A DNA stretch of 64,000 nt, taken from Litchfieldia sinesaloumensis (GTDB taxonomy: Bacteria > Bacillota > Bacilli > Bacillales > Bacillaceae_L). The stretch is from assembly GCF_900156865.1 (NCBI RefSeq), contig NZ_LT732529.1:390300-454299 (forward strand), read 5' to 3'. Under the pieces are notes generated by a model. That model had not been told where the DNA came from, did not search any database, and worked only from the letters and a program-made list of their open reading frames with translations. A program made the translations under genes and the position numbers. Positions 1 to 64,000 of the stretch are shown one piece after another; position 1 is the first letter of the stretch, and each line of letters starts with the position of its first letter.

Positions 1-301
1 CTCCGTTATTGAAAGACTTAAGGAAGATGGTCTTTATGCGATAGGCTATGTATCGGACCAATCTGATTTAGGGAAAGAAACGGTTTACACAAGCACGGTT
101 CAACATGTTGATCAACTGTATGTGTTGGTTGCAAATAAATTTAATGAAGGTGAACTTAAATCAGGAAATCTCTATTTTGACTTCCAGGATGAGGTCATTT
201 CATTGGGGACCTTCAGTCCGAAGATTGACGATTCGTTTATAGAAGAATTGAATCAGTATATACAGGAATATAAAGAAACAGGTAATCTACCTTCTAACTA
301 A
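1..301 (+). CDS. med: Med-like BMP-family lipoprotein, C-terminal part only
   Basis: The reading frame is open from the window edge and ends with TAA at 299-301, giving the last 99 residues. The residues fit the C-terminal lobe of the BMP/PnrA substrate-binding family: an IGYVSDQSDLG segment, then TSTVQHVDQLYVLV, then a GNLYFDFQDEVISLG strand pair, and a final helix ending TGNLPSN. In B. subtilis the BMP-family protein just upstream of fabH is Med, a positive regulator of comK, so family and position agree. A comZ-like gene, which follows med in B. subtilis, was not found here. The N-terminus and signal peptide lie outside the window. Confidence 0.65.
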   Translation, partial: SVIERLKEDGLYAIGYVSDQSDLGKETVYTSTVQHVDQLYVLVANKFNEGELKSGNLYFDFQDEVISLGTFSPKIDDSFIEELNQYIQEYKETGNLPSN

Positions 302-339
302 AAGAAGCTGTCGTATTAGTGACAGCTTCTTATTTTTTT
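302..339 (+). terminator. Rho-independent terminator after med
   Basis: An 11-bp perfect stem (302-312 with 321-331, AAGAAGCTGTC and its complement) with an 8-nt loop is followed by seven T residues at 333-339. It overlaps the stop codon of the convergent small gene on the minus strand. Confidence 0.9.
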
Positions 340-599
340 CGAAAATAATCCAAGAGCGGAGACAGTTCTTTTAATAGAGGTTTTAAATTATCAATTGAGG
401 TCATAATATCACCTAATTGGTTCAATAATTGAGTGTAATCAGCCCCATCTGTTTGGTTAACATGCGTATGTTCTTCTGAATTATTCCATTCCATTCGTTT
501 AGCGCGTTGTCCAAACATAAGCCGATCGAACGGATCAGACTTTGGAGATTCTTGGCTTTCCTCTTCTTTTATATCGAAATCCTCATGCTCATTACTCAT
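330..599 (-). CDS. Small hydrophilic protein of unknown function
   Basis: This 89-residue acidic protein converges on the Med-like gene. It has no signal peptide or membrane segment. The N-terminal third is rich in Glu, Asp and Ser. A central DPFDRLMFGQR segment stands out, and the C-terminal 40 residues form a likely amphipathic helix (LLNQLGDIMTSIDNLKPLL) ending in FRKK. The ribosome site is a weak GGTGAT before the ATG. I do not recognise the family. The place corresponds to the small-gene interval before fabH in B. subtilis, but it does not resemble ComZ. Coding potential is supported by composition and by the shared terminator at its 3' end. Confidence 0.6.
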   Translation of the reverse strand: MSNEHEDFDIKEEESQESPKSDPFDRLMFGQRAKRMEWNNSEEHTHVNQTDGADYTQLLNQLGDIMTSIDNLKPLLKELSPLLDYFRKK

Positions 600-740
600 C
601 TTTAATCACCAACTTACTTTAGAGATTTTTACAGATCAGTTTTACTATATTCATATGTATCACCACTTAAAATGAGATAGGCCTGTAACACATAAAATAC
701 TGGGTGAAAGCGGATTCTTATAAAAATAAACGCTTAAATG

Positions 741-785
741 TTGATAACGATTAAAAAATGAATTAAAATTAGTACCAAGTCATAA
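741..785 (+). promoter_or_regulatory. fabH-fabF promoter with FapR-type operator
   Basis: A sigma-A promoter is visible: TTGATA at 741-746, a 17-bp spacer, and TAAAAT at 764-769. Directly overlapping the -10 and start region is TTAGTACCAAGTCATAA at 769-785, which matches 14 of 17 positions of the inverted repeat bound by the malonyl-CoA-responsive repressor FapR. FapR is known to control fabHA-fabF and fabI in B. subtilis. A second, more symmetrical copy lies upstream of fabI at 45074-45090, so repression by FapR is a well-supported inference. Confidence 0.8.
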
Positions 786-868
786 TAATTGATAATAAGA
801 ATGGTGAAAAAAATTAAAGCTTATTCCATAAATTATGTTTATCGCAAAATAAAAAAGGAGATGTTTAT

Positions 869-1801
869 ATGGGTGTAGGAATAATCGGAATCAATCGATT
901 TGTACCTGAAAGAGTTGTTACGAACAAAGATCTTGAAAAAATATTAGATACATCAGATGAATGGATACGGACAAGAACAGGAATAGAAGAACGTCGAATT
1001 GCAGATGATGATACAAACACATCAGACATGGCATTTGGAGCAGCAACTAAAGCGATTGAGGATTCAGGAATCAGTCCTGAAGAGATAGATTTGATCATTG
1101 TAGCTACAGTTACTCCTGATCATCCATTTCCATCTGTTGCATGTATGATTCAAGAGCGTCTTGGTGCAAAAAATGCAGCAGCGATGGATATTAGTGCGGC
1201 GTGCGCAGGATTCATGTACGGAATTATCACTGGGAAGCAATTTATTGAGAACGGTGATTATAAGCATGTATTAGTAGTAGGTGTTGAAAAACTCTCTAAA
1301 ATCGTTGACTGGAGCGACCGTAATACAGCTGTATTATTTGGTGACGGTGCTGGAGCAGTTGTTCTTGGCGAAGTTTCTGAAGGCAGAGGTATCCTATCCT
1401 ATGAATTAGGGGCAGATGGAACAGGTTCTAAGCATTTGTACCAGGATGAACATATCATCATGAACGGTCGTGAAGTCTTTAAATTTGCAGTAAGGCAAAT
1501 GGGAGAGTCGAGTGTAAATGTAATTGAAAAAGCAGGATTAAAACGAGAAGATGTTGATTATTTAATCCCACACCAAGCAAATATTCGAATCATGGAGGCC
1601 TCAAGAGAAAGACTTGAGCTACCAGTTGAAAAAATGTCAAAAACAGTGGATAAATTCGGAAATACATCCGCAGCATCGATTCCTATTTCAATCGTTGAAG
1701 ACCTCCAAGCAGGAAAAATTAAGGACGATGACGTAATTGTAATGGTAGGATTTGGTGGAGGACTAACATGGGGTGCCATCTGCATTAGATGGGGTCGCTA
1801 A
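869..1801 (+). CDS. fabH: Beta-ketoacyl-ACP synthase III
   Basis: FabH condenses acyl-CoA with malonyl-ACP to start fatty-acid synthesis in the cytoplasm. The protein has 310 residues, the usual family length. The thiolase-fold catalytic triad is present: Cys112 in DISAACAGF, His235 in PHQANIR and Asn265 in GNTSAAS. The ATG at 869 follows an AAAAAAGGAG site at 851-860. fabF follows 69 bp downstream with no terminator between, so the two genes form an operon under the FapR-type promoter at 741-785. In Bacillus this enzyme usually prefers branched-chain primers, which is family knowledge and not visible in the sequence. Confidence 0.97.
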
Positions 1802-1870
1802 CCTTAAAACATAAATTGACGATACGAACAACTTAAATTTTAGTAGAACTTAGGTGGAAGGTGAGAGAAT

Positions 1871-3109
1871 ATGGAAAAGAAACGTGTTGTAGTAACTGGT
1901 TTGGGTACAGTTTCACCACTGGGGAACGATACGAAAACAACTTGGGAAAACGCAAAAAACGGTGTGTCTGGAATTGGACCGTTAACAAGAATATCCATTA
2001 AAGGATTACCTGCAAAGGTTGCAGCGGAATTAAAAGATTTTAATCCTGAAAATTTTATGGATAAAAAAGAAGCACGTCGTATGGACCGCTTCACACAATA
2101 TGCACTTGCAGCATCCTTTATGGCAGTAAAAGATGCGAATCTTTCAATCACAGAGTCTAACGCACCACGCGTAGGAGTATGGATTGGTTCAGGAATTGGT
2201 GGAATGGAAACTCATGAAGAACAGCATAAGATTTTCCTAGAAAAAGGCTATCGTCGTGTAAGTCCATTCTATGTACCAATGATGATTCCAGATATGGCAG
2301 CAGGTCAAGTTTCAATCGCTCTAGGTGCAAAAGGAATAAATTCATGTACGGTTACAGCGTGTGCAACTGGTACAAACTCGATTGGTGATGCATTTAAAGT
2401 TATCCAACGTGGTGATGCAGATGTGATGGTCACTGGTGGAACGGAAGCGCCAATCACCGGTATGTCATTTGCAGGATTTATCTCAGCACGAGCATTATCA
2501 TTAAATCCAGACCCAAAAACAGCAAGTCGTCCCTTTGATAAAAATCGTGACGGTTTTGTAATGGGTGAAGGGGCAGGAATACTTATTCTTGAAGAACTTG
2601 AACATGCACTAGCGCGTGGAGCCAATATATACGCAGAAGTTGTCGGTTATGGTTCAACTGGAGACGCATATCATATTACTGCTCCAGCTCCAGGAGGAGA
2701 AGGTGGAGTTCGTGCAATGCGTCAAGCGATTGAAGATGCTGAACTAACACCGAACGATGTGGACTACATCAATGCACATGGAACGAGTACAGACTACAAT
2801 GATAAATTCGAAACGGCTGCAATCAAGGAAGTATTCGGCGATCACGCATATAAATTAGCGGTTAGTTCTACAAAATCAATGACAGGACATTTACTTGGAG
2901 CTGCTGGTGGTGTTGAGGCAATCTTCTCAGTACTTGCAATCAAAGAAGGAATTATTCCACCAACGATAAATTATGAAACACCAGATCCAGAATGTGATTT
3001 AGACTATGTCCCAAATAAAGCAAGAGAGCAAGAAGTAGATGTTGTATTAAGTAACTCACTTGGTTTTGGTGGGCACAATGCAACACTATTGTTTAAAAAA
3101 TATCAATAA
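1871..3109 (+). CDS. fabF: Beta-ketoacyl-ACP synthase II
   Basis: FabF performs the elongating condensation in type II fatty-acid synthesis and is the target of cerulenin in many bacteria. The 412-residue protein has the Cys-His-His triad: Cys164 in TACATGTNS, His303 in [11 protein letters not shown] and His340 in [12 protein letters not shown], with Lys335 in the same motif. The C-terminal glycine-rich LGFGGHNA loop is intact. It follows fabH by 69 bp with its own GGTGAGAGA ribosome site and is followed by a strong terminator at 3122-3152, so the operon ends here. Confidence 0.97.
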
Positions 3110-3121
3110 TCATTTCTACGT

Positions 3122-3152
3122 AAGAGTCGGGCCAATGGTCTGGCTCTTTTTT
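3122..3152 (+). terminator. Terminator of the fabH-fabF operon
   Basis: A 12-bp stem with G-T pairs (AAGAGTCGGGCC at 3122-3133 and GGTCTGGCTCTT at 3137-3148) has a 3-nt loop and runs into TTTTTT. Confidence 0.88.
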
Positions 3153-3203
3153 AAATGACTTGAATACAATGTATTGGTGTCTCTTTCGAAAGGAAGTGTA
3201 AAA

Positions 3204-3976
3204 ATGGGGTAATCCATACTGAAGAATGGATAAAGGAGTCTCATAAGAATCCAGTTATACTTTGTAAAAAGTTAAAAAAATACTTTCCGGCTAAAATTAC
3301 GGAACAGGAAATTTATCATCATTTGAAAATGCACGGTATGTATAGAACAGTTGATGAAAACATTTATCATTGCTTGCCTAAAAATGTATGGAAACAAGTA
3401 GATGATGCGTATAAGATTTTGCAAAAGAAATGGAACGGTCCTCCAGTTCCCATTTTTGTTTTCCCAGCAGACGAAACAAACACAAGAATTAAAAAGGACT
3501 TTAATGGTAAATCAGGTCTAGCTTTTAAAGACAAATTATTTCTGTTTGTTTCAAAGCATAATACACAAAGTGAAATAAAAGCAGTTTTAACACATGAATA
3601 CAATCATGTTTGTCGTCTGAAATATTACAAAAAAGCTGAAGCTAATTATACGATTTTAGACACAGTGATATTAGAAGGACTCGCAGAAAATGCGGTCCGT
3701 GAGCACTGTGGCGAATCAGAATTGGCGAGTTGGACGAACTATTATTCCGATGAGCGCCTTCATAAGATAGTAGAACAACTCATCATTCCAAACCAGAATG
3801 TAAAAAGAAATGAACGAAAATACCCCGATCTTCTATATGGAAAAGGATTCTACCCAAAGATGGTGGGCTATTGTGCAGGCTATTATTTAGTTAAGCAATA
3901 TATGAACTCTACCAAACTTCAAACAAATGCGATTCTAGGACTTGAATCAGAAGAGTTTGTGAAAGAGTATCTTTGA
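3204..3976 (+). pseudogene. yjaZ: YjaZ-like DUF2268 zinc protease, frameshifted at the start codon
   Basis: The intact part encodes a DUF2268 protein with a zinc-protease HExxH motif (THEYNHVCRL) and a downstream LEGLAE segment that would supply the third ligand. The natural start appears to be ATG at 3204, 7 nt after the AGGAAG ribosome site at 3191-3196, but it reads ATG GGG TAA. One additional G in the G4 run at 3206-3209 would give M-G-V-I-H-T-E-E-W and then 31 further sensible codons up to 3323, making about 257 residues, close to the 261 of B. subtilis YjaZ. Later start codons (TTG 3323, ATG 3329, ATG 3338) have no ribosome site. Either a one-base deletion inactivates the gene or the base call is wrong. 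The position after fabF matches B. subtilis. Confidence 0.75.
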
Positions 3977-4029
3977 CTGCAGGTGAATCCTGTGGTTTTT
4001 TGTTTGTACGAAAGAATGGGCGAGTGGGG

Positions 4030-4210
4030 TGTCGTTTGGTGAAATGTGGAAAAATGATTGAGGAGAATTGCGGGATAATGTTGTGCGTTTGGATAAAACA
4101 GGAAAATAACGCGGCATAACCACTGATTAAGATGTCGCATTTGGAATAATCAGGGAAATACTATGTCATATCATCGAGTTAAGGTACCACATTTGGATAA
4201 AACAGAAAAC
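4030..4210 (+). repeat. Four degenerate 52-53-bp tandem units
   Basis: The core TTTGG recurs at 4035-4039, 4088-4092, 4140-4144 and 4192-4196, a spacing of 53, 52 and 52 bp. The units also share a following AANNCAGGGAAA-like stretch (for example GGATAAAACAGGAAAATAAC after 4090 and GGATAAAACAGAAAAC after 4195) and a TGTCG or TGCG lead-in. The repeat is non-coding and lies between yjaZ and its distal terminator. Confidence 0.65.
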
Positions 4211-4272
4211 ATGTTAACGTAACTTAAACATACCAACAGGCAATATTAAGAAAATAGTTTCTAGCCAAAGAG

Positions 4273-4309
4273 AAAGAGTATCCCTCTAGCAAGAGGGATA
4301 CTCTTTTCA
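4273..4309 (+). terminator. Strong isolated terminator hairpin
   Basis: A perfect 15-bp stem (AAAGAGTATCCCTCT at 4273-4287 with 4292-4306) has a 4-nt AGCA loop and ends in TTTT. It lies 300 bp past yjaZ and would stop any readthrough across the repeat array. It also has an A-run on its other side and may work for the minus strand. Confidence 0.85.
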
Positions 4310-4445
4310 ATAATCATATAATCACTAATATACATACAAGATGAGCCTTCACTTTATGATTAATTCCGGCTTTTTGAAGCAATTGCCTTAAAAGGGATTC
4401 ACAACGACTAAGTTGAATAAGGGGATTTTTTACTTCCATACCATA

Positions 4446-4560
4446 TTAAGTTTTCCAGATTTCACCATCCATTACGTAGTCGCCTTCAAAATTTTTCACT
4501 TCAAACATGTGAATTTTGTATCTCAGACTCTATGTTTTCAACCAATTCTAATAATAACTT
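4446..4560 (-). pseudogene. Possible decayed NERD-domain protein fragment
   Basis: On the minus strand a stop-terminated frame reads IHMFEVKNFEGDYVMDGEIW followed by KT and a stop at 4446-4448. The FEVKNFEGDY core resembles the central strand of NERD (nuclease-related) domains, where a Glu-Val-Lys-Asn motif is typical. Just upstream, in a different frame, KLLLELVENIESEIQNS resembles the preceding helix-strand of the same family. The two halves are split by a frameshift near 4508 and there is no start or ribosome site. This is read as a gene remnant. The resemblance is from memory of the family and the fragment is short. Confidence 0.35.
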
Positions 4561-4690
4561 GTATGTACAACTTGTTAGAAAATTCTAATATAATATATTT
4601 TTATAATATATTTAAATAATTAGACTATACTAAATAATAGGTTAAAGCCCTTATTTTATAAGGGTTACACTATAAGTTGAAAAAATTGTC

Positions 4691-4719
4691 TTGCAATTAT
4701 AAAATTATAGTAATAAAAT
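4691..4719 (+). promoter_or_regulatory. Promoter of the app-type operon
   Basis: TTGCAA at 4691-4696, a 17-bp spacer and TAAAAT at 4714-4719 make a good sigma-A promoter. The surrounding sequence (AATTGTCTTGCAATTATAAA) is clearly related to the region around the promoter of the second peptide operon at 10675-10703, indicating common descent of the two control regions. Confidence 0.7.
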
Positions 4720-4774
4720 TCTTATTACACATAAAAATATTTTTTCTAATCTTGTAGAATTTGGGGTGTCTTTT

Positions 4775-5788
4775 ATGCAACGGCCAACTAATGAAGCACC
4801 TTTGCTAGAAGTGAAGGGGTTAAAAACTGGATTTAAAATAGATGGGGAAATATATCATGCAGTTGATGGTGTCTCTTTTGAGGTTAAACCACGTCAAATT
4901 GTCGGAATTGTTGGAGAATCTGGATGTGGGAAAAGTGTTATGTCAATGTCTGTTATGAAACTCTTACCCGTAGGGATTGGGGAGATTACAGACGGAGAGG
5001 TTGTTTTTCAGGGGAATAACATTGAAAAACTATCAGAAACTCAAATGAATAAAATTCGTGGAAGAGATATTTCAATGATTTTCCAAGAACCGATGACAGC
5101 ATTGAATCCTGTTTTTACAATTGGATTTCAATTGGAGGAAGTTCTATTAAACCATCAAAAAATTTCAAAAAAAAGAGCTAGAGAGATAAGTATCGATCTT
5201 TTAACACAAGTAGGGATTTCTCGACCGGACAGTATCGTAGATGAGTATCCTCATCAACTGTCAGGAGGAATGCGTCAACGCGTAATGATTGCGATGGCAA
5301 TCGCATGTCAACCAAAGTTACTCATAGCGGATGAACCTACAACAGCACTTGACGTGACGGTACAAGCGCAAATTCTTGAACTCTTAAAGAGTATCCAAGA
5401 AAAAAACGATATGTCAGTCATCTTAATTACCCATGATTTGGGTGTAGTAGCTGAAATGTGTGATGAAGTAATTGTTATGTATGCGGGTCAGATTGTGGAA
5501 AGAACAGATGTAGATACACTTTTCTATAATCCAAAGCATCCTTATACGAAGCTACTAATAGAATCGATTCCAAAGTTACATGAAAAAGTTGAAACATTGG
5601 GGTCAATTGAGGGGATTGTTCCTTCTTTAAAAAACATGCCACGTGTAGGATGTCGATTTGCTGACCGTTGTCCAGTCGCAATGCCTGAGTGTAAAACTAT
5701 TACACCTGCATTAGGAATGGTAGAGGATGGACATGAAGTCTCCTGTCTACTATACAAGACTAGTCAACCTGTAAAAGAGGTGAGATAA
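4775..5788 (+). CDS. appD: Oligopeptide ABC transporter ATPase, OppD/AppD type
   Basis: This is one of two ATPases powering a peptide importer at the inner face of the membrane. Walker A (GESGCGKS) is at residues 48-55, followed by a Q-loop (FQEPMTALNP), the signature LSGGMRQR and Walker B ([12 protein letters not shown]). The C-terminal oligopeptide domain has four Cys (GCRF, RCP, ECK, SCLL), the pattern that binds an iron-sulphur cluster in DppD-like proteins. ATG at 4775 is preferred over the in-frame GTG at 4766 because the GGGGTG ribosome site at 4763-4768 is correctly spaced for it. The order D-F-A-B-C is that of the B. subtilis app operon. Confidence 0.9.
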   Translation: MQRPTNEAPLLEVKGLKTGFKIDGEIYHAVDGVSFEVKPRQIVGIVGESGCGKSVMSMSVMKLLPVGIGEITDGEVVFQGNNIEKLSETQMNKIRGRDISMIFQEPMTALNPVFTIGFQLEEVLLNHQKISKKRAREISIDLLTQVGISRPDSIVDEYPHQLSGGMRQRVMIAMAIACQPKLLIADEPTTALDVTVQAQILELLKSIQEKNDMSVILITHDLGVVAEMCDEVIVMYAGQIVERTDVDTLFYNPKHPYTKLLIESIPKLHEKVETLGSIEGIVPSLKNMPRVGCRFADRCPVAMPECKTITPALGMVEDGHEVSCLLYKTSQPVKEVR

Positions 5789-5791
5789 GAA

Positions 5792-6787
5792 ATGGCTAAT
5801 CAAACGTTAGATAAGAATAATGAAAATGTATTATTAGAGGTTAAGAATCTTAAAACCTACTACCCTATTAAGGGCGGGTTTATGAGAAAGACAATAGGAC
5901 ATGTGAAAGCGGTTGATGATGTTTCGTTTGAGATTAAAGAAGGTGAAACATTAGGGCTTGTTGGAGAATCAGGTTGTGGAAAGTCTACGACAGGGAGAAC
6001 TCTCCTTCGTTTACTAGATGCTACAGAAGGTCAAATTCTACTAGATGGAAGAGACATTACGAAGCTAAAAGGAAAGCCATTACGTGAAATTAGAAAAGAT
6101 TTTCAAATGGTGTTCCAGGATCCATATGCTTCACTAAATCCGATGCAAATGGTTGGTGACATCATTGCAGAACCAATCATCAATTACACAGGGAAGTCTC
6201 TAAAAGATTTAAAAGAAGAAGTAATGGATCTCCTTAAAAAGGTGGGACTACCAGAGGATGCTTATTATAAATATGCGCATGAATTTTCTGGTGGACAACG
6301 TCAAAGAATCGGTATTGCTCGTGCATTAGCGTTAAGACCAAAATTGATTATTGCCGATGAGCCAGTATCTGCTTTGGACGTTTCAGTTCAATCACAAGTA
6401 CTTAACCTATTAAAAGAATTACAAGATGAGTTCGGCTTAACGTTCCTATTCATCGCCCATGACCTAAGTGTCGTTAAACACATGAGCGATCGAATTGGAG
6501 TTATGTACCTTGGTGGAATTGTTGAATTAGCAGAAAAGGATAGCATGTACGCAGAGCCGCTTCATCCTTATACACAAGCTTTAATTTCAGCCATTCCTGA
6601 GCCAGACCCTAGAAGGAAAAAAGAAAGAATCGTTCTAGAGGGAGATGTACCAAGTCCAGCGAACCCGCCGAGTGGTTGTCCATTCCATCCGAGATGTCCG
6701 ATGGCTATGGAAGAGTGTTCTATGGCAAAACCTGAATTAAAGGAGGTGAAGCCAGGACATAGAGTGGCTTGTCATTTATACAAATAA
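5792..6787 (+). CDS. appF: Oligopeptide ABC transporter ATPase, OppF/AppF type
   Basis: The second ATPase of the app-type importer has 331 residues. Walker A (GESGCGKST) is at residues 58-66, with [10 protein letters not shown] as Q-loop, [15 protein letters not shown] as signature and [12 protein letters not shown] as Walker B. The C-terminus has the four-Cys pattern GCPF, RCP, ECS, ACHL. It starts 3 bp after the appD stop, preceded by AGAGGTGAG, so translation is likely coupled. It is a paralogue of the proteins at 11946-12965 and 23963-24901. Confidence 0.9.
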
Positions 6788-6840
6788 GTTTGGCAGGTAA
6801 TTTACAAAACATACATTAAAAATACGGGGGGAAAACCAAT

Positions 6841-8556
6841 ATGAAAAAGTCAGCATTGTGGACGATCGCATTAATGCTAGTAATGTCATTATTCCTAGCT
6901 GCTTGCGGTGGTAATGAAGAAAAAGCTGAAAAAGAAAATGATAACACAGGTTCTGAAACATCTGAACCTAAAGAAGGCGGAAAAATCACACTTGCAGTTG
7001 ACCAAGCTCCAGAAGGTGTTTTTGAATCTGCTTATTACAGAAGTGCAATTGATGCACAAATCCTTGGTTTCACAGGCGATAGCATTTACAAAGTAAATGA
7101 TAACCTAGAGTATGTACCGAATCTTGCTACATGGGAAATCAGCGAAGACAAATTAACGTATACTTTCAAATTTGAAGAAGGCGTTAAGTGGCATAACGGT
7201 GAAGAATTAACTGCTGAAGATTATGCATTTGCTTTAGAAACAATTGCTCACCCAGATTATGATGGTTCTCGTTTCAACTATGTTGAAGGAATCAAAGGTG
7301 CAAAAGCGAAAAAAGATGGACAAGCTGAAACAATTGAAGGTGTTAACGTAGTTGACAAGTATACAGTTGAGATTACTTTCGAAGAAGTAAAAATCAACAA
7401 CTTAGAAAATCTATGGTCAGATCCAATGCCTAAGAAACATTATGAAGGTGTTGCGGTTGCAGATCTTGGAGAATCTGAGGAAGTTCGTACAAACCCAGTT
7501 GGTCTTGGACCATTCAAAGTGAAGAAAGTAGTACCGGGTGAATACGTAGAATTAGAGCGTTTTGATGAATATTGGCAAGGTAAGCCACTACTTGATGGTG
7601 TTGTTATTAAAGTTATTGATCCTTCTCTAGCTAACGGTGCATTCCAAAATGGCGAAATCGACATCATGGAAATCGCTCCAGCTTCTGTAAAAGAATTAGA
7701 AAACATGGATCATGTTCGTGTTGAAGAAACTAGTGGTACTGCTTACTCTTATATCGGTTTACGCTTTGGTCACCGTGATCAAGAAACACGTACAAACGTT
7801 GCTGATTTTGATAAGTTTGAATCAAAAGAATTACGTCAAGCATTATTACACGCAATTAATCGTCAAGCAATGATTGATGGATTCTTATCTGGTAAAGGTA
7901 AAGTATTTAACACTGTTATTCCTTCTGCATTCTGGATGGCAGCTGACGATTCAGAATTAAACCAATATGAGTATGATCAAGAGAAAGCAAAAGAATTATT
8001 AGCTTCTGCTGGATACAAAGATGTAGATGGTGATGGATTCGTAGAAGATCCAGAAGGTAACCCATTCTCTATCAAATTTGGTCACTATGCAGGTAACGCA
8101 ACATTTGAAGGTCGTGCACAAGCGATTATTCAAAGCTGGAATGACATCGGAGTTAAGACAGAGTTATCAACAGGTTCTTTAGTTGAGTTCAACCTATACA
8201 ACGAAATGAAAGACAACGATGATAAAGAACTAGAAGCATTCTTCGGTTCATGGGGAACAGGTGCTGACCCAGATCCATCTGGACTATGGGCAAATGACGC
8301 TGAATGGAACTATGGTCGTTGGGTAAATGAAGATAACCAAAGACTTCTTAATGAAGGCTTAAGTGAAAAATCATTTGACCAAGAGTACCGTGGACAAGTA
8401 TATGTTGAGTGGCAAAAACTATTCAACGAAGAATTACCAGCATTACCATTATGGGAAAACATGGACCTTTATGGAATTAACAAACGTCTAGAAGGTGTAC
8501 ATGTAAATGCAGTTGGATTCCAAACTGATGTTCATAAGTGGTATGTAACTGACTGA
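6841..8556 (+). CDS. appA: Peptide-binding lipoprotein, AppA/OppA type
   Basis: This is the extracytoplasmic receptor of the importer (SBP family 5), 571 residues. The N-terminus is a lipoprotein signal with lipobox LAAC, making Cys22 the lipidated residue, followed by a Gly/Glu/Lys-rich linker. Family 5 features include the GGKITLAVDQ start of lobe I, a VKWHNGEELTAEDYAFAL segment matching the family signature, and the NPVGLGPFKV motif. The GGGG-rich ribosome site at 6827-6831 is strong, in keeping with the high expression typical of receptors. It follows appF by 53 bp. B. subtilis AppA has 543 residues. Confidence 0.9.
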   Translation: MKKSALWTIALMLVMSLFLAACGGNEEKAEKENDNTGSETSEPKEGGKITLAVDQAPEGVFESAYYRSAIDAQILGFTGDSIYKVNDNLEYVPNLATWEISEDKLTYTFKFEEGVKWHNGEELTAEDYAFALETIAHPDYDGSRFNYVEGIKGAKAKKDGQAETIEGVNVVDKYTVEITFEEVKINNLENLWSDPMPKKHYEGVAVADLGESEEVRTNPVGLGPFKVKKVVPGEYVELERFDEYWQGKPLLDGVVIKVIDPSLANGAFQNGEIDIMEIAPASVKELENMDHVRVEETSGTAYSYIGLRFGHRDQETRTNVADFDKFESKELRQALLHAINRQAMIDGFLSGKGKVFNTVIPSAFWMAADDSELNQYEYDQEKAKELLASAGYKDVDGDGFVEDPEGNPFSIKFGHYAGNATFEGRAQAIIQSWNDIGVKTELSTGSLVEFNLYNEMKDNDDKELEAFFGSWGTGADPDPSGLWANDAEWNYGRWVNEDNQRLLNEGLSEKSFDQEYRGQVYVEWQKLFNEELPALPLWENMDLYGINKRLEGVHVNAVGFQTDVHKWYVTD

Positions 8557-8592
8557 TTGCAATAAGATTTTTAAGGATAAGGAGCAAATAAC

Positions 8593-9558
8593 ATGCTGCA
8601 ATACTCACTTCGAAGAATACTAGGCATGATTCCATTATTACTCCTTGCCTCCATTGTGGTATTTTCCCTGGCAAAAATGATGCCAGGGGACCCTTTTGGG
8701 GGAGAGATTGATCCATCCAATACAGATCCGCAGTATATTGAGGAAATGCGCGAAAAGCTGGGTTATAATGACCCAATCTATGTGCAATATTGGAGATGGG
8801 TTACTGACTTTGTTCAGGGGGATTTTGGAAAGTCTACAGCACATAAAATGGATGTCTCTGCGTTAATTGCGCAACGGATTCCGAATACATTGTTTTTAGC
8901 GGTTGTTTCATTGATTTTTACGTACATTTTTGCCTTTTTCATGGGAATGTATGCAGGGAGAAAACCGTATACTCTTGGAGATAATTTGATTGCTGGCTAT
9001 AACTATGTGGGATTAGCAATTCCTTCTTTTGTTGCGGGGATTGTAGCAATTTATTTCTTCTCGTTTCAACTTGGTTGGTTCCCGTTTAGTGGATCTGTGG
9101 AAGTAGGGGTCGATGAAGGTACGTTTGCATATTTTGCAAGTAAAATTCATCACGTTTTATTACCAGCACTAGTACTTGGTCTAATGGGTACTGCATCATA
9201 CACACAATTTTTACGAAATGATATTATTGAAAATAGCCGTAAAGACTTTGTAAGAACAGCAAGAGCAAAGGGTACAAAAGAATCAACAATCTATAATAAA
9301 CATATTTTACGAAACTCTATTATTCCGTTAGTAACATTTTTAGGATTTGATATTGCAACATTAATTGGTGGAGCGGTAATAACTGAAACAATCTTCACAT
9401 ACCCAGGTATTGGACATCTCTTCTTAGAATCTATTAACTCAAGAGATTATGCTGTTATGATGACGATCACAATGTTACTTTCATTTCTAACACTTTTCGG
9501 AAATCTTATCGCAGATTTACTTTATGGTATAGTTGATCCGCGTATTCGATTGGATTAA
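8593..9558 (+). CDS. appB: Peptide ABC transporter permease, AppB/OppB type
   Basis: A 321-residue inner-membrane permease with six predicted membrane segments, beginning MLQYSLRRILGMIP as usual for OppB-like proteins. The EAA loop that docks the ATPases is ARAKGTKESTIYNKHILR. It is separated from appA by 36 bp holding an AAGGAG site. No hairpin lies in this gap, unlike the receptor-permease gaps of the two other peptide operons. Confidence 0.9.
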   Translation: MLQYSLRRILGMIPLLLLASIVVFSLAKMMPGDPFGGEIDPSNTDPQYIEEMREKLGYNDPIYVQYWRWVTDFVQGDFGKSTAHKMDVSALIAQRIPNTLFLAVVSLIFTYIFAFFMGMYAGRKPYTLGDNLIAGYNYVGLAIPSFVAGIVAIYFFSFQLGWFPFSGSVEVGVDEGTFAYFASKIHHVLLPALVLGLMGTASYTQFLRNDIIENSRKDFVRTARAKGTKESTIYNKHILRNSIIPLVTFLGFDIATLIGGAVITETIFTYPGIGHLFLESINSRDYAVMMTITMLLSFLTLFGNLIADLLYGIVDPRIRLD

Positions 9559-9570
9559 GGAGGAGAAAAA

Positions 9571-10479
9571 ATGGAAGTAGTTACAAATACAAATATGAAT
9601 ACACCTAAAAACGAAACAAAGGGTCTTTCTCCTTGGGCAATAGCAAGAAGGAAATTCATGAAAAATAAACTAGCTATGATTAGTTTGATTTTTCTAATCC
9701 TAATCACTTTAACTGCCATTTTTGGCCCTATGTTTAATGATAGAGATATTGTTCGTGTTGATTACATGAACATGAGTAAAGAACCATCTGCAGAAAACTG
9801 GCTCGGAACAGATATAAACGGCCGAGACATTTTTGCTAGAATGTTACATGGTGGTAGAACCTCATTAATGATTGGCTTTTCGTGTATGTTTTTTATCACT
9901 TTAATTGGAACAATTGTTGGTTCTGTTGCCGGATACAATGGTGGAAAAATAGACCGATTACTGATGCGTTTTACAGACTTCGTATTGGTATTCCCATTCA
10001 TGATTTTTGTAATTGTATTAAACTCAATTCTAGTTGGTAAAATATCAGGCGCATGGACACTTATTATTGTAATGAGCTTACTCAGTTGGGGTGGAGTTGC
10101 CCGTATTGTTCGGAGTAGGGTATTAGCAGAAAAAGAGAATGAATACATCCTTGCTGCGAAATCGATTGGGACTAGACCATCAAAAATTATTGTTAAGCAT
10201 TTGCTGCCCAATGTATCATCAACAATTATCGTACAAGCTACGCTAATTTTGGCAGTTATGATTGTTGCCGAATCAGGCTTAAGTTTCCTTGGATTTGGTG
10301 TTCCGTCTAATGTGCCAAGTTGGGGAAATATGCTTTCTGAGGCAAGAGACTCAGATGTACTTCGTAATAAAACCTGGATGTGGGTTCCGCCTGCAACAGC
10401 AATTACACTTACAATATTATCAATTAACTTTATAGGCGAAGGGTTGAAGGATGCCTTAAATCCTAAATCTAACCGTTAA
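9571..10479 (+). CDS. appC: Peptide ABC transporter permease, AppC/OppC type
   Basis: The second permease has 302 residues. It has the OppC_N leader segment (RRKFMKNKLAMISLIFLIL as first membrane helix), a periplasmic loop with ENWLGTDINGRDIFARML, and the EAA loop AAKSIGTRPSKIIVKHLLPN. It follows appB after 12 bp with AAGGAGGAG as ribosome site. A terminator at 10482-10514 closes the five-gene operon. Confidence 0.92.
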   Translation: MEVVTNTNMNTPKNETKGLSPWAIARRKFMKNKLAMISLIFLILITLTAIFGPMFNDRDIVRVDYMNMSKEPSAENWLGTDINGRDIFARMLHGGRTSLMIGFSCMFFITLIGTIVGSVAGYNGGKIDRLLMRFTDFVLVFPFMIFVIVLNSILVGKISGAWTLIIVMSLLSWGGVARIVRSRVLAEKENEYILAAKSIGTRPSKIIVKHLLPNVSSTIIVQATLILAVMIVAESGLSFLGFGVPSNVPSWGNMLSEARDSDVLRNKTWMWVPPATAITLTILSINFIGEGLKDALNPKSNR

Positions 10480-10481
10480 CC

Positions 10482-10514
10482 AGATCTATCACACAATGTG
10501 ATGGATCTTTTTTT
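10482..10514 (+). terminator. Terminator of the app operon
   Basis: An 11-bp stem (AGATCTATCAC at 10482-10492 and GTGATGGATCT at 10498-10508, one G-T pair) with a 5-nt loop is followed by seven T residues. Confidence 0.9.
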
Positions 10515-10674
10515 ATATATAAAATTCACTGAATCAACGCTTTTAAGCAATAAAGTCCTATATTGGAAAAGCAATAAAACTTGTTTATTAAAAGGTTTAA
10601 TTTGTATGAAATTTATCTAAACCTCTTAAAATCAACTTTCAAAAGAAATAATAGTAAAAATTATAAAAATTATC

Positions 10675-10800
10675 TTGCAATTTCAACATAGTAATAATAG
10701 AATTTTAACTAGATTAGGAGAATAACAACTTTTCAGTTTTAAAAGTAAATTCAATCAATTTTAAAATTTACTTGAATTTGTAATCTTTCTGTAATAAAAT
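10675..10800 (+). promoter_or_regulatory. Two tandem promoters of the second peptide operon
   Basis: P1: TTGCAA at 10675-10680, 17 bp, TAGAAT at 10698-10703. P2: TTGAAT at 10772-10777, 17 bp, TAAAAT at 10795-10800. P1 shares flanking sequence with the app promoter at 4691-4719. The leader to the start codon at 10969 is long (about 160 to 260 nt). Confidence 0.6.
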
Positions 10801-10892
10801 TTAGTTGATTCTTTTGTCAGATAATTTAGCTTTTTCAACACTTTAAAGCTTTATCCTGATAAACTAAAAGGTTGCTAGAAATTATTCTTAAT

Positions 10893-10907
10893 GATTCTCT
10901 GAAAATA
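10893..10907 (+). promoter_or_regulatory. Possible CodY-binding box
   Basis: GATTCTCTGAAAATA matches 12 of 15 positions of the CodY consensus AATTTTCWGAAAATT. It lies between promoter P2 and the gene, where binding could block elongation. CodY control of peptide transport is known in Bacillus. The match here is sequence only. Confidence 0.4.
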
Positions 10908-10968
10908 TTATTTTTCGAATATTGGGTGAACTTATTTTAAGTTCTGATAAGGATGGTGAACCAATTTT

Positions 10969-11949
10969 ATGGCCGCGTTACTAGAAGTCAAAAACTTAAA
11001 AACATACTTCTATAAAAAGAAATCAGTTATACCTGCCGTAGATGGCGTTGATCTCAAGATAAATAAAGGTGAGACTTTAGCAATAGTAGGTGAGTCAGGA
11101 TCTGGTAAAAGTATTACATCGCTTTCTATCATGAAACTTGTACCAAGTCCAGCAGGTAAAATCGTAGAAGGTGAAATCATACTCGATGGTAAAAACCTAG
11201 TCGATTTATCTGAAGCTGAAATGTGTAAGGTCCGTGGAAATGATGTATCAATGATATTCCAGGAACCAATGACATCACTCAATCCTGTCTTAACAGTTGG
11301 TGAACAAATCATTGAGGTACTTATGTACCATCAAAAAATGACGAAGGCTGAAGCTACAAAGAAAGCGATTGAAATGTTAGAAATGGTTGGTTTTTCAAGA
11401 GCTGCCGAATTAATCAATGATTACCCTCATCGATTATCAGGTGGTATGCGTCAAAGAGTTATGATAGCGATTGCGATGAGTTGTAATCCTAAGTTATTGA
11501 TAGCAGATGAGCCTACAACTGCACTTGATGTGACAATCCAAGCTCAAATACTTGATTTAATGAGAGACCTAAGTCATAAATTCGATACTTCTATACTCAT
11601 CATTACGCATGATTTAGGGGTCGTATCTGAAGTAGCAGATAGGGTTATCGTTATGTATTGTGGTCAAGTAGTTGAAGAAGCAACAGTTGATGACTTATTC
11701 AATGAACCATTGCATCCCTATACAATTGGACTAATGGGTTCTATACCATCAATTGAAATTGAATCAGATCGATTACAGTCTATTAAAGGGAATGTCCCAT
11801 CTCCAGAGCATCTACCTAAAGGATGTCGCTTTGCACCTAGGTGTCCAAGTGCCTTTGACAGATGTTTCGCAGAAATGCCTGAGTTGATGAGTAATAATGG
11901 ACGGACAGTCCGTTGCTTTCTACACGATACGAAAGGGGACAAACAATGA
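10969..11949 (+). CDS. Peptide ABC transporter ATPase, OppD type (second operon)
   Basis: A 326-residue ATPase with Walker [10 protein letters not shown]-loop [10 protein letters not shown], signature LSGGMRQR and Walker [13 protein letters not shown]. The C-terminal domain carries the four-Cys cluster pattern (GCRF, RCP, RCF, RCFL). GGATGGTGA precedes the ATG. The gene opens a complete second D-F-A-B-C set placed directly after the app operon, where B. subtilis has yjbA, so it is probably a duplicated app operon. Substrate preference cannot be read from the sequence. Confidence 0.9.
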
Positions 11950-12965
11950 CTGCGCCATTAGGTAAGGGAGTACAGGATACAGTAATTAAAACTACAGAGC
12001 CCATTCTAGAAGTCAAAAATTTAACAAAACACTTTCCAATAAAAGCAGGAATTTTCCAACGTACAGTTGGTCATGTGAAAGCAGTCGATGGTGTTTCCTT
12101 CTTTGTAAATAAAGGTGAAACATTAGGGATAGTGGGAGAATCTGGCTGTGGAAAATCCACTGCAGGTCGAACATTAATACGCTTATATGAACCTACTGGA
12201 GGAGATATCCTCTTTAAAGGGAAAAATATATCCAAAATGTCTGAGGGTGAACTTAGACGTAGTGTTCGAAAAGATATCCAAATGATATTTCAGGATCCAT
12301 ATGCATCAATAAATCCAAGGAAGACATTAGGATCAATTATCTCTGAACCAATGATTACTCACCACCTTTATAACCGTCAAGAAAGACGTGAAAAACTCAG
12401 TGAATTATTAGAAATGGTAGGTTTTAACCCATCATTTATTAATAGATACCCACATGAGTTTTCAGGTGGACAAAGACAAAGAATAGGTATAGCGCGAGCC
12501 TTAGCTCTTAATCCAGACTTGATTATTGCAGATGAAGCAGTTTCGGCACTTGACGTGTCTATTCAAGCTCAAATAATTAATATAATGCAAGATTTACAGG
12601 CTGAATTAGGATTAACTTATATTTTTATCTCGCATGACCTTAGTGTTGTTCGACATATTAGTGATCGCATTGCGGTTATGTATTTAGGTAAAGTAATGGA
12701 GCTAGCACCGAAAAAGGATCTATTTGAGGAACCGCTTCATCCTTATACTCAAGCGCTCCTCTCTGCAATACCTGTTCCTAGAAAAAAAGGAGTTCAGGCG
12801 AGAGAAAGGATTGTACTTAAAGGTGAATTACCTAGCCCAGCAAACCCTCCGCAAGGGTGTGTATTTCACACACGCTGCCCAGCTGCTACTGATATTTGTC
12901 GGAATGCAGTTCCAGAATTTAAGGAAGTGAAGAAAGATCATTTTGTTGCTTGTCACCTTTTCTAA
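11946..12965 (+). CDS. Peptide ABC transporter ATPase, OppF type (second operon)
   Basis: A 339-residue ATPase beginning at ATG 11946, which overlaps the preceding stop (ATGA) and follows AAAGGGGA at 11931-11938. A longer frame from TTG 11913 is less likely. Walker [10 protein letters not shown], signature [15 protein letters not shown] and Walker [13 protein letters not shown] are present. Walker B has Ala where the paralogues have Pro (DEA instead of DEP), which is unusual but keeps the catalytic Glu. The C-terminal four-Cys pattern (GCVF, RCP, ICR, ACHL) is intact. Confidence 0.9.
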
Positions 12966-13068
12966 AGTGGCAGTTACAAATAGATAAATCACTGAAGGGG
13001 GGAGATATACCTAAAAATGCAGCAGGTCAAAAATGTAAATATTCACAAAATGATAGGGGGAAAAAAAG

Positions 13069-14745
13069 ATGAAGTTAAGTAAAAAACTATTGCAATTTTT
13101 AGCTTTAGCACTTGCATTGTCTCTTTTCTTAGCAGCTTGTTCAGGCGGCGGAGAAGAAGCTAACAATGAACCTGAAGAGAAGGAAGATCCACCAGCTACT
13201 GAAGAGCCAGCTAATAACGATCCAGTTGAAGGCGGAGATTTAATTATCGGTTCTACTGGTTCTCCAACAATGTTTAACCCACTATATTCTACTGATGCTT
13301 CAAGTAGTGATATTGAGGGAATGATTTTTGACAGCTTAATCGGTTCTGACCTTGAGTTTAACCCAGTAACTGATGGTGGCTTAGCAGAGTCAGTTGAACA
13401 GTCTGATGATGGATTAACTTTCACTGTAAAAATAACTGATAAGGCAAAGTTCCATGATGGTACTCCTTTAACAGCTGATGATGTTGTATTCACATACAGC
13501 ATTCCATTAAGTGAAGAGTATACTGGTCCACGTGGTAACTACTTTGAATCTTTAGAAAGTGTTGAAGCTACGGATCCTACAACAGTAGTATTCAAGTTAA
13601 AACAAAAAGATGCTCAATTCCCTGTAGTAGGTCTTAGCTATGGAATCTTACCAAAGCATATCCTTGGCGATGTTCCAATTGCTGAATTAGGAGAGCATGA
13701 GTTCAATACGAAGAACCCAATCGGTTCTGGTCCATTCAAGTTTGTTGAGTGGAAAGACGGAGAATATGTAAAAGTTGAAGCTAACCTAGATTATTGGGAT
13801 GGACGCCCATATTTAGACACAGTTACTTATAAGCTAGTTCCAGATGCAAACGCTATGCTTGCACAAATCCAAAATGGTGATGTTCATTACTATGCTGGTC
13901 TTGCACAACAAGACGTTCCTACAGTTGAAGGATTCGCTGATGCAGCAGGTATTCGTCTTGAAAGTGGAATGGCACTATCTTATACATTCTTTGCTGGTAA
14001 CGAACGCCTTGAGTTCTTTAAAGACAAAGCTGTAAGACAAGCGATTACACATGCAATTGACCGTGAGTCTATTGTTGAAAACGTAATGAATGGTCTTGGT
14101 GAAGTAGCTCACGTTCCAGAAAGTCCATTAAGCTGGGCTTACAATCCAGATGTACCAAAGTTCGAATATGATGTTGAAAAAGCTAAGAAAATGTTAGACG
14201 ATGCTGGATGGGTAGTAGGTGCGGACGGCATTCGTGAAAAAGATGGTCAAAAACTATCATTTAACGTAGTAACAAACCAAGGTAACAAAATTCGTGAAGA
14301 TATCGTTGTAATTCTACAACAACAATTAAAAGAAGTTGGAATTGAAGCAACACCTGAAATCATTGAATTCAGTGCTTTAATTGCAAAAATTGAGCCAGGA
14401 GTTTGGGACTTTGATGCAATCGTATTAGGTTGGAGTCTAGGAACAGACCCAGATCCAAGTGGTATCTTCCACTCTAAGTGGATTGAAACTGGAAATAACT
14501 TTATCGCTTATTCTAATCCTGAGTTAGATGCATTAATGGATGCTCAATTACAAGAATTAGATAGAGAAAAGCGTGCAGAGATGATTGGTGAAATTCAAGC
14601 AGGTCTTGCTGAAGATCAACCATATACATTCTTATACTATCCAGAAGAGTTCCGTGTTCTACCTGCGAACTTAGAAGGATATGAATTCCATGCGAAAAAC
14701 CAATTATATAACATTAACAAATGGTGGTTAAAGAAAGCTGAATAA
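13069..14745 (+). CDS. Peptide-binding lipoprotein (second operon)
   Basis: A 558-residue SBP family 5 receptor. The signal peptide ends in lipobox LAAC with lipid-bearing Cys24, followed by an acidic Glu/Asn/Pro linker to about residue 52. Lobe I starts GGDLIIGSTGSPTMFNPLYS. The family motif AKFHDGTPLTADDVVFTY and the NPIGSGPFKFVEW segment are clear. AGGGGG precedes the ATG. It is separated from the permease by 194 bp that hold two large hairpins, which may set a higher receptor than permease level. Confidence 0.92.
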   Translation: MKLSKKLLQFLALALALSLFLAACSGGGEEANNEPEEKEDPPATEEPANNDPVEGGDLIIGSTGSPTMFNPLYSTDASSSDIEGMIFDSLIGSDLEFNPVTDGGLAESVEQSDDGLTFTVKITDKAKFHDGTPLTADDVVFTYSIPLSEEYTGPRGNYFESLESVEATDPTTVVFKLKQKDAQFPVVGLSYGILPKHILGDVPIAELGEHEFNTKNPIGSGPFKFVEWKDGEYVKVEANLDYWDGRPYLDTVTYKLVPDANAMLAQIQNGDVHYYAGLAQQDVPTVEGFADAAGIRLESGMALSYTFFAGNERLEFFKDKAVRQAITHAIDRESIVENVMNGLGEVAHVPESPLSWAYNPDVPKFEYDVEKAKKMLDDAGWVVGADGIREKDGQKLSFNVVTNQGNKIREDIVVILQQQLKEVGIEATPEIIEFSALIAKIEPGVWDFDAIVLGWSLGTDPDPSGIFHSKWIETGNNFIAYSNPELDALMDAQLQELDREKRAEMIGEIQAGLAEDQPYTFLYYPEEFRVLPANLEGYEFHAKNQLYNINKWWLKKAE

Positions 14746-14763
14746 TAATTGGGAATAAGCACT

Positions 14764-14795
14764 AACAAGAGGAATGTATTGACATTCCTCTTGTT
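14764..14795 (+). repeat. First hairpin between receptor and permease genes
   Basis: AACAAGAGGAATGT at 14764-14777 pairs perfectly with 14782-14795 around a 4-nt ATTG loop. The following bases are AAAAAG, not T, so it is not a canonical terminator. It is a good 3'-end stabiliser or attenuation element for the upstream receptor mRNA. Confidence 0.8.
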
Positions 14796-14811
14796 AAAAA
14801 GAATATGCAAC

Positions 14812-14858
14812 ACAGTTTATAAGACTTACTTACAATGTAAGTAAGTCTTATAAACTGT
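14812..14858 (+). repeat. 22-bp perfect inverted repeat between receptor and permease genes
   Basis: Positions 14812-14833 and 14837-14858 are perfectly complementary over 22 bases (starting ACAGTTTATAAG) with a 3-nt AAT loop. It stands 16 bp after the first hairpin. In RNA it would be extremely stable and could block 3'-5' exonucleases or act in attenuation. Confidence 0.85.
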
Positions 14859-14939
14859 TATCAGGGTATATCATTTCTCTCTTTTTTATAACAACAATAC
14901 TACTAGCTACTGAATAAAAATCTATTAGAAGGAGAATAG

Positions 14940-15893
14940 ATGATGGTTTCATATATCATTCGACGAACGTTGATGGCTATTCCCTTGTTATTCGGAATTA
15001 CCATACTATCATTTGCAATTATTCAAGCTGCACCTGGTGGCCCTACAGCAGTACTAATGGACCCAACTATGAGTCCAGAAAACCGAATAAAGTTTGAAGA
15101 AAAATACGGTTTAAACGATCCAGTCCATGTTCAATATATAAGATGGGTTGGAAACATGGTCCAAGGGGACTTTGGAACTTCATTATTACGTCAGGGTGTA
15201 CCTGTAACGGAAATGATTATGAACAGACTTCCAAACACTGTACTACTGATGCTTGTTTCTACTATTCTAGCAATGATAATTGCGATACCGTTTGGGATAA
15301 TGTCAGCAATGCGCCCATATTCAAAACTTGATTACGGTGTAACAGTTACCTCATTTCTAGGGGTTGCAACTCCGAATTTCTGGTTCGGTCTAATTTTAAT
15401 CATTATCTTCTCACTTCAATTAGGATGGTTTCCAACAGGTGGAACCCATACAATGAATGCACCGTTTAGCCTTTGGGATCGAATACACCATCTAATTTTA
15501 CCAGCATTTGTACTAGCAACTGCTGACATGGCGGCACTAACCAGGTACACAAGGTCAAGTATGATGGAAGTGCTACATCAGGATTATATCCGTACAGCAA
15601 GATCAAAAGGGTTTAAGGAAAGTAAAGTTGTAATTAAGCATGGAATCCGAAATGGAATGATTCCAATTATTACGATATTTGGACTTATGCTACCATCATT
15701 CATTGGTGGAGCAGCGATTACGGAAAATGTATTTAGCTGGCCAGGGCTTGGCAGATTATTTATCGAGTCTGCATTTAACCGTGATTATCCTGTCATTATG
15801 GCATTAACTGTATTATCAGCGGTATTTGTTGTCATTGGAAATTTAATTGCAGATATCTTGTACGCGATTTTTGATCCGCGTATTGAGTATTAA
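14940..15893 (+). CDS. Peptide ABC transporter permease, OppB type (second operon)
   Basis: A 317-residue permease, six predicted membrane helices, opening MMVSYIIRRTLMAIP. The EAA loop is ARSKGFKESKVVIKHGIRN and the C-terminus ends in the common FDPRIEY. AAGGAG at 14929-14934 precedes two consecutive ATG codons (14940 and 14943). Either may be used. Confidence 0.9.
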   Translation: MMVSYIIRRTLMAIPLLFGITILSFAIIQAAPGGPTAVLMDPTMSPENRIKFEEKYGLNDPVHVQYIRWVGNMVQGDFGTSLLRQGVPVTEMIMNRLPNTVLLMLVSTILAMIIAIPFGIMSAMRPYSKLDYGVTVTSFLGVATPNFWFGLILIIIFSLQLGWFPTGGTHTMNAPFSLWDRIHHLILPAFVLATADMAALTRYTRSSMMEVLHQDYIRTARSKGFKESKVVIKHGIRNGMIPIITIFGLMLPSFIGGAAITENVFSWPGLGRLFIESAFNRDYPVIMALTVLSAVFVVIGNLIADILYAIFDPRIEY

Positions 15894-15905
15894 GGGGGGG
15901 GACAT

Positions 15906-16820
15906 ATGGCACAACTTAACGTTAACACATCTCAAAATGAACTTGAATTAAACCCCAACCTTAAGGAAAAGCCCGATACCTTAACGAAGATATTTTTTAG
16001 GAAGTTCCGTAAAAATAAGCTTGCAGTATTCGGTGCAATCGTATTGCTTATAATTATTGCAGCTTCTTATTTATCGCCAATCATTGCACCATATGCATAC
16101 GATCATATTGATCTCATGAAAAAACTAAAAGCACCTGGTGGAGAATATTTATTAGGTACTGATCGGTATGGCCGTGATATCTTAACAAGACTATTATATG
16201 GTGGTAGAGTTTCACTTACGGTTGCTCTTGCATCCGTGCTGGGGGCTATTATCATCGGAACGACTGTAGGAGCAGTTGCTGGGTATTTTGGAGGGTTAAT
16301 AGATGCCGTTTTAATGCGTTTGGTAGATGTTATTATATCCATTCCTAGTTTCTTTCTATTGATTACAGTTGTTACAATTTTTAAACCAAGTGTAACAAAC
16401 TTAGTGTTAGTATTTGCATTGACAACTTGGACTGGGACAGCCCGTCTTGTCCGTGGTGAATTTCTGTCATTACGCTCAAGAGAGTTTGTTCTAGCTTCAA
16501 AATCCATTGGAACAAGGGCATACAAAATTATTTTTAGTCACATCTTACCTAATGCTATGGGACCAATTATTGTTGCTGCAACTTTATTAGTCGGTCAAGT
16601 AATACTAACAGAAGCGGCATTAAGTTATTTGGGCTTGGGTGTTAATCCACCGACGCCTACTTGGGGGAACATGCTGCAAGATGCACAAAGTTTGACTATT
16701 ATGATTCAAGCACCGTGGTATCCAATTTTCCCTGGTGTACTGATTTTAGTAACTGTTCTATGCTTTAACTTTGTTGGGGATGGATTACGAGATGCGTTAG
16801 ATCCAAAAGTAAATGATTAG
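15906..16820 (+). CDS. Peptide ABC transporter permease, OppC type (second operon)
   Basis: A 304-residue permease with the OppC_N segment ([18 protein letters not shown]), the [20 protein letters not shown] periplasmic motif and the EAA loop [20 protein letters not shown]. It starts 12 bp after the OppB-type gene behind AAGGGGGGG. The terminator at 16821-16850 ends the operon. Confidence 0.92.
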
Positions 16821-16855
16821 AAAAAGCCAAGATGCCATTCTTGGCTTTTTCTTTT
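16821..16855 (+). terminator. Terminator of the second peptide operon
   Basis: A perfect 12-bp stem (AAAAAGCCAAGA at 16821-16832 with 16839-16850), 6-nt loop, then CTTTTT. It directly abuts the stop codon. Confidence 0.92.
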
Positions 16856-16990
16856 TACCTTTGACATAATTGATGTGAGGATTGAAACCATTTTTAAGTA
16901 CTTTCTAACAATACATGAATATTTTGGAATAAAACTTACATCTTCTGCCTATACTGTTGAACAAACGCACTTTGAAGTGAGGGGTAGAAA

Positions 16991-17740
16991 ATGTTGTTTC
17001 TTCATGATATTTGGGTAAATTGGTTTGAAGGTGAAGAAAATGGTTACAACGTTTGCCACTTCCATGAATGGCGCAAGGATGATAGTGTTGAACTGTTAGA
17101 CCAGGTACCTTTACTTAAGATTGAGTCTCCATTGTTTAACTACATTGAAAATGATTTAATGGAACTACCACAGCAACTATTAATGGATGTTTACCAAAAA
17201 GCGTATGTTCGTAAAAATCATGAACGAATTCAACAAGATTATTGTTTTGTTGTGACAGATGGCCATGGAATACTTGCGGTAGACACAATAGGCTATAATA
17301 TCCCTATTCGGAAGAGCCGCTTAATTCCAAGGCAAGAACAACTCGTTTATGAGATGGTAAATAGTCATGAAGCAATTCCTTATTCATTTGATAGTAATGA
17401 AATCAACAAGGATAAGGAACACCATATTTTATCTCCTTCGCCGATTGAAATGGCAGGTCTAACCCGGAAGGAAAGACAACTTAAGCAACTTTTGTTTATG
17501 GCGTTAGATCAATTGGCATCAACTAAAAATGTGGCCGAGATAAGATATTGGTATACGGAGTGGAATCCTTCGAGATACCGGGAAATTCAAGAAATGCATT
17601 TTGAAGAAGTATGGCAAAACCTCTATGAAGAAACGAGAAACGGTTGGACAAGCAAACATGTTCAACTTTGTGAAAACCTAATTAAAGGTCAACCATTTTT
17701 TGAAAAGCTTTGGGAAATTGAACATGAATCAAAAGTGTAA
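16991..17740 (+). CDS. yjbA: YjbA-like DUF3603 protein
   Basis: A 249-residue soluble protein with the N-terminal pattern [22 protein letters not shown] and a central [20 protein letters not shown] strand pair. It matches YjbA of B. subtilis in length and place between the app genes and trpS. The function of the DUF3603 family is unknown. No catalytic motif is evident. The C-terminal half is helical and charged. GAGGGGTAG precedes the ATG. It converges on trpS and shares the terminator at 17741-17774. Confidence 0.85.
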
Positions 17741-17780
17741 AAAAAAGGATTTGTTTTCGAACAAATCCTTTTTTCTTTTT
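17741..17780. terminator. Bidirectional terminator with TTCG tetraloop (yjbA / trpS)
   Basis: A 15-bp perfect stem, 17741-17755 with 17760-17774, is closed by the very stable TTCG tetraloop. It starts with six A and ends with six T, so it can serve both the plus-strand yjbA and the minus-strand trpS transcripts. Confidence 0.92.
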
Positions 17781-17799
17781 AGGCATTGCGCTTTTAATT

Positions 17800-18804
<1,005 letters not shown>

Positions 18805-18839
18805 TTAAACAGGCTTGAAGAAGTGAGTGGATTCGGACA

Positions 18840-19130
18840 AAATAAAAAACCATTCGAACCTAACAAATTAATGTTAGGGACGAATGGTTACCGCGTTGCC
18901 ACCCTAGTTATTTTATACCCATGTTTAAATACGATATAAAATCTCTCGACTCCTTGTAACGTAAGGATGACGCCTTTGCCTACTTGTAATTCAGCAAAGA
19001 AGCTCCAAAGTCCATTCCATATGTCCCACTATCTGTTTACACCGACCACAGACTCTCTGCATGAGGTTTAGCACCCCAAAAGTGGATTTCCATATGTACT
19101 ACTCTTCTTCATAGCAAGTTATTTTATATT
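18840..19130 (-). promoter_or_regulatory. T-box riboswitch, tryptophan-specific, upstream of trpS
   Basis: Reading the minus strand, the T-box sequence AGGGTGGCAACGCGG lies at 18905-18891. Its TGGC can pair with the GCCA end of tRNA-Trp, whose discriminator base is G. The terminator stem AACCATTCG/CGAATGGTT (18848-18856 with 18881-18889) is followed by a T-run. In Stem I the candidate specifier is TGG (plus-strand CCA at 19012-19014), in GGAATGGACTTTGG. An AGAGAGTCTGTGG GA-type motif and a GGTGTAAACAG segment lie upstream. Uncharged tRNA-Trp would prevent termination and raise trpS expression. Confidence 0.92.
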
Positions 19131-19136
19131 ACATTC

Positions 19137-19164
19137 ATTATAATTCTTTCAGTTTGAAATGCAA
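19137..19164 (-). promoter_or_regulatory. trpS promoter
   Basis: On the minus strand, TTGCAT (19164-19159), a 16-bp spacer and a consensus TATAAT (19142-19137) stand a few bases before the T-box leader. Confidence 0.75.
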
Positions 19165-19292
19165 GTATTGTTGTGAAAAATAAATGAAAAATCAAACGAA
19201 GCCAATACGCATAAGAAGGTATGTTTTGAAACAACATAAGTATCGTATATCTTTGCGAAAGAAAAAAATTACATATTTAGGAGGTCATCTAT
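19165..19292. other. opp upstream region
   Basis: About 130 bp separate the trpS promoter from the opp operon. The stretch is AT-rich. TTGAAA at 19226-19231 is a possible -35, but no well-spaced -10 follows. A small open frame at 19184-19366 runs into oppA and is not credited as a gene. Confidence 0.4.
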
Positions 19293-20930
19293 TTGAAAAA
19301 AATATCTTGGCTATTATGCCTTCTGTTCGTAAGTGCTCTTGTCCTTTCGGGCTGCGGAACCTTTGATAATGGAGACAAAGAAGGAGGCGGAGCTAAAGAA
19401 GGAGAGGCAAAGAAAGACTTAAGAATTAATATAAGTTCTGAGCCTCCTACCTTACATCCTGGTTTAGCGACCGATTCAACGTCTGGAGTGGTACTCCAGC
19501 ATGCTTTTGAAGGTTTGACACGCATAAATAAAAACGGGGAACCAGAAGAAGCAATGGCGGAAAAAATTGATATTTCAGATGATGGAAAAACATATACATT
19601 CACAATTCGTGATGCGAAGTGGACAAATGGTGATCCTGTGACAGCACACGACTTTGAATATGCGTGGAAATGGGTATTGGATCCTGCGAATCAATCCGAT
19701 TATGCATCACAAATTTACAATTATGTTGCAGGGGCAAAAGAAGCATACAATACTCCTGATATTTCAATTGAAAAAATGGAGAATGTAGGTATTAAGGCAA
19801 TTGATGATAAGACTCTAGAAGTTACATTAGTGAATCCAACTGCTTATTTCTTAGAGTTAACTGCCTTTTATACTTATTTTCCGGTAAACAGTAAAATTGC
19901 TAAAGACAATCCAAATTGGGCGGATCGTGTTGATGAATCCTATGTATCAAATGGTCCATTTTTTATTGCGGATAAATCAGCAACTATCACACTCGAGAAG
20001 AATAAAGACTATTGGGATGCAGATTCGGTTAAGCTCAACAAAATTACAATGGATATGATTAACGATCCAAATACAGAGTACCAAAGCTTCAAAAAAGGTG
20101 AACTTGATTGGGCAGGTGCTCCAACGTCAGCATTACCGACTGAAGTGATTCCTACTTTACAAAAAGAAGGAACACTACAAAAAAGCGTAATTGCAGGAAC
20201 GTACTGGTATAAATTCAATATTAATAAAGAGCCGTTTCAAAATGAAAATCTTCGAAAAGCTCTATCTTATGCAATTAACCGAAAAGCAATTGTAGATAAT
20301 ATTACACAAGGTGGACAAATTCCAGCAATGGCATTAGTTCCTTCCACAATTATTAAAGAAAATGAGAAAGGATATTTTAAAGACAACGATACGGAACTGG
20401 CAAAAGAGCATTTACAAAAAGCGTTAGACGAGCTTGGATTATCAGATGCTTCCCAACTTCCGCCAATTGCTCTTTCTTATAATACTTCAGAAGGGCATCA
20501 AAAGGTCGCACAGGCGATACAAGATATGTGGAGAAAAGAGCTAGGAATTGAGGTAACTCTTAATAATGCTGAATGGAATGTATTCCTAGATAACATTGAC
20601 CAAGGAAATTTCCAAATAGGTCGTGCAGGATGGTTAGCTGACTTTAATGACCCTGTTAACTTCCTAGAAATTTTCACAGTACCACAAGGAAATAATGATA
20701 CTGGTTGGACAAATGAAACGTTTAATAATCTTCTTGCACAAGCTTCTGAAGAAACAGATGCGGATAAGCGTCTTGAATTATTGAAAGAAGCTGAACAACT
20801 AGTAATCAGTGAAATGCCATTTGCACCGATCTATTTTTATACGAATAACTGGGTGCAAAATGAAAATCTAAAGGGCGTTGTTATTACTCCATTGGGAGAT
20901 GTCTCATATAAGTGGGCTTACTTTGAGTAA
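19293..20930 (+). CDS. oppA: Oligopeptide-binding lipoprotein OppA
   Basis: This is the receptor of the Opp (Spo0K) importer, which in Bacillus also takes up signalling peptides for sporulation and competence. It has 545 residues, the same as B. subtilis OppA. The start is TTG at 19293, placed by the AGGAGGT at 19279-19285. Lipobox LSGC makes Cys21 the lipidation site. Family 5 features include RDAKWTNGDPVTAHDFEYAW and YVSNGPFFI. Gene order A-B-C-D-F matches B. subtilis opp. A 16-bp hairpin follows before oppB. Confidence 0.95.
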   Translation: MKKISWLLCLLFVSALVLSGCGTFDNGDKEGGGAKEGEAKKDLRINISSEPPTLHPGLATDSTSGVVLQHAFEGLTRINKNGEPEEAMAEKIDISDDGKTYTFTIRDAKWTNGDPVTAHDFEYAWKWVLDPANQSDYASQIYNYVAGAKEAYNTPDISIEKMENVGIKAIDDKTLEVTLVNPTAYFLELTAFYTYFPVNSKIAKDNPNWADRVDESYVSNGPFFIADKSATITLEKNKDYWDADSVKLNKITMDMINDPNTEYQSFKKGELDWAGAPTSALPTEVIPTLQKEGTLQKSVIAGTYWYKFNINKEPFQNENLRKALSYAINRKAIVDNITQGGQIPAMALVPSTIIKENEKGYFKDNDTELAKEHLQKALDELGLSDASQLPPIALSYNTSEGHQKVAQAIQDMWRKELGIEVTLNNAEWNVFLDNIDQGNFQIGRAGWLADFNDPVNFLEIFTVPQGNNDTGWTNETFNNLLAQASEETDADKRLELLKEAEQLVISEMPFAPIYFYTNNWVQNENLKGVVITPLGDVSYKWAYFE

Positions 20931-20960
20931 TTCGAATTAAGTGATCACCCAAACAAATAA

Positions 20961-20995
20961 AAGTAAGGTATATAGCAAGGCTATATACCTTACTT
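20961..20995 (+). repeat. Hairpin between oppA and oppB
   Basis: AAGTAAGGTATATAGC at 20961-20976 pairs perfectly with 20980-20995 around a 3-nt loop and is not followed by a T-run. It is placed like the two hairpins in the second peptide operon and probably protects the oppA 3' end or partly terminates transcription. Confidence 0.8.
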
Positions 20996-21033
20996 ACTGA
21001 ATTAATAGGTGATTGCTATGGGAGGTGTATAGC

Positions 21034-21969
21034 GTGGTGAAATATATCCTTAAAAGATTAGTCTATATGGTCATATCGCTTATCTTAATAGTTACTGCTA
21101 CATTTTTCTTAATGCAAGCAGCCCCAGGCGGGCCCTTTACGAAAGAGAAGGATGTACCTCCAGAAATTGAAGCAGCCCTAAATGCCCATTATGGGTTGGA
21201 CCAACCTTTATATAAACAGTATTTTGACTATTTATATGATGTAGCAAGATGGGATTTTGGACCATCCTTCAAATATAAGGCTATGTCAGTTAATGAAATA
21301 ATTAATAATGGCTTTCCTATATCACTCTTTTTAGGGCTTGAGGCTATTTTAATAGCAATTGCGTTCGGAGTTATATTAGGAGTGATTGCAGCTCTTTATC
21401 ATAATAAATGGCAAGATTATTCTGCGATGATTGTTGCAGTATTTGGGATATCTGTTCCAAGCTTTATTTTAGCGACAGTATTACAATATATATTTGCCAT
21501 TAAGCTTGATCTTTTTCCAGTAGCAAGATGGGAATCCTTTATGCATACCATTTTACCTGCGATTGCATTGGCTTCCTCACCGATGGCCTTTATTGCTCGA
21601 TTAACACGTTCAAGTATGCTTGAGGTTTTAAGTAATGATTACATAAAAACAGCTCGTGCTAAAGGATTAGCGAAGGGAACGATTACGATAAAGCATGCAA
21701 TCCGTAATGCGATGCTGCCCGTTGTCTCCTATATGGGACCTTTAACAGCAGGAATCTTAACTGGTAGCTTTGTGATTGAAAAGATTTTTGGGATACCTGG
21801 ATTAGGAGACGAATTTGTAACAAGTATTACTAACCGTGATTACACGGTAATCATGGGAGTCACTGTTTTTTATAGTATCTTACTATTAGTGTCTGTTCTC
21901 CTTGTCGATATTTTGTACGGATTTATTGATCCTCGCATCAAGCTATCTGGCGCGAAGGAGGGAGAGTAA
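21034..21969 (+). CDS. oppB: Oligopeptide permease OppB
   Basis: A 311-residue membrane protein, equal in length to B. subtilis OppB when the GTG at 21034 is used. GGAGGTG at 21021-21027 is well placed for that GTG, and the next codon is GTG too. Six membrane helices are predicted. The [10 protein letters not shown] segment after helix 1, the EAA loop [19 protein letters not shown] and the FIDPRIKL end are typical. Confidence 0.95.
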
Positions 21970-21972
21970 AAA

Positions 21973-22890
21973 ATGCAGAATATACCAAAGGAATTGTTTA
22001 CGCCTGCAGCAATAAACGAGAATGAGGCTGAAAAAATTTCAAAACCTAGTTTGTCATTCTGGAAGGATGTTACTTCTAGATTTAAGAAAAACAAACTCGC
22101 ATTAACGGGTATCGTTCTTTTAGTCATTTTATTAATTATGGCCATATTTGGCCCAATGATGAATGAATTTGATTACCGTACTACCGACCTTGCTCATGCC
22201 AATGAGGCACCTTCGAGCGTACATTGGTTTGGCACAGATGAACTTGGTAGGGACGTTTTCACAAGGACATGGCAAGGAGCAAGAATCTCGTTGTTTATTG
22301 GACTAGCAGCCGCAGTTATTGACCTCATAATCGGTGTTTTATGGGGTGGAATTTCTGGTTATATGGGCGGAAAAGTAGATGAATTTATGATGAGGTTTGC
22401 TGACATCTTATATGGTGTTCCATATTTGCTATTAGTCATTTTACTTATGGTTATTCTTGAACAAGGTTTAGGTACGATGATTCTTGCAATGACAATAACA
22501 GGGTGGATTAATATGGCACGTATTGTTAGAGGTCAAGTCTTACAGTTGAAGTATCAGGAATATGTACTTGCTGCCCAAACGCTAGGTGCTGATGTTAAGC
22601 GTATCATGTTTAAACACTTAATTCCAAATTCCATGGGACCGATTTTGGTGACGATGACCTTGACAATCCCGAATGCCATTTTCACTGAATCCTTTTTAAG
22701 TTATCTCGGTTTAGGTGTTCAGGTTCCGTTGGCTAGCTGGGGAACAATGGCCTCTGAAGGGCTACCTGCTTTTGAATATTATCCTTGGCGTTTGTTTTTT
22801 CCAGCTACTTTAATCTGTGTGACCATCTTTGCTTTTAACGTAATTGGTGATGGGATGCGAGATGCATTAGACCCAAGGCTGCGCAAGTAA
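21973..22890 (+). CDS. oppC: Oligopeptide permease OppC
   Basis: A 305-residue permease, the same length as B. subtilis OppC. It has the OppC_N segment (RFKKNKLALTGIVLLVIL), the WFGTDELGRDVFTRTWQGAR motif and the EAA loop AAQTLGADVKRIMFKHLIPN. It begins 3 bp after oppB with GGAGGGAG as ribosome site inside the oppB 3' end. Confidence 0.95.
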   Translation: MQNIPKELFTPAAINENEAEKISKPSLSFWKDVTSRFKKNKLALTGIVLLVILLIMAIFGPMMNEFDYRTTDLAHANEAPSSVHWFGTDELGRDVFTRTWQGARISLFIGLAAAVIDLIIGVLWGGISGYMGGKVDEFMMRFADILYGVPYLLLVILLMVILEQGLGTMILAMTITGWINMARIVRGQVLQLKYQEYVLAAQTLGADVKRIMFKHLIPNSMGPILVTMTLTIPNAIFTESFLSYLGLGVQVPLASWGTMASEGLPAFEYYPWRLFFPATLICVTIFAFNVIGDGMRDALDPRLRK

Positions 22891-22902
22891 GGGAGTGACG
22901 AA

Positions 22903-23970
22903 ATGGACAAGTTATTGGAAGTGAAAGACCTTGAAGTGTCGTTTAAAACGTATGCGGGTGAGGTAAAAGCAGTCCGTGGTGTCAATTTTGATTTGTATAA
23001 AGGCGAGACCCTAGCTATTGTTGGGGAATCAGGCTCAGGAAAAAGTGTTACCTCTCAGACCATTATGAAGCTCATTCCTATGCCTCCAGGTAGAATAAGT
23101 AAAGGTCAAATTCTATTTGATGGGGAGGATCTTGTTACAAAGACGAATAAGGAAATGGAAAAGATTCGAGGGAAAGATATTGGGATGATATTCCAGGATC
23201 CGATGACTTCCTTAAATCCTACTATGAAGGTCGGCATGCAAATTATGGAGGTTTTGATTAAACATCAAAACATGTCAAAAGGGAATGCAAAAGACCGTGC
23301 GATAGAATTACTGCGTCTCGTTGGGATTCCTAGCCCAGAGAAGAGAGTCAATCAGTATCCACATGAATTTAGTGGAGGGATGAGACAACGTGCAATGATA
23401 GCTATTGCTTTGGCATCAAGTCCAAAATTATTGATTGCAGATGAGCCGACTACAGCGCTAGATGTAACAATCCAGGCACAAATCTTAGAGTTAATGAAAG
23501 ATCTTCAAAGAAAGTTGGAAACATCTATTATATTTATAACTCATGATTTAGGTGTCGTGGCAAACGTTGCTGACAGGGTTGCTGTAATGTACGCTGGAAA
23601 AATCGTTGAAACAGGGACCGTAGATGAAATTTTTTACAACCCTAAGCATCCATACACATGGGGATTATTATCATCAATGCCAAGCTTAGACAACGATGAT
23701 AGAGCTGAATTAATGGCGATTCCAGGGTCTCCTCCTGACCTCACAAACCCGCCAAAAGGTGATGCGTTTGCACCGCGTAATCGCTACGCAATGAAAATAG
23801 ATTACGAAATGGAACCACCTATGTTCAAAGTTTCGGAAACACATTACGCAGCAACATGGTTACTTCATCCAGATGCGCCAAAAGTGGAACCTCCCGAAGC
23901 GGTAAAGCGTAGAATGAAAAACTTCCTATCCGCAAAGCAACACAGGAAGGATGACAAATACAATGGCTGA
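22903..23970 (+). CDS. oppD: Oligopeptide transporter ATPase OppD
   Basis: A 355-residue ATPase: Walker [10 protein letters not shown]-loop FQDPMTSLNP, signature FSGGMRQR and Walker [13 protein letters not shown]. The C-terminal domain lacks the four Cys found in the AppD-type proteins; the corresponding stretch reads GDAFAPRNRYAM. This is as in B. subtilis OppD and sets this transporter apart from the two app-type systems upstream. Twelve bp separate it from oppC. Confidence 0.95.
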   Translation: MDKLLEVKDLEVSFKTYAGEVKAVRGVNFDLYKGETLAIVGESGSGKSVTSQTIMKLIPMPPGRISKGQILFDGEDLVTKTNKEMEKIRGKDIGMIFQDPMTSLNPTMKVGMQIMEVLIKHQNMSKGNAKDRAIELLRLVGIPSPEKRVNQYPHEFSGGMRQRAMIAIALASSPKLLIADEPTTALDVTIQAQILELMKDLQRKLETSIIFITHDLGVVANVADRVAVMYAGKIVETGTVDEIFYNPKHPYTWGLLSSMPSLDNDDRAELMAIPGSPPDLTNPPKGDAFAPRNRYAMKIDYEMEPPMFKVSETHYAATWLLHPDAPKVEPPEAVKRRMKNFLSAKQHRKDDKYNG

Positions 23971-24901
23971 AAAACAGAAATTAGTGGAAATCAAAAATTT
24001 AAAGCAATATTTTAATGTAGGTAAACCAAATATAGTAAAAGCGGTAGATGGAATTACCTTTGATATATATAAAGGTGAAACACTTGGATTAGTTGGTGAA
24101 TCGGGCTGTGGCAAATCAACCACTGGCAGAACAATTATTCGTTTGTATAGTGCGACAGACGGGGAAGTATGGTTTAACGGAGAGAATGTTCATGGCAGAA
24201 AATCTAGGAAGGATTTAAAAAAGTTTAATCGGAAAATGCAGATGATTTTTCAGGATCCGTATGCTTCTCTTAATCCTAGAATGACTGTCGCGGATATCAT
24301 TGCGGAGGGTATTGATATCCATGGGCTTGCCAAGAACAACAAGGAAAGAATGGAACAAGTTTACTCCCTTCTAGAGACGGTCGGCTTAAACCGTGAACAC
24401 GCTAATAGATATCCACATGAATTTTCTGGAGGACAACGACAACGAATTGGGATTGCACGTGCTTTAGCGGTAAAACCAGACTTTATTATTGCTGATGAAC
24501 CCATTTCTGCCCTAGATGTATCCATACAAGCACAAGTCGTAAACTTAATGAAAAAGCTTCAAAATGAAAAAGGACTAACCTATCTTTTTATTGCTCATGA
24601 TTTATCAATGGTTAAGTACATAAGCGACCGAATTGGTGTTATGTACTTCGGCAAGATAGTAGAGCTTGCTGAAGCTGATGACTTATATAAGAATCCGATT
24701 CACCCATATACAAAATCATTGTTATCTGCCATCCCGTTGCCTGACCCGAATTATGAGCGAAATCGAAAAAGACTCGTATATGATCCGCAAGAACACGGTT
24801 ATACAGAAGACGAAGAGGTAAAGCTCCGCGAAATTACACCAGGGCATTTTGTTGCTTGCTCTGAAAAAGAATATAAGGAATATAAAGCGAAATATAGTTA
24901 A
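23963..24901 (+). CDS. oppF: Oligopeptide transporter ATPase OppF
   Basis: A 312-residue ATPase. ATG 23963 (MAEKQKLVEIKNL) is chosen over the in-frame ATG 23951 because the AGGAAGG at 23944-23950 would touch the earlier codon, and B. subtilis OppF begins at the same point. It overlaps the oppD stop by 8 bp. Walker [10 protein letters not shown], signature [15 protein letters not shown] and Walker B FIIADEPISALD are present. Only one Cys remains of the C-terminal cluster pattern. A terminator follows immediately. Confidence 0.94.
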   Translation: MAEKQKLVEIKNLKQYFNVGKPNIVKAVDGITFDIYKGETLGLVGESGCGKSTTGRTIIRLYSATDGEVWFNGENVHGRKSRKDLKKFNRKMQMIFQDPYASLNPRMTVADIIAEGIDIHGLAKNNKERMEQVYSLLETVGLNREHANRYPHEFSGGQRQRIGIARALAVKPDFIIADEPISALDVSIQAQVVNLMKKLQNEKGLTYLFIAHDLSMVKYISDRIGVMYFGKIVELAEADDLYKNPIHPYTKSLLSAIPLPDPNYERNRKRLVYDPQEHGYTEDEEVKLREITPGHFVACSEKEYKEYKAKYS

Positions 24902-24928
24902 ATGGCCTTTTATGGGGCCATTTTTTTA
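24900..24928 (+). terminator. Terminator of the opp operon
   Basis: AAATGGCC at 24900-24907 pairs with GGCCATTT at 24916-24923 and runs into seven T residues. It overlaps the oppF stop codon. Confidence 0.88.
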
Positions 24929-24929
24929 T

Positions 24930-25397
24930 CGTGAGGTTAGTGAGGCTTTAGGAATTCTTGAGCCAGATGAAGCCTCGAACTTGTTGTGAGTTTGGCTCTT
25001 CGCATCTTCATGAAGTGGATGAAGACCCAAAAAGCTCGGTAGTCGCGTTCATCAGACCATCATACTTGCGATGAAGTGGAAAGTGAAGCAGAAGACGAGA
25101 GAGAATCTCCTTCATAACATCACTAAAGAGAAAACGAATCCTCTGTATAGTCAAGTTAAACAGGCAAATCCTATCCTGTCCTATTTGCCTTTGGGCCTCC
25201 ATCACATCTACATCTACAATTTATACGGAATTACCAGTTATAGCACAGAAAGTAATTATGGAAACTATAAATAGTTGGACAATAATATCATATATATGAA
25301 TATAGATTGAGTAATCGAGAAATTTGTCTGAATTTGTATTATTTCCTGGAAAATTCATTTACAATGACTATAAGGACTGAAGGGGAAGGAGGAAGTC
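24930..25397. other. 470-bp non-coding interval with repeat-like sequence
   Basis: No gene is credited. From about 24968 to 25130 the sequence is unusually rich in TGAAG and TTCATNA words; TGAAGTGGA recurs at 25011 and 25072 and TTCAT at 25049 and 25110, both 61 bp apart, suggesting two degenerate repeat units. AGGCAAAT and ATTTGCCT at about 25161-25193 form a short hairpin. The last 100 bp before the next gene are AT-rich and should hold its promoter. Confidence 0.5.
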
Positions 25398-26597
25398 ATG
25401 AAAAAAATTATTACACTTCTAGTGACTGTGATTGTGGTAGGAGTTATTTTTACTTATGGAACTGGAGTAGCAGAAAGTGATATTTTGGATGTAGAAACTC
25501 ATCCAAAAAGTGAATTGGTTATATCTAAAAAAGTGATCCCTGAGACTTTGAAGCGGTTTGAATTTAGTTCTGGTTTTCAATTTGAATATCCGGATGCAAT
25601 AAGAGGAATATATGTGACTGCTCACTCAGCGGGTGGAAATCGTTTCCCACAGCTCATTCAATTCATTGAGAGTACGGATCTAAATGCAATGGTAATCGAT
25701 GTTAAGGATGACTTTGGATATTTAACTTATGTCCCTCCAAAAGATTCAAAATACCAAGAAATAAGTAAAGACTATATTAAAGATCCGACCGCTATGATTA
25801 AACAGATGGAGGAAAAGCAAATCTACCCAATTGCAAGGGTAGTTGTTTTTAAAGACTCTGTATTAGCTCAAAAACGACCCGATTTATCTTTCAAAGATGG
25901 TGACAAAGTGTGGGCGAACGGGCGAGGTGAAGCTTTCGTAAATCCATTTTTAAAGGATGTTTGGGATTATAATGTAGGGATTGCTATTGAAGCAGCTAAA
26001 CTTGGTTTCCAAGAAATTCAATTTGACTATGTTCGATTCCCGGAAGGATTTGAAAAGCGTGACCGCTCATTAACCTATAGTATGGGAGAGTATGAAAAAG
26101 CAGATTCTGATTTCGTACAAAAACGTGTAGAAGCGGTAACAGATTTTGTTGAATATGCGAAAGAAAAATTAGAACCTTACAATGTGAAGGTATCGGTTGA
26201 TATTTTTGGCTACACTGCCACACTTCCAGAAGCACCTGGAATCGGTCAAAACTTTTCCAAAATCTCTGAACATGTTGATGTCATATCTTCAATGATTTAT
26301 CCTAGCCACTGGACATCATATTTTGGAATCCCACGCCCTGACCTTGAGCCATATCGATTGGTTTCAGAATATGCAAAAGTAGAAAATTTTAAGCTTGACC
26401 AAATTGAAGATAGACCTATATCTAGACCATGGCTACAAGACTTCACTGCCAGTTGGCTTGGTAAAGGGAATTACACGGTATATGGTAAAGAAGAAATCGA
26501 AGCCCAAATTAAAGGCTTACAAGACCAAGGCATCAACGAATTCTTACTATGGAACGCGGCAAACTCGTACACAAAAGGTGTTGATTATACACCGTAA
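25398..26597 (+). CDS. Putative secreted glycoside hydrolase (DUF4015 family)
   Basis: A 399-residue protein with an N-terminal signal or membrane anchor (MKKIITLLVTVIVVGVIFTYG). The body fits the DUF4015 putative glycosyl-hydrolase family: RGIYVTAHSAGG begins the barrel, and AMVIDVKDDFGYLTY, EIQFDYVRFPEGF and VSVDIFGYTAT carry the acidic residues expected at strand ends of a TIM barrel. Substrate and partners are unknown. GAAGGAGGAAG is the ribosome site. It stands alone between the opp terminator and its own terminator at 26614-26650. Confidence 0.8.
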   Translation: MKKIITLLVTVIVVGVIFTYGTGVAESDILDVETHPKSELVISKKVIPETLKRFEFSSGFQFEYPDAIRGIYVTAHSAGGNRFPQLIQFIESTDLNAMVIDVKDDFGYLTYVPPKDSKYQEISKDYIKDPTAMIKQMEEKQIYPIARVVVFKDSVLAQKRPDLSFKDGDKVWANGRGEAFVNPFLKDVWDYNVGIAIEAAKLGFQEIQFDYVRFPEGFEKRDRSLTYSMGEYEKADSDFVQKRVEAVTDFVEYAKEKLEPYNVKVSVDIFGYTATLPEAPGIGQNFSKISEHVDVISSMIYPSHWTSYFGIPRPDLEPYRLVSEYAKVENFKLDQIEDRPISRPWLQDFTASWLGKGNYTVYGKEEIEAQIKGLQDQGINEFLLWNAANSYTKGVDYTP

Positions 26598-26613
26598 TTT
26601 AGACCAATTAAAA

Positions 26614-26650
26614 GGCTAGCCCGAAGTATGGGCTAGCCCTGTTTTTATTT
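26614..26650 (+). terminator. Terminator after the DUF4015 gene, also facing the small minus-strand gene
   Basis: GGCTAGCCC at 26614-26622 pairs with GGGCTAGCC at 26630-26638, then CTGTTTTTATTTTTT. An A-run lies on the other side (TTAAAA at 26608-26613), so it may also serve the convergent gene. Confidence 0.85.
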
Positions 26651-26830
26651 TTTACGCCCACCAACGTTTTTCCAACCAGCTTTTACATTTAAATCATTGT
26701 TAACAATCGTAGATCCCTTTTTCCCACCAAAGACTCTTTCGCCAAGACCATTTGCCATAACACCCATCAAAGCTGTAATACCGATGACTAGAACTGCAAT
26801 AAGACCTAAATCGATTATGTAGCTTGACAT
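26645..26830 (-). CDS. Small single-pass membrane protein
   Basis: A 61-residue protein with one hydrophobic segment (IIDLGLIAVLVIGITALMGV, residues 4-23) followed by a basic, glycine-rich tail (FGGKKGS to VGGRKK). The AAGGGGG at about seven bases before the ATG is strong, which supports it as real. I do not recognise the family. It is divergent from the yjbC-spx genes. Confidence 0.65.
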   Translation of the reverse strand: MSSYIIDLGLIAVLVIGITALMGVMANGLGERVFGGKKGSTIVNNDLNVKAGWKNVGGRKK

Positions 26831-26960
26831 GTATATCCCCCTTAATGAAAACGCCTTCTATCTCTATTCTATTCTAAGTTTCCATTTATTAAAAGAGGGA
26901 AATTTACAAACACTAATGCATACACTATTGATGACTTATAACGATATAAGGAGCAGATGT

Positions 26961-27536
26961 ATGAACTGGTACGAGAAATTAAATCAGTATTTCCCGATTG
27001 AAGAAATGAAATCAAAAGAACATATGGAAGCACTCTTAAAAGAAAAGGGAGACATTTACCACAAAGACGAAGGGCCCTATCATGTATTGATGTATGTCGA
27101 GCTTGAGCGTTTTATCTTTATTGACTATCTGTTCGTTTCAAAAGAGTCACGCGGACAAGGACTTGGCCATAAGCTCATTGAAAAACTAAAGAAAAAAGGA
27201 AAACCGATTATTCTTGAGGTTGAACCAGTCAATTATGAAGATACTGATACAGAGAAAAGATTAAAATTCTATAAACGAGAAGGATTCAAACATGCTACTT
27301 CCATAGGGTATGAACGGAGATCATTAGCAACAAATGAATCAAACCAAATGGAAATCCTGTATTGGTCTCCAACAAATGAGTCCGAAGAACTTGTATATAA
27401 AGCAATGAGAAGGACATACGACGAGGTCCACACTTATAAAGACCGGGAGTTTTATGGTGAAACTTACCAGGATGTTGATCAAGTATTATCATTTAACGAT
27501 AATAATGATAATCGAGATATCTTAAAAGATGTGTAA
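26961..27536 (+). CDS. yjbC: YjbC-like GNAT N-acetyltransferase
   Basis: A 191-residue GNAT-fold protein. ATG 26961 is chosen because AAGGAG lies just upstream; the frame extends further but without another ribosome site. The acetyl-CoA motif is SRGQGLGHKLIEKL after the strand FIDYLFVSKES, and FYKREGFKHATS is the usual C-terminal GNAT element. In B. subtilis yjbC precedes spx and can be cotranscribed with it. Here a terminator at 27544-27577 separates them. The acceptor substrate is unknown. Confidence 0.88.
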   Translation: MNWYEKLNQYFPIEEMKSKEHMEALLKEKGDIYHKDEGPYHVLMYVELERFIFIDYLFVSKESRGQGLGHKLIEKLKKKGKPIILEVEPVNYEDTDTEKRLKFYKREGFKHATSIGYERRSLATNESNQMEILYWSPTNESEELVYKAMRRTYDEVHTYKDREFYGETYQDVDQVLSFNDNNDNRDILKDV

Positions 27537-27543
27537 GTTTTCT

Positions 27544-27577
27544 AGTGATAGGAGTTGTAACTTCCTATCGCTTTTTT
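27544..27577 (+). terminator. Terminator between yjbC and spx
   Basis: AGTGATAGGAGTT pairs with AACTTCCTATCGCT with one bulge and a very short loop, then TTTTTT. Confidence 0.8.
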
Positions 27578-27658
27578 ATTAGAAACCACTGTATAGCAAG
27601 GTTCTTTTCAATCCAAAGTTTTCTTTAAAATTGTCTATCTTTCTCATTAAAATTAAGG

Positions 27659-27664
27659 TATAAT
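27659..27664 (+). promoter_or_regulatory. Candidate spx -10 element
   Basis: A consensus TATAAT stands 115 bp before the spx start. No good -35 is found at 16-18 bp (the nearest is TTGTCT at 27631, 22 bp away), so an activator or another sigma factor may be needed. spx has several promoters in B. subtilis. Confidence 0.35.
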
Positions 27665-27779
27665 AATTAAAGAAATTACTTAATTAAATTAATTTTAATT
27701 TAATCATATTTAAAACATCCATGACCAATCATGCTGATTGTTAAGTAATAATCTACTTTTTAAGGGAGTGATAAGGTTA

Positions 27780-28175
27780 ATGGTTACTCTTTATACTTCT
27801 CCTAGCTGTACTTCTTGCCGTAAAGCAAAGTCATGGTTAGAGGAAAATCAAATTCCATATCAAGAAAGAAACATTATTTCTGATACTCTTTCACTCGAAG
27901 AGATTAAAGAAATTTTACGTATGACGGAAGATGGAACAGATGAGATTATCTCAACTCGTTCTAAGGTATTCCAAAAATTAAATGTAAATCTAGAGACAAT
28001 GCCTCTACAAGATTTATACAAATTAATTCAAGAAAACCCGGGGCTTCTACGTCGGCCAATTATCATCGATGAGAAGAGACTTCAGGTTGGCTATAACGAG
28101 GACGAAATTCGTAGGTTTTTACCAAGAAAAGTTCGTACCTTCCAATTGAAAGAAGCACAGCGCTTAGTAAATTAA
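27780..28175 (+). CDS. spx: Thiol-stress regulator Spx
   Basis: Spx is an ArsC-family protein that binds the RNA polymerase alpha C-terminal domain and reprograms transcription in disulfide stress. The length of 131 residues is exactly that of the family when ATG 27780 is used. The redox switch CTSC is at residues 10-13. The segment [20 protein letters not shown] is typical. The C-terminus LVN resembles the tail recognised for ClpXP degradation. Its degradation adaptor YjbH is encoded at 32956-33810. GGGAGTGAT is the probable ribosome site. Confidence 0.97.
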
Positions 28176-28182
28176 CATCATG

Positions 28183-28220
28183 AAAACTTCTACTATAACT
28201 ATGTAGAAGTTTTTTTTCTT
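28183..28220 (+). terminator. spx terminator
   Basis: AAAACTTCTAC at 28183-28193 pairs with GTAGAAGTTTT at 28203-28213, then a T-rich tail. Confidence 0.9.
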
Positions 28221-28503
28221 ATTTGGTCATTTTACTCGTCTTCTTCTGTGATTCGTATTATAATGGAACATAAAATAGCAAGTACCCGAATAACCGGGCA
28301 ATATAACTGTTTTTTAAAAATTAACCCTTTTTATTTCCATTCTCATAGCTTTTAACATAAAATAAATTATACGTACAAGATATAGACTTTTTTCGTAGCA
28401 TTGGGTTATTCTACAACTAATATGGGAAAAGTGAATAAAAGAACATCTGGCTCGGGGGTATAACGTCCCTTCAAAATCTGAGCAAGAAGGGAGAGGTTCT
28501 GTA
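28221..28503. other. mecA upstream region
   Basis: No gene is seen (B. subtilis has yjbE in this place). TATAAT at 28259-28264 is a possible -10 of mecA, without a clear -35. A CCCG-AATAAC-CGGG mini-hairpin lies near 28287-28300. Nothing else is recognised. Confidence 0.5.
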
Positions 28504-29172
28504 ATGGAAATCGAACGAATCAACGAACATACAGTAAAATTTTATATTTCATATAATGACATAGAGCAGCGTGGGTTTGAGCGTGAGGAAATCTGGTATA
28601 ACCGGGAGCGAAGCGAAGAGCTCTTCTGGGAAATGATGGATGAAATTCATCAGGAAGAAGAATTCACGATTGATGGACCACTATGGATCCAAGTCCAAGC
28701 GTTAGAAAAAGGGCTAGAGGTACTTGTAACACGAGCACAGCTTTCGAAAGATGGAAACAAATATGAGCTTCCCGTTGGTGACGATAAAATGCCAGTCGAT
28801 GAAAAAATCGAATCGTTACTTGACCAGCAATTCCAATCCAAGTATGAGGATACAGACTTTGTTGAAGAATTTGATGAAGAAAATTTCCAATTCCTAATTC
28901 GATTTAATGATTTCGAAGATGTAATCTCATTAGCACATCGAATTCAGCTAGGTGGCTTAAATAATTCTTTGTATTCCTTTGAAAACAAGTATTATTTATT
29001 TATCGAATTTAATGAGGAAATCTATACAGAGGATGAATTAGAGAATATGCTTAGCATTGTCCTTGAGTATGGACACGAATCAGCACTGTCTATTCATCGA
29101 ATTGAAGAATATGGAAAGAAGATTATGAATGAAAATGCATTAGAGGAAATGGTTAAATATTTTTCATTATAA
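28504..29172 (+). CDS. mecA: Adaptor protein MecA
   Basis: MecA is the ClpC adaptor that targets ComK, and other substrates, to ClpCP and so restrains competence. The 222-residue protein (218 in B. subtilis) starts MEIERINEHTVKFYISYNDI, the conserved N-terminal substrate-binding domain (to about residue 80). An acidic linker follows, then the C-terminal ClpC-binding domain (from about residue 120, FEDVISLAHRIQLGGLNNSL). GGGAGAGG is the ribosome site. A terminator follows at 29175-29207. Confidence 0.96.
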   Translation: MEIERINEHTVKFYISYNDIEQRGFEREEIWYNRERSEELFWEMMDEIHQEEEFTIDGPLWIQVQALEKGLEVLVTRAQLSKDGNKYELPVGDDKMPVDEKIESLLDQQFQSKYEDTDFVEEFDEENFQFLIRFNDFEDVISLAHRIQLGGLNNSLYSFENKYYLFIEFNEEIYTEDELENMLSIVLEYGHESALSIHRIEEYGKKIMNENALEEMVKYFSL

Positions 29173-29174
29173 GT

Positions 29175-29210
29175 AAAAGTCGATTTCATTATGTGGAATC
29201 GACTTTTTTG
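29175..29210 (+). terminator. mecA terminator
   Basis: A 13-bp perfect stem, AAAAGTCGATTTC at 29175-29187 with 29195-29207, 7-nt loop, then T residues. Confidence 0.92.
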
Positions 29211-29305
29211 TTCCTTTGAAAAAAGTTCGGAATTTTTAGTTTGTACAACCTATTTCATCTATGCTATTTTTAAGTGGCAATAAAAAATGATTAGGAGATG
29301 ATGCC

Positions 29306-30496
29306 ATGTTTGTTGCCTTACGTAAGAATGGGGATTATGTTTCGTTAGTTGAAAAATGGAAGCGCTCAGATTTGCTTGAGCTCAGAAAGGATGAGACTTT
29401 TCTTTGCCCAGCATGCCAAAGTAAGGTTCAGCTAAAAGCGGGTATGAAAAAGACTCACCATTTTGCTCATCTAAAAGGAGCAGAGTGTACGATTAAAACT
29501 GAACCCGAATCTGAATATCACCTTGATGGAAAGCGCCAGCTTTTTCATTGGTTTCAAGCACAAGGATATGATGTAAAGCTTGAGCCGTTTTTATCAGAAA
29601 TTTCACAACGACCAGACCTATTAGTTGTAACTCAAGATAGACGCTATGCAATTGAGTATCAATGTTCAGGGATTGATTCTGCCCTATTTAAAAAAAGATC
29701 GGATTCATACCGACAGATAGGTATTATTCCACTTTGGATTTTAGGTGCAAAATGGTTTAAGCGAATGTCAACCTATTCGGTTCGCCTCTCATCGTTTCAG
29801 TGGCTTTTTGCAACATCCTTCAATCAACCTATTCCACCAAGCATCTTATTTTACTGTCCAAACACTTCTACATTTATAAAATTATCAAACTTACAACCTT
29901 TCACATCGAGCGAAGCCTTTAGTTCCATTCATTTTTATAAAGAAGATGTCGTATCTTTTTCAAGGCTAATAGCCCCCAACAAAACTACATTTCCATTACT
30001 TCCATTATGGGTAAGAAAAAAACACAAATGGAGAGCTAATTATTCTGTCTATTCAACCTCTAATTTAGCTACATTGCTGACTACTTTATATGAAAATCGA
30101 ATACCACCATCATTATTGCCAGCAGAAGCTGGGGTGCCACTTACATCGGGTTATTGGTTCCATACGCCTCCAATGGTGTGGCAAATGTGGATTTTGCTTG
30201 ACCTCTTACTCCCACTAAAGGTAGGTACTACGTTCTTCTTTTCAAGTGTAATGGGCGTAATTTCAGAGCGTATTTCTTCAAAGGATCTAATAATCAAACA
30301 GCTTCCATTACTTTTTCATTCTCGGTATTCTCATGCAGTTGAGGAGTACCTTCTTTTCCTAGTATCTGTAGGAAAACTTACAAAGTTAAGTAATACAAAA
30401 TATAAAAAAATTGGAGAATTACAAATACCTTCTACATTGGAGGGAAGCCTTAAGATGGATGAGGCAATTCTTAAGAAGAGTGGAAACTCTTGCTAA
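29306..30496 (+). CDS. coiA: Competence protein CoiA
   Basis: CoiA is a nuclease-like protein of late competence that supports recombination of incoming DNA. The 396-residue protein has the N-terminal domain with CPACQSKVQLKAG and HHFAHLKGAEC (likely zinc-binding Cys/His), then the PD-(D/E)xK-like nuclease part RPDLLVV and AIEYQCSGID at about residues 109-130. The C-terminal half is poorly conserved. In B. subtilis transcription is ComK-dependent; no clear ComK box pair was identified here by eye. TTAGGAGATGAT precedes the ATG. Confidence 0.92.
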   Translation: MFVALRKNGDYVSLVEKWKRSDLLELRKDETFLCPACQSKVQLKAGMKKTHHFAHLKGAECTIKTEPESEYHLDGKRQLFHWFQAQGYDVKLEPFLSEISQRPDLLVVTQDRRYAIEYQCSGIDSALFKKRSDSYRQIGIIPLWILGAKWFKRMSTYSVRLSSFQWLFATSFNQPIPPSILFYCPNTSTFIKLSNLQPFTSSEAFSSIHFYKEDVVSFSRLIAPNKTTFPLLPLWVRKKHKWRANYSVYSTSNLATLLTTLYENRIPPSLLPAEAGVPLTSGYWFHTPPMVWQMWILLDLLLPLKVGTTFFFSSVMGVISERISSKDLIIKQLPLLFHSRYSHAVEEYLLFLVSVGKLTKLSNTKYKKIGELQIPSTLEGSLKMDEAILKKSGNSC

Positions 30497-30634
30497 GCAT
30501 GAAAAGAGTGAATTGGTAAAACATAATATGGGCAAATACTAAATTCAAAAAACTTAAACTTTTTACTGTAAAAAAGGAGATAATGAGTAAGATATCGAAT
30601 ATTTTTAAGAGACTAGATATAGGAGGTATATAAA

Positions 30635-32458
30635 ATGTCTGACCAAACAACTGTAAAAAAGCTCCCAAATCGTAAAGAAATTGCTGAGCAAGATACGTGG
30701 AAATTAGAAGATATTTTTTCTTCAGATGCAGAATGGGAAAAGGAATTTAAAGAAGTTAAAGAGATGATTCCCGGGGTTGCTGAATTCCAAGGCAAACTTG
30801 GCGATTCTGCAGATAAGCTTTATGAAACGCTAGCATATCAAGATGCAATTTCATTACGAATGGGTAAACTTTATACATATGCACATATGCGATATGATCA
30901 GGATACAACAAATTCGTTCTATCAGGGATTATATGATAGAGCTACAAACCTTTATACACAAGTAGGGAGTGCACTATCATTTATCGTTCCTGAGATCTTA
31001 TCTGTTGATGAAGAGAAAATTAAATCCTTTTTAGCAGAAAAAGAAGAGTTAAAGGTGTATGAGCATGCATTAGATGACATCAATCGTGAACGTCCGCATG
31101 TTCTTTCGGCAAAAGAGGAGGCATTACTAGCACAAGCCTACGAGGTAATGGATTCTTCGAGTAACACATTTGGAATGCTTAACAACGCTGATTTAACGTT
31201 CCCAACAATTAAGGATGAGAATGGGGAAGAAGTCGAGATTACACACGGCCGTTACATTCGATTCCTTGAAAGCTCAGACCGACGTGTACGTGAAGAAGCT
31301 TTCAAAGCAGTATATGATACTTATGGCAACTTTAAAAATACGTTTGGAAGCACATTAAGTGGAACAGTTAAGAAGGATAATTTTAATGCGCGTATCCGTA
31401 ACTTTAAATCTGCTCGTGAAGCAGCGTTAAGTAGCAACAATATTCCTGAAACGGTCTATGATAATCTAGTCAATACTATTAATGATAATCTTCACCTTTT
31501 ACATCGATATGTAGATCTTCGTAAAAAGGCTTTAGGTGTAGATGAACTTCATATGTATGACCTGTATACACCTCTTGTAAAAGATGTGAAAATGGAGGTT
31601 TCTTATGAGGAAGCGAAGGATTATATCCTAAAAGGGCTTGCTGCATTAGGTGAAGATTATTTACGCGTATTAAAAGAAGGCTTTGATAATCGTTGGGTGG
31701 ACGTTCACGAAAATAAAGGGAAGCGTAGCGGGGCTTATTCGTCTGGAACATACGGTACAAATCCATATATTCTTATGAACTGGCAAGACAATGTAAATAA
31801 CCTTTTCACATTAGCCCATGAATTTGGTCACTCTGTTCATAGTTACTATACTAGAAACAACCAACCATACACATATGGAAACTATTCTATCTTTGTTGCG
31901 GAAGTAGCATCTACATGTAATGAAGCATTGTTGGGAGATTATTTATTAAAAAACATTGATGATGACCAAAAAAGGCTCTATCTTTTAAATCATCAGTTAG
32001 AAGGCTTTAGAGGTACTGTATTCCGTCAAACGATGTTCGCGGAGTTCGAGCACATGATTCATATGAAAGCACAAGAGGGAGAGGCATTAACTCCTGACTT
32101 GTTCACAGAAATGTACTATGATTTAAATAAAAAATATTTTGGACCAAATATTGTTGTGGATGAGGAGATTGGACTAGAATGGTCTCGAATTCCCCATTTC
32201 TATTATAATTATTATGTGTATCAATATGCGACCGGTTATAGCGCGGCAACGGCATTAAGTAAGCAAATTTTAGAAGAAGGCAAGCCGGCCGTGGATCGTT
32301 ATATTAACAATTTCCTAAAAGCGGGAAGTTCTAATTATCCAATTGAGGTACTAAAAAATGCAGGTGTAGATATGACTTCTGCGGACCCAATCAAAGAAGC
32401 ATGCAAGGTGTTTGAAGCAACCTTAACTGAAATGGAAAAGTTATTAGAAAAGCAGTAA
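30635..32458 (+). CDS. pepF: Oligoendopeptidase F
   Basis: A cytoplasmic M3 zinc metallopeptidase that cleaves short peptides, plausibly those delivered by the Opp and App importers. The 607-residue protein has the M3 motif HEFGHSVH with zinc ligands His395 and His399 and catalytic Glu396. The third ligand is expected in AEVASTCNEALLGD. The N-terminal helical domain begins KKLPNRKEIAEQDTWKLEDI, typical for PepF. TAGGAGG at about eight bases before the ATG is a strong ribosome site. Terminator at 32466-32492. Confidence 0.96.
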   Translation: MSDQTTVKKLPNRKEIAEQDTWKLEDIFSSDAEWEKEFKEVKEMIPGVAEFQGKLGDSADKLYETLAYQDAISLRMGKLYTYAHMRYDQDTTNSFYQGLYDRATNLYTQVGSALSFIVPEILSVDEEKIKSFLAEKEELKVYEHALDDINRERPHVLSAKEEALLAQAYEVMDSSSNTFGMLNNADLTFPTIKDENGEEVEITHGRYIRFLESSDRRVREEAFKAVYDTYGNFKNTFGSTLSGTVKKDNFNARIRNFKSAREAALSSNNIPETVYDNLVNTINDNLHLLHRYVDLRKKALGVDELHMYDLYTPLVKDVKMEVSYEEAKDYILKGLAALGEDYLRVLKEGFDNRWVDVHENKGKRSGAYSSGTYGTNPYILMNWQDNVNNLFTLAHEFGHSVHSYYTRNNQPYTYGNYSIFVAEVASTCNEALLGDYLLKNIDDDQKRLYLLNHQLEGFRGTVFRQTMFAEFEHMIHMKAQEGEALTPDLFTEMYYDLNKKYFGPNIVVDEEIGLEWSRIPHFYYNYYVYQYATGYSAATALSKQILEEGKPAVDRYINNFLKAGSSNYPIEVLKNAGVDMTSADPIKEACKVFEATLTEMEKLLEKQ

Positions 32459-32465
32459 ATAATAC

Positions 32466-32493
32466 AAGGGCATCCATTTTGGGTGCCCTTTTA
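32466..32493 (+). terminator. pepF terminator
   Basis: AAGGGCATCC at 32466-32475 pairs with GGGTGCCCTT at 32481-32490, then TT. The T-run is short and the hairpin overlaps nothing else. Confidence 0.75.
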
Positions 32494-32494
32494 C

Positions 32495-32677
32495 CTATGG
32501 TCGAAAACCTCTAAATCGATTGCGATGATTATAAATAACGATGGTCACTAGTAATGATAAAAATAAAAGCGGAGTTGTGATATATAGGGGGATTAGTTTC
32601 ATTAATCCTAATAAGTTTAGGCCAAAGGTAATAATAACCATAGTACTCCCGATTATCAAACCAATTTTCCTCATCAT
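32495..32677 (-). CDS. Small two-helix membrane protein, YizD-like position
   Basis: A 60-residue protein with two hydrophobic segments (IGLIIGSTMVIITFGLNLL and LYITTPLLFLSLLVTIVIY) and a basic tail (NHRNRFRGFRP). AAGGAGGG precedes a double ATG on the minus strand, so translation is well supported. Its position between pepF and yjbH is that of yizD in B. subtilis, but I cannot confirm homology from sequence. Function unknown. Confidence 0.65.
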   Translation of the reverse strand: MMRKIGLIIGSTMVIITFGLNLLGLMKLIPLYITTPLLFLSLLVTIVIYNHRNRFRGFRP

Positions 32678-32784
32678 AGAACCCTCCTTACAATGAATGT
32701 AAGTTGTTTATAGTCTATTTTTATGTCCAAGCAAACGAATTAAGAATAGGAATTTGACAACTTTGTGAAAAAATGTACATATAG

Positions 32785-32813
32785 TTGAAAATGGTTATCA
32801 ATCCTGCTATTAT
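32785..32813 (+). promoter_or_regulatory. Fur-box-overlapped promoter of an FsrA-like RNA
   Basis: TTGAAA at 32785-32790, a 17-bp spacer and TATTAT at 32808-32813 form a sigma-A promoter. TGAAAATGGTTATCA at 32786-32800 matches 13 of 15 bases of the Bacillus Fur inverted repeat TGATAATNATTATCA and covers the -35, as expected for repression when iron is sufficient. Confidence 0.75.
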
Positions 32814-32819
32814 AAAAAC

Positions 32820-32927
32820 ATGAAGTAATCACACAAACAACACCCCTTTGTTTGAAGTGAGATTTCTCCCATCCCCTTTATTGAATATAAAAAAAAGACT
32901 TGGAGCACTAGGTTCCAAGTCTTTTTT
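32820..32927 (+). ncRNA. fsrA: FsrA-like iron-sparing small RNA
   Basis: Starting about seven bases after the -10 at 32808-32813, a transcript of about 108 nt would end in a strong terminator (32891-32927). It encodes no protein. Three C-rich unpaired tracts, CACCCC at 32841-32846, CTCCC near 32866-32870 and ATCCCC at 32871-32876, could pair with Shine-Dalgarno sequences, the known mode of action of FsrA, which represses iron-rich enzymes such as succinate dehydrogenase and aconitase in B. subtilis. The Fur box over the promoter and the location next to yjbH support this call. Homology was judged by architecture only. Confidence 0.7.
32891..32927. terminator. Bidirectional terminator shared by the FsrA-like RNA and yjbH
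   Basis: AAAAAAGACTTGGA at 32891-32904 pairs perfectly with 32914-32927 around a 9-nt loop. The T6 end serves the plus-strand small RNA and the A-run serves minus-strand yjbH. Confidence 0.9.
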
Positions 32928-32955
32928 GTATTGTGAAAATGAGCACTTCTCGCAT

Positions 32956-33810
32956 TTATTCTACATATCTCCAGAAGGTGCCGTATTTAACGGGAACTTG
33001 TTCGACTTTCTGCTTTAACAAGAGCTTCTTCATTTCACGTTCAACCTCTGGTATCGGTATGTCGTATAGAACAGATATTTCTTTTGATGCAACGAATTTA
33101 AAGTATTTTAGAAATTCCTCTAATGGTGGTGGGGGAGTAGGCTCAATTTTTTCACCGAGCATATCATATATAATATGGACATACATGTCATATGGGTAAC
33201 ATCCAGTGATTTTTAATCCCTCTTCTTCAATATTCTCATTAAAGAAAACCAGTGTTGGAATCTCATCTACTTCCATTTCAGAGGTGATTTTTAAGTCACA
33301 TTGAAATGCTTTCGCCGCACTAGAAGAATGGAGGTCATTTTCAAATTCAGTCACATCTAGTCCAACTTCTTCTGCACAGGCCATTAGAACATTTACATCA
33401 GAAATATCGCGTTTATCTAGGAAGAGATTTTCCTGAAGTTTACGTAAAAACCGAATACCGGCTCTTTTACCTTGCAGTTCTGCAGCCTTAATTGCAATAG
33501 ATACAGAATGCGGTGCAGAAATAGGATTTTCAAGCCATAAACTTCCATCACAAGACATCCCTGATCTACTAGCAGTACGCTCCCAAACCTGTGCCATGTC
33601 TAGCGGCTTTTTCTTCGATTGTATATTTAAGGAAGCAAGGCGGCCACTTAAAATATGGCGAATTGTAAAATACTTTCCATATTCAATTGTGAGTTTTTTT
33701 AAAATGGGTTCCAATGCCCAACAATCAGGACAAAGTGGATCAATAAACATATAGATTTCCAATGGACGGCTAGATGAATGATTGAACCCCATCTTTTCAT
33801 AATGTTTCAA
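32956..33810 (-). CDS. yjbH: YjbH/SpxH, ClpXP adaptor for Spx
   Basis: A DsbA/thioredoxin-like adaptor that delivers Spx to ClpXP. The 284-residue protein has the N-terminal thioredoxin segment [20 protein letters not shown] with a CPDC pair, and a later [21 protein letters not shown] segment with a cis-Pro-like loop. The C-terminus [20 protein letters not shown] is typical. TTG 33810 is taken as start because AAAGGGGTAAGG lies just upstream; ATG 33792 is an alternative. In B. subtilis yjbI (truncated haemoglobin) is the operon partner, and it is missing here. Confidence 0.93.
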
Positions 33811-33931
33811 GACCTTACCCCTTTCTACCTGTCAGGAGTGATTATCATATGTTGTGTAATAACATTTTATCAATGGTAGACATTTAACTCAAATAAAGCG
33901 CACTTTTAAAGAATTGAAAATATTGGAAAAG

Positions 33932-33970
33932 GATAAAAAAGAAGCTCTTCCTCATTAAAATAGGAAGAGC
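33932..33970 (-). terminator. Terminator of the yjbK-yjbJ transcript
   Basis: On the minus strand GCTCTTCCT pairs with AGGAAGAGC (33970-33962 and 33952-33944), followed by TTCTTTTTT. Confidence 0.88.
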
Positions 33971-33975
33971 AGGTT

Positions 33976-34590
33976 TTATCCAATATAGGATTCTGTTACT
34001 TTTCTCACATAATTTTGTGTTTCTTTAAAGGGGGGAATCCCACCATACTTATCAACATTTCCTGGACCTGCATTATAAGCTGCAAGAGCAAGCGTCACAT
34101 TTCCGTTATATCGGTCTAACATGTCTCGAAGATATTTCGTCCCTGCCTCAATATTCTGAGATGGGTCAGTTAAATTTGTAACCCCCAAACTTCTTGCCGT
34201 AGCAGGCATTAGTTGCATTAAACCAGTCGCACCAGCATGGCTTTTAGCATTTGGATTAAAATTTGATTCATGTTTAATCACAGAGCTTATTAAATTTGGA
34301 TCTACATTGTATTTTTGGGCAGCATTCTGTATCAATCCATCAAAACTGTTAGGAATTGCCGCTTGTTTAGGACTTGAAAATGTTATCGGCATATACTGTT
34401 GATTAGTTAATAATGCTGTTGAATTAACTTTCGTGCGGATGCTCTCAGTTGGCGAACTAGATGAACTAGACATCAATTGTAACAGCATGTCCTTAAAATT
34501 GGCGCCGTCATTATTCGACGTTTGGGAATCTGTTGTAGAAACATTTCGTAACGCCTGAAGTTCAAGCAAGACCTTAAAATCTATTTTCAT
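33976..34590 (-). CDS. yjbJ: YjbJ-like lytic transglycosylase
   Basis: A 204-residue protein whose C-terminal 120 residues are an SLT-type lysozyme fold that cleaves peptidoglycan. The catalytic Glu is in [33 protein letters not shown] and [17 protein letters not shown] are the remaining SLT motifs. The N-terminal 85 residues are Ser/Gln/Asn-rich with no obvious signal peptide, so export is unexplained, as for YjbJ of B. subtilis. Its ATG overlaps the end of yjbK by 4 bp, so the two are cotranscribed. Confidence 0.92.
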
Positions 34591-35186
34591 CTGTGTTCCT
34601 CTCCTAGTAGAATATGCTTTTTCCGCTCATAAAACCTTCGAATTTTATTATCGGTTTTACGTATCGGTATATGGTATTGTTTTAGTAATTCAATAAATAA
34701 CTGCTTACCAATTTCCTCATCTGTTACTTCATATTCTACCTCGTAATCAACCTGGTTTAAATAGTAACTCTTATCCAATACGAGCAGGCCTTCTTTATAC
34801 TCAACTTCAGCGCGTAGCGTTTTAAGTGAGCCAAAGTAGGTAATATCCATTGGATCAATCATTAAGTTATTTAATATAGTTTTAATGTCACCTTCAACAA
34901 TAGGTCCGCCATTAAGCATATGCTTAGCTTCTTGCTCAGTTAACGGTTGGTGAGTCTCGAGCAGACCACGTTCGACAGGTTGCTTTAAAGTGAGTATATA
35001 TGTCCCTTTTTTCTCACGGATACGTAATGCAGCTCCATTATCCTTCAAGGAAAATTGGGGTGTATCAAAATAGTAATTTTCTTGCACTACCTGTTTGTCT
35101 TCATCGATAGAGAAGACGGACAATAATCGATGATACTCTTCTTCTTCTAGTATATTTTTAAATTCAATCTCAAGCTCTTGTACCAT
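34587..35186 (-). CDS. yjbK: YjbK-like CYTH-domain protein
   Basis: A 199-residue triphosphate-tunnel metalloenzyme. The EIEFK signature is at residues 5-9. Further tunnel strands carry charged residues in [19 protein letters not shown] and TYILTLKQP, and [12 protein letters not shown]. Members hydrolyse inorganic triphosphate or related substrates; the activity here is inferred from the family. It overlaps yjbJ and is divergent from yjbL-relQ. Confidence 0.9.
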
Positions 35187-35287
35187 AACTTCAACGCCTT
35201 TATTACAGTTTTTTATATTATATCATTAAGGAGAGCAATTTTTAGAATTTGAATAGCAGTTTCTTTAAAGAATTCATGTACATATGA

Positions 35288-35293
35288 TAAAAT
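35288..35293 (+). promoter_or_regulatory. Candidate extended -10 of the yjbL-relQ operon
   Basis: TAAAAT at 35288-35293 is preceded by TG at 35285-35286, an extended -10. The -35 (TTAAAG at 35265) is weak. Confidence 0.4.
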
Positions 35294-35350
35294 AAGTGTG
35301 GATTTTGAAATAATGTGGTGTAACCCGATTTATGAAAAAGGAGCTTATTG

Positions 35351-35728
35351 ATGCAGAAACGTATTGAAATTAGTCATATTAACGATTCGAATAACAAACT
35401 AGAGCTTATGGCAGACAACACTGAATTTGAAACTGCTGGATTACGAGCTAGTGGTCAAATGCTGGTTGACTCTGATTCATTAGCATTCATTTACAAACTT
35501 GAAAATGACCAGGAATTTATATACGTGAGCTTGCCATCAGCTGTATGGCCGTCCCTAAAAAATGTGATTTCTGAAAAACAACAAGTTATTTTACACTTAA
35601 AGGACATTGAAATAGAACTCATTGATATTATTCCAGAACTAGAATACCTACTACAAAACATTGAGGGTAATTCAAATTACGGAGATGAAATGGTTGGGCT
35701 TGTCGAGAAAACATTCTTGTCTGAATAA
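35351..35728 (+). CDS. yjbL: YjbL-like UPF0738 protein
   Basis: A 125-residue acidic soluble protein. ATG 35351 follows AAAGGAG by seven bases; TTG 35348 is too close. Position between yjbK and relQ, and length (122 in B. subtilis), match YjbL. It has a mixed alpha/beta pattern with no catalytic motif that I recognise. Function unknown. relQ follows 23 bp downstream and is probably in the same operon. Confidence 0.85.
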   Translation: MQKRIEISHINDSNNKLELMADNTEFETAGLRASGQMLVDSDSLAFIYKLENDQEFIYVSLPSAVWPSLKNVISEKQQVILHLKDIEIELIDIIPELEYLLQNIEGNSNYGDEMVGLVEKTFLSE

Positions 35729-35751
35729 GGATATAAAAATGGGGGTGTATT

Positions 35752-36387
35752 ATGATTAAAGATTGGGATCTTTTTTTGGCTCCATACAAGCAGGCTGTTG
35801 ATGAGCTGAAAATTAAGCTTAAAGGAATGAGAACTCAATTTGAAATGCAAGGTACCCATTCCCCAATTGAATTTGTAACAGGTAGAGTCAAGCCTATCCA
35901 TAGTATTTTAGATAAGGCTGCAAAGAAAGATATTCCTTCTGATAAACTTGAAGAGATACAGGACATTGCTGGCCTGCGAATGATGTGTCAATTTGTGGAT
36001 GATATTAAGCGTGTTGTTGAACTTTTACGGATGCGCAATGATATGGAAATCATTGAAGAACGAGATTACATCTCCCAAAAGAAAGAAAGTGGATATCGTT
36101 CATATCATCTCGTCATCCAATATCCCGTCCAGACCATTGGGGGAGAAAAGAAAATATTAGTAGAAATTCAGGTTCGCACACTTGCAATGAATTTTTGGGC
36201 GACAATTGAACACTCTTTAAACTACAAATATAGTGGTAGATTTCCAAAAGAGATTGAACTTCGCCTACAACGTGCAGCAGAGGCAGCCTTCCAACTTGAT
36301 GAAGAAATGTCTAAAATTCGTGGCGAAATTCAAGAGGCACAAGTTATCTTCTCAAGAAAAACAGAAAGTAATGATAAATCATTATAG
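35752..36387 (+). CDS. relQ: Small alarmone synthetase RelQ (YjbM)
   Basis: RelQ makes (p)ppGpp from ATP and GDP or GTP without a hydrolase domain. The 211-residue protein has the RelA_SpoT synthetase fold: GRVKPIHSILDKAAKK, then IQDIAGLRMMCQFVDD with the catalytic Asp, and KESGYRSYHLVIQYPV and EIQVRTLAMNFWATIEHSLNYK with the Glu of the metal site and the G-loop. The protein works as a homotetramer in B. subtilis. It is cotranscribed with nadF, which follows after 14 bp. Confidence 0.96.
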   Translation: MIKDWDLFLAPYKQAVDELKIKLKGMRTQFEMQGTHSPIEFVTGRVKPIHSILDKAAKKDIPSDKLEEIQDIAGLRMMCQFVDDIKRVVELLRMRNDMEIIEERDYISQKKESGYRSYHLVIQYPVQTIGGEKKILVEIQVRTLAMNFWATIEHSLNYKYSGRFPKEIELRLQRAAEAAFQLDEEMSKIRGEIQEAQVIFSRKTESNDKSL

Positions 36388-36401
36388 ATAGGGTGTAAAT
36401 A

Positions 36402-37196
36402 ATGAAATTTGCAGTAACTTCGAGAGGTGACTCGAACTCGAATACATTAATGCAGAAAATAAAAACGTATTTAATGGATTTCGGGCTCACATATGATGAA
36501 GACCAACCAGATATTGTAGTAACAGTTGGTGGAGACGGAACATTGCTGTATGCTTTTCACCGATATAGAAGCCGGTTGGATAAAACAGCATTTGTTGGGA
36601 TCCACACTGGACATCTGGGTTTTTATGCAGACTGGGTTCCTGAAGAAATTGAAAAACTTGTAATTGCTATAGCAAAGACTCCATATCAAGTAGTGGAATA
36701 TCCATTACTTGAGGTTTATATTCGCTATATTAATGGTGAGCGGGAATCGAGATATCTTGCATTGAATGAATGTACGGTAAAAAGTGTTGAAGGCTCACTT
36801 GTTATGGACCTTGAGATCAAGGGGCAGCTATTTGAAACTTTCCGTGGGGATGGATTATGTATTTCGACACCATCTGGAAGTACTGCGTATAATAAAGCGC
36901 TTGGCGGGGCGATTCTACATCCTGCAATTGAGGCTATTCAAGTTGCGGAAATGGCCTCAATAAATAATAGGGTGTTCAGGACAATTGGTTCACCTTTAAT
37001 TTTACCTAATCATCACACCATTCTAATGAAGCCTGTAAATGACGTTGATTTTCACATTACTATCGATCATTTAACCCTTTTACACAAGGATGTGAAATCG
37101 ATTCAATGTCGTGTGGCTCCAGAGAAAGTGCGTTTTGCTCGTTTTCGACCTTTCCCATTTTGGAAAAGAGTACGTGATTCATTTATTTCTGACTGA
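36402..37196 (+). CDS. nadF: NAD kinase
   Basis: Phosphorylates NAD to NADP. The 264-residue protein has GGDGT at residues 43-47 (with catalytic Asp46), the NE motif at 122-123 (LNECTVKS) and the [12 protein letters not shown] nucleotide-binding loop. It corresponds to YjbN/PpnKA. A weak GGGTG is its ribosome site, so coupling to relQ is likely. Confidence 0.96.
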
Positions 37197-37418
37197 CAGA
37201 AATGCGGAGGCGAGCGTATAGCGACGTACGGACTGAGGCCCACAGGATGTGGGTCACACAGACGTTGCCACAGGACGTGGCGTTATTAGTCTGTGTTCCT
37301 CAAAGGAGATAAAGGAAACACGGTGAGCGAAGTGAGCCGATGTTGAGCTTATTGTACGAAGGGTGTCTCGCTAGTCGCTGCGAGCTGTAGCTGAACAAAT
37401 TGGAAAGGAAAATAAATC
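37197..37418 (+). repeat. GC-richer structured intergenic element between nadF and yjbO
   Basis: This 220-bp stretch is richer in G and C than its neighbours and full of inverted repeats. Hairpin A is CCCAC-AGGAT-GTGGG at 37239-37253. Hairpin B is GCCAC-AGGAC-GTGGC at 37267-37281, enclosed by an 8-bp stem ACACAGAC/GTCTGTGT (37256-37263 with 37289-37296). The two hairpins share a CACAGGAYGTG core. It codes for nothing visible. The look is that of a dispersed repeat inserted within the relQ-nadF-yjbO operon. Confidence 0.6.
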
Positions 37419-38318
37419 GTGTCGGCTTTTACACTTGAATGGCAGATATCTACACAGGATGCTGGAAAATTAATACGAGATTTTTTAAAAGAACAGGCCA
37501 TTTCCAAAACTGCTCTAGTTGATATTAAATTTGCTGGTGGTGGCATTTTCATAAACGACAGGCCAGTTACAGTTCGTTATAGTCTCTCGAAGGACGAGGT
37601 ACTCAAGGTGGTTTTTCCCCCGGAGGAACCAAGTCACGAGTTAAAACCTGAGAAGCTACCATTGCACATTGTGTATGAGGATTCATATGTTTTGGTTGTC
37701 AATAAACCGCCTTATCAACTCTCTATTCCATCAAGGGAGAGCTCAAGTGGAAGTCTTGCAAATGCGTTGTTATCTTATTATCAGTCCACAGGACTTGGTG
37801 CAACTGTCCACTTAGTAAATCGACTCGATAAGGATACCTCGGGTCTACTCCTGGTCGCTAAGCACCGACACATTCATCATCTATTATCGGAGCAGCAAAA
37901 AGCGGGTTGTTTGAATAGGACTTATGAGGCAATCGTTCATGGCGTCTTGGCCGATGAATGTGGAACCATTGATGCTTCAATTGGAAGGAAAGACGATAGC
38001 ATCATTGAACGTCAGGTTCGAGAGGATGGACAGAAGGCGGTTACTCATTTTAATGTGTTGGAGAGGTTTGGTAAGTATACACGTGTGGAGCTTCAACTAG
38101 AAACTGGAAGGACCCATCAGATTCGCGTTCATCTCTCACATATCGGTCATCCAATTGTAGGAGATGATTTGTATGGGGGAGAACGAACAGAGATTGATCG
38201 ACAAGCACTCCATTGTCGGAAGCTATGTTTTCGCCATCCGATGAATCAACAAGAGAAGGTTTTCACTGCAGAATTGCCGGATGATATGAAAGAATTATTA
38301 GAAAAGGCGACCATTTGA
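37419..38318 (+). CDS. yjbO: RluD-family pseudouridine synthase (YjbO)
   Basis: Converts uridine to pseudouridine in ribosomal RNA; the exact target is not known from the sequence. The 299-residue protein has an S4-like N-terminal part (residues 12-70) and the catalytic motif NRLDKDTSGLLL with Asp137. ETGRTHQIRVHLSHIGHPIVG is the usual later motif. GTG 37419 is used with AAAGGAAA before it. The stop codon lies in the loop of a weak hairpin at 38307-38328. Confidence 0.93.
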   Translation: MSAFTLEWQISTQDAGKLIRDFLKEQAISKTALVDIKFAGGGIFINDRPVTVRYSLSKDEVLKVVFPPEEPSHELKPEKLPLHIVYEDSYVLVVNKPPYQLSIPSRESSSGSLANALLSYYQSTGLGATVHLVNRLDKDTSGLLLVAKHRHIHHLLSEQQKAGCLNRTYEAIVHGVLADECGTIDASIGRKDDSIIERQVREDGQKAVTHFNVLERFGKYTRVELQLETGRTHQIRVHLSHIGHPIVGDDLYGGERTEIDRQALHCRKLCFRHPMNQQEKVFTAELPDDMKELLEKATI

Positions 38319-38335
38319 ATATGGTCGCTATATTT
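38307..38335 (+). terminator. Weak terminator overlapping the yjbO stop
   Basis: GCGACCAT at 38307-38314 pairs with ATGGTCGC at 38321-38328 and is followed by TATATTT. The TGA stop is in the loop. The following 200 bp to prpE hold no gene; a 9-bp inverted repeat GAGCATGTA/TACATGCTC lies near 38448-38483. Confidence 0.6.
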
Positions 38336-38530
38336 AGGTACGAGTCGTATTTGAGTTTTATTCATGAGTGAGGCTACTTTGGAGAACATAGGAGTTTCAT
38401 GTGCCACTAGAAGCGTCTCACGGTACAAGCTAAGCGAGAAAAAGGAAGAGCATGTACTGCAAGAAGAGCCAAGACATACATGCTCAGTTGAATAGAAAAT
38501 ATGCAAATTCTATTAAGATGTCTAAGTTCT

Positions 38531-39268
38531 CTACCCGAACTCTCGAAATTTCTCTGCTACCAACGGTATTGACGAAGGAACTTGAACTATGTCCATTTCC
38601 GGATATCTAAAAGCAGTCAAACGTCCGCCAAAGACACAACCAGTATCAATATTAATCGTATTGTTCACTCTTCGAGGTTCTTTAACCGGTGTGTGCCCAT
38701 AAACAATCAACGCCGAACCCTTATATTGCTTTGCCCAATCCCGTCTTTCTGGAGTCCCATCTGGATTTTTTTTACCGGTGATGTCACCGTACAATACAAA
38801 GGTTTTTACCTTTTTATCAGTACGACCAATATAGTCCTCTCGTATTCCTGCATGCGCGATTACTAGTTTTCCCTTATCAAGCTGTTTGTAAAGCGAAGCA
38901 CCATCATATAGCTCAATGAATTGATTTTGAATGGATTGTTGGTCATCTTTATTTAATGCTTCATATTCTGCAACGGTTGTTTCCAAACCATGAGTCGTTT
39001 GAACCTTGTTCCCGATTAAGTATCGGTAAAGTTTATTACAATGGTTACCTGGTACGTAGAATGCCTTGTTCGCTTGTACTACTAGCTGATATACCACTTC
39101 GATTACACGTAAAGATTCAGGACCTCGATCGGTCAAATCTCCAACAAATGCAAGTTTTCGATCATTATGTAGTGGAATCCCACTTTCCCATGAATAACCA
39201 AGCTTCATCGTTAATTCTTCAAACTCTTGAAAACATCCATGTATATCGCCGATTATATCAAGTTTCAT
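38531..39268 (-). CDS. prpE: Bis(5'-nucleosyl)-tetraphosphatase PrpE
   Basis: A PPP-family metallophosphatase. The 245-residue protein has the metal motifs in order: DIIGDIHG (residues 4-11), [18 protein letters not shown] and the later [10 protein letters not shown] with its His. In B. subtilis PrpE cleaves Ap4A-type dinucleotides and has been linked to spore germination. The gene is monocistronic here on the minus strand, with AAAGGTGC before the ATG. Confidence 0.92.
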
Positions 39269-39286
39269 CTTTAAGCACCTTTCTTT

Positions 39287-39338
39287 AAAAAATCACGCCA
39301 TACTCCCTATTATAAGGAGAATGGCGTGATTTTATTTT
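39287..39338. terminator. Terminator of the RodA-like gene, bidirectional
   Basis: AAAATCACGCCAT at 39289-39301 pairs with ATGGCGTGATTTT at 39321-39333; an inner CTCC/GGAG pair extends the stem. Both sides have A/T runs. It serves the minus-strand gene at 39441-40619. Confidence 0.85.
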
Positions 39339-39347
39339 AAAAGATTA

Positions 39348-39440
39348 GTGTCTAGCTACAGCGCTTAGCCGCCGGTGGGGTACTAATGCTTACCGGACTT
39401 GCATTGGAAGTTCTACTTCAAAAGCGTTTTGGCCTTCATA
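39348..39440. repeat. Candidate dispersed GTGTCTAGCT element
   Basis: The 90 bp after the RodA-like gene begin GTGTCTAGCTACAGCGCTTA and are GC-richer than the surroundings. This resembles a short intergenic repeat that occurs widely in Bacillaceae genomes (from memory, GTGTCTAGCTCCAGCGCCTA). No coding capacity. Confidence 0.5.
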
Positions 39441-40619
39441 TTAATCGAACATAAATTTCTTTGTTCTAGATCGAACATTCAGCACAATGCCAATTGCAAT
39501 CATGTAAGTGGCAAGGGAACTCCCCCCATAACTAATGAAGGGTAGTGGTAGTCCTGTAATTGGCAAGATACCAACTGTCATTCCAACATTTTGGAACACT
39601 TGGAAAGTAATCATTCCAATCACACCCGCACAAAGATAACTTCCGTATGGATCATGACTTTCTAATGCAATATGAATCATTCTGTAAATTAATAAGAAGA
39701 ATAAAGAAATAATAATACTGGTTCCAATAAAACCGAATTGTTCCGCAACCACGGCGAAGATAAAATCGGTATGACCTTCAGGAATTGTCACCTCAGACTC
39801 CTGGAAACCTTTTCCTTGCAATTGACCAGATCCAATTGCAAGTAATGAACGGACTAATTGGTGGCCTTCGTTACCAGCAGTTCCAAAAGGATCGAGCCAT
39901 CCATAAAAACGACTCATCTGATAGTCCTTAATAATATACGTAAAGAAAAACTCTGGAAAATTAAAGTAGAGAAAAACACCTGTCGATACTGTTAAAACAG
40001 CCGTAAATATCGCTACTAGAATTATTCTCCATTTAATACCAGCAACTAGAATCATTGTTGCAATGATTGACATAAACACCATCGTCATCCCCATATCTGG
40101 CTGTAACACTAATAAACCGATTGGTGGGGCAGAGGCTAAAATAATTTTTCCAATTAGGAGTAAATCATCACTTACTGTGTTAATCGGATATTTTTCACGA
40201 TGATCGACAATGATTTTACTTAACACAATAATTAAAATAATTTTCATTAATTCAGATGGTTGGAAGCTTCCGGCACCCGGAATGTTGTACCAGCTTGTAG
40301 CACCTTTCGTTTCATCAGCAAAAGGGAGGTCGAAGATATACTTTTCAACAAAAAGTCCGAATAATAATACCATCCCAAACCCATATAGGTACCAGGAAAT
40401 CATTTTAAATCGGTCAAAATCAATAACCATTGTTCCGATAATCGCAATAATTCCTATGACATACCATTGAAGTTGTTGCGCTGCGAAATTAATATTTTTA
40501 AGCTTTTCCGGTAAAAAGGGCTGTGCACTTTGAATTGCAATGGCACTGACGATGGCCATTAGAAATAAGATAAACAACAGTGTATAATCAATTTTTTGTG
40601 GATTACTTTCTTTATTCAT
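39441..40619 (-). CDS. RodA-like SEDS peptidoglycan glycosyltransferase
   Basis: A SEDS-family polytopic protein (392 residues, about ten membrane helices) that polymerises lipid II. Hallmarks are FQPSELMKI, the extracellular loop VTIPEGHTDFIFAVVAEQFG with the catalytic Asp, and GMTVGILPITGLPLPFISYG near the C-terminus. Length equals B. subtilis RodA (393). It has no partner penicillin-binding protein nearby. FtsW or SpoVE is less likely because of the short N-terminus and length, but the paralogue cannot be settled by eye. Confidence 0.85.
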   Translation of the reverse strand: MNKESNPQKIDYTLLFILFLMAIVSAIAIQSAQPFLPEKLKNINFAAQQLQWYVIGIIAIIGTMVIDFDRFKMISWYLYGFGMVLLFGLFVEKYIFDLPFADETKGATSWYNIPGAGSFQPSELMKIILIIVLSKIIVDHREKYPINTVSDDLLLIGKIILASAPPIGLLVLQPDMGMTMVFMSIIATMILVAGIKWRIILVAIFTAVLTVSTGVFLYFNFPEFFFTYIIKDYQMSRFYGWLDPFGTAGNEGHQLVRSLLAIGSGQLQGKGFQESEVTIPEGHTDFIFAVVAEQFGFIGTSIIISLFFLLIYRMIHIALESHDPYGSYLCAGVIGMITFQVFQNVGMTVGILPITGLPLPFISYGGSSLATYMIAIGIVLNVRSRTKKFMFD

Positions 40620-40868
40620 GGATAAAAAAATCCTTTCTAAACAAGCACGAGTTTTATATTATATAAAACAGGGTATAAATCTTTATCACTTTTTAGATAA
40701 AGAACCAATTCTATCTTAGCTTATTTTTGAGTGATTGCAAATCATTACATTATGGAAAACTAAAAAATTATAATATACATAGGGCCCAAAAAGTAAATGG
40801 CTTATGTTACATTTTTGCAAATGTTAGGTTAAAGTTTTATTTTTGATTTGCAAGGGGGGAAACCGGAT

Positions 40869-42251
40869 ATGTTACAACATGAGGTAAATGAAAGAGAACA
40901 GCAGCAAATAGAAAATGAACAATTGCTTACAGCTCTTCAAAATGAGAATATCGATGAATTCCGAAACGTATTTTTAGATATACATCCATATGAAAGAGCA
41001 AAATTCTATTCGAAGCTACCGAAAGATGCTAGAATGCACCTATACCTTTTTTTGTCTCCAGCAGAAATGGCTGAGGTTTTTGAAAACCTTGAAATTGATG
41101 AGACTGAATATGAAGAGCTTTTGTCTGAAATGGACCCTAATTTTGTCGCAGATATGCTCTCACAAATGTATGCGGACGACGCTGTAGATGTCCTAAATGA
41201 ATTAGATAAAGAACAGGTTGCTAGCTATTTGACAATTATGGATGATGAAGCTGCAGGAGAGATTAAACAGCTACTTCATTATGAAGAATATACAGCCGGT
41301 AGTATAATGACTACCGAATTTATTGCAATACATGCCAATCAAACCGTGAAATCGGCTATGCATATATTAAAAAAGGAAGCACCCAGAGCTGAAACAATCT
41401 ATTATGTATATGTTATTGATGAAGAGAAACGACTTGTAGGTGTTATTTCGATACGTGACTTACTTGTCACAGATGATGACACAATGATTCACGAAATTGT
41501 GAATGACCGGGTTGTATCTGTCTCTGTTAGTGAGGATCAGGAAGAAGTAGCACGGCGGATGAAGGACTACAATTTCTTAGCTGTGCCAGTTGTTGACTTT
41601 CAAAACCATTTATTAGGGATTATTACAGTAGACGATATTATTGATGTTATGGATGAAGAAGCATCTGATGATTACTCAAAATTAGCTGGGATATCAGATG
41701 TTGACTCTGCAGATAAAAATATATTTACATCAGCAAAAAACAGATTACCCTGGTTAATTATTTTATCATTTCTTGGAATGCTAACAGCAAGCTTGATTGG
41801 TAGGTTTGAAGCTACATTAGATCAGGTGGCAATTTTAGCTGTCTTTATTCCGTTAATTGCTGGTATGGCTGGTAACACAGGAACGCAAGCATTAGCGGTT
41901 GCAGTCAGGAGAATTGCAATTGGTGAAGATGAAGATGAGAATAAATGGAAGTTAATCTTACGTGAAGCAGGAACAGGTGTCATAACTGGGACGGTTTGTG
42001 GAACGGTAATAATGTTCGTGGTTTATTTTTGGAAAGGTGATTTCTTTCTGGGGATCTTAGTTGGCATTTCAATTTTCATTACATTGATTGTAGCAACATT
42101 GGCTGGTGCACTTGTACCATTGCTCATGCACCGATTAAAGGTTGACCCCGCGGTTGCTTCAGGTCCATTTATTACGACAATTAATGATATTATTAGTATT
42201 TTAATTTATTTTGGATTAGCTACATTATTTATGAATTATTTAGTTTCATAA
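40869..42251 (+). CDS. mgtE: Magnesium transporter MgtE
   Basis: A Mg2+ channel that closes at high intracellular magnesium. The 460-residue protein has an acidic N domain (to about residue 125), two CBS domains (EYTAGSIMTTEFIAI and VNDRVVSVSVSEDQEEVARR regions, residues 130-250), and five C-terminal membrane helices. The pore motif AGMAGNTGTQALAVAVRR is present. ATG 40869 is chosen with the GGGGGGAAA upstream. No M-box riboswitch is recognised in the 250-bp upstream region. Confidence 0.93.
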   Translation: MLQHEVNEREQQQIENEQLLTALQNENIDEFRNVFLDIHPYERAKFYSKLPKDARMHLYLFLSPAEMAEVFENLEIDETEYEELLSEMDPNFVADMLSQMYADDAVDVLNELDKEQVASYLTIMDDEAAGEIKQLLHYEEYTAGSIMTTEFIAIHANQTVKSAMHILKKEAPRAETIYYVYVIDEEKRLVGVISIRDLLVTDDDTMIHEIVNDRVVSVSVSEDQEEVARRMKDYNFLAVPVVDFQNHLLGIITVDDIIDVMDEEASDDYSKLAGISDVDSADKNIFTSAKNRLPWLIILSFLGMLTASLIGRFEATLDQVAILAVFIPLIAGMAGNTGTQALAVAVRRIAIGEDEDENKWKLILREAGTGVITGTVCGTVIMFVVYFWKGDFFLGILVGISIFITLIVATLAGALVPLLMHRLKVDPAVASGPFITTINDIISILIYFGLATLFMNYLVS

Positions 42252-42275
42252 TTGATTTTAATAAGGGGGTAAAGT

Positions 42276-44123
42276 ATGGAACATGGTGCTTCAGTAACAT
42301 CGTTAGTTATTGTAATGGTGGTGGCCTTTTTAACACCACTGTTATTACATAGGTTTAAACTTCGAGCAATTCCTGTTGTTGTAGCAGAAATTATTATGGG
42401 GATTATTATCGGGAAAAGTGGGTTTGATGTAGTAGAACCTGATATGTGGCTTGAAACATTATCTACCTTGGGATTCATCTTTTTAATGTTTTTAAGTGGG
42501 GTAGAAATTGATTTCACCTCGTTTGTAGGAGGAAAAAAGAAAGAAAAGCTCCCAAATGGTAAAATAGCTCCAAATACATTCCTTGTATCTATAATTGTTT
42601 TTGCTGGAATTTTTATATTATCGCTATTATTATCCATGATTTTTGTTTGGACTGGTTTTACAGATAATGCCTTTTTAATGACGTTAATCATTTCTACTAT
42701 TTCTTTAGGTGTTGTCGTACCAACTCTGAAAGATGCCCAGATCATGAAAACAAACATAGGTCAGGTTATTTTATTAGTTGCAGTAGTGTCAGATCTTGTA
42801 ACGATGATCTTACTTGCTGTTTTTGCTTCTATTTACGGTGGCGGAGAGAGCAATATGTGGCTTCTGTTAGTCTTGTTTGGTGCAGGTGTACTTTTGTATT
42901 TTGTCGGAAAGAGATTCCAAAATCGTTCCTTCCTTGAAACGATGTCAAAAGGAACAATTCATATCGGAATGAGAGCAATCTTTGCATTAATCATTATCCT
43001 CGTTGCACTATCGGAAACGATTGGTGCAGAGAATATATTAGGTGCATTCTTAGCAGGTGTATTAGTATCGTTGCTATCACCAAATCATGAAATGGTGCAA
43101 AAACTAGATTCATTTGGTTATGGTTTCTTAATCCCAATCTTTTTCGTAATGATTGGGGTTGAGCTTGACCTTTGGGCGCTTTTCCAGGATCCAAAGATAC
43201 TCATGTTAATTCCGTTATTATTTATCGCCCTAGTTATATCTAAGGTGGTTCCGATTATCTATATTAGGCGCTGGTATGATTGGAGAACGACTCTTGGTGC
43301 AGGGGCATTGTTAACTTCAACGTTATCACTTGTTATTGCAGCAGCAACCGTTGGGGAGAAGATGGGAATCATTGATGACCGTATGTCTGGTGCATTGATC
43401 TTAGTCGCGGTTATCGCAAGTATTATTTCGCCAATAGGTTTTAAAAAGCTTTTCCCAAAACAAGAAGCCGAAGAACCTGTTATCCGTGTCGGATTTATCG
43501 GTGCAAATCAAATGACATTACCCGTAACACGGGATTTGAATTCAAACCTGTATGACACAACTATTTATCATACAAAACAAGAAAAAATTGATAAACGGCA
43601 TTCTGATTCATTGTTTGAGATTGTCGAACTTGAGGATTATTCGGTTGAGAGCCTTCAAGCTTCAGACGTGTTTGATGTAGATATTCTTGTTATAACAACA
43701 GGGTCTGATGAAAGGAACGCTGAAATTGCAAAATTCGCCAAGGAAAATGGAGTTGACCGTGTAATTGCAAGAATCGAAACTGCAGGCCTCGGTGAGGAAC
43801 TCAAGGAATTAAATATTGATGTATTCTCATTATTAATGTCAACAAACACATTACTACGTGCACTAATTGAGGCGCCAAGTATCATGACAATCCTGACTAA
43901 TCAGGAACAATCGTTATATCAAATTCAAATGAATAATAGTTTATATGACGGAACGATGCTTCGAAATTTCCCGTTTACTGGGGATGTTATCTTTGTTCGT
44001 ATCTTTAGAGGCAAGGACTCTATTGTTCCTCATGGAGATACAGAACTTCATCTTGGTGACCGACTGATTGTAACGGGATCAAGAGAGTATGTAGATGAAT
44101 TGAAGGTAGATTTAGAATTCTAA
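42276..44123 (+). CDS. yjbQ: CPA2 monovalent cation/H+ antiporter with RCK domains (YjbQ)
   Basis: A 615-residue protein (614 in B. subtilis YjbQ). Residues 1-390 form a CPA2 exchanger with about twelve helices (LMFLSGVEIDF; GAFLAGVLVSLLS; FFVMIGVELDL). Residues 395-520 are a TrkA-N type domain (VRVGFIGANQMT... VDILVITTGSDERNAEIAKFA). The final 80 residues are TrkA-C (GTMLRNFPFTGDVIFVRIFR). Potassium or sodium efflux coupled to protons is inferred from the family. AAGGGGG is its ribosome site, 25 bp after mgtE, so cotranscription is likely. Confidence 0.9.
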   Translation: MEHGASVTSLVIVMVVAFLTPLLLHRFKLRAIPVVVAEIIMGIIIGKSGFDVVEPDMWLETLSTLGFIFLMFLSGVEIDFTSFVGGKKKEKLPNGKIAPNTFLVSIIVFAGIFILSLLLSMIFVWTGFTDNAFLMTLIISTISLGVVVPTLKDAQIMKTNIGQVILLVAVVSDLVTMILLAVFASIYGGGESNMWLLLVLFGAGVLLYFVGKRFQNRSFLETMSKGTIHIGMRAIFALIIILVALSETIGAENILGAFLAGVLVSLLSPNHEMVQKLDSFGYGFLIPIFFVMIGVELDLWALFQDPKILMLIPLLFIALVISKVVPIIYIRRWYDWRTTLGAGALLTSTLSLVIAAATVGEKMGIIDDRMSGALILVAVIASIISPIGFKKLFPKQEAEEPVIRVGFIGANQMTLPVTRDLNSNLYDTTIYHTKQEKIDKRHSDSLFEIVELEDYSVESLQASDVFDVDILVITTGSDERNAEIAKFAKENGVDRVIARIETAGLGEELKELNIDVFSLLMSTNTLLRALIEAPSIMTILTNQEQSLYQIQMNNSLYDGTMLRNFPFTGDVIFVRIFRGKDSIVPHGDTELHLGDRLIVTGSREYVDELKVDLEF

Positions 44124-44127
44124 AGGA

Positions 44128-44163
44128 AAAGAGGGCGAACCATTTATTGGTCGCCCTCTTTAT
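44128..44163 (+). terminator. Terminator of mgtE-yjbQ
   Basis: AAGAGGGCG pairs with CGCCCTCTT and an inner CCA/TGG extends the stem (44129-44160), followed by TATTATT. Confidence 0.85.
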
Positions 44164-44236
44164 TATTGTCAAACTTATATCACCTCGCCTCGAATCATAT
44201 ACAGATTAACGAGTGCCTTGGCGCATTTATTTCTAA

Positions 44237-45016
44237 TTACCCGACAATATTATAACCAGAATCAACATAGATGATTTCGCCAGTAACGCCGCGTGATAGG
44301 TTACTCAGCATCGCTACAGACATATTACCGACGTCTTCCTTTGTAACATTACGTTGTAGAGGAGCCTTTTCTTCAATCATTTTCATAATATCATTGAATC
44401 CAGGCACACCTTTTGCCGCTAATGTTCTAATTGGACCAGCAGATATCGCGTTAATTCTGATTCCATCCTTACCAAGGTCAAAAGTAAGGTATCTTACGCA
44501 CGCTTCAAGTGCAGCCTTTGCAACACCCATTACATTGTATCCAGGGAGGGCTCGTACTGCACCTAAATAGGACATTGTGATTATTGAAGCATCTTCAGCT
44601 AAATATGGTCGAGCAGCGTTTGCTGCGGCAACTAAAGAATAGCTACTTGTGTCTTGAGCAAATGCATATCCATCTCTTGATGTCTCTATGAAATCACCTT
44701 TTAAGTCATCTGCGTTTGCGAATGCTACAGAGTGAACTAGGCCGTGAATTGTTCCCACTTTTTCACCGATTTCAGTGAACGCTTGTGAGATACTTTCATC
44801 ACTGTTTACATCACATCTAACAATCATTTCAGCAGGGTAGTTATATTTTTCCAATAATTTTTCTAACTTTTCGCGTGATCGATCCAAGCGGTAGGTATAG
44901 ATTAATTTAGCACCGGCTTTATAGAGGGATTCCGCAACACCCCATGCAATACTTCTTTCATTGGCTACGCCCATAATGACAATATTTTTACCTTCTAATT
45001 GTAATAAATCTTCCAT
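44237..45016 (-). CDS. fabI: Enoyl-ACP reductase I
   Basis: Reduces enoyl-ACP with NADH in the last step of fatty-acid elongation; the triclosan target. The 259-residue short-chain dehydrogenase has the nucleotide motif GVANERSIAWG and the catalytic Tyr150, Tyr160 and Lys167 (SYLGAVRALPGY then NVMGVAK), the FabI spacing Y-x6-K. ATG 45016 is chosen because GGAGGT at 45024-45019 precedes it; an ATG 12 bp upstream overlaps that site. The promoter carries a near-perfect FapR operator. Confidence 0.96.
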   Translation of the reverse strand: MEDLLQLEGKNIVIMGVANERSIAWGVAESLYKAGAKLIYTYRLDRSREKLEKLLEKYNYPAEMIVRCDVNSDESISQAFTEIGEKVGTIHGLVHSVAFANADDLKGDFIETSRDGYAFAQDTSSYSLVAAANAARPYLAEDASIITMSYLGAVRALPGYNVMGVAKAALEACVRYLTFDLGKDGIRINAISAGPIRTLAAKGVPGFNDIMKMIEEKAPLQRNVTKEDVGNMSVAMLSNLSRGVTGEIIYVDSGYNIVG

Positions 45017-45060
45017 TGTTACCTCCATACTGCATAAGAAATTTTTTGCACTCTAATATT

Positions 45061-45090
45061 ATTATACCTGGTTTTAGTATCTGATACTAA
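45061..45090 (-). promoter_or_regulatory. fabI promoter with FapR operator
   Basis: On the minus strand the -10 is TATAAT (45066-45061). The 17-bp inverted repeat TTAGTATCAGATACTAA occupies 45090-45074 and covers the weak -35 position. It is a near-perfect palindrome of the FapR type and matches the element upstream of fabH at 769-785. Confidence 0.85.
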
Positions 45091-45231
45091 CTATATCATT
45101 TTTTCTTCTTTTCCCCAAGTGGTTGGAAGTAGTTTTTAAAAATTTTGATAGGAAGTAATTTATTGCTAAAGCCACTACAGGTAGTGGGTTGTTTGAGTAT
45201 AGGTTTATTTTGCTATTTTTGTAAAGGAAAC

Positions 45232-45260
45232 TTGACGTAAAGTAAGCTTTACATTAAAAT
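45232..45260 (+). promoter_or_regulatory. Promoter and palindrome of the XRE-regulator operon
   Basis: TTGACG at 45232-45237, a 17-bp spacer and TAAAAT at 45255-45260 form a strong sigma-A promoter. GTAAAG at 45237-45242 and CTTTAC at 45247-45252 make an inverted repeat in the spacer, a likely operator for the regulator encoded directly downstream. Confidence 0.7.
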
Positions 45261-45286
45261 GGTATTACAACGAGGTGGTGAATGGG

Positions 45287-45493
45287 TTGAAGAATAGGGT
45301 CTCAGAGTTTAGAAAGAAACTTGGTTTTTCACAAGATAGGCTAGCTGATCGATTAGGGGTTTCTAGACAAACAATTATTTCAATTGAAAAGGGTAAGTAC
45401 AACCCTTCTCTTCCTCTGGCAATGATTATTGCTGAATTATTTGATACGAGTGTGGAGAATGTTTTTATTTTGGAAGATGATGATTATAAGTAA
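45287..45493 (+). CDS. Small XRE-family transcriptional regulator
   Basis: A 68-residue helix-turn-helix protein (MKNRVSEFRKKLGFSQDRLA, then DRLGVSRQTIISIEKGKYNP), the whole protein being one Cro/C1-type domain. TTG 45287 is chosen because AGGTGGTG at 45273-45280 is six bases upstream; GTG codons at 45275 and 45278 lie within that site. The next gene encodes a membrane protein 21 bp on, a common pairing in Bacillus in which the small repressor controls its own two-gene operon. Confidence 0.88.
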   Translation: MKNRVSEFRKKLGFSQDRLADRLGVSRQTIISIEKGKYNPSLPLAMIIAELFDTSVENVFILEDDDYK

Positions 45494-45514
45494 TAAGGTA
45501 GGGGGATGGTTTCA

Positions 45515-45892
45515 GTGAAATCTTCAAGAATTATGTTTATTGTTTTGGGTTTTTCCTTTTTAGTGATGAGTGGATTTACGGTTTTTGCAGGAATCATGGC
45601 TAATTCAACTCCACCTTCTGGATCTTATATGATGGTGGGAATGGCCATTATGTGTTTTTGTTTAAGTTATCTATATCCCCAATTCAAGCAAAAGGATGAA
45701 AGAATGCAGCTTATAAGATACAAGGGTATGGTGGTTACTTTCATTGCGACTATGCTTTACTTGATTTTCTTGAACATAGGGTTACAGGCTGAATGGTTTA
45801 TTTTGTCAGCCATGCAGGTAGTTCACATTTTGTCTACATTAATCATCTGTACAGTGTTTATTTCTCTTGTTGTTTATTCTAAAATTTATTAA
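45515..45892 (+). CDS. Membrane protein paired with the XRE regulator
   Basis: A 125-residue protein with four predicted membrane segments (IMFIVLGFSFLVMSGFTVFA; YMMVGMAIMCFCLSYLY; GMVVTFIATMLYLIFLNIGL; VVHILSTLIICTVFISLVVY) and a short cytoplasmic loop KQKDERMQLIRYKG. GTG 45515 is favoured by the AGGGGG at 45500-45505; ATG 45506 is the alternative. It is cotranscribed with the regulator. Function unknown. The DERMQ loop is common in such regulator-linked DUF-type membrane proteins. Confidence 0.75.
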   Translation: MKSSRIMFIVLGFSFLVMSGFTVFAGIMANSTPPSGSYMMVGMAIMCFCLSYLYPQFKQKDERMQLIRYKGMVVTFIATMLYLIFLNIGLQAEWFILSAMQVVHILSTLIICTVFISLVVYSKIY

Positions 45893-46349
45893 TGGTTAAT
45901 TTTTACAAGAAAAAAAGTAATCTAGCTGAAAATTACCACATAGTCCCCACATAAACTCCTCCCGATAGTGTGGCTTAATCAACTCACATATAGAAAAGAA
46001 ATGCGTTTTATCCCATTTTTATGAGAGTGTGTCCTGCCATCACAGGATACACTCTTTTTTTGTGCATAGTAAACGAGGTTTAAGGTAAGGTTAATCTTGA
46101 TATAACTTATTGCAGGGGGATTGTAAATTAATTAAGGTGCAGCTCTAAATTCAAGTGAGATTTTAAACTAAATTAACTTACCAATTTCTTTCAGTGTATT
46201 CGACTATTTTAAAAGGAAAATTAATATGAGCATAGGATCACACTAAGCAGCACAACATTTTCTGACACATATATGTGTTGGTCTGAATAAATGATTGAAA
46301 TACGACAGGTGCATTTGATACTATTAGAATTCTCAAAGGAGATAGGAGA
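45893..46349. other. 457-bp interval before the MFS gene
   Basis: No gene is visible. It contains a terminator at 46024-46061, a perfect 14-bp palindrome ACACATATATGTGT at 46265-46278 and a possible promoter (TTGAAA at 46295-46300, 16 bp, GATACT at 46317-46322). The palindrome lies just upstream of the -35 and could be an operator for the exporter gene. Confidence 0.55.
46024..46061 (+). terminator. Terminator of the XRE-membrane protein operon
   Basis: AGAGTGTGTCCTG at 46024-46036 pairs with CAGGATACACTCT at 46043-46055 (one G-T pair), followed by seven T residues. It is 130 bp after the stop codon. Confidence 0.85.
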
Positions 46350-47582
46350 ATGCAGAAAAAAGAGAAATGGGGCGTGCTTTCACTTGCATCTATCCCATTA
46401 GTCATGACCTTGGGAAATTCTATGCTAATTCCCGTTTTACCAATGATGGAAAAAGAAATCGGTATCACACCATTTCAATCAAGTTTAATTATTACTATAT
46501 ATTCAATTGTAGCTATTATCCTAATCCCGATTGCTGGCTTTCTTTCAGATCGAATTGGAAGGAAAAAGGTAATTATCCCAAGTTTAATTATTGCTGGTAT
46601 CGGTGGACTAATTGCTGGCCTAGCTTCCTGGCTATTTGAAAGTCCATATTTGTTAATTCTAGTTGGGAGACTTCTACAGGGAGTTGGGGCTGCTGGTGCT
46701 TCCCCAATTGTTTTACCATTAGTTGGTGATATGTGTAAGACTGAGAAGGATGTGAATACAGGACTTGGCTTAATTGAAACCTCGAATACATTTGGAAAGG
46801 TACTAAGTCCAATATTAGGTGCAGTACTTGCAGCTTTGATTTGGTATATGCCTTTTTTTGCTTTCCCTGTTTTTTGTTTAATTTCAATCCTTCTCATTCA
46901 ATTTATGGTCCAAGCACCTAAAAAAAATGATGTAGATACATCTAGCTTTTCATTTTTTCTAAAGAAAGTCATGCGAACTCTTAAGGAAGAAGGGCGCTGG
47001 TTGATTTGTATTTTCATCGTTGGCACAATATGTATGTATATTCTCTTTGGTATGCTCTTCTTCTTGTCATCTATTTTAGAAGACAAGTATGGAATTGATG
47101 GGATTATTAAGGGGTTAATCCTCGCTATACCACTTGGTGCACTATGTCTAGCATCTTTTATTACAGGAAAGAAACTTGACGATGACAAAAATAAAATCAA
47201 GTGGATTATTTTCTTCGGATTTTTAGTCACAACGGCAGCTGTTTTTGCAATCTGTTACACGGAAAATTTATATGTCTTTCTCGTTGGTCTAGTGTTTACT
47301 GGTATTGGAATTGGAGTAGCGCTCCCAAGCTTGGATGCTCTCATCACAAATGGAATAGAAAAAGACGAAAGAGGCACGATTACTTCAATTTATAGTAGTG
47401 CCAGATTCATCGGTGTTGCTGTTGGACCACCTGTTTTTGCAATTTTAATGAAGATTTCACATGATATATTGTTTTTCTCGGTTGCTGGGATTTCAGCAAT
47501 TGCAACCATTCTTGTGTTATTTTTCATTAAGCCGCCAAAACGAGTACGAACTGATTCTTTATTCCAAAAGGTAAAGAGGTAG
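46350..47582 (+). CDS. MFS drug/metabolite exporter
   Basis: A 410-residue major facilitator with twelve predicted helices. The loop 2-3 motif GFLSDRIGRKKVI identifies the DHA1 group of proton antiporters, and the motif C-like stretch LGLIETSNTFGKVLSPILGA in helix 5 is characteristic of exporters. AAAGGAGATAGGAG precedes the ATG. Substrate unknown. The amino-acid permease remnant follows after 6 bp, so they may have formed an operon. Confidence 0.88.
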   Translation: MQKKEKWGVLSLASIPLVMTLGNSMLIPVLPMMEKEIGITPFQSSLIITIYSIVAIILIPIAGFLSDRIGRKKVIIPSLIIAGIGGLIAGLASWLFESPYLLILVGRLLQGVGAAGASPIVLPLVGDMCKTEKDVNTGLGLIETSNTFGKVLSPILGAVLAALIWYMPFFAFPVFCLISILLIQFMVQAPKKNDVDTSSFSFFLKKVMRTLKEEGRWLICIFIVGTICMYILFGMLFFLSSILEDKYGIDGIIKGLILAIPLGALCLASFITGKKLDDDKNKIKWIIFFGFLVTTAAVFAICYTENLYVFLVGLVFTGIGIGVALPSLDALITNGIEKDERGTITSIYSSARFIGVAVGPPVFAILMKISHDILFFSVAGISAIATILVLFFIKPPKRVRTDSLFQKVKR

Positions 47583-47588
47583 AGACAT

Positions 47589-48931
47589 ATGGCAAAGGAA
47601 AAAGAGAAAAAAATAAAGTGGTGGCAGCTTTCCCTTTTTGGGGTAGGATGTACAATCGGTACAGGTTTTTTTCTAGGGTCCAGTATTGCAATCCGCACAG
47701 CGGGCCCTTCTGTACTGATTCTATTTGTAATTGCTGCAATAGTGACCTACTTTGTATATGATGGTTAGCTAAACTAACTGCGAAGAAGCCTGAAAAAGGT
47801 GCGTTTCGTACGTATGCAAAACAAGCATTTGGAAAATGGGCGGGCTTTAGCATAGGCTGGATTTATTGGAGTGCAGAAATGCTAATCATGGGGAGTCAAT
47901 TGACTGCCTTATCGATATTTACAAAGTTTTGGTTCCCAGGTATTCCTTTATGGGTCTTTGCAGCTATCTATGGTGTGTTAGGACTAGCAGTATTGTTAAT
48001 TGGTACGAGTGGAATCAATAAATTAGAGAATGTATTTGCGCTTATCAAAATCTCCGCAATCCTGATGTTCATCGTGATTGCAGCCTTAGCCGTAACAGGT
48101 GCTATTGATGGAACTCGCGACCCTCAATTACCAACTGAATATTTCCCTAAAGGTATATTGGGTCTTTGGTCCGCTTTACTTTTTGCCTTTTATGCCTTTG
48201 GTGGAATTGAAGTAATGGGGTTAATGGCAACTCAACTTAAGGACAAAAACGATGCTCCTAAGGCTGGGAAGGTCATGCTTTTACTGCTGACGATTATCTA
48301 TTTAGGATCTATTGGACTTGCTGTAATGCTTGTATCGTGGAATGTTTTTACTGGTGAAGAAAGTACATTTGTTGTTGCCTTAGATAACTACAATATCCCA
48401 TTGGTAGCTGATATTTTTAATGGTGCACTCATAATTGGTGGTTTCTCTACCATGGTTGCTGCACTTTATGGTGTTACCAGTATTTTAGTTAACTTATCCG
48501 AAGATGGTGATGCCCCAAAGGTATTTTCAAAAAAAGGAAAACTAAAAGTACCCTTACCGGCATTTATTTTAACCTCATCTGGACTGTTAGCATCAATTAT
48601 TTTTTCATTGCTCATGCCTGACAGCATTTACGAATATATAACAACCGGAGCAGGTCTAATGCTCTTATACAATTGGCTCTTTATCCTATTGTCTGCAAAC
48701 CGACTATTAAAGCCTGGATTCGTCGGGAAGATGAAATACTACCTTGGTGTATTATTTATTCTATTAGCGGTTAGTGGAACTTTATTTAGTAAAGAAATTC
48801 GTCCAGGCTTCTTTATTAGTCTAGGATTTGTATTGATCATCGGTATCTTTGCTTTCTTTAAAAACAGAGGTGGGAAAAAGAAAGATGTCATGAGTATGGG
48901 TTCATTGTTTGAAAAGCTTGAAAAGCCTTAA
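47589..48931 (+). pseudogene. APC-family amino-acid permease with a frameshift
   Basis: From ATG 47589 the frame reads a typical permease start (KIKWWQLSLFGVGCTIGTGF) and stops at TAG 47766 after 59 codons. The following sequence continues the same protein in another frame from TTA 47765 (LAKLTAKKPEKGAFRTYAKQ and onward) to TAA 48931. One base is missing at about 47762-47764. Restored, the protein would have about 447 residues and twelve helices with the consensus GTG motif in helix 1. No ribosome site precedes the internal starts, so the gene is probably inactive, or the sequence has an error. Substrate unknown. Confidence 0.85.
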
Positions 48932-49557
48932 TGACTAAGCAATAGGGCTATACCCTGAATACCAAAGTATATCCCAAAGCCAATCAGTGAGAGACCAGAA
49001 ATAATTGATATGAGTGCTAACAAACGAGATGTTAAAATTTTTCGGAATCCACTTGAAATAGTGGCCATTGTGACATCCCAAAGTAACAATCCACAAAATA
49101 TGGCAGCACTATAAATAATGAGCTCACTATTGGTTGAAGTAGATGCTGTTTTCGCTAATACTGAGCCGTAGATGCCAAGCCAAAATAGAATCGTTAGCGG
49201 GTTTGTAATGGACATGATAAAGCCAGAAAGAAATGCTTTATAGGTTGGCTCTTGATTTCTGGCTTTTTGTAGATTGACTTTCCCGGCACCGAATAGGCTC
49301 TCAATGCCTGTGTAAAGCAATACGAAACAGCCAAATAGCCATAGGAAAGTCTGGATAAATGGGGTATTTATAAAAGATACAAGACCTAAATAGACGACTA
49401 ACATATACACCCCGTCAGCAACGACTGCACCTACACCTACAAGCCAGGCATGAAGAAATCCATATTTAATCCCTCTATCTAATTGTGCTGCATTTACAGG
49501 ACCAATTGGTGCTGCAAGACTGAGACCTAAAAGTACATAACTGAGAAGAATACCCAT
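48928..49557 (-). CDS. LysE/RhtB-family amino-acid exporter
   Basis: A 209-residue protein with six predicted helices, starting MGILLSYVLLGLSLAAPIGP, where the PIGPVN motif and the later SGFIMSITNPLTILFWLGIY are LysE-family hallmarks. AGAGGTG precedes the ATG. It converges with the permease and overlaps it by 4 bp at the stop codons; no terminator is seen between them. Substrate (an amino acid or a related amine) is inferred from the family. Confidence 0.9.
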   Translation of the reverse strand: MGILLSYVLLGLSLAAPIGPVNAAQLDRGIKYGFLHAWLVGVGAVVADGVYMLVVYLGLVSFINTPFIQTFLWLFGCFVLLYTGIESLFGAGKVNLQKARNQEPTYKAFLSGFIMSITNPLTILFWLGIYGSVLAKTASTSTNSELIIYSAAIFCGLLLWDVTMATISSGFRKILTSRLLALISIISGLSLIGFGIYFGIQGIALLLSH

Positions 49558-49643
49558 TATAATTACACCTCTTGAAAAGACTTGTCTTAGGAATTGTATT
49601 CAAGAGGGTAGACTTGTACCACTATTTTTTTGGAGGTCGGATA

Positions 49644-49892
49644 ATGAACGAGCAATTAGACCAATTTTTACACTCTGTTGATGAAGCACTGAAAGCAGTT
49701 ATTGAGTCACAAGGGAATGTTGACCAAGAACGATTTCAGAGGGCTCAAAATATGATGTTACATGCAAAATATCTGTTACAAGAGGTGGAGAAAACAGACT
49801 TTGTTGAAGACAAGGAGTTTGTTCGTGCAAAAGAAAGGCTTCGTAATCTAGAGGAAACTCATCATGCTATTGAAGCAACAATAAAGTTTTAA
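49644..49892 (+). CDS. Small helical protein of unknown function
   Basis: An 82-residue soluble acidic protein that should be entirely alpha-helical (LDQFLHSVDEALKAVIESQG; ERFQRAQNMMLHAKYLLQEV; KERLRNLEETHHAIEATIKF). ATG 49644 follows GGAGGT at 49632-49637. The frame extends upstream to 49572 without another ribosome site. I do not recognise the family. A terminator follows, and the gene stands alone before galU. Confidence 0.7.
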   Translation: MNEQLDQFLHSVDEALKAVIESQGNVDQERFQRAQNMMLHAKYLLQEVEKTDFVEDKEFVRAKERLRNLEETHHAIEATIKF

Positions 49893-49916
49893 ACCTTTTT
49901 TCATAGACTTTTTTAC

Positions 49917-49939
49917 CCACGGAATCCCGTGGTTTTTTT
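49917..49939 (+). terminator. Terminator of the small helical protein gene
   Basis: CCACGG at 49917-49922 pairs with CCGTGG at 49927-49932, followed by seven T residues. Confidence 0.85.
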
Positions 49940-50075
49940 AGTTTTAAAACCACTAAAAATTCGACTTAGAAACAGTAAGCGTTTTCCTCAATTACCCGCC
50001 CTTTCTAAGATGGACAACTTCCTCTAAGACAACTCGTGAATAAATTGGATAATAACAGAAGGGGGGAGACAACTA

Positions 50076-50906
50076 ATGATTAAAAAGGCTATTATTCCTG
50101 CAGCTGGTTTTGGAACTAGAGGCTTACCAATGACCAAAGTACTTCCTAAAGAAATGCTCCCTATCGGAGGGCGCCCAGCTATCGATTATATCGTCGAAGA
50201 GGCGGTAAATGCAGGTATAGAGCAAATCCTGATGATCGTCTCACGTACAAAAAACTTAATTGTCGATTATTATGACAGATCCTTGGAATTAGAAGCATTT
50301 TTAGAACAGCAAAATAAACAACATCTACTCAATACATTGGAGCTTCCTAAAGTGAAAATTTATTATATGAGGCAATTCTATCCGAAGGGATTAGGGCATG
50401 CTGTCTCTTTAGCAAAGGACTTTATTGGTAATGATCCCTTTGCTATTTTATTACCGGATGAAATCTATCTATCTACCATTAAAAATCCAACAAAGGAATT
50501 AATAGACGCGTATACCCATTATGATAAAAATGTAATTGCTCTACAACAAGTTGATGAAGAACATTTAAAAAGTTATGGAGTTATTCAGGTAGAAAAAAAG
50601 GAAAAGGAACGTATCTATAAAATTTCCGATATTGTAGAAAAGCCGGAAAGTAATCCACCATCTAACCTTGCTGTAACAGGGAGATATATATTGAAACCAG
50701 ACATCTTTTCATGTTTAGAGCAAACAAAGCCAGGTGTTGGCTCTGAGGTTCAGTTGACGGATGCAATTAAACTTATGCTTCAATCTGAGCCGGCTTATGG
50801 AATAGAAGTAGCCAGTGAGCGCTTTGATATAGCAAAGGAAGCTGACTATATAAAGCTCGTGCAAAAGGTGTATACAAAGCAACAAGGTGGAGGAGGAATA
50901 CAGTGA
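50076..50906 (+). CDS. galU: UTP-glucose-1-phosphate uridylyltransferase
   Basis: Makes UDP-glucose from UTP and glucose-1-phosphate. The 276-residue protein has the nucleotide loop AAGFGTRGLPMTKVLPKEML (residues 9-28), the GGRPAIDYIVEEAV segment and FAILLPDE with the metal-binding Asp. It is a GtaB/GalU homologue, slightly divergent in the first loop. AAGGGGGGAGA precedes the ATG. It is directly followed and overlapped by UDP-glucose dehydrogenase, so the pair supplies UDP-glucose and UDP-glucuronate, in this setting probably for the glycosyltransferases downstream. Confidence 0.92.
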   Translation: MIKKAIIPAAGFGTRGLPMTKVLPKEMLPIGGRPAIDYIVEEAVNAGIEQILMIVSRTKNLIVDYYDRSLELEAFLEQQNKQHLLNTLELPKVKIYYMRQFYPKGLGHAVSLAKDFIGNDPFAILLPDEIYLSTIKNPTKELIDAYTHYDKNVIALQQVDEEHLKSYGVIQVEKKEKERIYKISDIVEKPESNPPSNLAVTGRYILKPDIFSCLEQTKPGVGSEVQLTDAIKLMLQSEPAYGIEVASERFDIAKEADYIKLVQKVYTKQQGGGGIQ

Positions 50907-52180
50907 ATGTCTTAGTCATTGGCACAGGATATGTCGGAACCACCACTGGCCTTGTTTTATGTGAACGAGGCCACAAGGTGATGGGGCTTGATATTGATAA
51001 GAAAAAGGTGGAGGCTTTGTCAAACGGAAGGCTTCATTTTTATGAGAAAGGTTTACCAGAACTATTAAAAGAACATCTTGGGAAGAAAAATATTTCATTT
51101 ACAACTGATGTCAAAGCAGCGATCGAACAAAATGATATCATTTTTATTTGTGTTGGAACACCTAAAAACGAAGATGGTAGTGCAGATCTGAGTGCAGTAT
51201 ACTCTGTGGCAAGAATGATTGGTACATTTATGAATCAATACAAAGTCGTGATTAATAAAAGCACCGTACCAGTTGGAACGGCGGCAAAAGTTAAAGAAAT
51301 TATTGAAAGTGTAAATGCGGATATTCCATTTGACGTTGTTTCAAACCCGGAATTTTTAAGGGAAGGATCAGCTCTTTATGATGCGCTTCATCCCGATCGG
51401 GTAGTGATTGGTGGCTCTAGTCAGAAAGCGTTTGAGATGATGAGAAGTTTATATTCCACTGAAACAGCACCGTTTATTGAAACGACTCCACAGGCAGCGG
51501 AATTAATTAAATACGCCTCCAATTCCTTTCTTGCATTAAAAATCTCTTTTATCAATCAACTTGCTAGACTATGTGACACGTTGGAAGTAGATATCGATGA
51601 AGTATCAAAAGGAATGGGTCTAGACCATCGAATTGGCCCTCATTTCCTAAAGGCAGGAATTGGATACGGTGGTTCATGCTTTCCGAAAGATGTAAGTGCA
51701 TTAATTTCAATCGCAAAAGAACAAGGAATTCGTTTATCTATCTTGGAAGAGGTAGAAGCGATTAATAAGTCGCAACCGTTTTATTTAATAAATAAATTGG
51801 AAAACGCATTAGGGGTATTGGAGAAGAAAAGGATTGCTGTGTTAGGTTTAGCCTTTAAGCCAGGTACTGATGACACGAGAGAATCACCGAGCTTGGTATT
51901 AATTGATGAACTGATTAAAAAGGGATGTTCATTAAAGGTACACGACCCAATCGTTACAGTCACAGACCAACGTGTGGAGCAGTGTACAGATGTAATCGGA
52001 ACCGTTTCAGATACTGATGCAGTCGTATTAGTAACTGACTGGGGAGAGTATACACAATTTGATTGGGGAAAAGTGTTCGAAGTAGTCAAACAGCCTTATG
52101 TGTTAGATGGAAGGAACGTGTTAAACAAACAAGAACTTGAGAATCTGGGATTTCATTACCAAGGTATTGCAAAACCATAA
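50903..52180 (+). CDS. UDP-glucose 6-dehydrogenase
   Basis: Oxidises UDP-glucose to UDP-glucuronate with two NAD. The 425-residue protein has the Rossmann motif GTGYVGTTTGLVLCERGH (residues 7-24), the central VSNPEFLREGSA stretch with the catalytic Glu, and the nucleophile Cys259 in GYGGSCFPKD. GTG 50903 overlaps the galU stop (GTGA), and GGTGGAGGAGG is the ribosome site. It belongs to the TuaD/Ugd group. Confidence 0.93.
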   Translation: MNVLVIGTGYVGTTTGLVLCERGHKVMGLDIDKKKVEALSNGRLHFYEKGLPELLKEHLGKKNISFTTDVKAAIEQNDIIFICVGTPKNEDGSADLSAVYSVARMIGTFMNQYKVVINKSTVPVGTAAKVKEIIESVNADIPFDVVSNPEFLREGSALYDALHPDRVVIGGSSQKAFEMMRSLYSTETAPFIETTPQAAELIKYASNSFLALKISFINQLARLCDTLEVDIDEVSKGMGLDHRIGPHFLKAGIGYGGSCFPKDVSALISIAKEQGIRLSILEEVEAINKSQPFYLINKLENALGVLEKKRIAVLGLAFKPGTDDTRESPSLVLIDELIKKGCSLKVHDPIVTVTDQRVEQCTDVIGTVSDTDAVVLVTDWGEYTQFDWGKVFEVVKQPYVLDGRNVLNKQELENLGFHYQGIAKP

Positions 52181-52189
52181 CTGTGAAAT

Positions 52190-52226
52190 TGGTCATCATG
52201 AAAATAAAGTGATGGCCATATTTTAT
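52190..52226 (+). terminator. Terminator of galU-ugd
   Basis: TGGTCATCA at 52190-52198 pairs with TGATGGCCA at 52210-52218 (one G-T pair), followed by TATTTTATT. Confidence 0.75.
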
Positions 52227-52274
52227 TATTAAGAAAAATATTTATTGTAGTTCCGCCGGAAAGGAGGAATTTCT

Positions 52275-52622
52275 TTGTCTGTATTTGAATTCATTTTACT
52301 CTGCTTAGCTAGCTTTCGGCTAACGAGGCTCTTGGTATTTGATAAAATTACTGAATTTATTCGTAGTCCCTTTCATGAGGTAATTGAAGAGGAACTCCCG
52401 GATGGAACAGTTGAGGAATACATCCAGCTTAAAGGCACTGGTTTAAGAAGATGGATAGGTGTACTGTTAAGTTGCTATTGGTGCACAGGTATCTGGTCGA
52501 CGGCTTTTCTGTATCTTATATACGAATTTTATCTGCCCTTGGCTGAACCACTTATTGTTATCTTTGCTATTGCGGGTCTTGCTGCGATTATCGAAACCTG
52601 CGTGACAAAACTATTAAATTAG
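52275..52622 (+). CDS. DUF1360 family membrane protein, YjcA-like
   Basis: A 115-residue protein with the DUF1360 hallmarks: SFRLTRLLVFDKITEFIRSP at the N-terminus and LLSCYWCTGIWSTAF, in which the Cys-x2-Cys pair and Trp are conserved. Three hydrophobic segments are predicted. B. subtilis YjcA of this family is a sporulation protein encoded near the coat gene cluster just after fabI, so the location is also comparable. TTG 52275 is the start, with AAGGAGG at 52261-52267. Confidence 0.85.
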   Translation: MSVFEFILLCLASFRLTRLLVFDKITEFIRSPFHEVIEEELPDGTVEEYIQLKGTGLRRWIGVLLSCYWCTGIWSTAFLYLIYEFYLPLAEPLIVIFAIAGLAAIIETCVTKLLN

Positions 52623-52677
52623 TATATTTGTTTAGTAGGTAAAATACACATTTTCCCAAAAATACACTCCTGTCCAT

Positions 52678-52705
52678 ACAGAATATAGACTTATTCCATA
52701 TAGTA
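52678..52705 (+). promoter_or_regulatory. Sigma-K-type promoter
   Basis: ACA at 52678-52680, 16-bp spacer, CATATAGTA at 52697-52705 (CATANNNTA). It precedes the gene at 52735 by 30 bp. Confidence 0.65.
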
Positions 52706-52734
52706 TGAATTAGGAACAGTAAAGAGGTGAGAAT

Positions 52735-52983
52735 ATGGGGAAAAGTGGACCATCCAAAAACAATGATAGACAATTCCAATCAGATCGCTCAAACCAAGAA
52801 GGTTCAAATCAGGCCGAAGAACGCCATAATAGAGAAAACCTATTGAGTGTGAATGCACCGGGTGGTGTTTCTATTCAAGTCTTGGGTATGGATATAAAAA
52901 TGAGTGACCTGGATATTAAAATTGGCCCTGACGCAAACATTAGCGATATTCAAAGTATCTTCGACCAATTAAGAAGGCAATAA
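52735..52983 (+). CDS. Small spore-locus protein with Gln/Asn/Ser-rich N-terminus
   Basis: An 82-residue protein of two parts. Residues 1-38 are strongly hydrophilic (SKNNDRQFQSDRSNQEGSNQ). Residues 42-82 form a compact segment with repeated beta-like strands (GGVSIQVLGMDIKMSDLDIK) ending in an amphipathic helix. AGAGGTGAG precedes the ATG. A sigma-K-type promoter lies 30 bp upstream and a strong terminator follows, so it is a monocistronic late sporulation gene by inference. The family is not recognised. Confidence 0.7.
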   Translation: MGKSGPSKNNDRQFQSDRSNQEGSNQAEERHNRENLLSVNAPGGVSIQVLGMDIKMSDLDIKIGPDANISDIQSIFDQLRRQ

Positions 52984-53013
52984 CTATTCTAGTAAATAGC
53001 CCTAATATCAGAT

Positions 53014-53052
53014 AAAAAAACGAAAGTATCAATTGATACTTTCGTTTTTTTG
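53014..53052. terminator. Perfect palindromic terminator
   Basis: AACGAAAGTATCAA at 53019-53032 pairs with the adjacent 53033-53046 with no spacer, and is flanked by an A-run and a T-run, so it may act in both directions. Confidence 0.88.
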
Positions 53053-53157
53053 CTTATTAAATAATTCTTTTGCCCTTTTTGTCTCAAGAATGGACAAACA
53101 CACTTCCACTTCTTTCACAAACGTATAACTTATAGTACTGATTGGGAGGTGATAAGT

Positions 53158-53418
53158 ATGGGAAAAAAGGACAAAGATAAAGAAAAAGAGAAGGACAAGT
53201 CAAAAAAGTATAATGAAATTCGGGCTATTGTAAGAGAAGAATTAGAAAAAATGTTACGAAATCTTTCCGTTCATGTTCAATTAAATGTTAATCCTCAAAC
53301 TGAAGAAGAACAAAATGCAGCCTTCGCCGAGGAAACCAAAGACCAACAACCAACTGAAGTCCTCGCTGAAGTTAAACCTGAAGATAAAGCTGAATCCCCT
53401 CCACAAGAAAGTTCATAG
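53158..53418 (+). CDS. Small highly charged protein
   Basis: An 86-residue low-complexity protein. Residues 1-20 are alternating Lys/Asp/Glu (KKDKDKEKEKDKSKKYNE), residues 20-45 form a helix (IRAIVREELEKMLRNLSVHV) and the C-terminal part is rich in Glu, Gln and Pro. ATG 53158 follows GGGAGGTGAT. A weak TATAACTTA at 53124 resembles a sigma-K -10. Adjacent to other spore-locus genes. Not recognised; a structural or interaction role is a guess. Confidence 0.65.
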   Translation: MGKKDKDKEKEKDKSKKYNEIRAIVREELEKMLRNLSVHVQLNVNPQTEEEQNAAFAEETKDQQPTEVLAEVKPEDKAESPPQESS

Positions 53419-53513
53419 ATTTTTAATGAAAAAGGCTGCTTTCAAGTTAAATAGCAGTCTTTTTCATTAAAGAAAATATAGAAAAATTGGTTTTTCTAAT
53501 CAATCTGTCCTAC

Positions 53514-53540
53514 ACAAGAAAAAAACACGGGAATACTATA
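53514..53540 (+). promoter_or_regulatory. Possible sigma-K-type promoter
   Basis: ACA at 53514-53516, 15-bp spacer, AATACTATA at 53532-53540, one mismatch (first A for C) from CATANNNTA. It lies 84 bp before the kinase-like gene. Confidence 0.4.
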
Positions 53541-53623
53541 GATTGATAGTCTTTTACAAATAAAGATTTGTAATTACATTTATATGTAAATAAATCGTAA
53601 AAATGTTGTGAGGTGAAATTGAA

Positions 53624-54589
53624 TTGAACAAACAAGTGAATGTAGATTGTAAGGAAATAGAAAAATATGTAGAAGGAATTACTGTTCAAGCACATGAAGA
53701 TACTGAAGTGACAGTACTAAATAATAACACATCACTTAGAATGATTGGAAAAGGTGTACATGGGGCCGTATTCCAAGTTAATGAAGATGTTTGTATAAAA
53801 ATATATGGTGAAGAAGATGTTTGTGCCCGTGAGCACTATGCCTTAAGTCTCGGTCAACATACAAATCTATTTCCAAAAATATTTTGCAGTGGTCCAAAAT
53901 ATATTGCCATGGAAATGGTTTATGGGATTGACTTGCGTGAATATCTACAATCCCAGCCTTTAACAAAGACCCTTTCTGCTAAGCTTATAGATCTATTAAC
54001 AACCTATAAACGTATTGGCCTTGAAAGAATTGACCATCATAAACGTCATATCTTTGTTCAGGATGACGGGAATCTAAAGGTCTTGGATGTAGGTACAACT
54101 GTATGGAGAAATCGTGTCTATCCTTATCCTCGAAAACTACTAAATAGCCTAGGAAAGCAATATCAAGAAATGTTCTTAGAGCATGTAAAAGAAATGGCTC
54201 CCGCACTTTATGAAGAGTGGCAGAAATATATCGAAATGGAAAAGTATGCGACAGCATTGCATGAAAAGTACTTTGCTCAAGAGGATGTAAATCTAAAGAA
54301 ACTCAAAAAAGAAGAAAAGATTTTACGAACAGGAGACAGCGAATGGGATTCGAAAATCGAGGATCTCGTACGAAAAGTTCACAAAGAACAATGGATTAAA
54401 GCTCTTACCGCTCAAGGGGTAGATATTGAATACGTAAAGGCAAACGCAAAAGAGCTTGAACGCCAATATATCTGGGGTGATAAAAAGAACAAGAAGAACA
54501 AAAATGGAAGTCTATACTCAGATAAGGATAGTAAGAGGAAGCCGCGGGTGTTCACTTCTTCATCTAAAAAGAAACGTAAAAAGAAATAG
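53624..54589 (+). CDS. Protein-kinase-like protein with basic tail
   Basis: A 321-residue protein with an N-terminal kinase-like fold (about residues 38-165). The glycine loop is GKGVHGAVF (42-50), Lys59 sits in CIKIYG, Glu70 may be the helix-C Glu, Asp137 in RIDHHKRHIF replaces the HRD motif, and DVG at 155-157 stands for DFG. It resembles the short spore-associated kinases of Bacillus (YrzF type) rather than Hanks kinases. The last 45 residues are Lys/Ser-rich (DKKNKKNKNGSLYS and KKKRKKK). TTG 53624 is used with GAGGTG upstream. The glycosyltransferase gene follows in the same direction. Confidence 0.75.
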   Translation: MNKQVNVDCKEIEKYVEGITVQAHEDTEVTVLNNNTSLRMIGKGVHGAVFQVNEDVCIKIYGEEDVCAREHYALSLGQHTNLFPKIFCSGPKYIAMEMVYGIDLREYLQSQPLTKTLSAKLIDLLTTYKRIGLERIDHHKRHIFVQDDGNLKVLDVGTTVWRNRVYPYPRKLLNSLGKQYQEMFLEHVKEMAPALYEEWQKYIEMEKYATALHEKYFAQEDVNLKKLKKEEKILRTGDSEWDSKIEDLVRKVHKEQWIKALTAQGVDIEYVKANAKELERQYIWGDKKNKKNKNGSLYSDKDSKRKPRVFTSSSKKKRKKK

Positions 54590-54630
54590 TATTCCTAGAT
54601 ATACGAATAACAACAGAAAGGAGGCTAACC

Positions 54631-55734
54631 TTGAAGGTATTAGTGATATGGCGTTTATTGACTGTTGGTGGTGTGAATGCGGGGTGGCGAAATCGTGCCA
54701 TCTATTTTAAAAAATACGGGATTGAAACGGACTTCATGTACGTAAAGGATCTTGGCGGCATGCATATCATGGAAGATGTTGCGACTGTCTATTTAACGAA
54801 TGATAAAAATGAAATTGTAAACATCATTGAAAAAAATAAATACGATGTCATCATTATCTGTGATACGAAAAAAGGATATAAATGGGTTCGTAAGGCAAAT
54901 TACAAGGGTCCACTATTAATTGAGGCACGTACGCCCGAGATTATTAAACTAACCCGACATCTTCCAGATTTTGATGCGGTCCAACCTGACCGAATTATTG
55001 TACCCTCCCATCATCAAAAGCGCCTCGCATCAATATTAATTGATTCAAACGCACCTTACGAGGTTATTTACAACGGGATTGACACGGAGTTTTTTAAGCC
55101 ACTTCCTCCTGATGAGACTCACCTAAATAAAAATCCTATTATCCCAAAAGACAAAAAGGTCGTTGCCTATATTGGTAGATTGGATGGGCGGAAAAACTGG
55201 AAGCTCTTAATGGAAATTGCCCATCTTGTCAAAAGTGAGCGAGACGATATTGAATTTTGGATCATTGGTGGAAAGAATAGCGTACAAAAAGAAGAATTTG
55301 AGACTTATTGGAACGAGCATGGGTTAACGGATATGGTTAAGTGGTATCCAGTTATTCCTTATCAGGAAATGCCCCATATGTACTCAAAGGTTAGGCAATC
55401 GGGTGGGTGTACAATTGCTACAACGAAGGGAGAGTCATTCGGAAATACCTTTATCGAATCAATGGCTTGTGGTGTACCAGTTGTAGCTCCCGGTACCTCG
55501 TCAATCCCAGAAATTGTTGAAGAAGGTAAGACTGGCTTGCTATATATTGAAGAAAATGCAAGAGATGCAACCAAAAAAATTTACCAAATCGTAGATGCTC
55601 CAGAATATTATCAAACATTAGCAACCAATGCGAGAAAACGAGTTGTTTCACACTTCTCGATTGAAAAATGTGCAGAAAGCTATGTTAGATTACTTCATGA
55701 ATTGACTGGGGGTGACGGGCATCCAAGCAACTAA
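54631..55734 (+). CDS. GT4-family glycosyltransferase
   Basis: A 367-residue GT-B enzyme. The C-terminal lobe starts KKVVAYIGRLDGRKNWKLLM (about residue 173), and GESFGNTFIESMACGVPVVA has the E-x7-E of retaining GT4 enzymes that bind UDP-sugars. TTG 54631 is preferred because of AAAGGAGGC upstream. It overlaps the HipA-like gene by 23 bp, so the kinase-like, glycosyltransferase and HipA-like genes form one operon. The N-terminal lobe is less conserved. Acceptor unknown. Confidence 0.88.
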   Translation: MKVLVIWRLLTVGGVNAGWRNRAIYFKKYGIETDFMYVKDLGGMHIMEDVATVYLTNDKNEIVNIIEKNKYDVIIICDTKKGYKWVRKANYKGPLLIEARTPEIIKLTRHLPDFDAVQPDRIIVPSHHQKRLASILIDSNAPYEVIYNGIDTEFFKPLPPDETHLNKNPIIPKDKKVVAYIGRLDGRKNWKLLMEIAHLVKSERDDIEFWIIGGKNSVQKEEFETYWNEHGLTDMVKWYPVIPYQEMPHMYSKVRQSGGCTIATTKGESFGNTFIESMACGVPVVAPGTSSIPEIVEEGKTGLLYIEENARDATKKIYQIVDAPEYYQTLATNARKRVVSHFSIEKCAESYVRLLHELTGGDGHPSN

Positions 55735-56491
55735 ATATCACCAATTATTTGAAGGTAAATCCAATAACGCACATCTTTTTACCTTCGATAATGGGAAACA
55801 GTATATTGTCAAATTTTTAAAAGAAGGCCAAGAAAAACTATTGTTTAACGAATGGATAGGTTATGCAATAGCACGTTATTTACAGCTTCCAGTTCCTCCA
55901 AGTAGATTTGTGCAAATTCCGGAATCCTTCTACAGTGAACTAACTGATGGGGAATTAATAAAGGTTACGAATACACAGTTTGCGACCGAATTTATACCCG
56001 GCTGTCAAAATGCTCACGATTTAACTTCTCCCAATGTCATTAACCGAAATTCTCTTGCGGGAATAATTATCATGGATTACTGGTTATATAACTTAGATCG
56101 AACCAGGAAAAATGTGCTGTTTAAAGAAACAGAAGATGGAAATCACAAACTCTATATTATCGATCATGCAGATCTTTTTGGGTCTTTTGCATGGGATAGT
56201 TCAAATTTATCCACATATTGTAGGAAGCTCATGAAAAGTGCAACACATGAACTTATCGCGAGTTTCATCCCTGATGAAAAAGATTTCTATGACCAGTTGG
56301 CCATTATTCAAGCAATTCCAATCCACTTATTAAATGAAATAGTCGCATACACGCCCGAAGATTGGGGTATTACCGAAGATGATAAAAAGCGAGTTGTCGA
56401 CTATTTAGTGTGCCGCCGGGATCTGGTTTTATCTAAATTAATCCGTGATTTTATTAAATCACGATATCGACCTCTTCATTCTACGTCGTAA
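55712..56491 (+). CDS. HipA-like kinase domain protein
   Basis: A 259-residue protein of the HipA-like (HipA_2) type. A Lys in QYIVKFLKEG (residues 30-39) fits the ATP lysine. The catalytic pair is in WLYNLDRTRKNVLF (Asp129, Arg130, Asn134), and IIDHADLFG at 149-157 fits the metal-binding Asp. GTG 55712 lies within the 3' end of the glycosyltransferase gene. No HipB-like antitoxin is near, so this is not a toxin-antitoxin pair. With the neighbouring kinase-like protein it points to phosphorylation in the spore locus. The role is inferred. Confidence 0.75.
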   Translation: MTGIQATKYHQLFEGKSNNAHLFTFDNGKQYIVKFLKEGQEKLLFNEWIGYAIARYLQLPVPPSRFVQIPESFYSELTDGELIKVTNTQFATEFIPGCQNAHDLTSPNVINRNSLAGIIIMDYWLYNLDRTRKNVLFKETEDGNHKLYIIDHADLFGSFAWDSSNLSTYCRKLMKSATHELIASFIPDEKDFYDQLAIIQAIPIHLLNEIVAYTPEDWGITEDDKKRVVDYLVCRRDLVLSKLIRDFIKSRYRPLHSTS

Positions 56492-56493
56492 AG

Positions 56494-56520
56494 GACAGTG
56501 CGCGTCGCTGTCTTTTTTTT
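56494..56520 (+). terminator. Terminator of the kinase-glycosyltransferase operon
   Basis: GACAGTG pairs with CGCTGTC (one G-T pair) with a short loop, then eight T residues. Confidence 0.8.
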
Positions 56521-56546
56521 AGAACCTTTTTTAAGGGGGATTGATC

Positions 56547-57278
56547 TTGGCCGAGTTTTCAAAAGTAACTATTGGTGATTCTGACTTATATATTTATGTA
56601 GAAGAACAAACTGATAAAGGTAGGCAATTGGTAGTTAATCGAGGCATTCTACATCAAAAGGTAACGGATGTCTGGAGAGCTGCTGCTAGCATATTTTCAC
56701 CAGATCTGGTTTTAGATATAGGATGTGGATATGGAGATGTTTTGTTTTCAACAAAGTACCATGAGAATGCAAGGATAGTAGGAATTGAAGCAAATAAAGA
56801 ATTTGATTGTTGTTTAGTTAAGTCAAAGAACGAACACATGAATAGTAAGCAAATAGAGCTTAAATACTCCTTAGGTCAACAAGACTTAACTGGGTTGAAA
56901 TGCAGGAAACTGCTATTTAGGATGAATCTGCAAGGGAACGAGGAAGAAGGACTTAAAGCACTGGAAACGCTTTCTAAGAGCTGTGAAGGAGTTGTGGGGA
57001 TTGTAGACTTCAATAGTATCTATCTAGAGGAAAATGGTACAAATATAGATAACTTCCTAGCTTATGTTAAAGCTCATTATAAGGTATTTATTATAAAATC
57101 CACAAAGAAATTAATCAACTTACAGCCTCTAACACTACCTATTCTTAAACGAACCCTAAAAAAACCATATATCATTACTGACTTATTACTCGTTTCAAAT
57201 GTAAATCTAGTAACTCTATTAGGCTACAAAAAATCAATCGATTATTTAGATAGAGGCCAGTACTATTTAAATGAATAA
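56547..57278 (+). CDS. FkbM-type SAM methyltransferase, paralogue 1
   Basis: A 243-residue methyltransferase-fold protein. The SAM motif VLDIGCGYGDVLFSTKYHEN is at about residues 52-71, followed by IVGIEANKEFD (acidic loop). The C-terminal half is diverged: where paralogue 2 (60021-60839) has KVLFKIDVEGYEE, this one has KLLFRMNLQGNEE, so the Asp-Val-Glu motif of FkbM enzymes is changed and activity is doubtful. TTG 56547 follows AAGGGGGA. The substrate is likely a sugar residue in the spore locus, by inference. Confidence 0.75.
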   Translation: MAEFSKVTIGDSDLYIYVEEQTDKGRQLVVNRGILHQKVTDVWRAAASIFSPDLVLDIGCGYGDVLFSTKYHENARIVGIEANKEFDCCLVKSKNEHMNSKQIELKYSLGQQDLTGLKCRKLLFRMNLQGNEEEGLKALETLSKSCEGVVGIVDFNSIYLEENGTNIDNFLAYVKAHYKVFIIKSTKKLINLQPLTLPILKRTLKKPYIITDLLLVSNVNLVTLLGYKKSIDYLDRGQYYLNE

Positions 57279-57666
57279 TTACGTTGTGGGGGATGAACGA
57301 GTATTGAAGTCTATTAAACTAGTATATTGGTCTTCATGATGGGTGTGACCGGTTTAAAGTTGTGTTGGAAATAAATGGTTGTAATCGGTGACTGAAGAGG
57401 AAAATGCGTCTGGAAAAATAGTGAAATCCACTTCATCAGGGTTATGAAAAAGAAAACGCGTCTAGAAAATGAATGAATTCCACTTCATCAGGGTTATGAA
57501 GAGGAAATCAGTGCTCATAACCAAGTAAAGTCCCCTTCATTAAGGCTATGAAGGGGACTCCGCCATTTAAAAAAGCAAAATCTCCTTTATCGTTTTAGAG
57601 TGCTTTTAACAGAGGCCAAAACTACTCAAATGATTCTTTATTCAAGTGAACAAAATGAACAACAAC
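57279..57666. repeat. 52-bp tandem repeat in a 388-bp non-coding interval
   Basis: TCCACTTCATCAGGGTTATG occurs at 57427-57446 and 57479-57498, and a diverged copy TCCCCTTCATTAAGGCTATG at 57531-57550, each 52 bp apart. A partial unit precedes at about 57391. The last copy also forms AGTCCCCTTCAT/ATGAAGGGGACT, a 12-bp stem at 57529-57559. No gene or clear terminator for either neighbour is visible apart from this stem. Confidence 0.8.
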
Positions 57667-58464
57667 CTAATAGTTTACAATAATCTTATTTAGTGAGAAG
57701 CTTCCTTTTGGCAGCTCCTTGCTATATACAAACCCGTCTACAACAACAGATTGACTTTCTTCGTTTTTCGTTAGGGTAATATCGAATTGTGGAAAGATAA
57801 CAGTTTCATTTGGTTCAAGCGGGTTCGGATCTACATATTTAATCCAATACTCCCCATATTCCCTGATCTTCTCTTTCCAGTTTTCATGTAAAAAGACCCA
57901 ATCGATTTCGGAATCAAGAAGGTCTCGGGATTTCTTTGTACCGATTTTTCCACTAAGTGTGCCTGCATCTTTAGGAGAGAGTTTGAAGCAAATAATAATG
58001 TCATGTAAGGCTTCTGTCCCGATATTTTTAATAATAAAATCTCCGATTATAGTTATATCATCATCTTCGGTTTGGGGTAAAAGGGTTGAATAGGCAAAGT
58101 GAGCCTGAATGCTAGGGCGTGTCTCAAGTGTACTTTGTTTAGTCTCTTCTACAAGCGGTTTATTCGATACAACTTTTTGCTGAAGCTGTAACGAACGTTG
58201 CTTTTCCTCTTCAAGTTCCACTTCTAGCTGCATAATTTTTTCTTTTAATTTGTGTATTTCCTTTTGATATATCTCAATTTGTTGATCCTCAATTGTATAT
58301 AACTTCTCCTGTAAAAATTGATTCCTCAGTTTTTCTTTTTCGATGTTTGCTTGTAGAGTTTTTAGTTTATGTTCGTAGGATACAATTTCAGATTGATAGT
58401 GAATAATACGTTGTTTTAATTGGATGCTGTCTTCCGAGCGTCCCGGCTGCTGTCTTTGTTTCAC
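57667..58464 (-). CDS. Coiled-coil spore-locus protein with C-terminal beta domain
   Basis: A 265-residue protein. Residues 15-110 are a long coiled coil (KLKEKIMQLEVELEEEKQRS and neighbours). Residues 120-265 are rich in strands (TIIGDFIIKNIGTEALHDII; ETVIFPQFDITLTKNEESQS) and look like a beta sandwich. The start of the coiled coil, LKQRIIHYQSEIVSY, is shared with the 107-residue protein at 59439. A sigma-K-type promoter lies upstream (58486-58513). GGAGAGGAGGG is the ribosome site. The family is not recognised; a structural role in a spore layer is inferred. Confidence 0.7.
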   Translation of the reverse strand: MKQRQQPGRSEDSIQLKQRIIHYQSEIVSYEHKLKTLQANIEKEKLRNQFLQEKLYTIEDQQIEIYQKEIHKLKEKIMQLEVELEEEKQRSLQLQQKVVSNKPLVEETKQSTLETRPSIQAHFAYSTLLPQTEDDDITIIGDFIIKNIGTEALHDIIICFKLSPKDAGTLSGKIGTKKSRDLLDSEIDWVFLHENWKEKIREYGEYWIKYVDPNPLEPNETVIFPQFDITLTKNEESQSVVVDGFVYSKELPKGSFSLNKIIVNY

Positions 58465-58485
58465 ATGTATCCCTCCTCTCCATTA

Positions 58486-58513
58486 CAAGTTATGTAATGC
58501 ACCTAGAATTTGT
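58486..58513 (-). promoter_or_regulatory. Sigma-K-type promoter
   Basis: On the minus strand ACA (58513-58511), 16-bp spacer, CATAACTTG (58494-58486), fitting CATANNNT. It precedes the coiled-coil protein gene. Confidence 0.55.
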
Positions 58514-58526
58514 GTTTGTGACCATA

Positions 58527-58563
58527 AAAATAAACTAGACTGTTGATGTTTCAACAGTCTAGC
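58527..58563 (-). terminator. Terminator of the Cys-rich protein gene
   Basis: On the minus strand CTAGACTGTTGA pairs with TCAACAGTCTAG (between 58534 and 58562) with a short loop, then TTTATTTTT. Confidence 0.85.
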
Positions 58564-58577
58564 TTAACCAGTTCCGC

Positions 58578-59285
58578 TTAGTGAGCAGGAAAAACTTCTG
58601 GACATTGTGGAGGGAATTTTTCTGTTGGACATAATACGATATCTTCTAGGATTTCTTCACGTGGTTGGCAGTGTCTAGCTTCGATTTCAAGCTTAACATC
58701 AGCTTCAGTTTGAACTTCTAGGCAAAGAGTAAGGTTGATATCAAGTTGTTGAATATCTGGTTCACAAATTAATGTTGCATCGCATTCAGCTAATGAAACA
58801 TGTACGTTCAAATCTGTTCCTTCAGGAGCACATAATAAGAATGTTTGAGTTGTTACGAATGGGATAGGAGTTTTTGTCATACATACAGTATCATCCATGT
58901 CATCAAGAATTTCTACTGTTATAAAGCCTCTTATTAGAGTTTTCACTCTTTGAAGCGTCACTTGATCACCGTTCGGTAATGTTACAGTAACTGGTTGGCG
59001 TTGACCGATTTCTGTAACAGTCACTTGATTCTCATCTTGGAAGCCAGTATCAATCGGATTACCTTGTGCGTCACTTAAGAAACAATTAACAGACCCGTCA
59101 AATCCGCTTAGTTCAGTACATAAATCTGCTAATGTGCGTTCTGTAGAACCGTTGCATTTAAATTTAACTGGTAGATCTCCAGTGTATGATTGATTCACAT
59201 CTATCTGGCGAGTAATCCAGTCATACACTTTTCGTGTGAGTATACATACTCGTTCTGTGTCTCTATCTTTATGCTTATAACCCAC
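58578..59285 (-). CDS. Cys-rich spore-surface protein candidate, paralogue 1
   Basis: A 235-residue protein with no signal peptide and about ten Cys. It begins with a stretch ERVCILTRKVYDWITRQIDV, then a strand-rich middle (CFLSDAQGNPIDTG; VTLPNGDQVTLQRVKTLIRG) and a C-terminus with CQPREEILEDIVLCPTEKFP and a final CPEVF. The protein at 63248-64000 has the same order of motifs (GNPLD, LQNGKKVTLQK, GFITV, FLLCAPEGT / FHLCAPDGT, C.PRE, CPP.), so they are paralogues. GGAGGAAC precedes the ATG and a sigma-K-type promoter lies at 59337-59363. Coat or exosporium location is inferred. Confidence 0.75.
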   Translation of the reverse strand: MGYKHKDRDTERVCILTRKVYDWITRQIDVNQSYTGDLPVKFKCNGSTERTLADLCTELSGFDGSVNCFLSDAQGNPIDTGFQDENQVTVTEIGQRQPVTVTLPNGDQVTLQRVKTLIRGFITVEILDDMDDTVCMTKTPIPFVTTQTFLLCAPEGTDLNVHVSLAECDATLICEPDIQQLDINLTLCLEVQTEADVKLEIEARHCQPREEILEDIVLCPTEKFPPQCPEVFPAH

Positions 59286-59336
59286 TTGTGTGTTCCTCCT
59301 TTTTGTTGTAATAACCCTTGGGTATAGGGGCTACTG

Positions 59337-59363
59337 TATAGTATGTAAAAGCTAGTCATGTGT
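59337..59363 (-). promoter_or_regulatory. Sigma-K-type promoter
   Basis: On the minus strand ACA (59363-59361), 15-bp spacer, CATACTATA (59345-59337), an exact CATANNNTA. It drives the Cys-rich protein gene and is back to back with the promoter at 59370-59397. Confidence 0.6.
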
Positions 59364-59369
59364 GCTGTG

Positions 59370-59397
59370 ACATTAGCGGAATTTTCCTCATATGATA
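59370..59397 (+). promoter_or_regulatory. Sigma-K-type promoter
   Basis: ACA at 59370-59372, 16-bp spacer, CATATGATA at 59389-59397, an exact CATANNNTA. The -10 sits in an inverted repeat TCCTCATATGATATGAGGA. It drives the 107-residue coiled-coil gene. Confidence 0.65.
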
Positions 59398-59438
59398 TGA
59401 GGAATCAAACATTGATTAAGAAATGAGGAGGTATGAAA

Positions 59439-59762
59439 ATGAATCGAAATACGAGTAATCCGGTGATTTTACAACAAAAAATTATCCATCTACAAGCAGA
59501 GTTATCAAAATATAAATCAATGCAAAAGGATCAATTGTTTCTTGAAAATCAAAAATTAAGGGAGCAAATCAACCAATTAAAGTCTGAAAATGAGCTGCTA
59601 AAGCAACAATTTGTGTCTACAAATATCCGAGAGGCAGAAAAATCAAATCCTGTTCAGCACACTAATAAGATACACCGAGCGCGTCCTACGAAAAGTGAAG
59701 CGAAGGAAATAGAAAGTGGCTGGTTCTTTAGTAACCTCATCCATGAAAACAGTAAAAAATAA
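59439..59762 (+). CDS. Small coiled-coil spore-locus protein
   Basis: A 107-residue protein. Residues 8-62 are a coiled coil (LQAELSKYKSMQKDQLFLEN and QKLREQINQLKSENELLKQQ) and the C-terminal part is basic. Its opening, ILQQKIIHLQAELSKY, resembles LKQRIIHYQSEIVSY of the 265-residue protein at 57667-58464. ATG 59439 is preferred to 59433 because GAGGAGGT ends just before the first ATG. It is divergent from the Cys-rich protein gene. Confidence 0.7.
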   Translation: MNRNTSNPVILQQKIIHLQAELSKYKSMQKDQLFLENQKLREQINQLKSENELLKQQFVSTNIREAEKSNPVQHTNKIHRARPTKSEAKEIESGWFFSNLIHENSKK

Positions 59763-59776
59763 GTAGAACGTGGAAA

Positions 59777-59804
59777 ACATTATTTACAGTCTGGACATAT
59801 ACTA
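59777..59804 (+). promoter_or_regulatory. Sigma-K-type promoter
   Basis: ACA at 59777-59779, 16-bp spacer, CATATACTA at 59796-59804, an exact CATANNNTA, 29 bp before the 40-residue gene. Confidence 0.65.
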
Positions 59805-59833
59805 ACATTATCCTAATCTATGGAGGAATGAAC

Positions 59834-59956
59834 ATGGATAACAATAAAAAGAATCATCCTTCAGACACTGTTAAGGTTTTTTCTTCCTCTAATAAAAGCA
59901 AACCTGTTAAGAAAAAGTCTGGTGGCTGTGGGTGTAAGAAGGTACGTAAGCAGTAA
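59834..59956 (+). CDS. 40-residue basic protein with GGCGC motif
   Basis: A very small gene with its own TGGAGG ribosome site and a sigma-K-type promoter. The protein begins MDNNKKNHPSDTVKVFSSSN and ends VKKKSGGCGCKKVRKQ. The paired Cys in a glycine context among Lys resembles small cross-linkable spore-surface proteins. An imperfect hairpin (59962-59998) follows, without a T-run. The methyltransferase gene at 60021 is downstream and may be cotranscribed. The family is not recognised. Confidence 0.6.
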   Translation: MDNNKKNHPSDTVKVFSSSNKSKPVKKKSGGCGCKKVRKQ

Positions 59957-59961
59957 GTAAT

Positions 59962-59998
59962 AAACCTCTCATCAGTTTTAGTATATGATGGGAGGTTT
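59962..59998 (+). repeat. Hairpin between the 40-residue gene and the methyltransferase gene
   Basis: AAACCTCTCATCA at 59962-59974 pairs with TGATGGGAGGTTT at 59986-59998 (one G-T pair). AACTTG follows instead of a T-run, so partial termination or mRNA processing is more likely than full termination. Confidence 0.6.
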
Positions 59999-60020
59999 AA
60001 CTTGTTAAGGAGTTGGAATT

Positions 60021-60839
60021 ATGGAGAAAGTGCAAATAGGAACAACACCATACGCAATTTTTGTAAACGAAAATGATCAAAGAGCACAATGGCTAAGAAA
60101 CGCAAATGGAATAACTCAACCAGAAATAACAGAGTTTTGGAGACGGAGTGCAAATTATTTAAAACCAGAGCTGATCCTTGATATCGGAATGAATTATGGA
60201 GAGATTCTATTTTCTACTGAATATGGGCCAACAACAACCATAATTGGGATTGACGCAAATAAAGACCTGGAGCCTTTTATAAAAGAATCTAAATTATCTC
60301 ATCCGAATAGTGGTCAAATACAAACATTTTTTGCTCTAGCTTCGAACGAAGTACATGACCAGCACGCATTTTATGTTTCTCCTTCATGGACTGGTACATC
60401 CTCTGCAATCCTTAATGGAAATGCACATCATTATAAGCAAAAGTCTGTGCCATCCATCACTGTTGATAGCATACTTGATTCAAGAAAATATAATACTGAA
60501 AAAGTCCTTTTTAAAATTGACGTTGAGGGCTATGAAGAAAAGGTAATGAAAGGAATGACAAGTGTATTAGGTGCAGCCAATAAAGTTATAGGAAGTATAG
60601 AGTTTGCAAGTATAGCAATGAAAAAGTCTGGTTGTAATTTACAGGAGTTTTTAGATTGGATATCATCCTCTTTCTCGATTCACATACACGGTGGAAATAA
60701 TTCATTGTTTTCAGTTGAACAGAATAGTCTTGCGAGATTACAAGAGTTTTACCAAAAAGAGGAGATTCATACTGATTTATTCCTCTTCTCAGATAGCCGG
60801 TATCCTGAAGCACTGGGGTATAGGGTGACTGAATTATAG
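60021..60839 (+). CDS. FkbM-type SAM methyltransferase, paralogue 2
   Basis: A 272-residue protein. The SAM motif LILDIGMNYGEILFS is at about residues 52-66, TTIIGIDANKDLEPF carries the ribose-binding acid, and VLFKIDVEGYEEKVM (about residue 163) is the FkbM Asp-Val-Glu motif. It matches the 243-residue protein at 56547 along its length, but with an intact catalytic region. FkbM-type enzymes often O-methylate sugars. Here the likely acceptors are glycans of the spore surface, by inference. AAGGAG is upstream. The double glycosyltransferase begins 17 bp after it. Confidence 0.82.
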   Translation: MEKVQIGTTPYAIFVNENDQRAQWLRNANGITQPEITEFWRRSANYLKPELILDIGMNYGEILFSTEYGPTTTIIGIDANKDLEPFIKESKLSHPNSGQIQTFFALASNEVHDQHAFYVSPSWTGTSSAILNGNAHHYKQKSVPSITVDSILDSRKYNTEKVLFKIDVEGYEEKVMKGMTSVLGAANKVIGSIEFASIAMKKSGCNLQEFLDWISSSFSIHIHGGNNSLFSVEQNSLARLQEFYQKEEIHTDLFLFSDSRYPEALGYRVTEL

Positions 60840-60856
60840 AAAGGGAGTATAAAGAT

Positions 60857-63223
60857 ATGCGAATTGTACAGATTTCTACAGATACAATCCCGGTTCCTCC
60901 TCCAAAATATGGGGGAATCCAACGAGTTGTACATTGTCTAACTGAAGACCTTGTAAAAATGGGACATGAAGTTTTTTTATACGCTCCAAAAGGTAGCCAG
61001 ACCAGTGCAACTTTGATTCCATATGAACATAAGGGTCCAAACAATCAAAAAATCGCTGAATTCGTACAAAAAACCCTACCATCTTCTATTGATATCATTC
61101 ACGATCATACTCATTTTTCAATTATTGATCAACTAAACTTACCGACTCCAACAATCAGTACGGTTCATATCAATAACAGTAATTTTCCGCAATTTCCAGT
61201 ATATATCAGTCAAAGGGCATTAATAGACGTTGGGGACAACCTTGGATATTGCATTTACAATGGCATTGATATGAAAGAATATGAGTTTTGCCATAAAAAA
61301 CAGGATTATCTATTATATTTAGGTGAGGTAAGCCCTAAAAAAGGCATTCATCATGCATTGGATATCGCCGATAGAACACAAAGGGAACTAAGGATAGCGG
61401 GGCCAATCTTTGACCGTCAGTATTTTAAAAAAGCAGTAGAACCAAGGATGAAAAGTAATCAAAATATTAAGTATGTTGGGGAAACAGGAGGATTAGAAAA
61501 GCAAAAGCTTTTAAAGTATGCAAATTGTCTGTTATTCCCGATCACGTGGAGAGAGCCCTTTGGGTTAGTTATGGTGGAAGCAATGGCATGTGGTACTCCA
61601 GTGCTTGCCTTAAATAATGGTTCCGTACCTGAGGTATTAGGTCCCTTTACGGATTTAATTTGCGAAACACCGTTAGAAATGATAGAAAAGGTTGAAAAAC
61701 AATCATTCCCAAGACCAGAAGTGCTGCGGAAATATGTTGAAGATACGTTTTCAAAAGAAGTAATGGTAGAGTCCTATGTTGACCTTTATCGCAAAATAGT
61801 TAAAGAAAAAATACCACCTATTAATCTTAATAACAAAAACTTTAACAAACCGCATAACAAAAACCTTCTAAAAACAGAATATGAAACGGTGACCAGGTTT
61901 CTTGAGCAAGGAAAAGTTAAACAGGCAAAGGAATTGATTCTTGGAACCTTTACAACATCTAAACCATCCGTTGATTTTTGCTGCTTACTCGGCCTTTGCT
62001 TTAAACAAGAAAAACGGTATCAAGATGCTGTTTTTTGGTTTGAACTTTCACTAAAACTTGATACAGAGGAATACATTGAGAAAAAAAATAGTACGTGGTT
62101 TCCACATGCGCAACTTTGCATTTGCTACTATCGTTTATCAGAATATGAAGAAGCAAATCATCATAATGAAATAGCACTAAGCTTTTTACCGAGTAGTTCC
62201 TATTTAAAAAACAATAAAATGTTACTTCAACAAAAACTCAAAGATAATTCTCTTAAACAATTAAAAATTGTTCAAGTGGCACCTGATATTTATTCATTAC
62301 CATCTATATATGGGGGGATTGAAAAAATCGTATTTGAACTTACCGAGGAACTATGTGAGCTTGGCCATGATGTTTATTTATTTGCTCCAAAAGACACGAA
62401 AACAAGTGCCAACCTAATTCCATATAGCCATCAAGGAACATGGAAATCAAATGAAATTGTTAAACAAGTGAAAGCTAAGCTTCCAGAAGATGTGGATATT
62501 ATTCACGATCATACACATTACTCTTCGGTTGGAAAGAATATTATTGAAGTACCAACCGTTTGCTCTATTCATATTTCTTCAAAAAATGATGTCAAAAATC
62601 CTGTTTATGTAAGCGAATATTTACTTAATAAACTGGGTAAAAATGAAGGTCATTTTATTCATAATGGTATCAAACTGGAAGAATATCAATTTAGTGATAA
62701 AAAGGAGGATTATTTTTTATATTTTAGTAGACTTAGCAAACAGAAAGGGACTCATTTTGCCCTTGACATATGTGAACGAGCGAATTTGAAATTAAAAATG
62801 GCTGGACCAATCTCAAATCAACAAGAATACAAAAAGGAGTTTGAATCAAGGATATTATCGAATTCAAACATTGAATACTTTGGAACAGTTGGTGGCCAAG
62901 AAAAACAAGATTTACTCAAATATGCAAGATGTATGTTATTTCCAACGAATTGTGATGAAGCATTTGGACTTGTCATGATCGAAGCAATGGCTTGTGGTAC
63001 ACCTGTTTTAGCTCTTGCAAATGGTGCAGTTTCTGAGGTGTTAAAAGGCTTCCCCGAGTTGATTTGTTACAGTGTAGAAGAAATGAGGGAAAAGGCACTA
63101 AATTTAATATTTCCTACACCTACTGAATTAAGAGATTACGTCCATGAACGGTTTTCAATTGGCAAAATGACAGAAAAATATGTAAATTTATATCAAAACC
63201 TTATTCAGAACCATAAAAAATAG
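60857..63223 (+). CDS. Double GT4 glycosyltransferase with central TPR region
   Basis: A 788-residue fusion. Residues 1-320 form a complete GT-B glycosyltransferase (MRIVQISTDTIPVPPPKYGG start, YLLYLGEVSPKKGIHHALDI, GLVMVEAMACGTPVLALNNG). Residues 335-460 form helical TPR-like repeats (YQDAVFWFELSLKLDTEEYI; YRLSEYEEANHHNEIALSFL). From about 469 a second glycosyltransferase repeats the first (LKIVQVAPDIYSLPSIYGGI; YFLYFSRLSKQKGTHFALDI; GLVMIEAMACGTPVLALANG). The halves are an internal duplication with a conserved IIHDHTHFS/IIHDHTHYS pair. It may add two sugars or recognise a scaffold by its TPR. AAGGGAG precedes the ATG. Confidence 0.9.
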   Translation: MRIVQISTDTIPVPPPKYGGIQRVVHCLTEDLVKMGHEVFLYAPKGSQTSATLIPYEHKGPNNQKIAEFVQKTLPSSIDIIHDHTHFSIIDQLNLPTPTISTVHINNSNFPQFPVYISQRALIDVGDNLGYCIYNGIDMKEYEFCHKKQDYLLYLGEVSPKKGIHHALDIADRTQRELRIAGPIFDRQYFKKAVEPRMKSNQNIKYVGETGGLEKQKLLKYANCLLFPITWREPFGLVMVEAMACGTPVLALNNGSVPEVLGPFTDLICETPLEMIEKVEKQSFPRPEVLRKYVEDTFSKEVMVESYVDLYRKIVKEKIPPINLNNKNFNKPHNKNLLKTEYETVTRFLEQGKVKQAKELILGTFTTSKPSVDFCCLLGLCFKQEKRYQDAVFWFELSLKLDTEEYIEKKNSTWFPHAQLCICYYRLSEYEEANHHNEIALSFLPSSSYLKNNKMLLQQKLKDNSLKQLKIVQVAPDIYSLPSIYGGIEKIVFELTEELCELGHDVYLFAPKDTKTSANLIPYSHQGTWKSNEIVKQVKAKLPEDVDIIHDHTHYSSVGKNIIEVPTVCSIHISSKNDVKNPVYVSEYLLNKLGKNEGHFIHNGIKLEEYQFSDKKEDYFLYFSRLSKQKGTHFALDICERANLKLKMAGPISNQQEYKKEFESRILSNSNIEYFGTVGGQEKQDLLKYARCMLFPTNCDEAFGLVMIEAMACGTPVLALANGAVSEVLKGFPELICYSVEEMREKALNLIFPTPTELRDYVHERFSIGKMTEKYVNLYQNLIQNHKK

Positions 63224-63248
63224 GAGTTTTACTGGAAACTCCTATTTC
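63218..63248. terminator. Bidirectional terminator
   Basis: TAGGAGTTT at 63221-63229 pairs with AAACTCCTA at 63236-63244, with an A-run before and TTTCT after. It separates the fusion gene from the convergent Cys-rich gene. Confidence 0.8.
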
Positions 63249-64000
63249 TACTTGGAAATTAATGGACAATCTCTTGGTATCTCGAGAGGTGGACAAATGG
63301 TAGTGTCCTTTATATCCTCTCTAGGGTTACATAAAGTTCCAAATACTTTTACCTTCACGTCTCCTATAACCTGAATACTTTGACATATTTGAATGAAGAT
63401 TTGGACTTTTATACAATTTGATTTCTTGTCGAGTTGCGGCATGATCTTTACTTTACATTCAAAATCAGTAATTTTACATTTAAGTTTTGTACCGTCTGGT
63501 GCGCATAGGTGAAATGTTTCATATTCAAGAAAAGGGAAGGTACATACCATGCAAACTTTATTTTTCGAATTAAGGAATTTTACAGTGATAAAGCCTGACT
63601 TCAAAACGGTGATTTTTTGTAAAGTAACCTTTTTGCCATTTTGAAGTGTGAGTTCAGTATTTTCTCGAGGGTAATCTTCGTTTTGTTCTTCACATTTAAT
63701 GGACTGATGATCATATGGGTCCAGAGGATTTCCTTTTTCATCAGACAGGAAGCATATAGCGTCTTTTATATCCATGTGACAAGGTTCTTCTTCATGAGTG
63801 TAGTGAATATTCACTTCAAATTCTCCACAGCAGCATATATCGGATTTCTTTTCTTTTCCATGACATTGAATCTCGATGTGTTTAACCTTCCCAATTGTTC
63901 CACAAAAGGATTGGCCTTCACAAATGGAGTTTATTTTTTCTCCATTAACAAAAATGTCTAATTTACATCCACAAGAGGAAGTCAACTTAATTTTAATTGT
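63248..64000 (-). CDS. Cys-rich spore-surface protein candidate, paralogue 2 (5' end outside window)
   Basis: At least 250 residues with about 26 Cys. The frame is open to the window edge. A TTG at 63985 has no ribosome site, so the true start probably lies further upstream. It shares the motif order of the protein at 58578-59285: CFLSDEKGNPLDPY, LQNGKKVTLQK, LKSGFITVKFL, FHLCAPDGTKL, LCNPREDIKD and a CP-rich tail. Its N-terminus adds Cys clusters (SSCGCKLD; SDICCCGEFEVN). Such Cys density suits disulfide cross-linking of an outer spore layer. Not recognised as a named family. Confidence 0.75.
   Translation of the reverse strand, partial: TIKIKLTSSCGCKLDIFVNGEKINSICEGQSFCGTIGKVKHIEIQCHGKEKKSDICCCGEFEVNIHYTHEEEPCHMDIKDAICFLSDEKGNPLDPYDHQSIKCEEQNEDYPRENTELTLQNGKKVTLQKITVLKSGFITVKFLNSKNKVCMVCTFPFLEYETFHLCAPDGTKLKCKITDFECKVKIMPQLDKKSNCIKVQIFIQICQSIQVIGDVKVKVFGTLCNPREDIKDTTICPPLEIPRDCPLISK

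Follow-up and report, generated by a model that had tools for sequence, protein, structure and literature searches.

ExsL of Bacillus paranthracis carries a CotZ domain, which becomes part of ExsY sheets, and additionally a DUF3992 domain, and it tethers the L-ENA, according to the available parts of PMC12921279. The same parts describe Ena1C as the anchor of the S-ENA, encoded next to ena1B in opposite orientation, and still refer to the coat receptor holding Ena1C as unidentified (PMC12921279). Detached fibres are reported for deletion of ena1C. For the S-ENA clusters, the available text of a 2021 review reports that no homologues had been detected beyond the B. cereus group (PMC8619143). 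In the available account of the B. megaterium spore, BMQ_0737-GFP was among the outermost of the proteins tested (PMC4656864).

We consider it fairly probable that the locus analyzed here encodes the outermost spore layer of a Fredinandcohnia (Ferdinandcohnia) species and lies where other bacilli carry their CotZ/ExsY crust-exosporium genes; its shell, anchor and modification steps are predictions from sequence. Gene content, a domain chimera, gene neighbourhoods, co-distribution and sigma-K-like sites support this at the sequence level. A previous sequence-only reading had taken the locus to act late at the spore surface and to include glycan enzymes. ORF calls and domain matches recovered all genes that it had named at or near where it had placed them, and BMQ_0737 matches, Ena and BclA-like domains, the adjoining SpoVIF, sigma-K-like sites and a YtdA-type UGP all speak for it. 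Its interpretation held in outline, but the locus turned out larger and more specific, with endospore-appendage and collagen-like genes and with one Cys-rich protein that is a BMQ_0737/Ena chimera. The end that it had set at position 64000, the edge of the window (the whole stretch of 64,000 nucleotides analyzed), was too early: the genes run on for approximately 8 kb, to about C3:462464. This outer part encodes an Ena subunit, a GT2-TPR enzyme, collagen-like proteins (one of them BclA-like), YjcZ and SpoVIF. Matches to BMQ_0737, Enas, SpoVIF and YjcZ exceeded the family cut-offs, whereas the BclA-like gene, in which collagen repeats are present and the middle reads N, scored 32.9 bits on BclA_C (cut-off 38). 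The separate small Ena subunit gene (L003:737-1210) scored 62.2 bits on PF13157 (cut-off 22), and a comparison with 7A02, the solved subunit of the S-ENA, gave a borderline match over residues 33-112 (phmmer E 0.0028).

The two Cys-rich proteins are paralogues, as had been noticed before. Cys1 (58578..59285, minus strand) is a morphogenetic spore coat protein of the BMQ_0737 family (NF052457, 8.2e-65, 218.7 bits, cut-off 71). Like BMQ_0737 of B. (Priestia) megaterium, it is a full-length family member (NF052457; PMC4656864, available parts). It differs in coming from another species, in having linked glycan and Ena genes and in being known from sequence alone. For B. megaterium, both the location of such a protein in the outermost spore layers and the need for it there are reported. 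BMQ_0737 of B. (Priestia) megaterium was reportedly the subject of work by Manetsberger in 2014.

Cys2 (minus strand, 63248..64000, truncated where the window ends; the complete gene spans C3:453547-454524) is a BMQ_0737 protein into which an Ena domain has been inserted. Its window part matches PF13157 at 9.7e-9 and NF052457 at 8.3e-39 (133.8 bits, cut-off 71), and both models exceed their cut-offs in the full-length F. onubensis orthologue. By definition an ExsL-type anchor is CotZ fused to Ena; Cys2 combines BMQ_0737 and Enas instead and gave no CotZ match, nor did its own genome. Although it is not an ExsL, Cys2 may, by analogy, work like one. Going by the available parts of PMC12921279, Cys2 is like Ena1C in being an Ena-domain (DUF3992) protein that is encoded next to the fibre gene but is not itself the fibre subunit, and like ExsL in that a surface-layer module is joined to an Ena domain. 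In contrast to ExsL (PMC12921279), the module of Cys2 is BMQ_0737 rather than CotZ, the Ena domain is inserted within it and the anchoring is a prediction. Fibre, anchor and collagen-like partner also occur together in the F-ENA system (DUF4183) with F-Anchor and F-BclA, but its subunit belongs to another family and a collagen stalk forms the base of its anchor, as stated in the available text of PMC11952670. In the working that we propose, Cys1 together with the small proteins cc265, cc109 and s42 would form or organize a surface shell, the Ena subunit adjoining the window would polymerize into an appendage fibre, and Cys2 would sit in the shell with its BMQ_0737 part and seat the fibre with its Ena part.

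The chimera, which unites shell and fibre modules in a single protein, is recurrent. Among the matches listed for 397 genomes, we counted at least 26 copies, carried by 25 of the genomes, a lower bound that leaves out a few long Ena frames which may be further chimeras (e.g. in G048, G130, G329 and G391) and includes 10 chimeras that sit inside the BMQ_0737 search model (A3) itself. Stop codons interrupt two of these matches (G310, G367), and 8 of the 25 genomes also have CotZ. Our literature search found no report of a BMQ_0737-Ena chimera. A second Ena match lies within 2 kb of at least 21 of the 26 chimeras among the matches listed, compared with 0 of 30 plain BMQ_0737 genes taken from genomes for which Ena matches are listed. 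Only for these control genes was a filter for Ena frames of up to 220 aa applied; the same filter on the chimeras, which leaves out a 323 aa frame next to the chimera of G367, gives 20 of 26. Five chimeras have no listed Ena match within this distance (G002, G004, G008, G316, G207), as might be expected if Cys2 were no anchor but instead a structural variant of the Ena fibre or its terminator, or else an ordinary coat protein bearing an Ena-like domain. We regard this as rather unlikely in view of the linkage of the chimeras to Ena genes, the precedent of ExsL in the available parts of PMC12921279, and a CotZ-Ena fusion that adjoins an Ena gene in G094. Acting as an anchor, the chimera may plug fibres into an alternative surface shell common to many bacilli. 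It resembles ExsL with another shell module, as BMQ_0737 and CotZ/ExsY are largely exclusive and occupy the same place beside spoVIF.

This exclusion is seen in the 397 genomes, of which 28 have both families, 182 CotZ only, 139 BMQ_0737 only and 48 neither; the genomes, one per species, are related, and Fisher values for such counts ignore phylogeny. BMQ_0737 was scored as present at a match to its profile (A3) with E <= 1e-11, a threshold set to exclude Ena-only matches, and the corresponding counts were 50, 160, 141 and 46 at 1e-3 and 19, 191, 93 and 94 at 1e-20. By genus (n=135), and at E <= 1e-11, they were 15, 63, 43 and 14. Within 20 kb of spoVIF, 25 of 100 genomes had CotZ, 17 had BMQ_0737 and none had both; within 40 kb the numbers were 27, 20 and 2. 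The sequence-only reading had located the locus at the site of B. subtilis coat genes such as cotZ, and this proved right in kind, with CotZ or BMQ_0737 genes lying near spoVIF in different genomes. What the CotZ/CotY/ExsY crust-exosporium genes near spoVIF share with BMQ_0737 is thus the chromosomal place, whereas homology was rejected because the profiles have no detectable similarity (hhalign, probability 0.1). Given this lack of similarity, a shared lattice role would be suggested by position and exclusion only. Ena-domain genes occur in 80 of the 397 genomes of the order, and together with the recurrent chimera this makes both the anchoring and the replacement of CotZ/ExsY by BMQ_0737 testable in ordinary bacilli. 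Overall, we tentatively put forward, at somewhat less than even confidence, a picture in which bacilli have two largely exclusive shells, CotZ/ExsY or BMQ_0737, at one chromosomal site, and an Ena-domain chimera (ExsL or BMQ_0737-Ena) sockets appendage fibres into each. The Fredinandcohnia shell would come with an exchangeable glycan locus, whose kinase-GT4-HipA cassette would replace the missing CotS-family kinases.

The motif AC-N15-17-CATAnnnT, which we take to be a loose sigma-K-like pattern, precedes 8 of 24 starts in the locus (mean 0.985, maximum 5 in 200 Markov shuffles) and none of the 21 other genes of the window. A stricter pattern was found at 2 of the 24 starts (0.19 expected; control genes 0/21), and the -10 box alone at 8 (2.1 expected; control genes 5/21). 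Sites in the window precede s82, an 82 aa protein (52735..52983, plus strand), the coiled-coil protein cc265 (57667..58464, minus), Cys1, the short coiled-coil protein cc109 (59433..59762, plus) and the small Lys/Cys-rich s42 (59828..59956, plus), in agreement with the previously noticed sigma-K-type sequences before at least five genes; those outside precede Cys2, YjcZ and SpoVIF. Directly before UGP, UGD, KIN, GT4a, HipA, MT1, MT2, GT4x2, Ena, GT2 and BclA the loose pattern was not found. Synteny in other genomes also supports the locus: in G001-G005, G008 and G025 the gene for YjcA (DUF1360; 52275..52622, plus; PF07098 3.6e-35) lies close to the core genes, homologues of cc265, part of the core surface module, adjoin Cys1 in G001-G006, G008 and G025, and the YjcA-cc265-Cys1 arrangement is kept across the genus and, together with Cys2 and Ena, in G025, which belongs to another family. 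A small charged protein of 89 aa (53149..53418, plus) is found in G006 as well.

The enzymes of the locus probably decorate the outer layer and the fibres with sugars; the targets of glycosylation, methylation and phosphorylation named below are those that we infer. UGP (50076..50906, plus) is a YtdA-type UTP-glucose-1-phosphate uridylyltransferase (PF00483; 304.3 bits on the GalU model, below its cut-off of 326.8), and UGD (50903..52180, plus) is a UDP-glucose 6-dehydrogenase (TIGR03026, over cut-off). Together they would provide UDP-glucose and UDP-glucuronate in the mother cell. Teichuronic-acid synthesis by UGD was rejected since its 476.6 bits are far under the TuaD equivalog cut-off of 700 (NF047673). 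In the UGP tree, the locus enzyme groups (100/100, with a long-branch warning) with 7 UGP rows that come from 6 genomes carrying cotS-type clusters, four of the ten cotS-type stretches (L206, L207, L209, L213) having given no UGP row. It stands apart from its two own-genome paralogues and from 26 of the 28 KIN-cassette rows used, the total of cassette UGPs outside Fredinandcohnia being 57; the UGPs of two KIN loci (L105, L109) are on the cotS-type side too. The UGD of the locus lies outside the clade of 24 of the 26 KIN-cassette rows used (26 of 42 cassette UGDs).

The protein-kinase-like and HipA-like genes noticed before were confirmed as KIN (53624..54589, plus), a member of a Hanks-like kinase family with a profile match to StkP kinase chains (E 1e-4), and a HipA_2-type kinase (55712..56491, plus; PF20613 3.8e-19), for which a PDB search gave no match. 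Together with GT4a (54631..55734, plus; PF00534 4.5e-30) they form a cassette led by KIN. Across 50 KIN sequences GKG..GAV, K59, E70, D137 and D155 are invariant, the assignment of kinase motifs being our own. The cassette occurs in many Bacillaceae, with its three genes consecutive in 70 of 77 KIN loci, and represents a second system of kinases travelling with a glycosyltransferase. The available parts of PMC2860764 and PMC11708026 describe a similar set in cotI(ytaA)-cotSA-cotS and ytdA-ytcABC, where two kinases and a GT4 are encoded close to the pyrophosphorylase and the dehydrogenase for UDP-glucose, the UGP being YtdA-type as here. However, KIN and HipA_2 both match families other than the CotS/CotI spore kinases (TIGR02906), and GT4a is only 19-24% identical to the glycosyltransferases of cotS-type clusters and was rejected as CotSA. 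The best TIGR02906 match of the own genome reached 88.3 bits (cut-off 172.7), and among the matches listed for G000-G008 none was over the cut-off. CotS is nevertheless present in three genomes of other genera that carry the cassette (G009, G032, G068), which is therefore not a simple CotS replacement.

In other genera the cassette is found in varied surroundings, with neighbours that look housekeeping-like by eye, and upstream of 74 KIN loci there was no sigma-K or sigma-E enrichment (7 vs 4.5 expected; sigma-E 0), which is why we confine the spore reading of the trio to this genus. As UGD moreover matches a general nucleotide-sugar dehydrogenase model, the enzyme half of the locus (UGP, UGD, KIN, GT4a, HipA, the methyltransferases and GT4x2) could instead serve to make an extracellular polysaccharide or one of the vegetative wall, and be no more than a neighbour of spore-coat genes. 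This is unlikely, given that UGP is YtdA-type and separate from both paralogues, that UGD scores far under TuaD, that s42 with its sigma-K-like site ends only 64 bp ahead of the methyltransferase gene MT2 (60021..60839, plus), and that glycan genes flank the Ena gene on both sides, with a different gene set at the same place in G005. That the kinases are central and the trio is a CotH-like protein-phosphorylation system for coat proteins would suit the kinase-like positions kept in 50 KIN sequences and the small charged proteins adjoining KIN, but it is less likely still, because GT4 and HipA are each found in 74 of the 77 KIN loci (KIN, the scan query, in 74 by construction), UGP in 60 and UGD in 45, which points to a role linked to glycans, such as the available parts of PMC2860764 propose for bacterial spore kinases.

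For decoration of the spore surface, the glycosyltransferases GT4a, GT4x2 and GT2-TPR would assemble glycans, with collagen-like proteins and/or the shell as carriers. KIN and the HipA-like kinase would either add phosphate to glycan or protein acceptors or serve as a scaffold for GT4a, and the hydroxyl groups of sugars would be methylated by MT1 and MT2. Both of these had been read as FkbM-type methyltransferases, which stood for MT2 (PF05050 1e-9; TIGR01444 over cut-off); MT1 (56541..57278, plus) gave weak methyltransferase matches and is a methyltransferase-like paralogue 27% identical to MT2. The double-GT4 fusion GT4x2 (60857..63223, plus) was confirmed by domain matches, its halves being linked by a TPR stretch that is 37% identical over 123 residues to the TPR of the GT2 enzyme just past the window. 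Among 100 genomes, full-length GT4x2 matches occur in G000 and G006 only.

The sequence-only reading had taken positions 50,076–64,000 for a candidate undescribed spore-surface glycosylation and modification locus. Every gene it named is present, but the locus in this 4.56 Mb genome, where the window occupies C3:390300-454299, does not end at 64,000. Past the window edge come genes for a subunit with an Ena domain (PF13157, 5.9e-17), a GT2 enzyme that carries TPR repeats, a protein of collagen repeats (L003:3000 to ~5880; L003 is a stretch outside the window) with a BclA_C end below threshold (32.9 vs 38 bits), another, short, collagen-like protein, YjcZ and SpoVIF. The collagen-repeat gene contains a long run of N mid-gene, and its flanking halves lie in different frames. 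Among the KIN (Hanks-like kinase) loci found, the nearest named relative is Fredinandcohnia onubensis (NZ_NSEB01000026.1; Ferdinandcohnia in the taxonomy).

Cys1 (58578–59285, minus strand) is a BMQ_0737-family protein (NF052457, 218.7 bits vs a cut-off of 71). Cys2, which runs from 63248 (minus strand) past the window edge and has 325 residues in full, matches both NF052457 and Enas. Since the Enas domain of its F. onubensis orthologue (residues 39–143) lies inside the BMQ_0737 match (residues 13–323), Cys2 is a chimera with an Ena domain inserted between first segment and core. All ten chimeras tested against NCBIfam passed the NF052457 cut-off (lowest 73.1 vs 71) and all six tested against Pfam passed that of Enas. 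Cys1 and Cys2 may contribute to a surface-shell lattice, and Cys2 could anchor fibres to it.

Searching 397 genomes of the order with a chimera profile yielded at least 26 near-full-length chimeras, ten of them members of the model itself, in at least 25 genomes; two matches (G310, G367) contain stop codons. Among the matches listed, chimeras spread over at least 13 family and 15 genus labels, 21 of 26 have a second Ena match within 2 kb, and the nearest Ena match is on the opposite strand for 14. The chimeras of G002, G004, G008, G316 and G207 have no listed Ena match within that distance, nor does any of 30 plain BMQ_0737 genes taken from genomes with listed Ena matches. G025, from another family, repeats the core of the window locus in the order YjcA–cc265–Cys1–short collagen-like–Cys2–Ena. 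In G207 (L199:1684-4881) the chimera is directly followed by genes resembling, by eye, a 4,6-dehydratase and a PseC-like aminotransferase, which suggests that other genomes too pair it with glycan synthesis. A third Ena-domain gene of the own genome lies away from the locus (C3:2931928-2932257).

CotZ/ExsY (PF10612) has no match in eight genomes of the genus (G000–G006, G008) and one in G007. In G007 (L180–L181), a species of this genus too, BMQ_0737 has no match, the retained CotZ gene lies no more than 28 kb from SpoVIF, and the UGP resembles the window enzyme. Among 100 relatives, 16 carry CotZ and BMQ_0737, 38 only CotZ, 37 only BMQ_0737 and 9 neither. A 20 kb radius around spoVIF takes in CotZ in 25 genomes and BMQ_0737 in 17, never the two together; at 40 kb it takes in CotZ in 27, BMQ_0737 in 20 and both in two (G053, G092). 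Uncorrected for relatedness, the 397 genomes divide into 28 with both, 182 with CotZ only, 139 with BMQ_0737 only and 48 with neither, and 135 genera into 15, 63, 43 and 14. Profile comparison finds no similarity between the two families, so this distribution looks like non-orthologous replacement. According to a passage of PMC12921279, ExsL tethers L-ENA and consists of a DUF3992 domain joined to a CotZ domain through which it integrates into ExsY sheets; Cys2 repeats this logic of shell module plus Ena domain with BMQ_0737 in place of CotZ. In G094, one protein has CotZ and Ena domains, both over cut-off, and adjoins an Ena gene.

The centre of the locus varies within the genus. In the stretches compared, MT1, GT4x2, Cys2 and Ena are present in the own genome and G006; MT2 occurs only in the former, with no G006 match in the table. 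In the corresponding stretches G001, G003 and G005 lack all of these genes, and the three genomes have no Enas match. Read further, G005 has at the same place genes for a nucleotide-sugar dehydrogenase, a PseC-like aminotransferase, an oxidoreductase, an epimerase, an acetyltransferase and GT-like enzymes, and a collagen-like gene. The core and Cys2 occur in G002, G004 and G008 too, where the stretches compared contain no KIN cassette. The arrangement resembles an exchangeable glycan locus between conserved flanks. The variable region of G005 also encodes a DUF4855 protein (L039:262-1284); by eye, its N-terminal sequence resembles one found close to the core genes of G008.

With KIN as query, 77 loci were found, containing GT4a in 74, HipA in 74, UGP in 60 and UGD in 45. 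KIN, GT4a and HipA thus form a cassette: they directly adjoin in 70, with UGP next in 43 and UGP–UGD in 30, and kinase-like positions of KIN are kept across 50 sequences. Outside the genus, frequent cassette neighbours resemble housekeeping genes (by eye) and upstream sporulation promoters are not enriched; in Bacillus taeanensis (G068), as in the window, a fabI-like stretch is found close to the cassette. A second locus of the own genome (L053:7997-11306; C3 ~4.064–4.067 Mb) combines a sugar epimerase-like gene with genes for a GT4-like enzyme and a 386-residue protein of two KIN-like kinase domains; in G044 (L050) a double kinase and a GT4 of similar kind directly adjoin the KIN cassette.

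In a tree carrying a long-branch warning, the window UGP groups (100/100) with seven UGPs from six genomes having cotS-type clusters, apart from two own paralogues; of 28 cassette UGPs included, 26 are also separate from it and two (L105, L109) fall on its side. The window UGD lies outside a clade of 24 of the 26 cassette UGDs used. The cotS-type cluster of G046 (UGP–UGD–epimerase–GT4–(small gene)–kinase–GT4–kinase) resembles the ytdA–ytcABC/cotS cluster as described in extracts of PMC2860764 and PMC11708026. We infer that the locus enzymes would assemble a glycan and carry out O-methylation and phosphorylation.

The sequence-only reading placed sigma-K-type sequences before at least five genes; a sigma-K-like pattern lies upstream of 8 of 24 locus starts vs about one expected, and before none of 21 other window genes. 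The sites precede shell and small genes rather than enzyme genes, which could be transcribed by read-through from the small genes s82 and s42. Elsewhere in the window, Rfam matches a Bacillaceae-1 small RNA (37239–37305, minus strand) and a T-box leader (18873–19121, minus strand).
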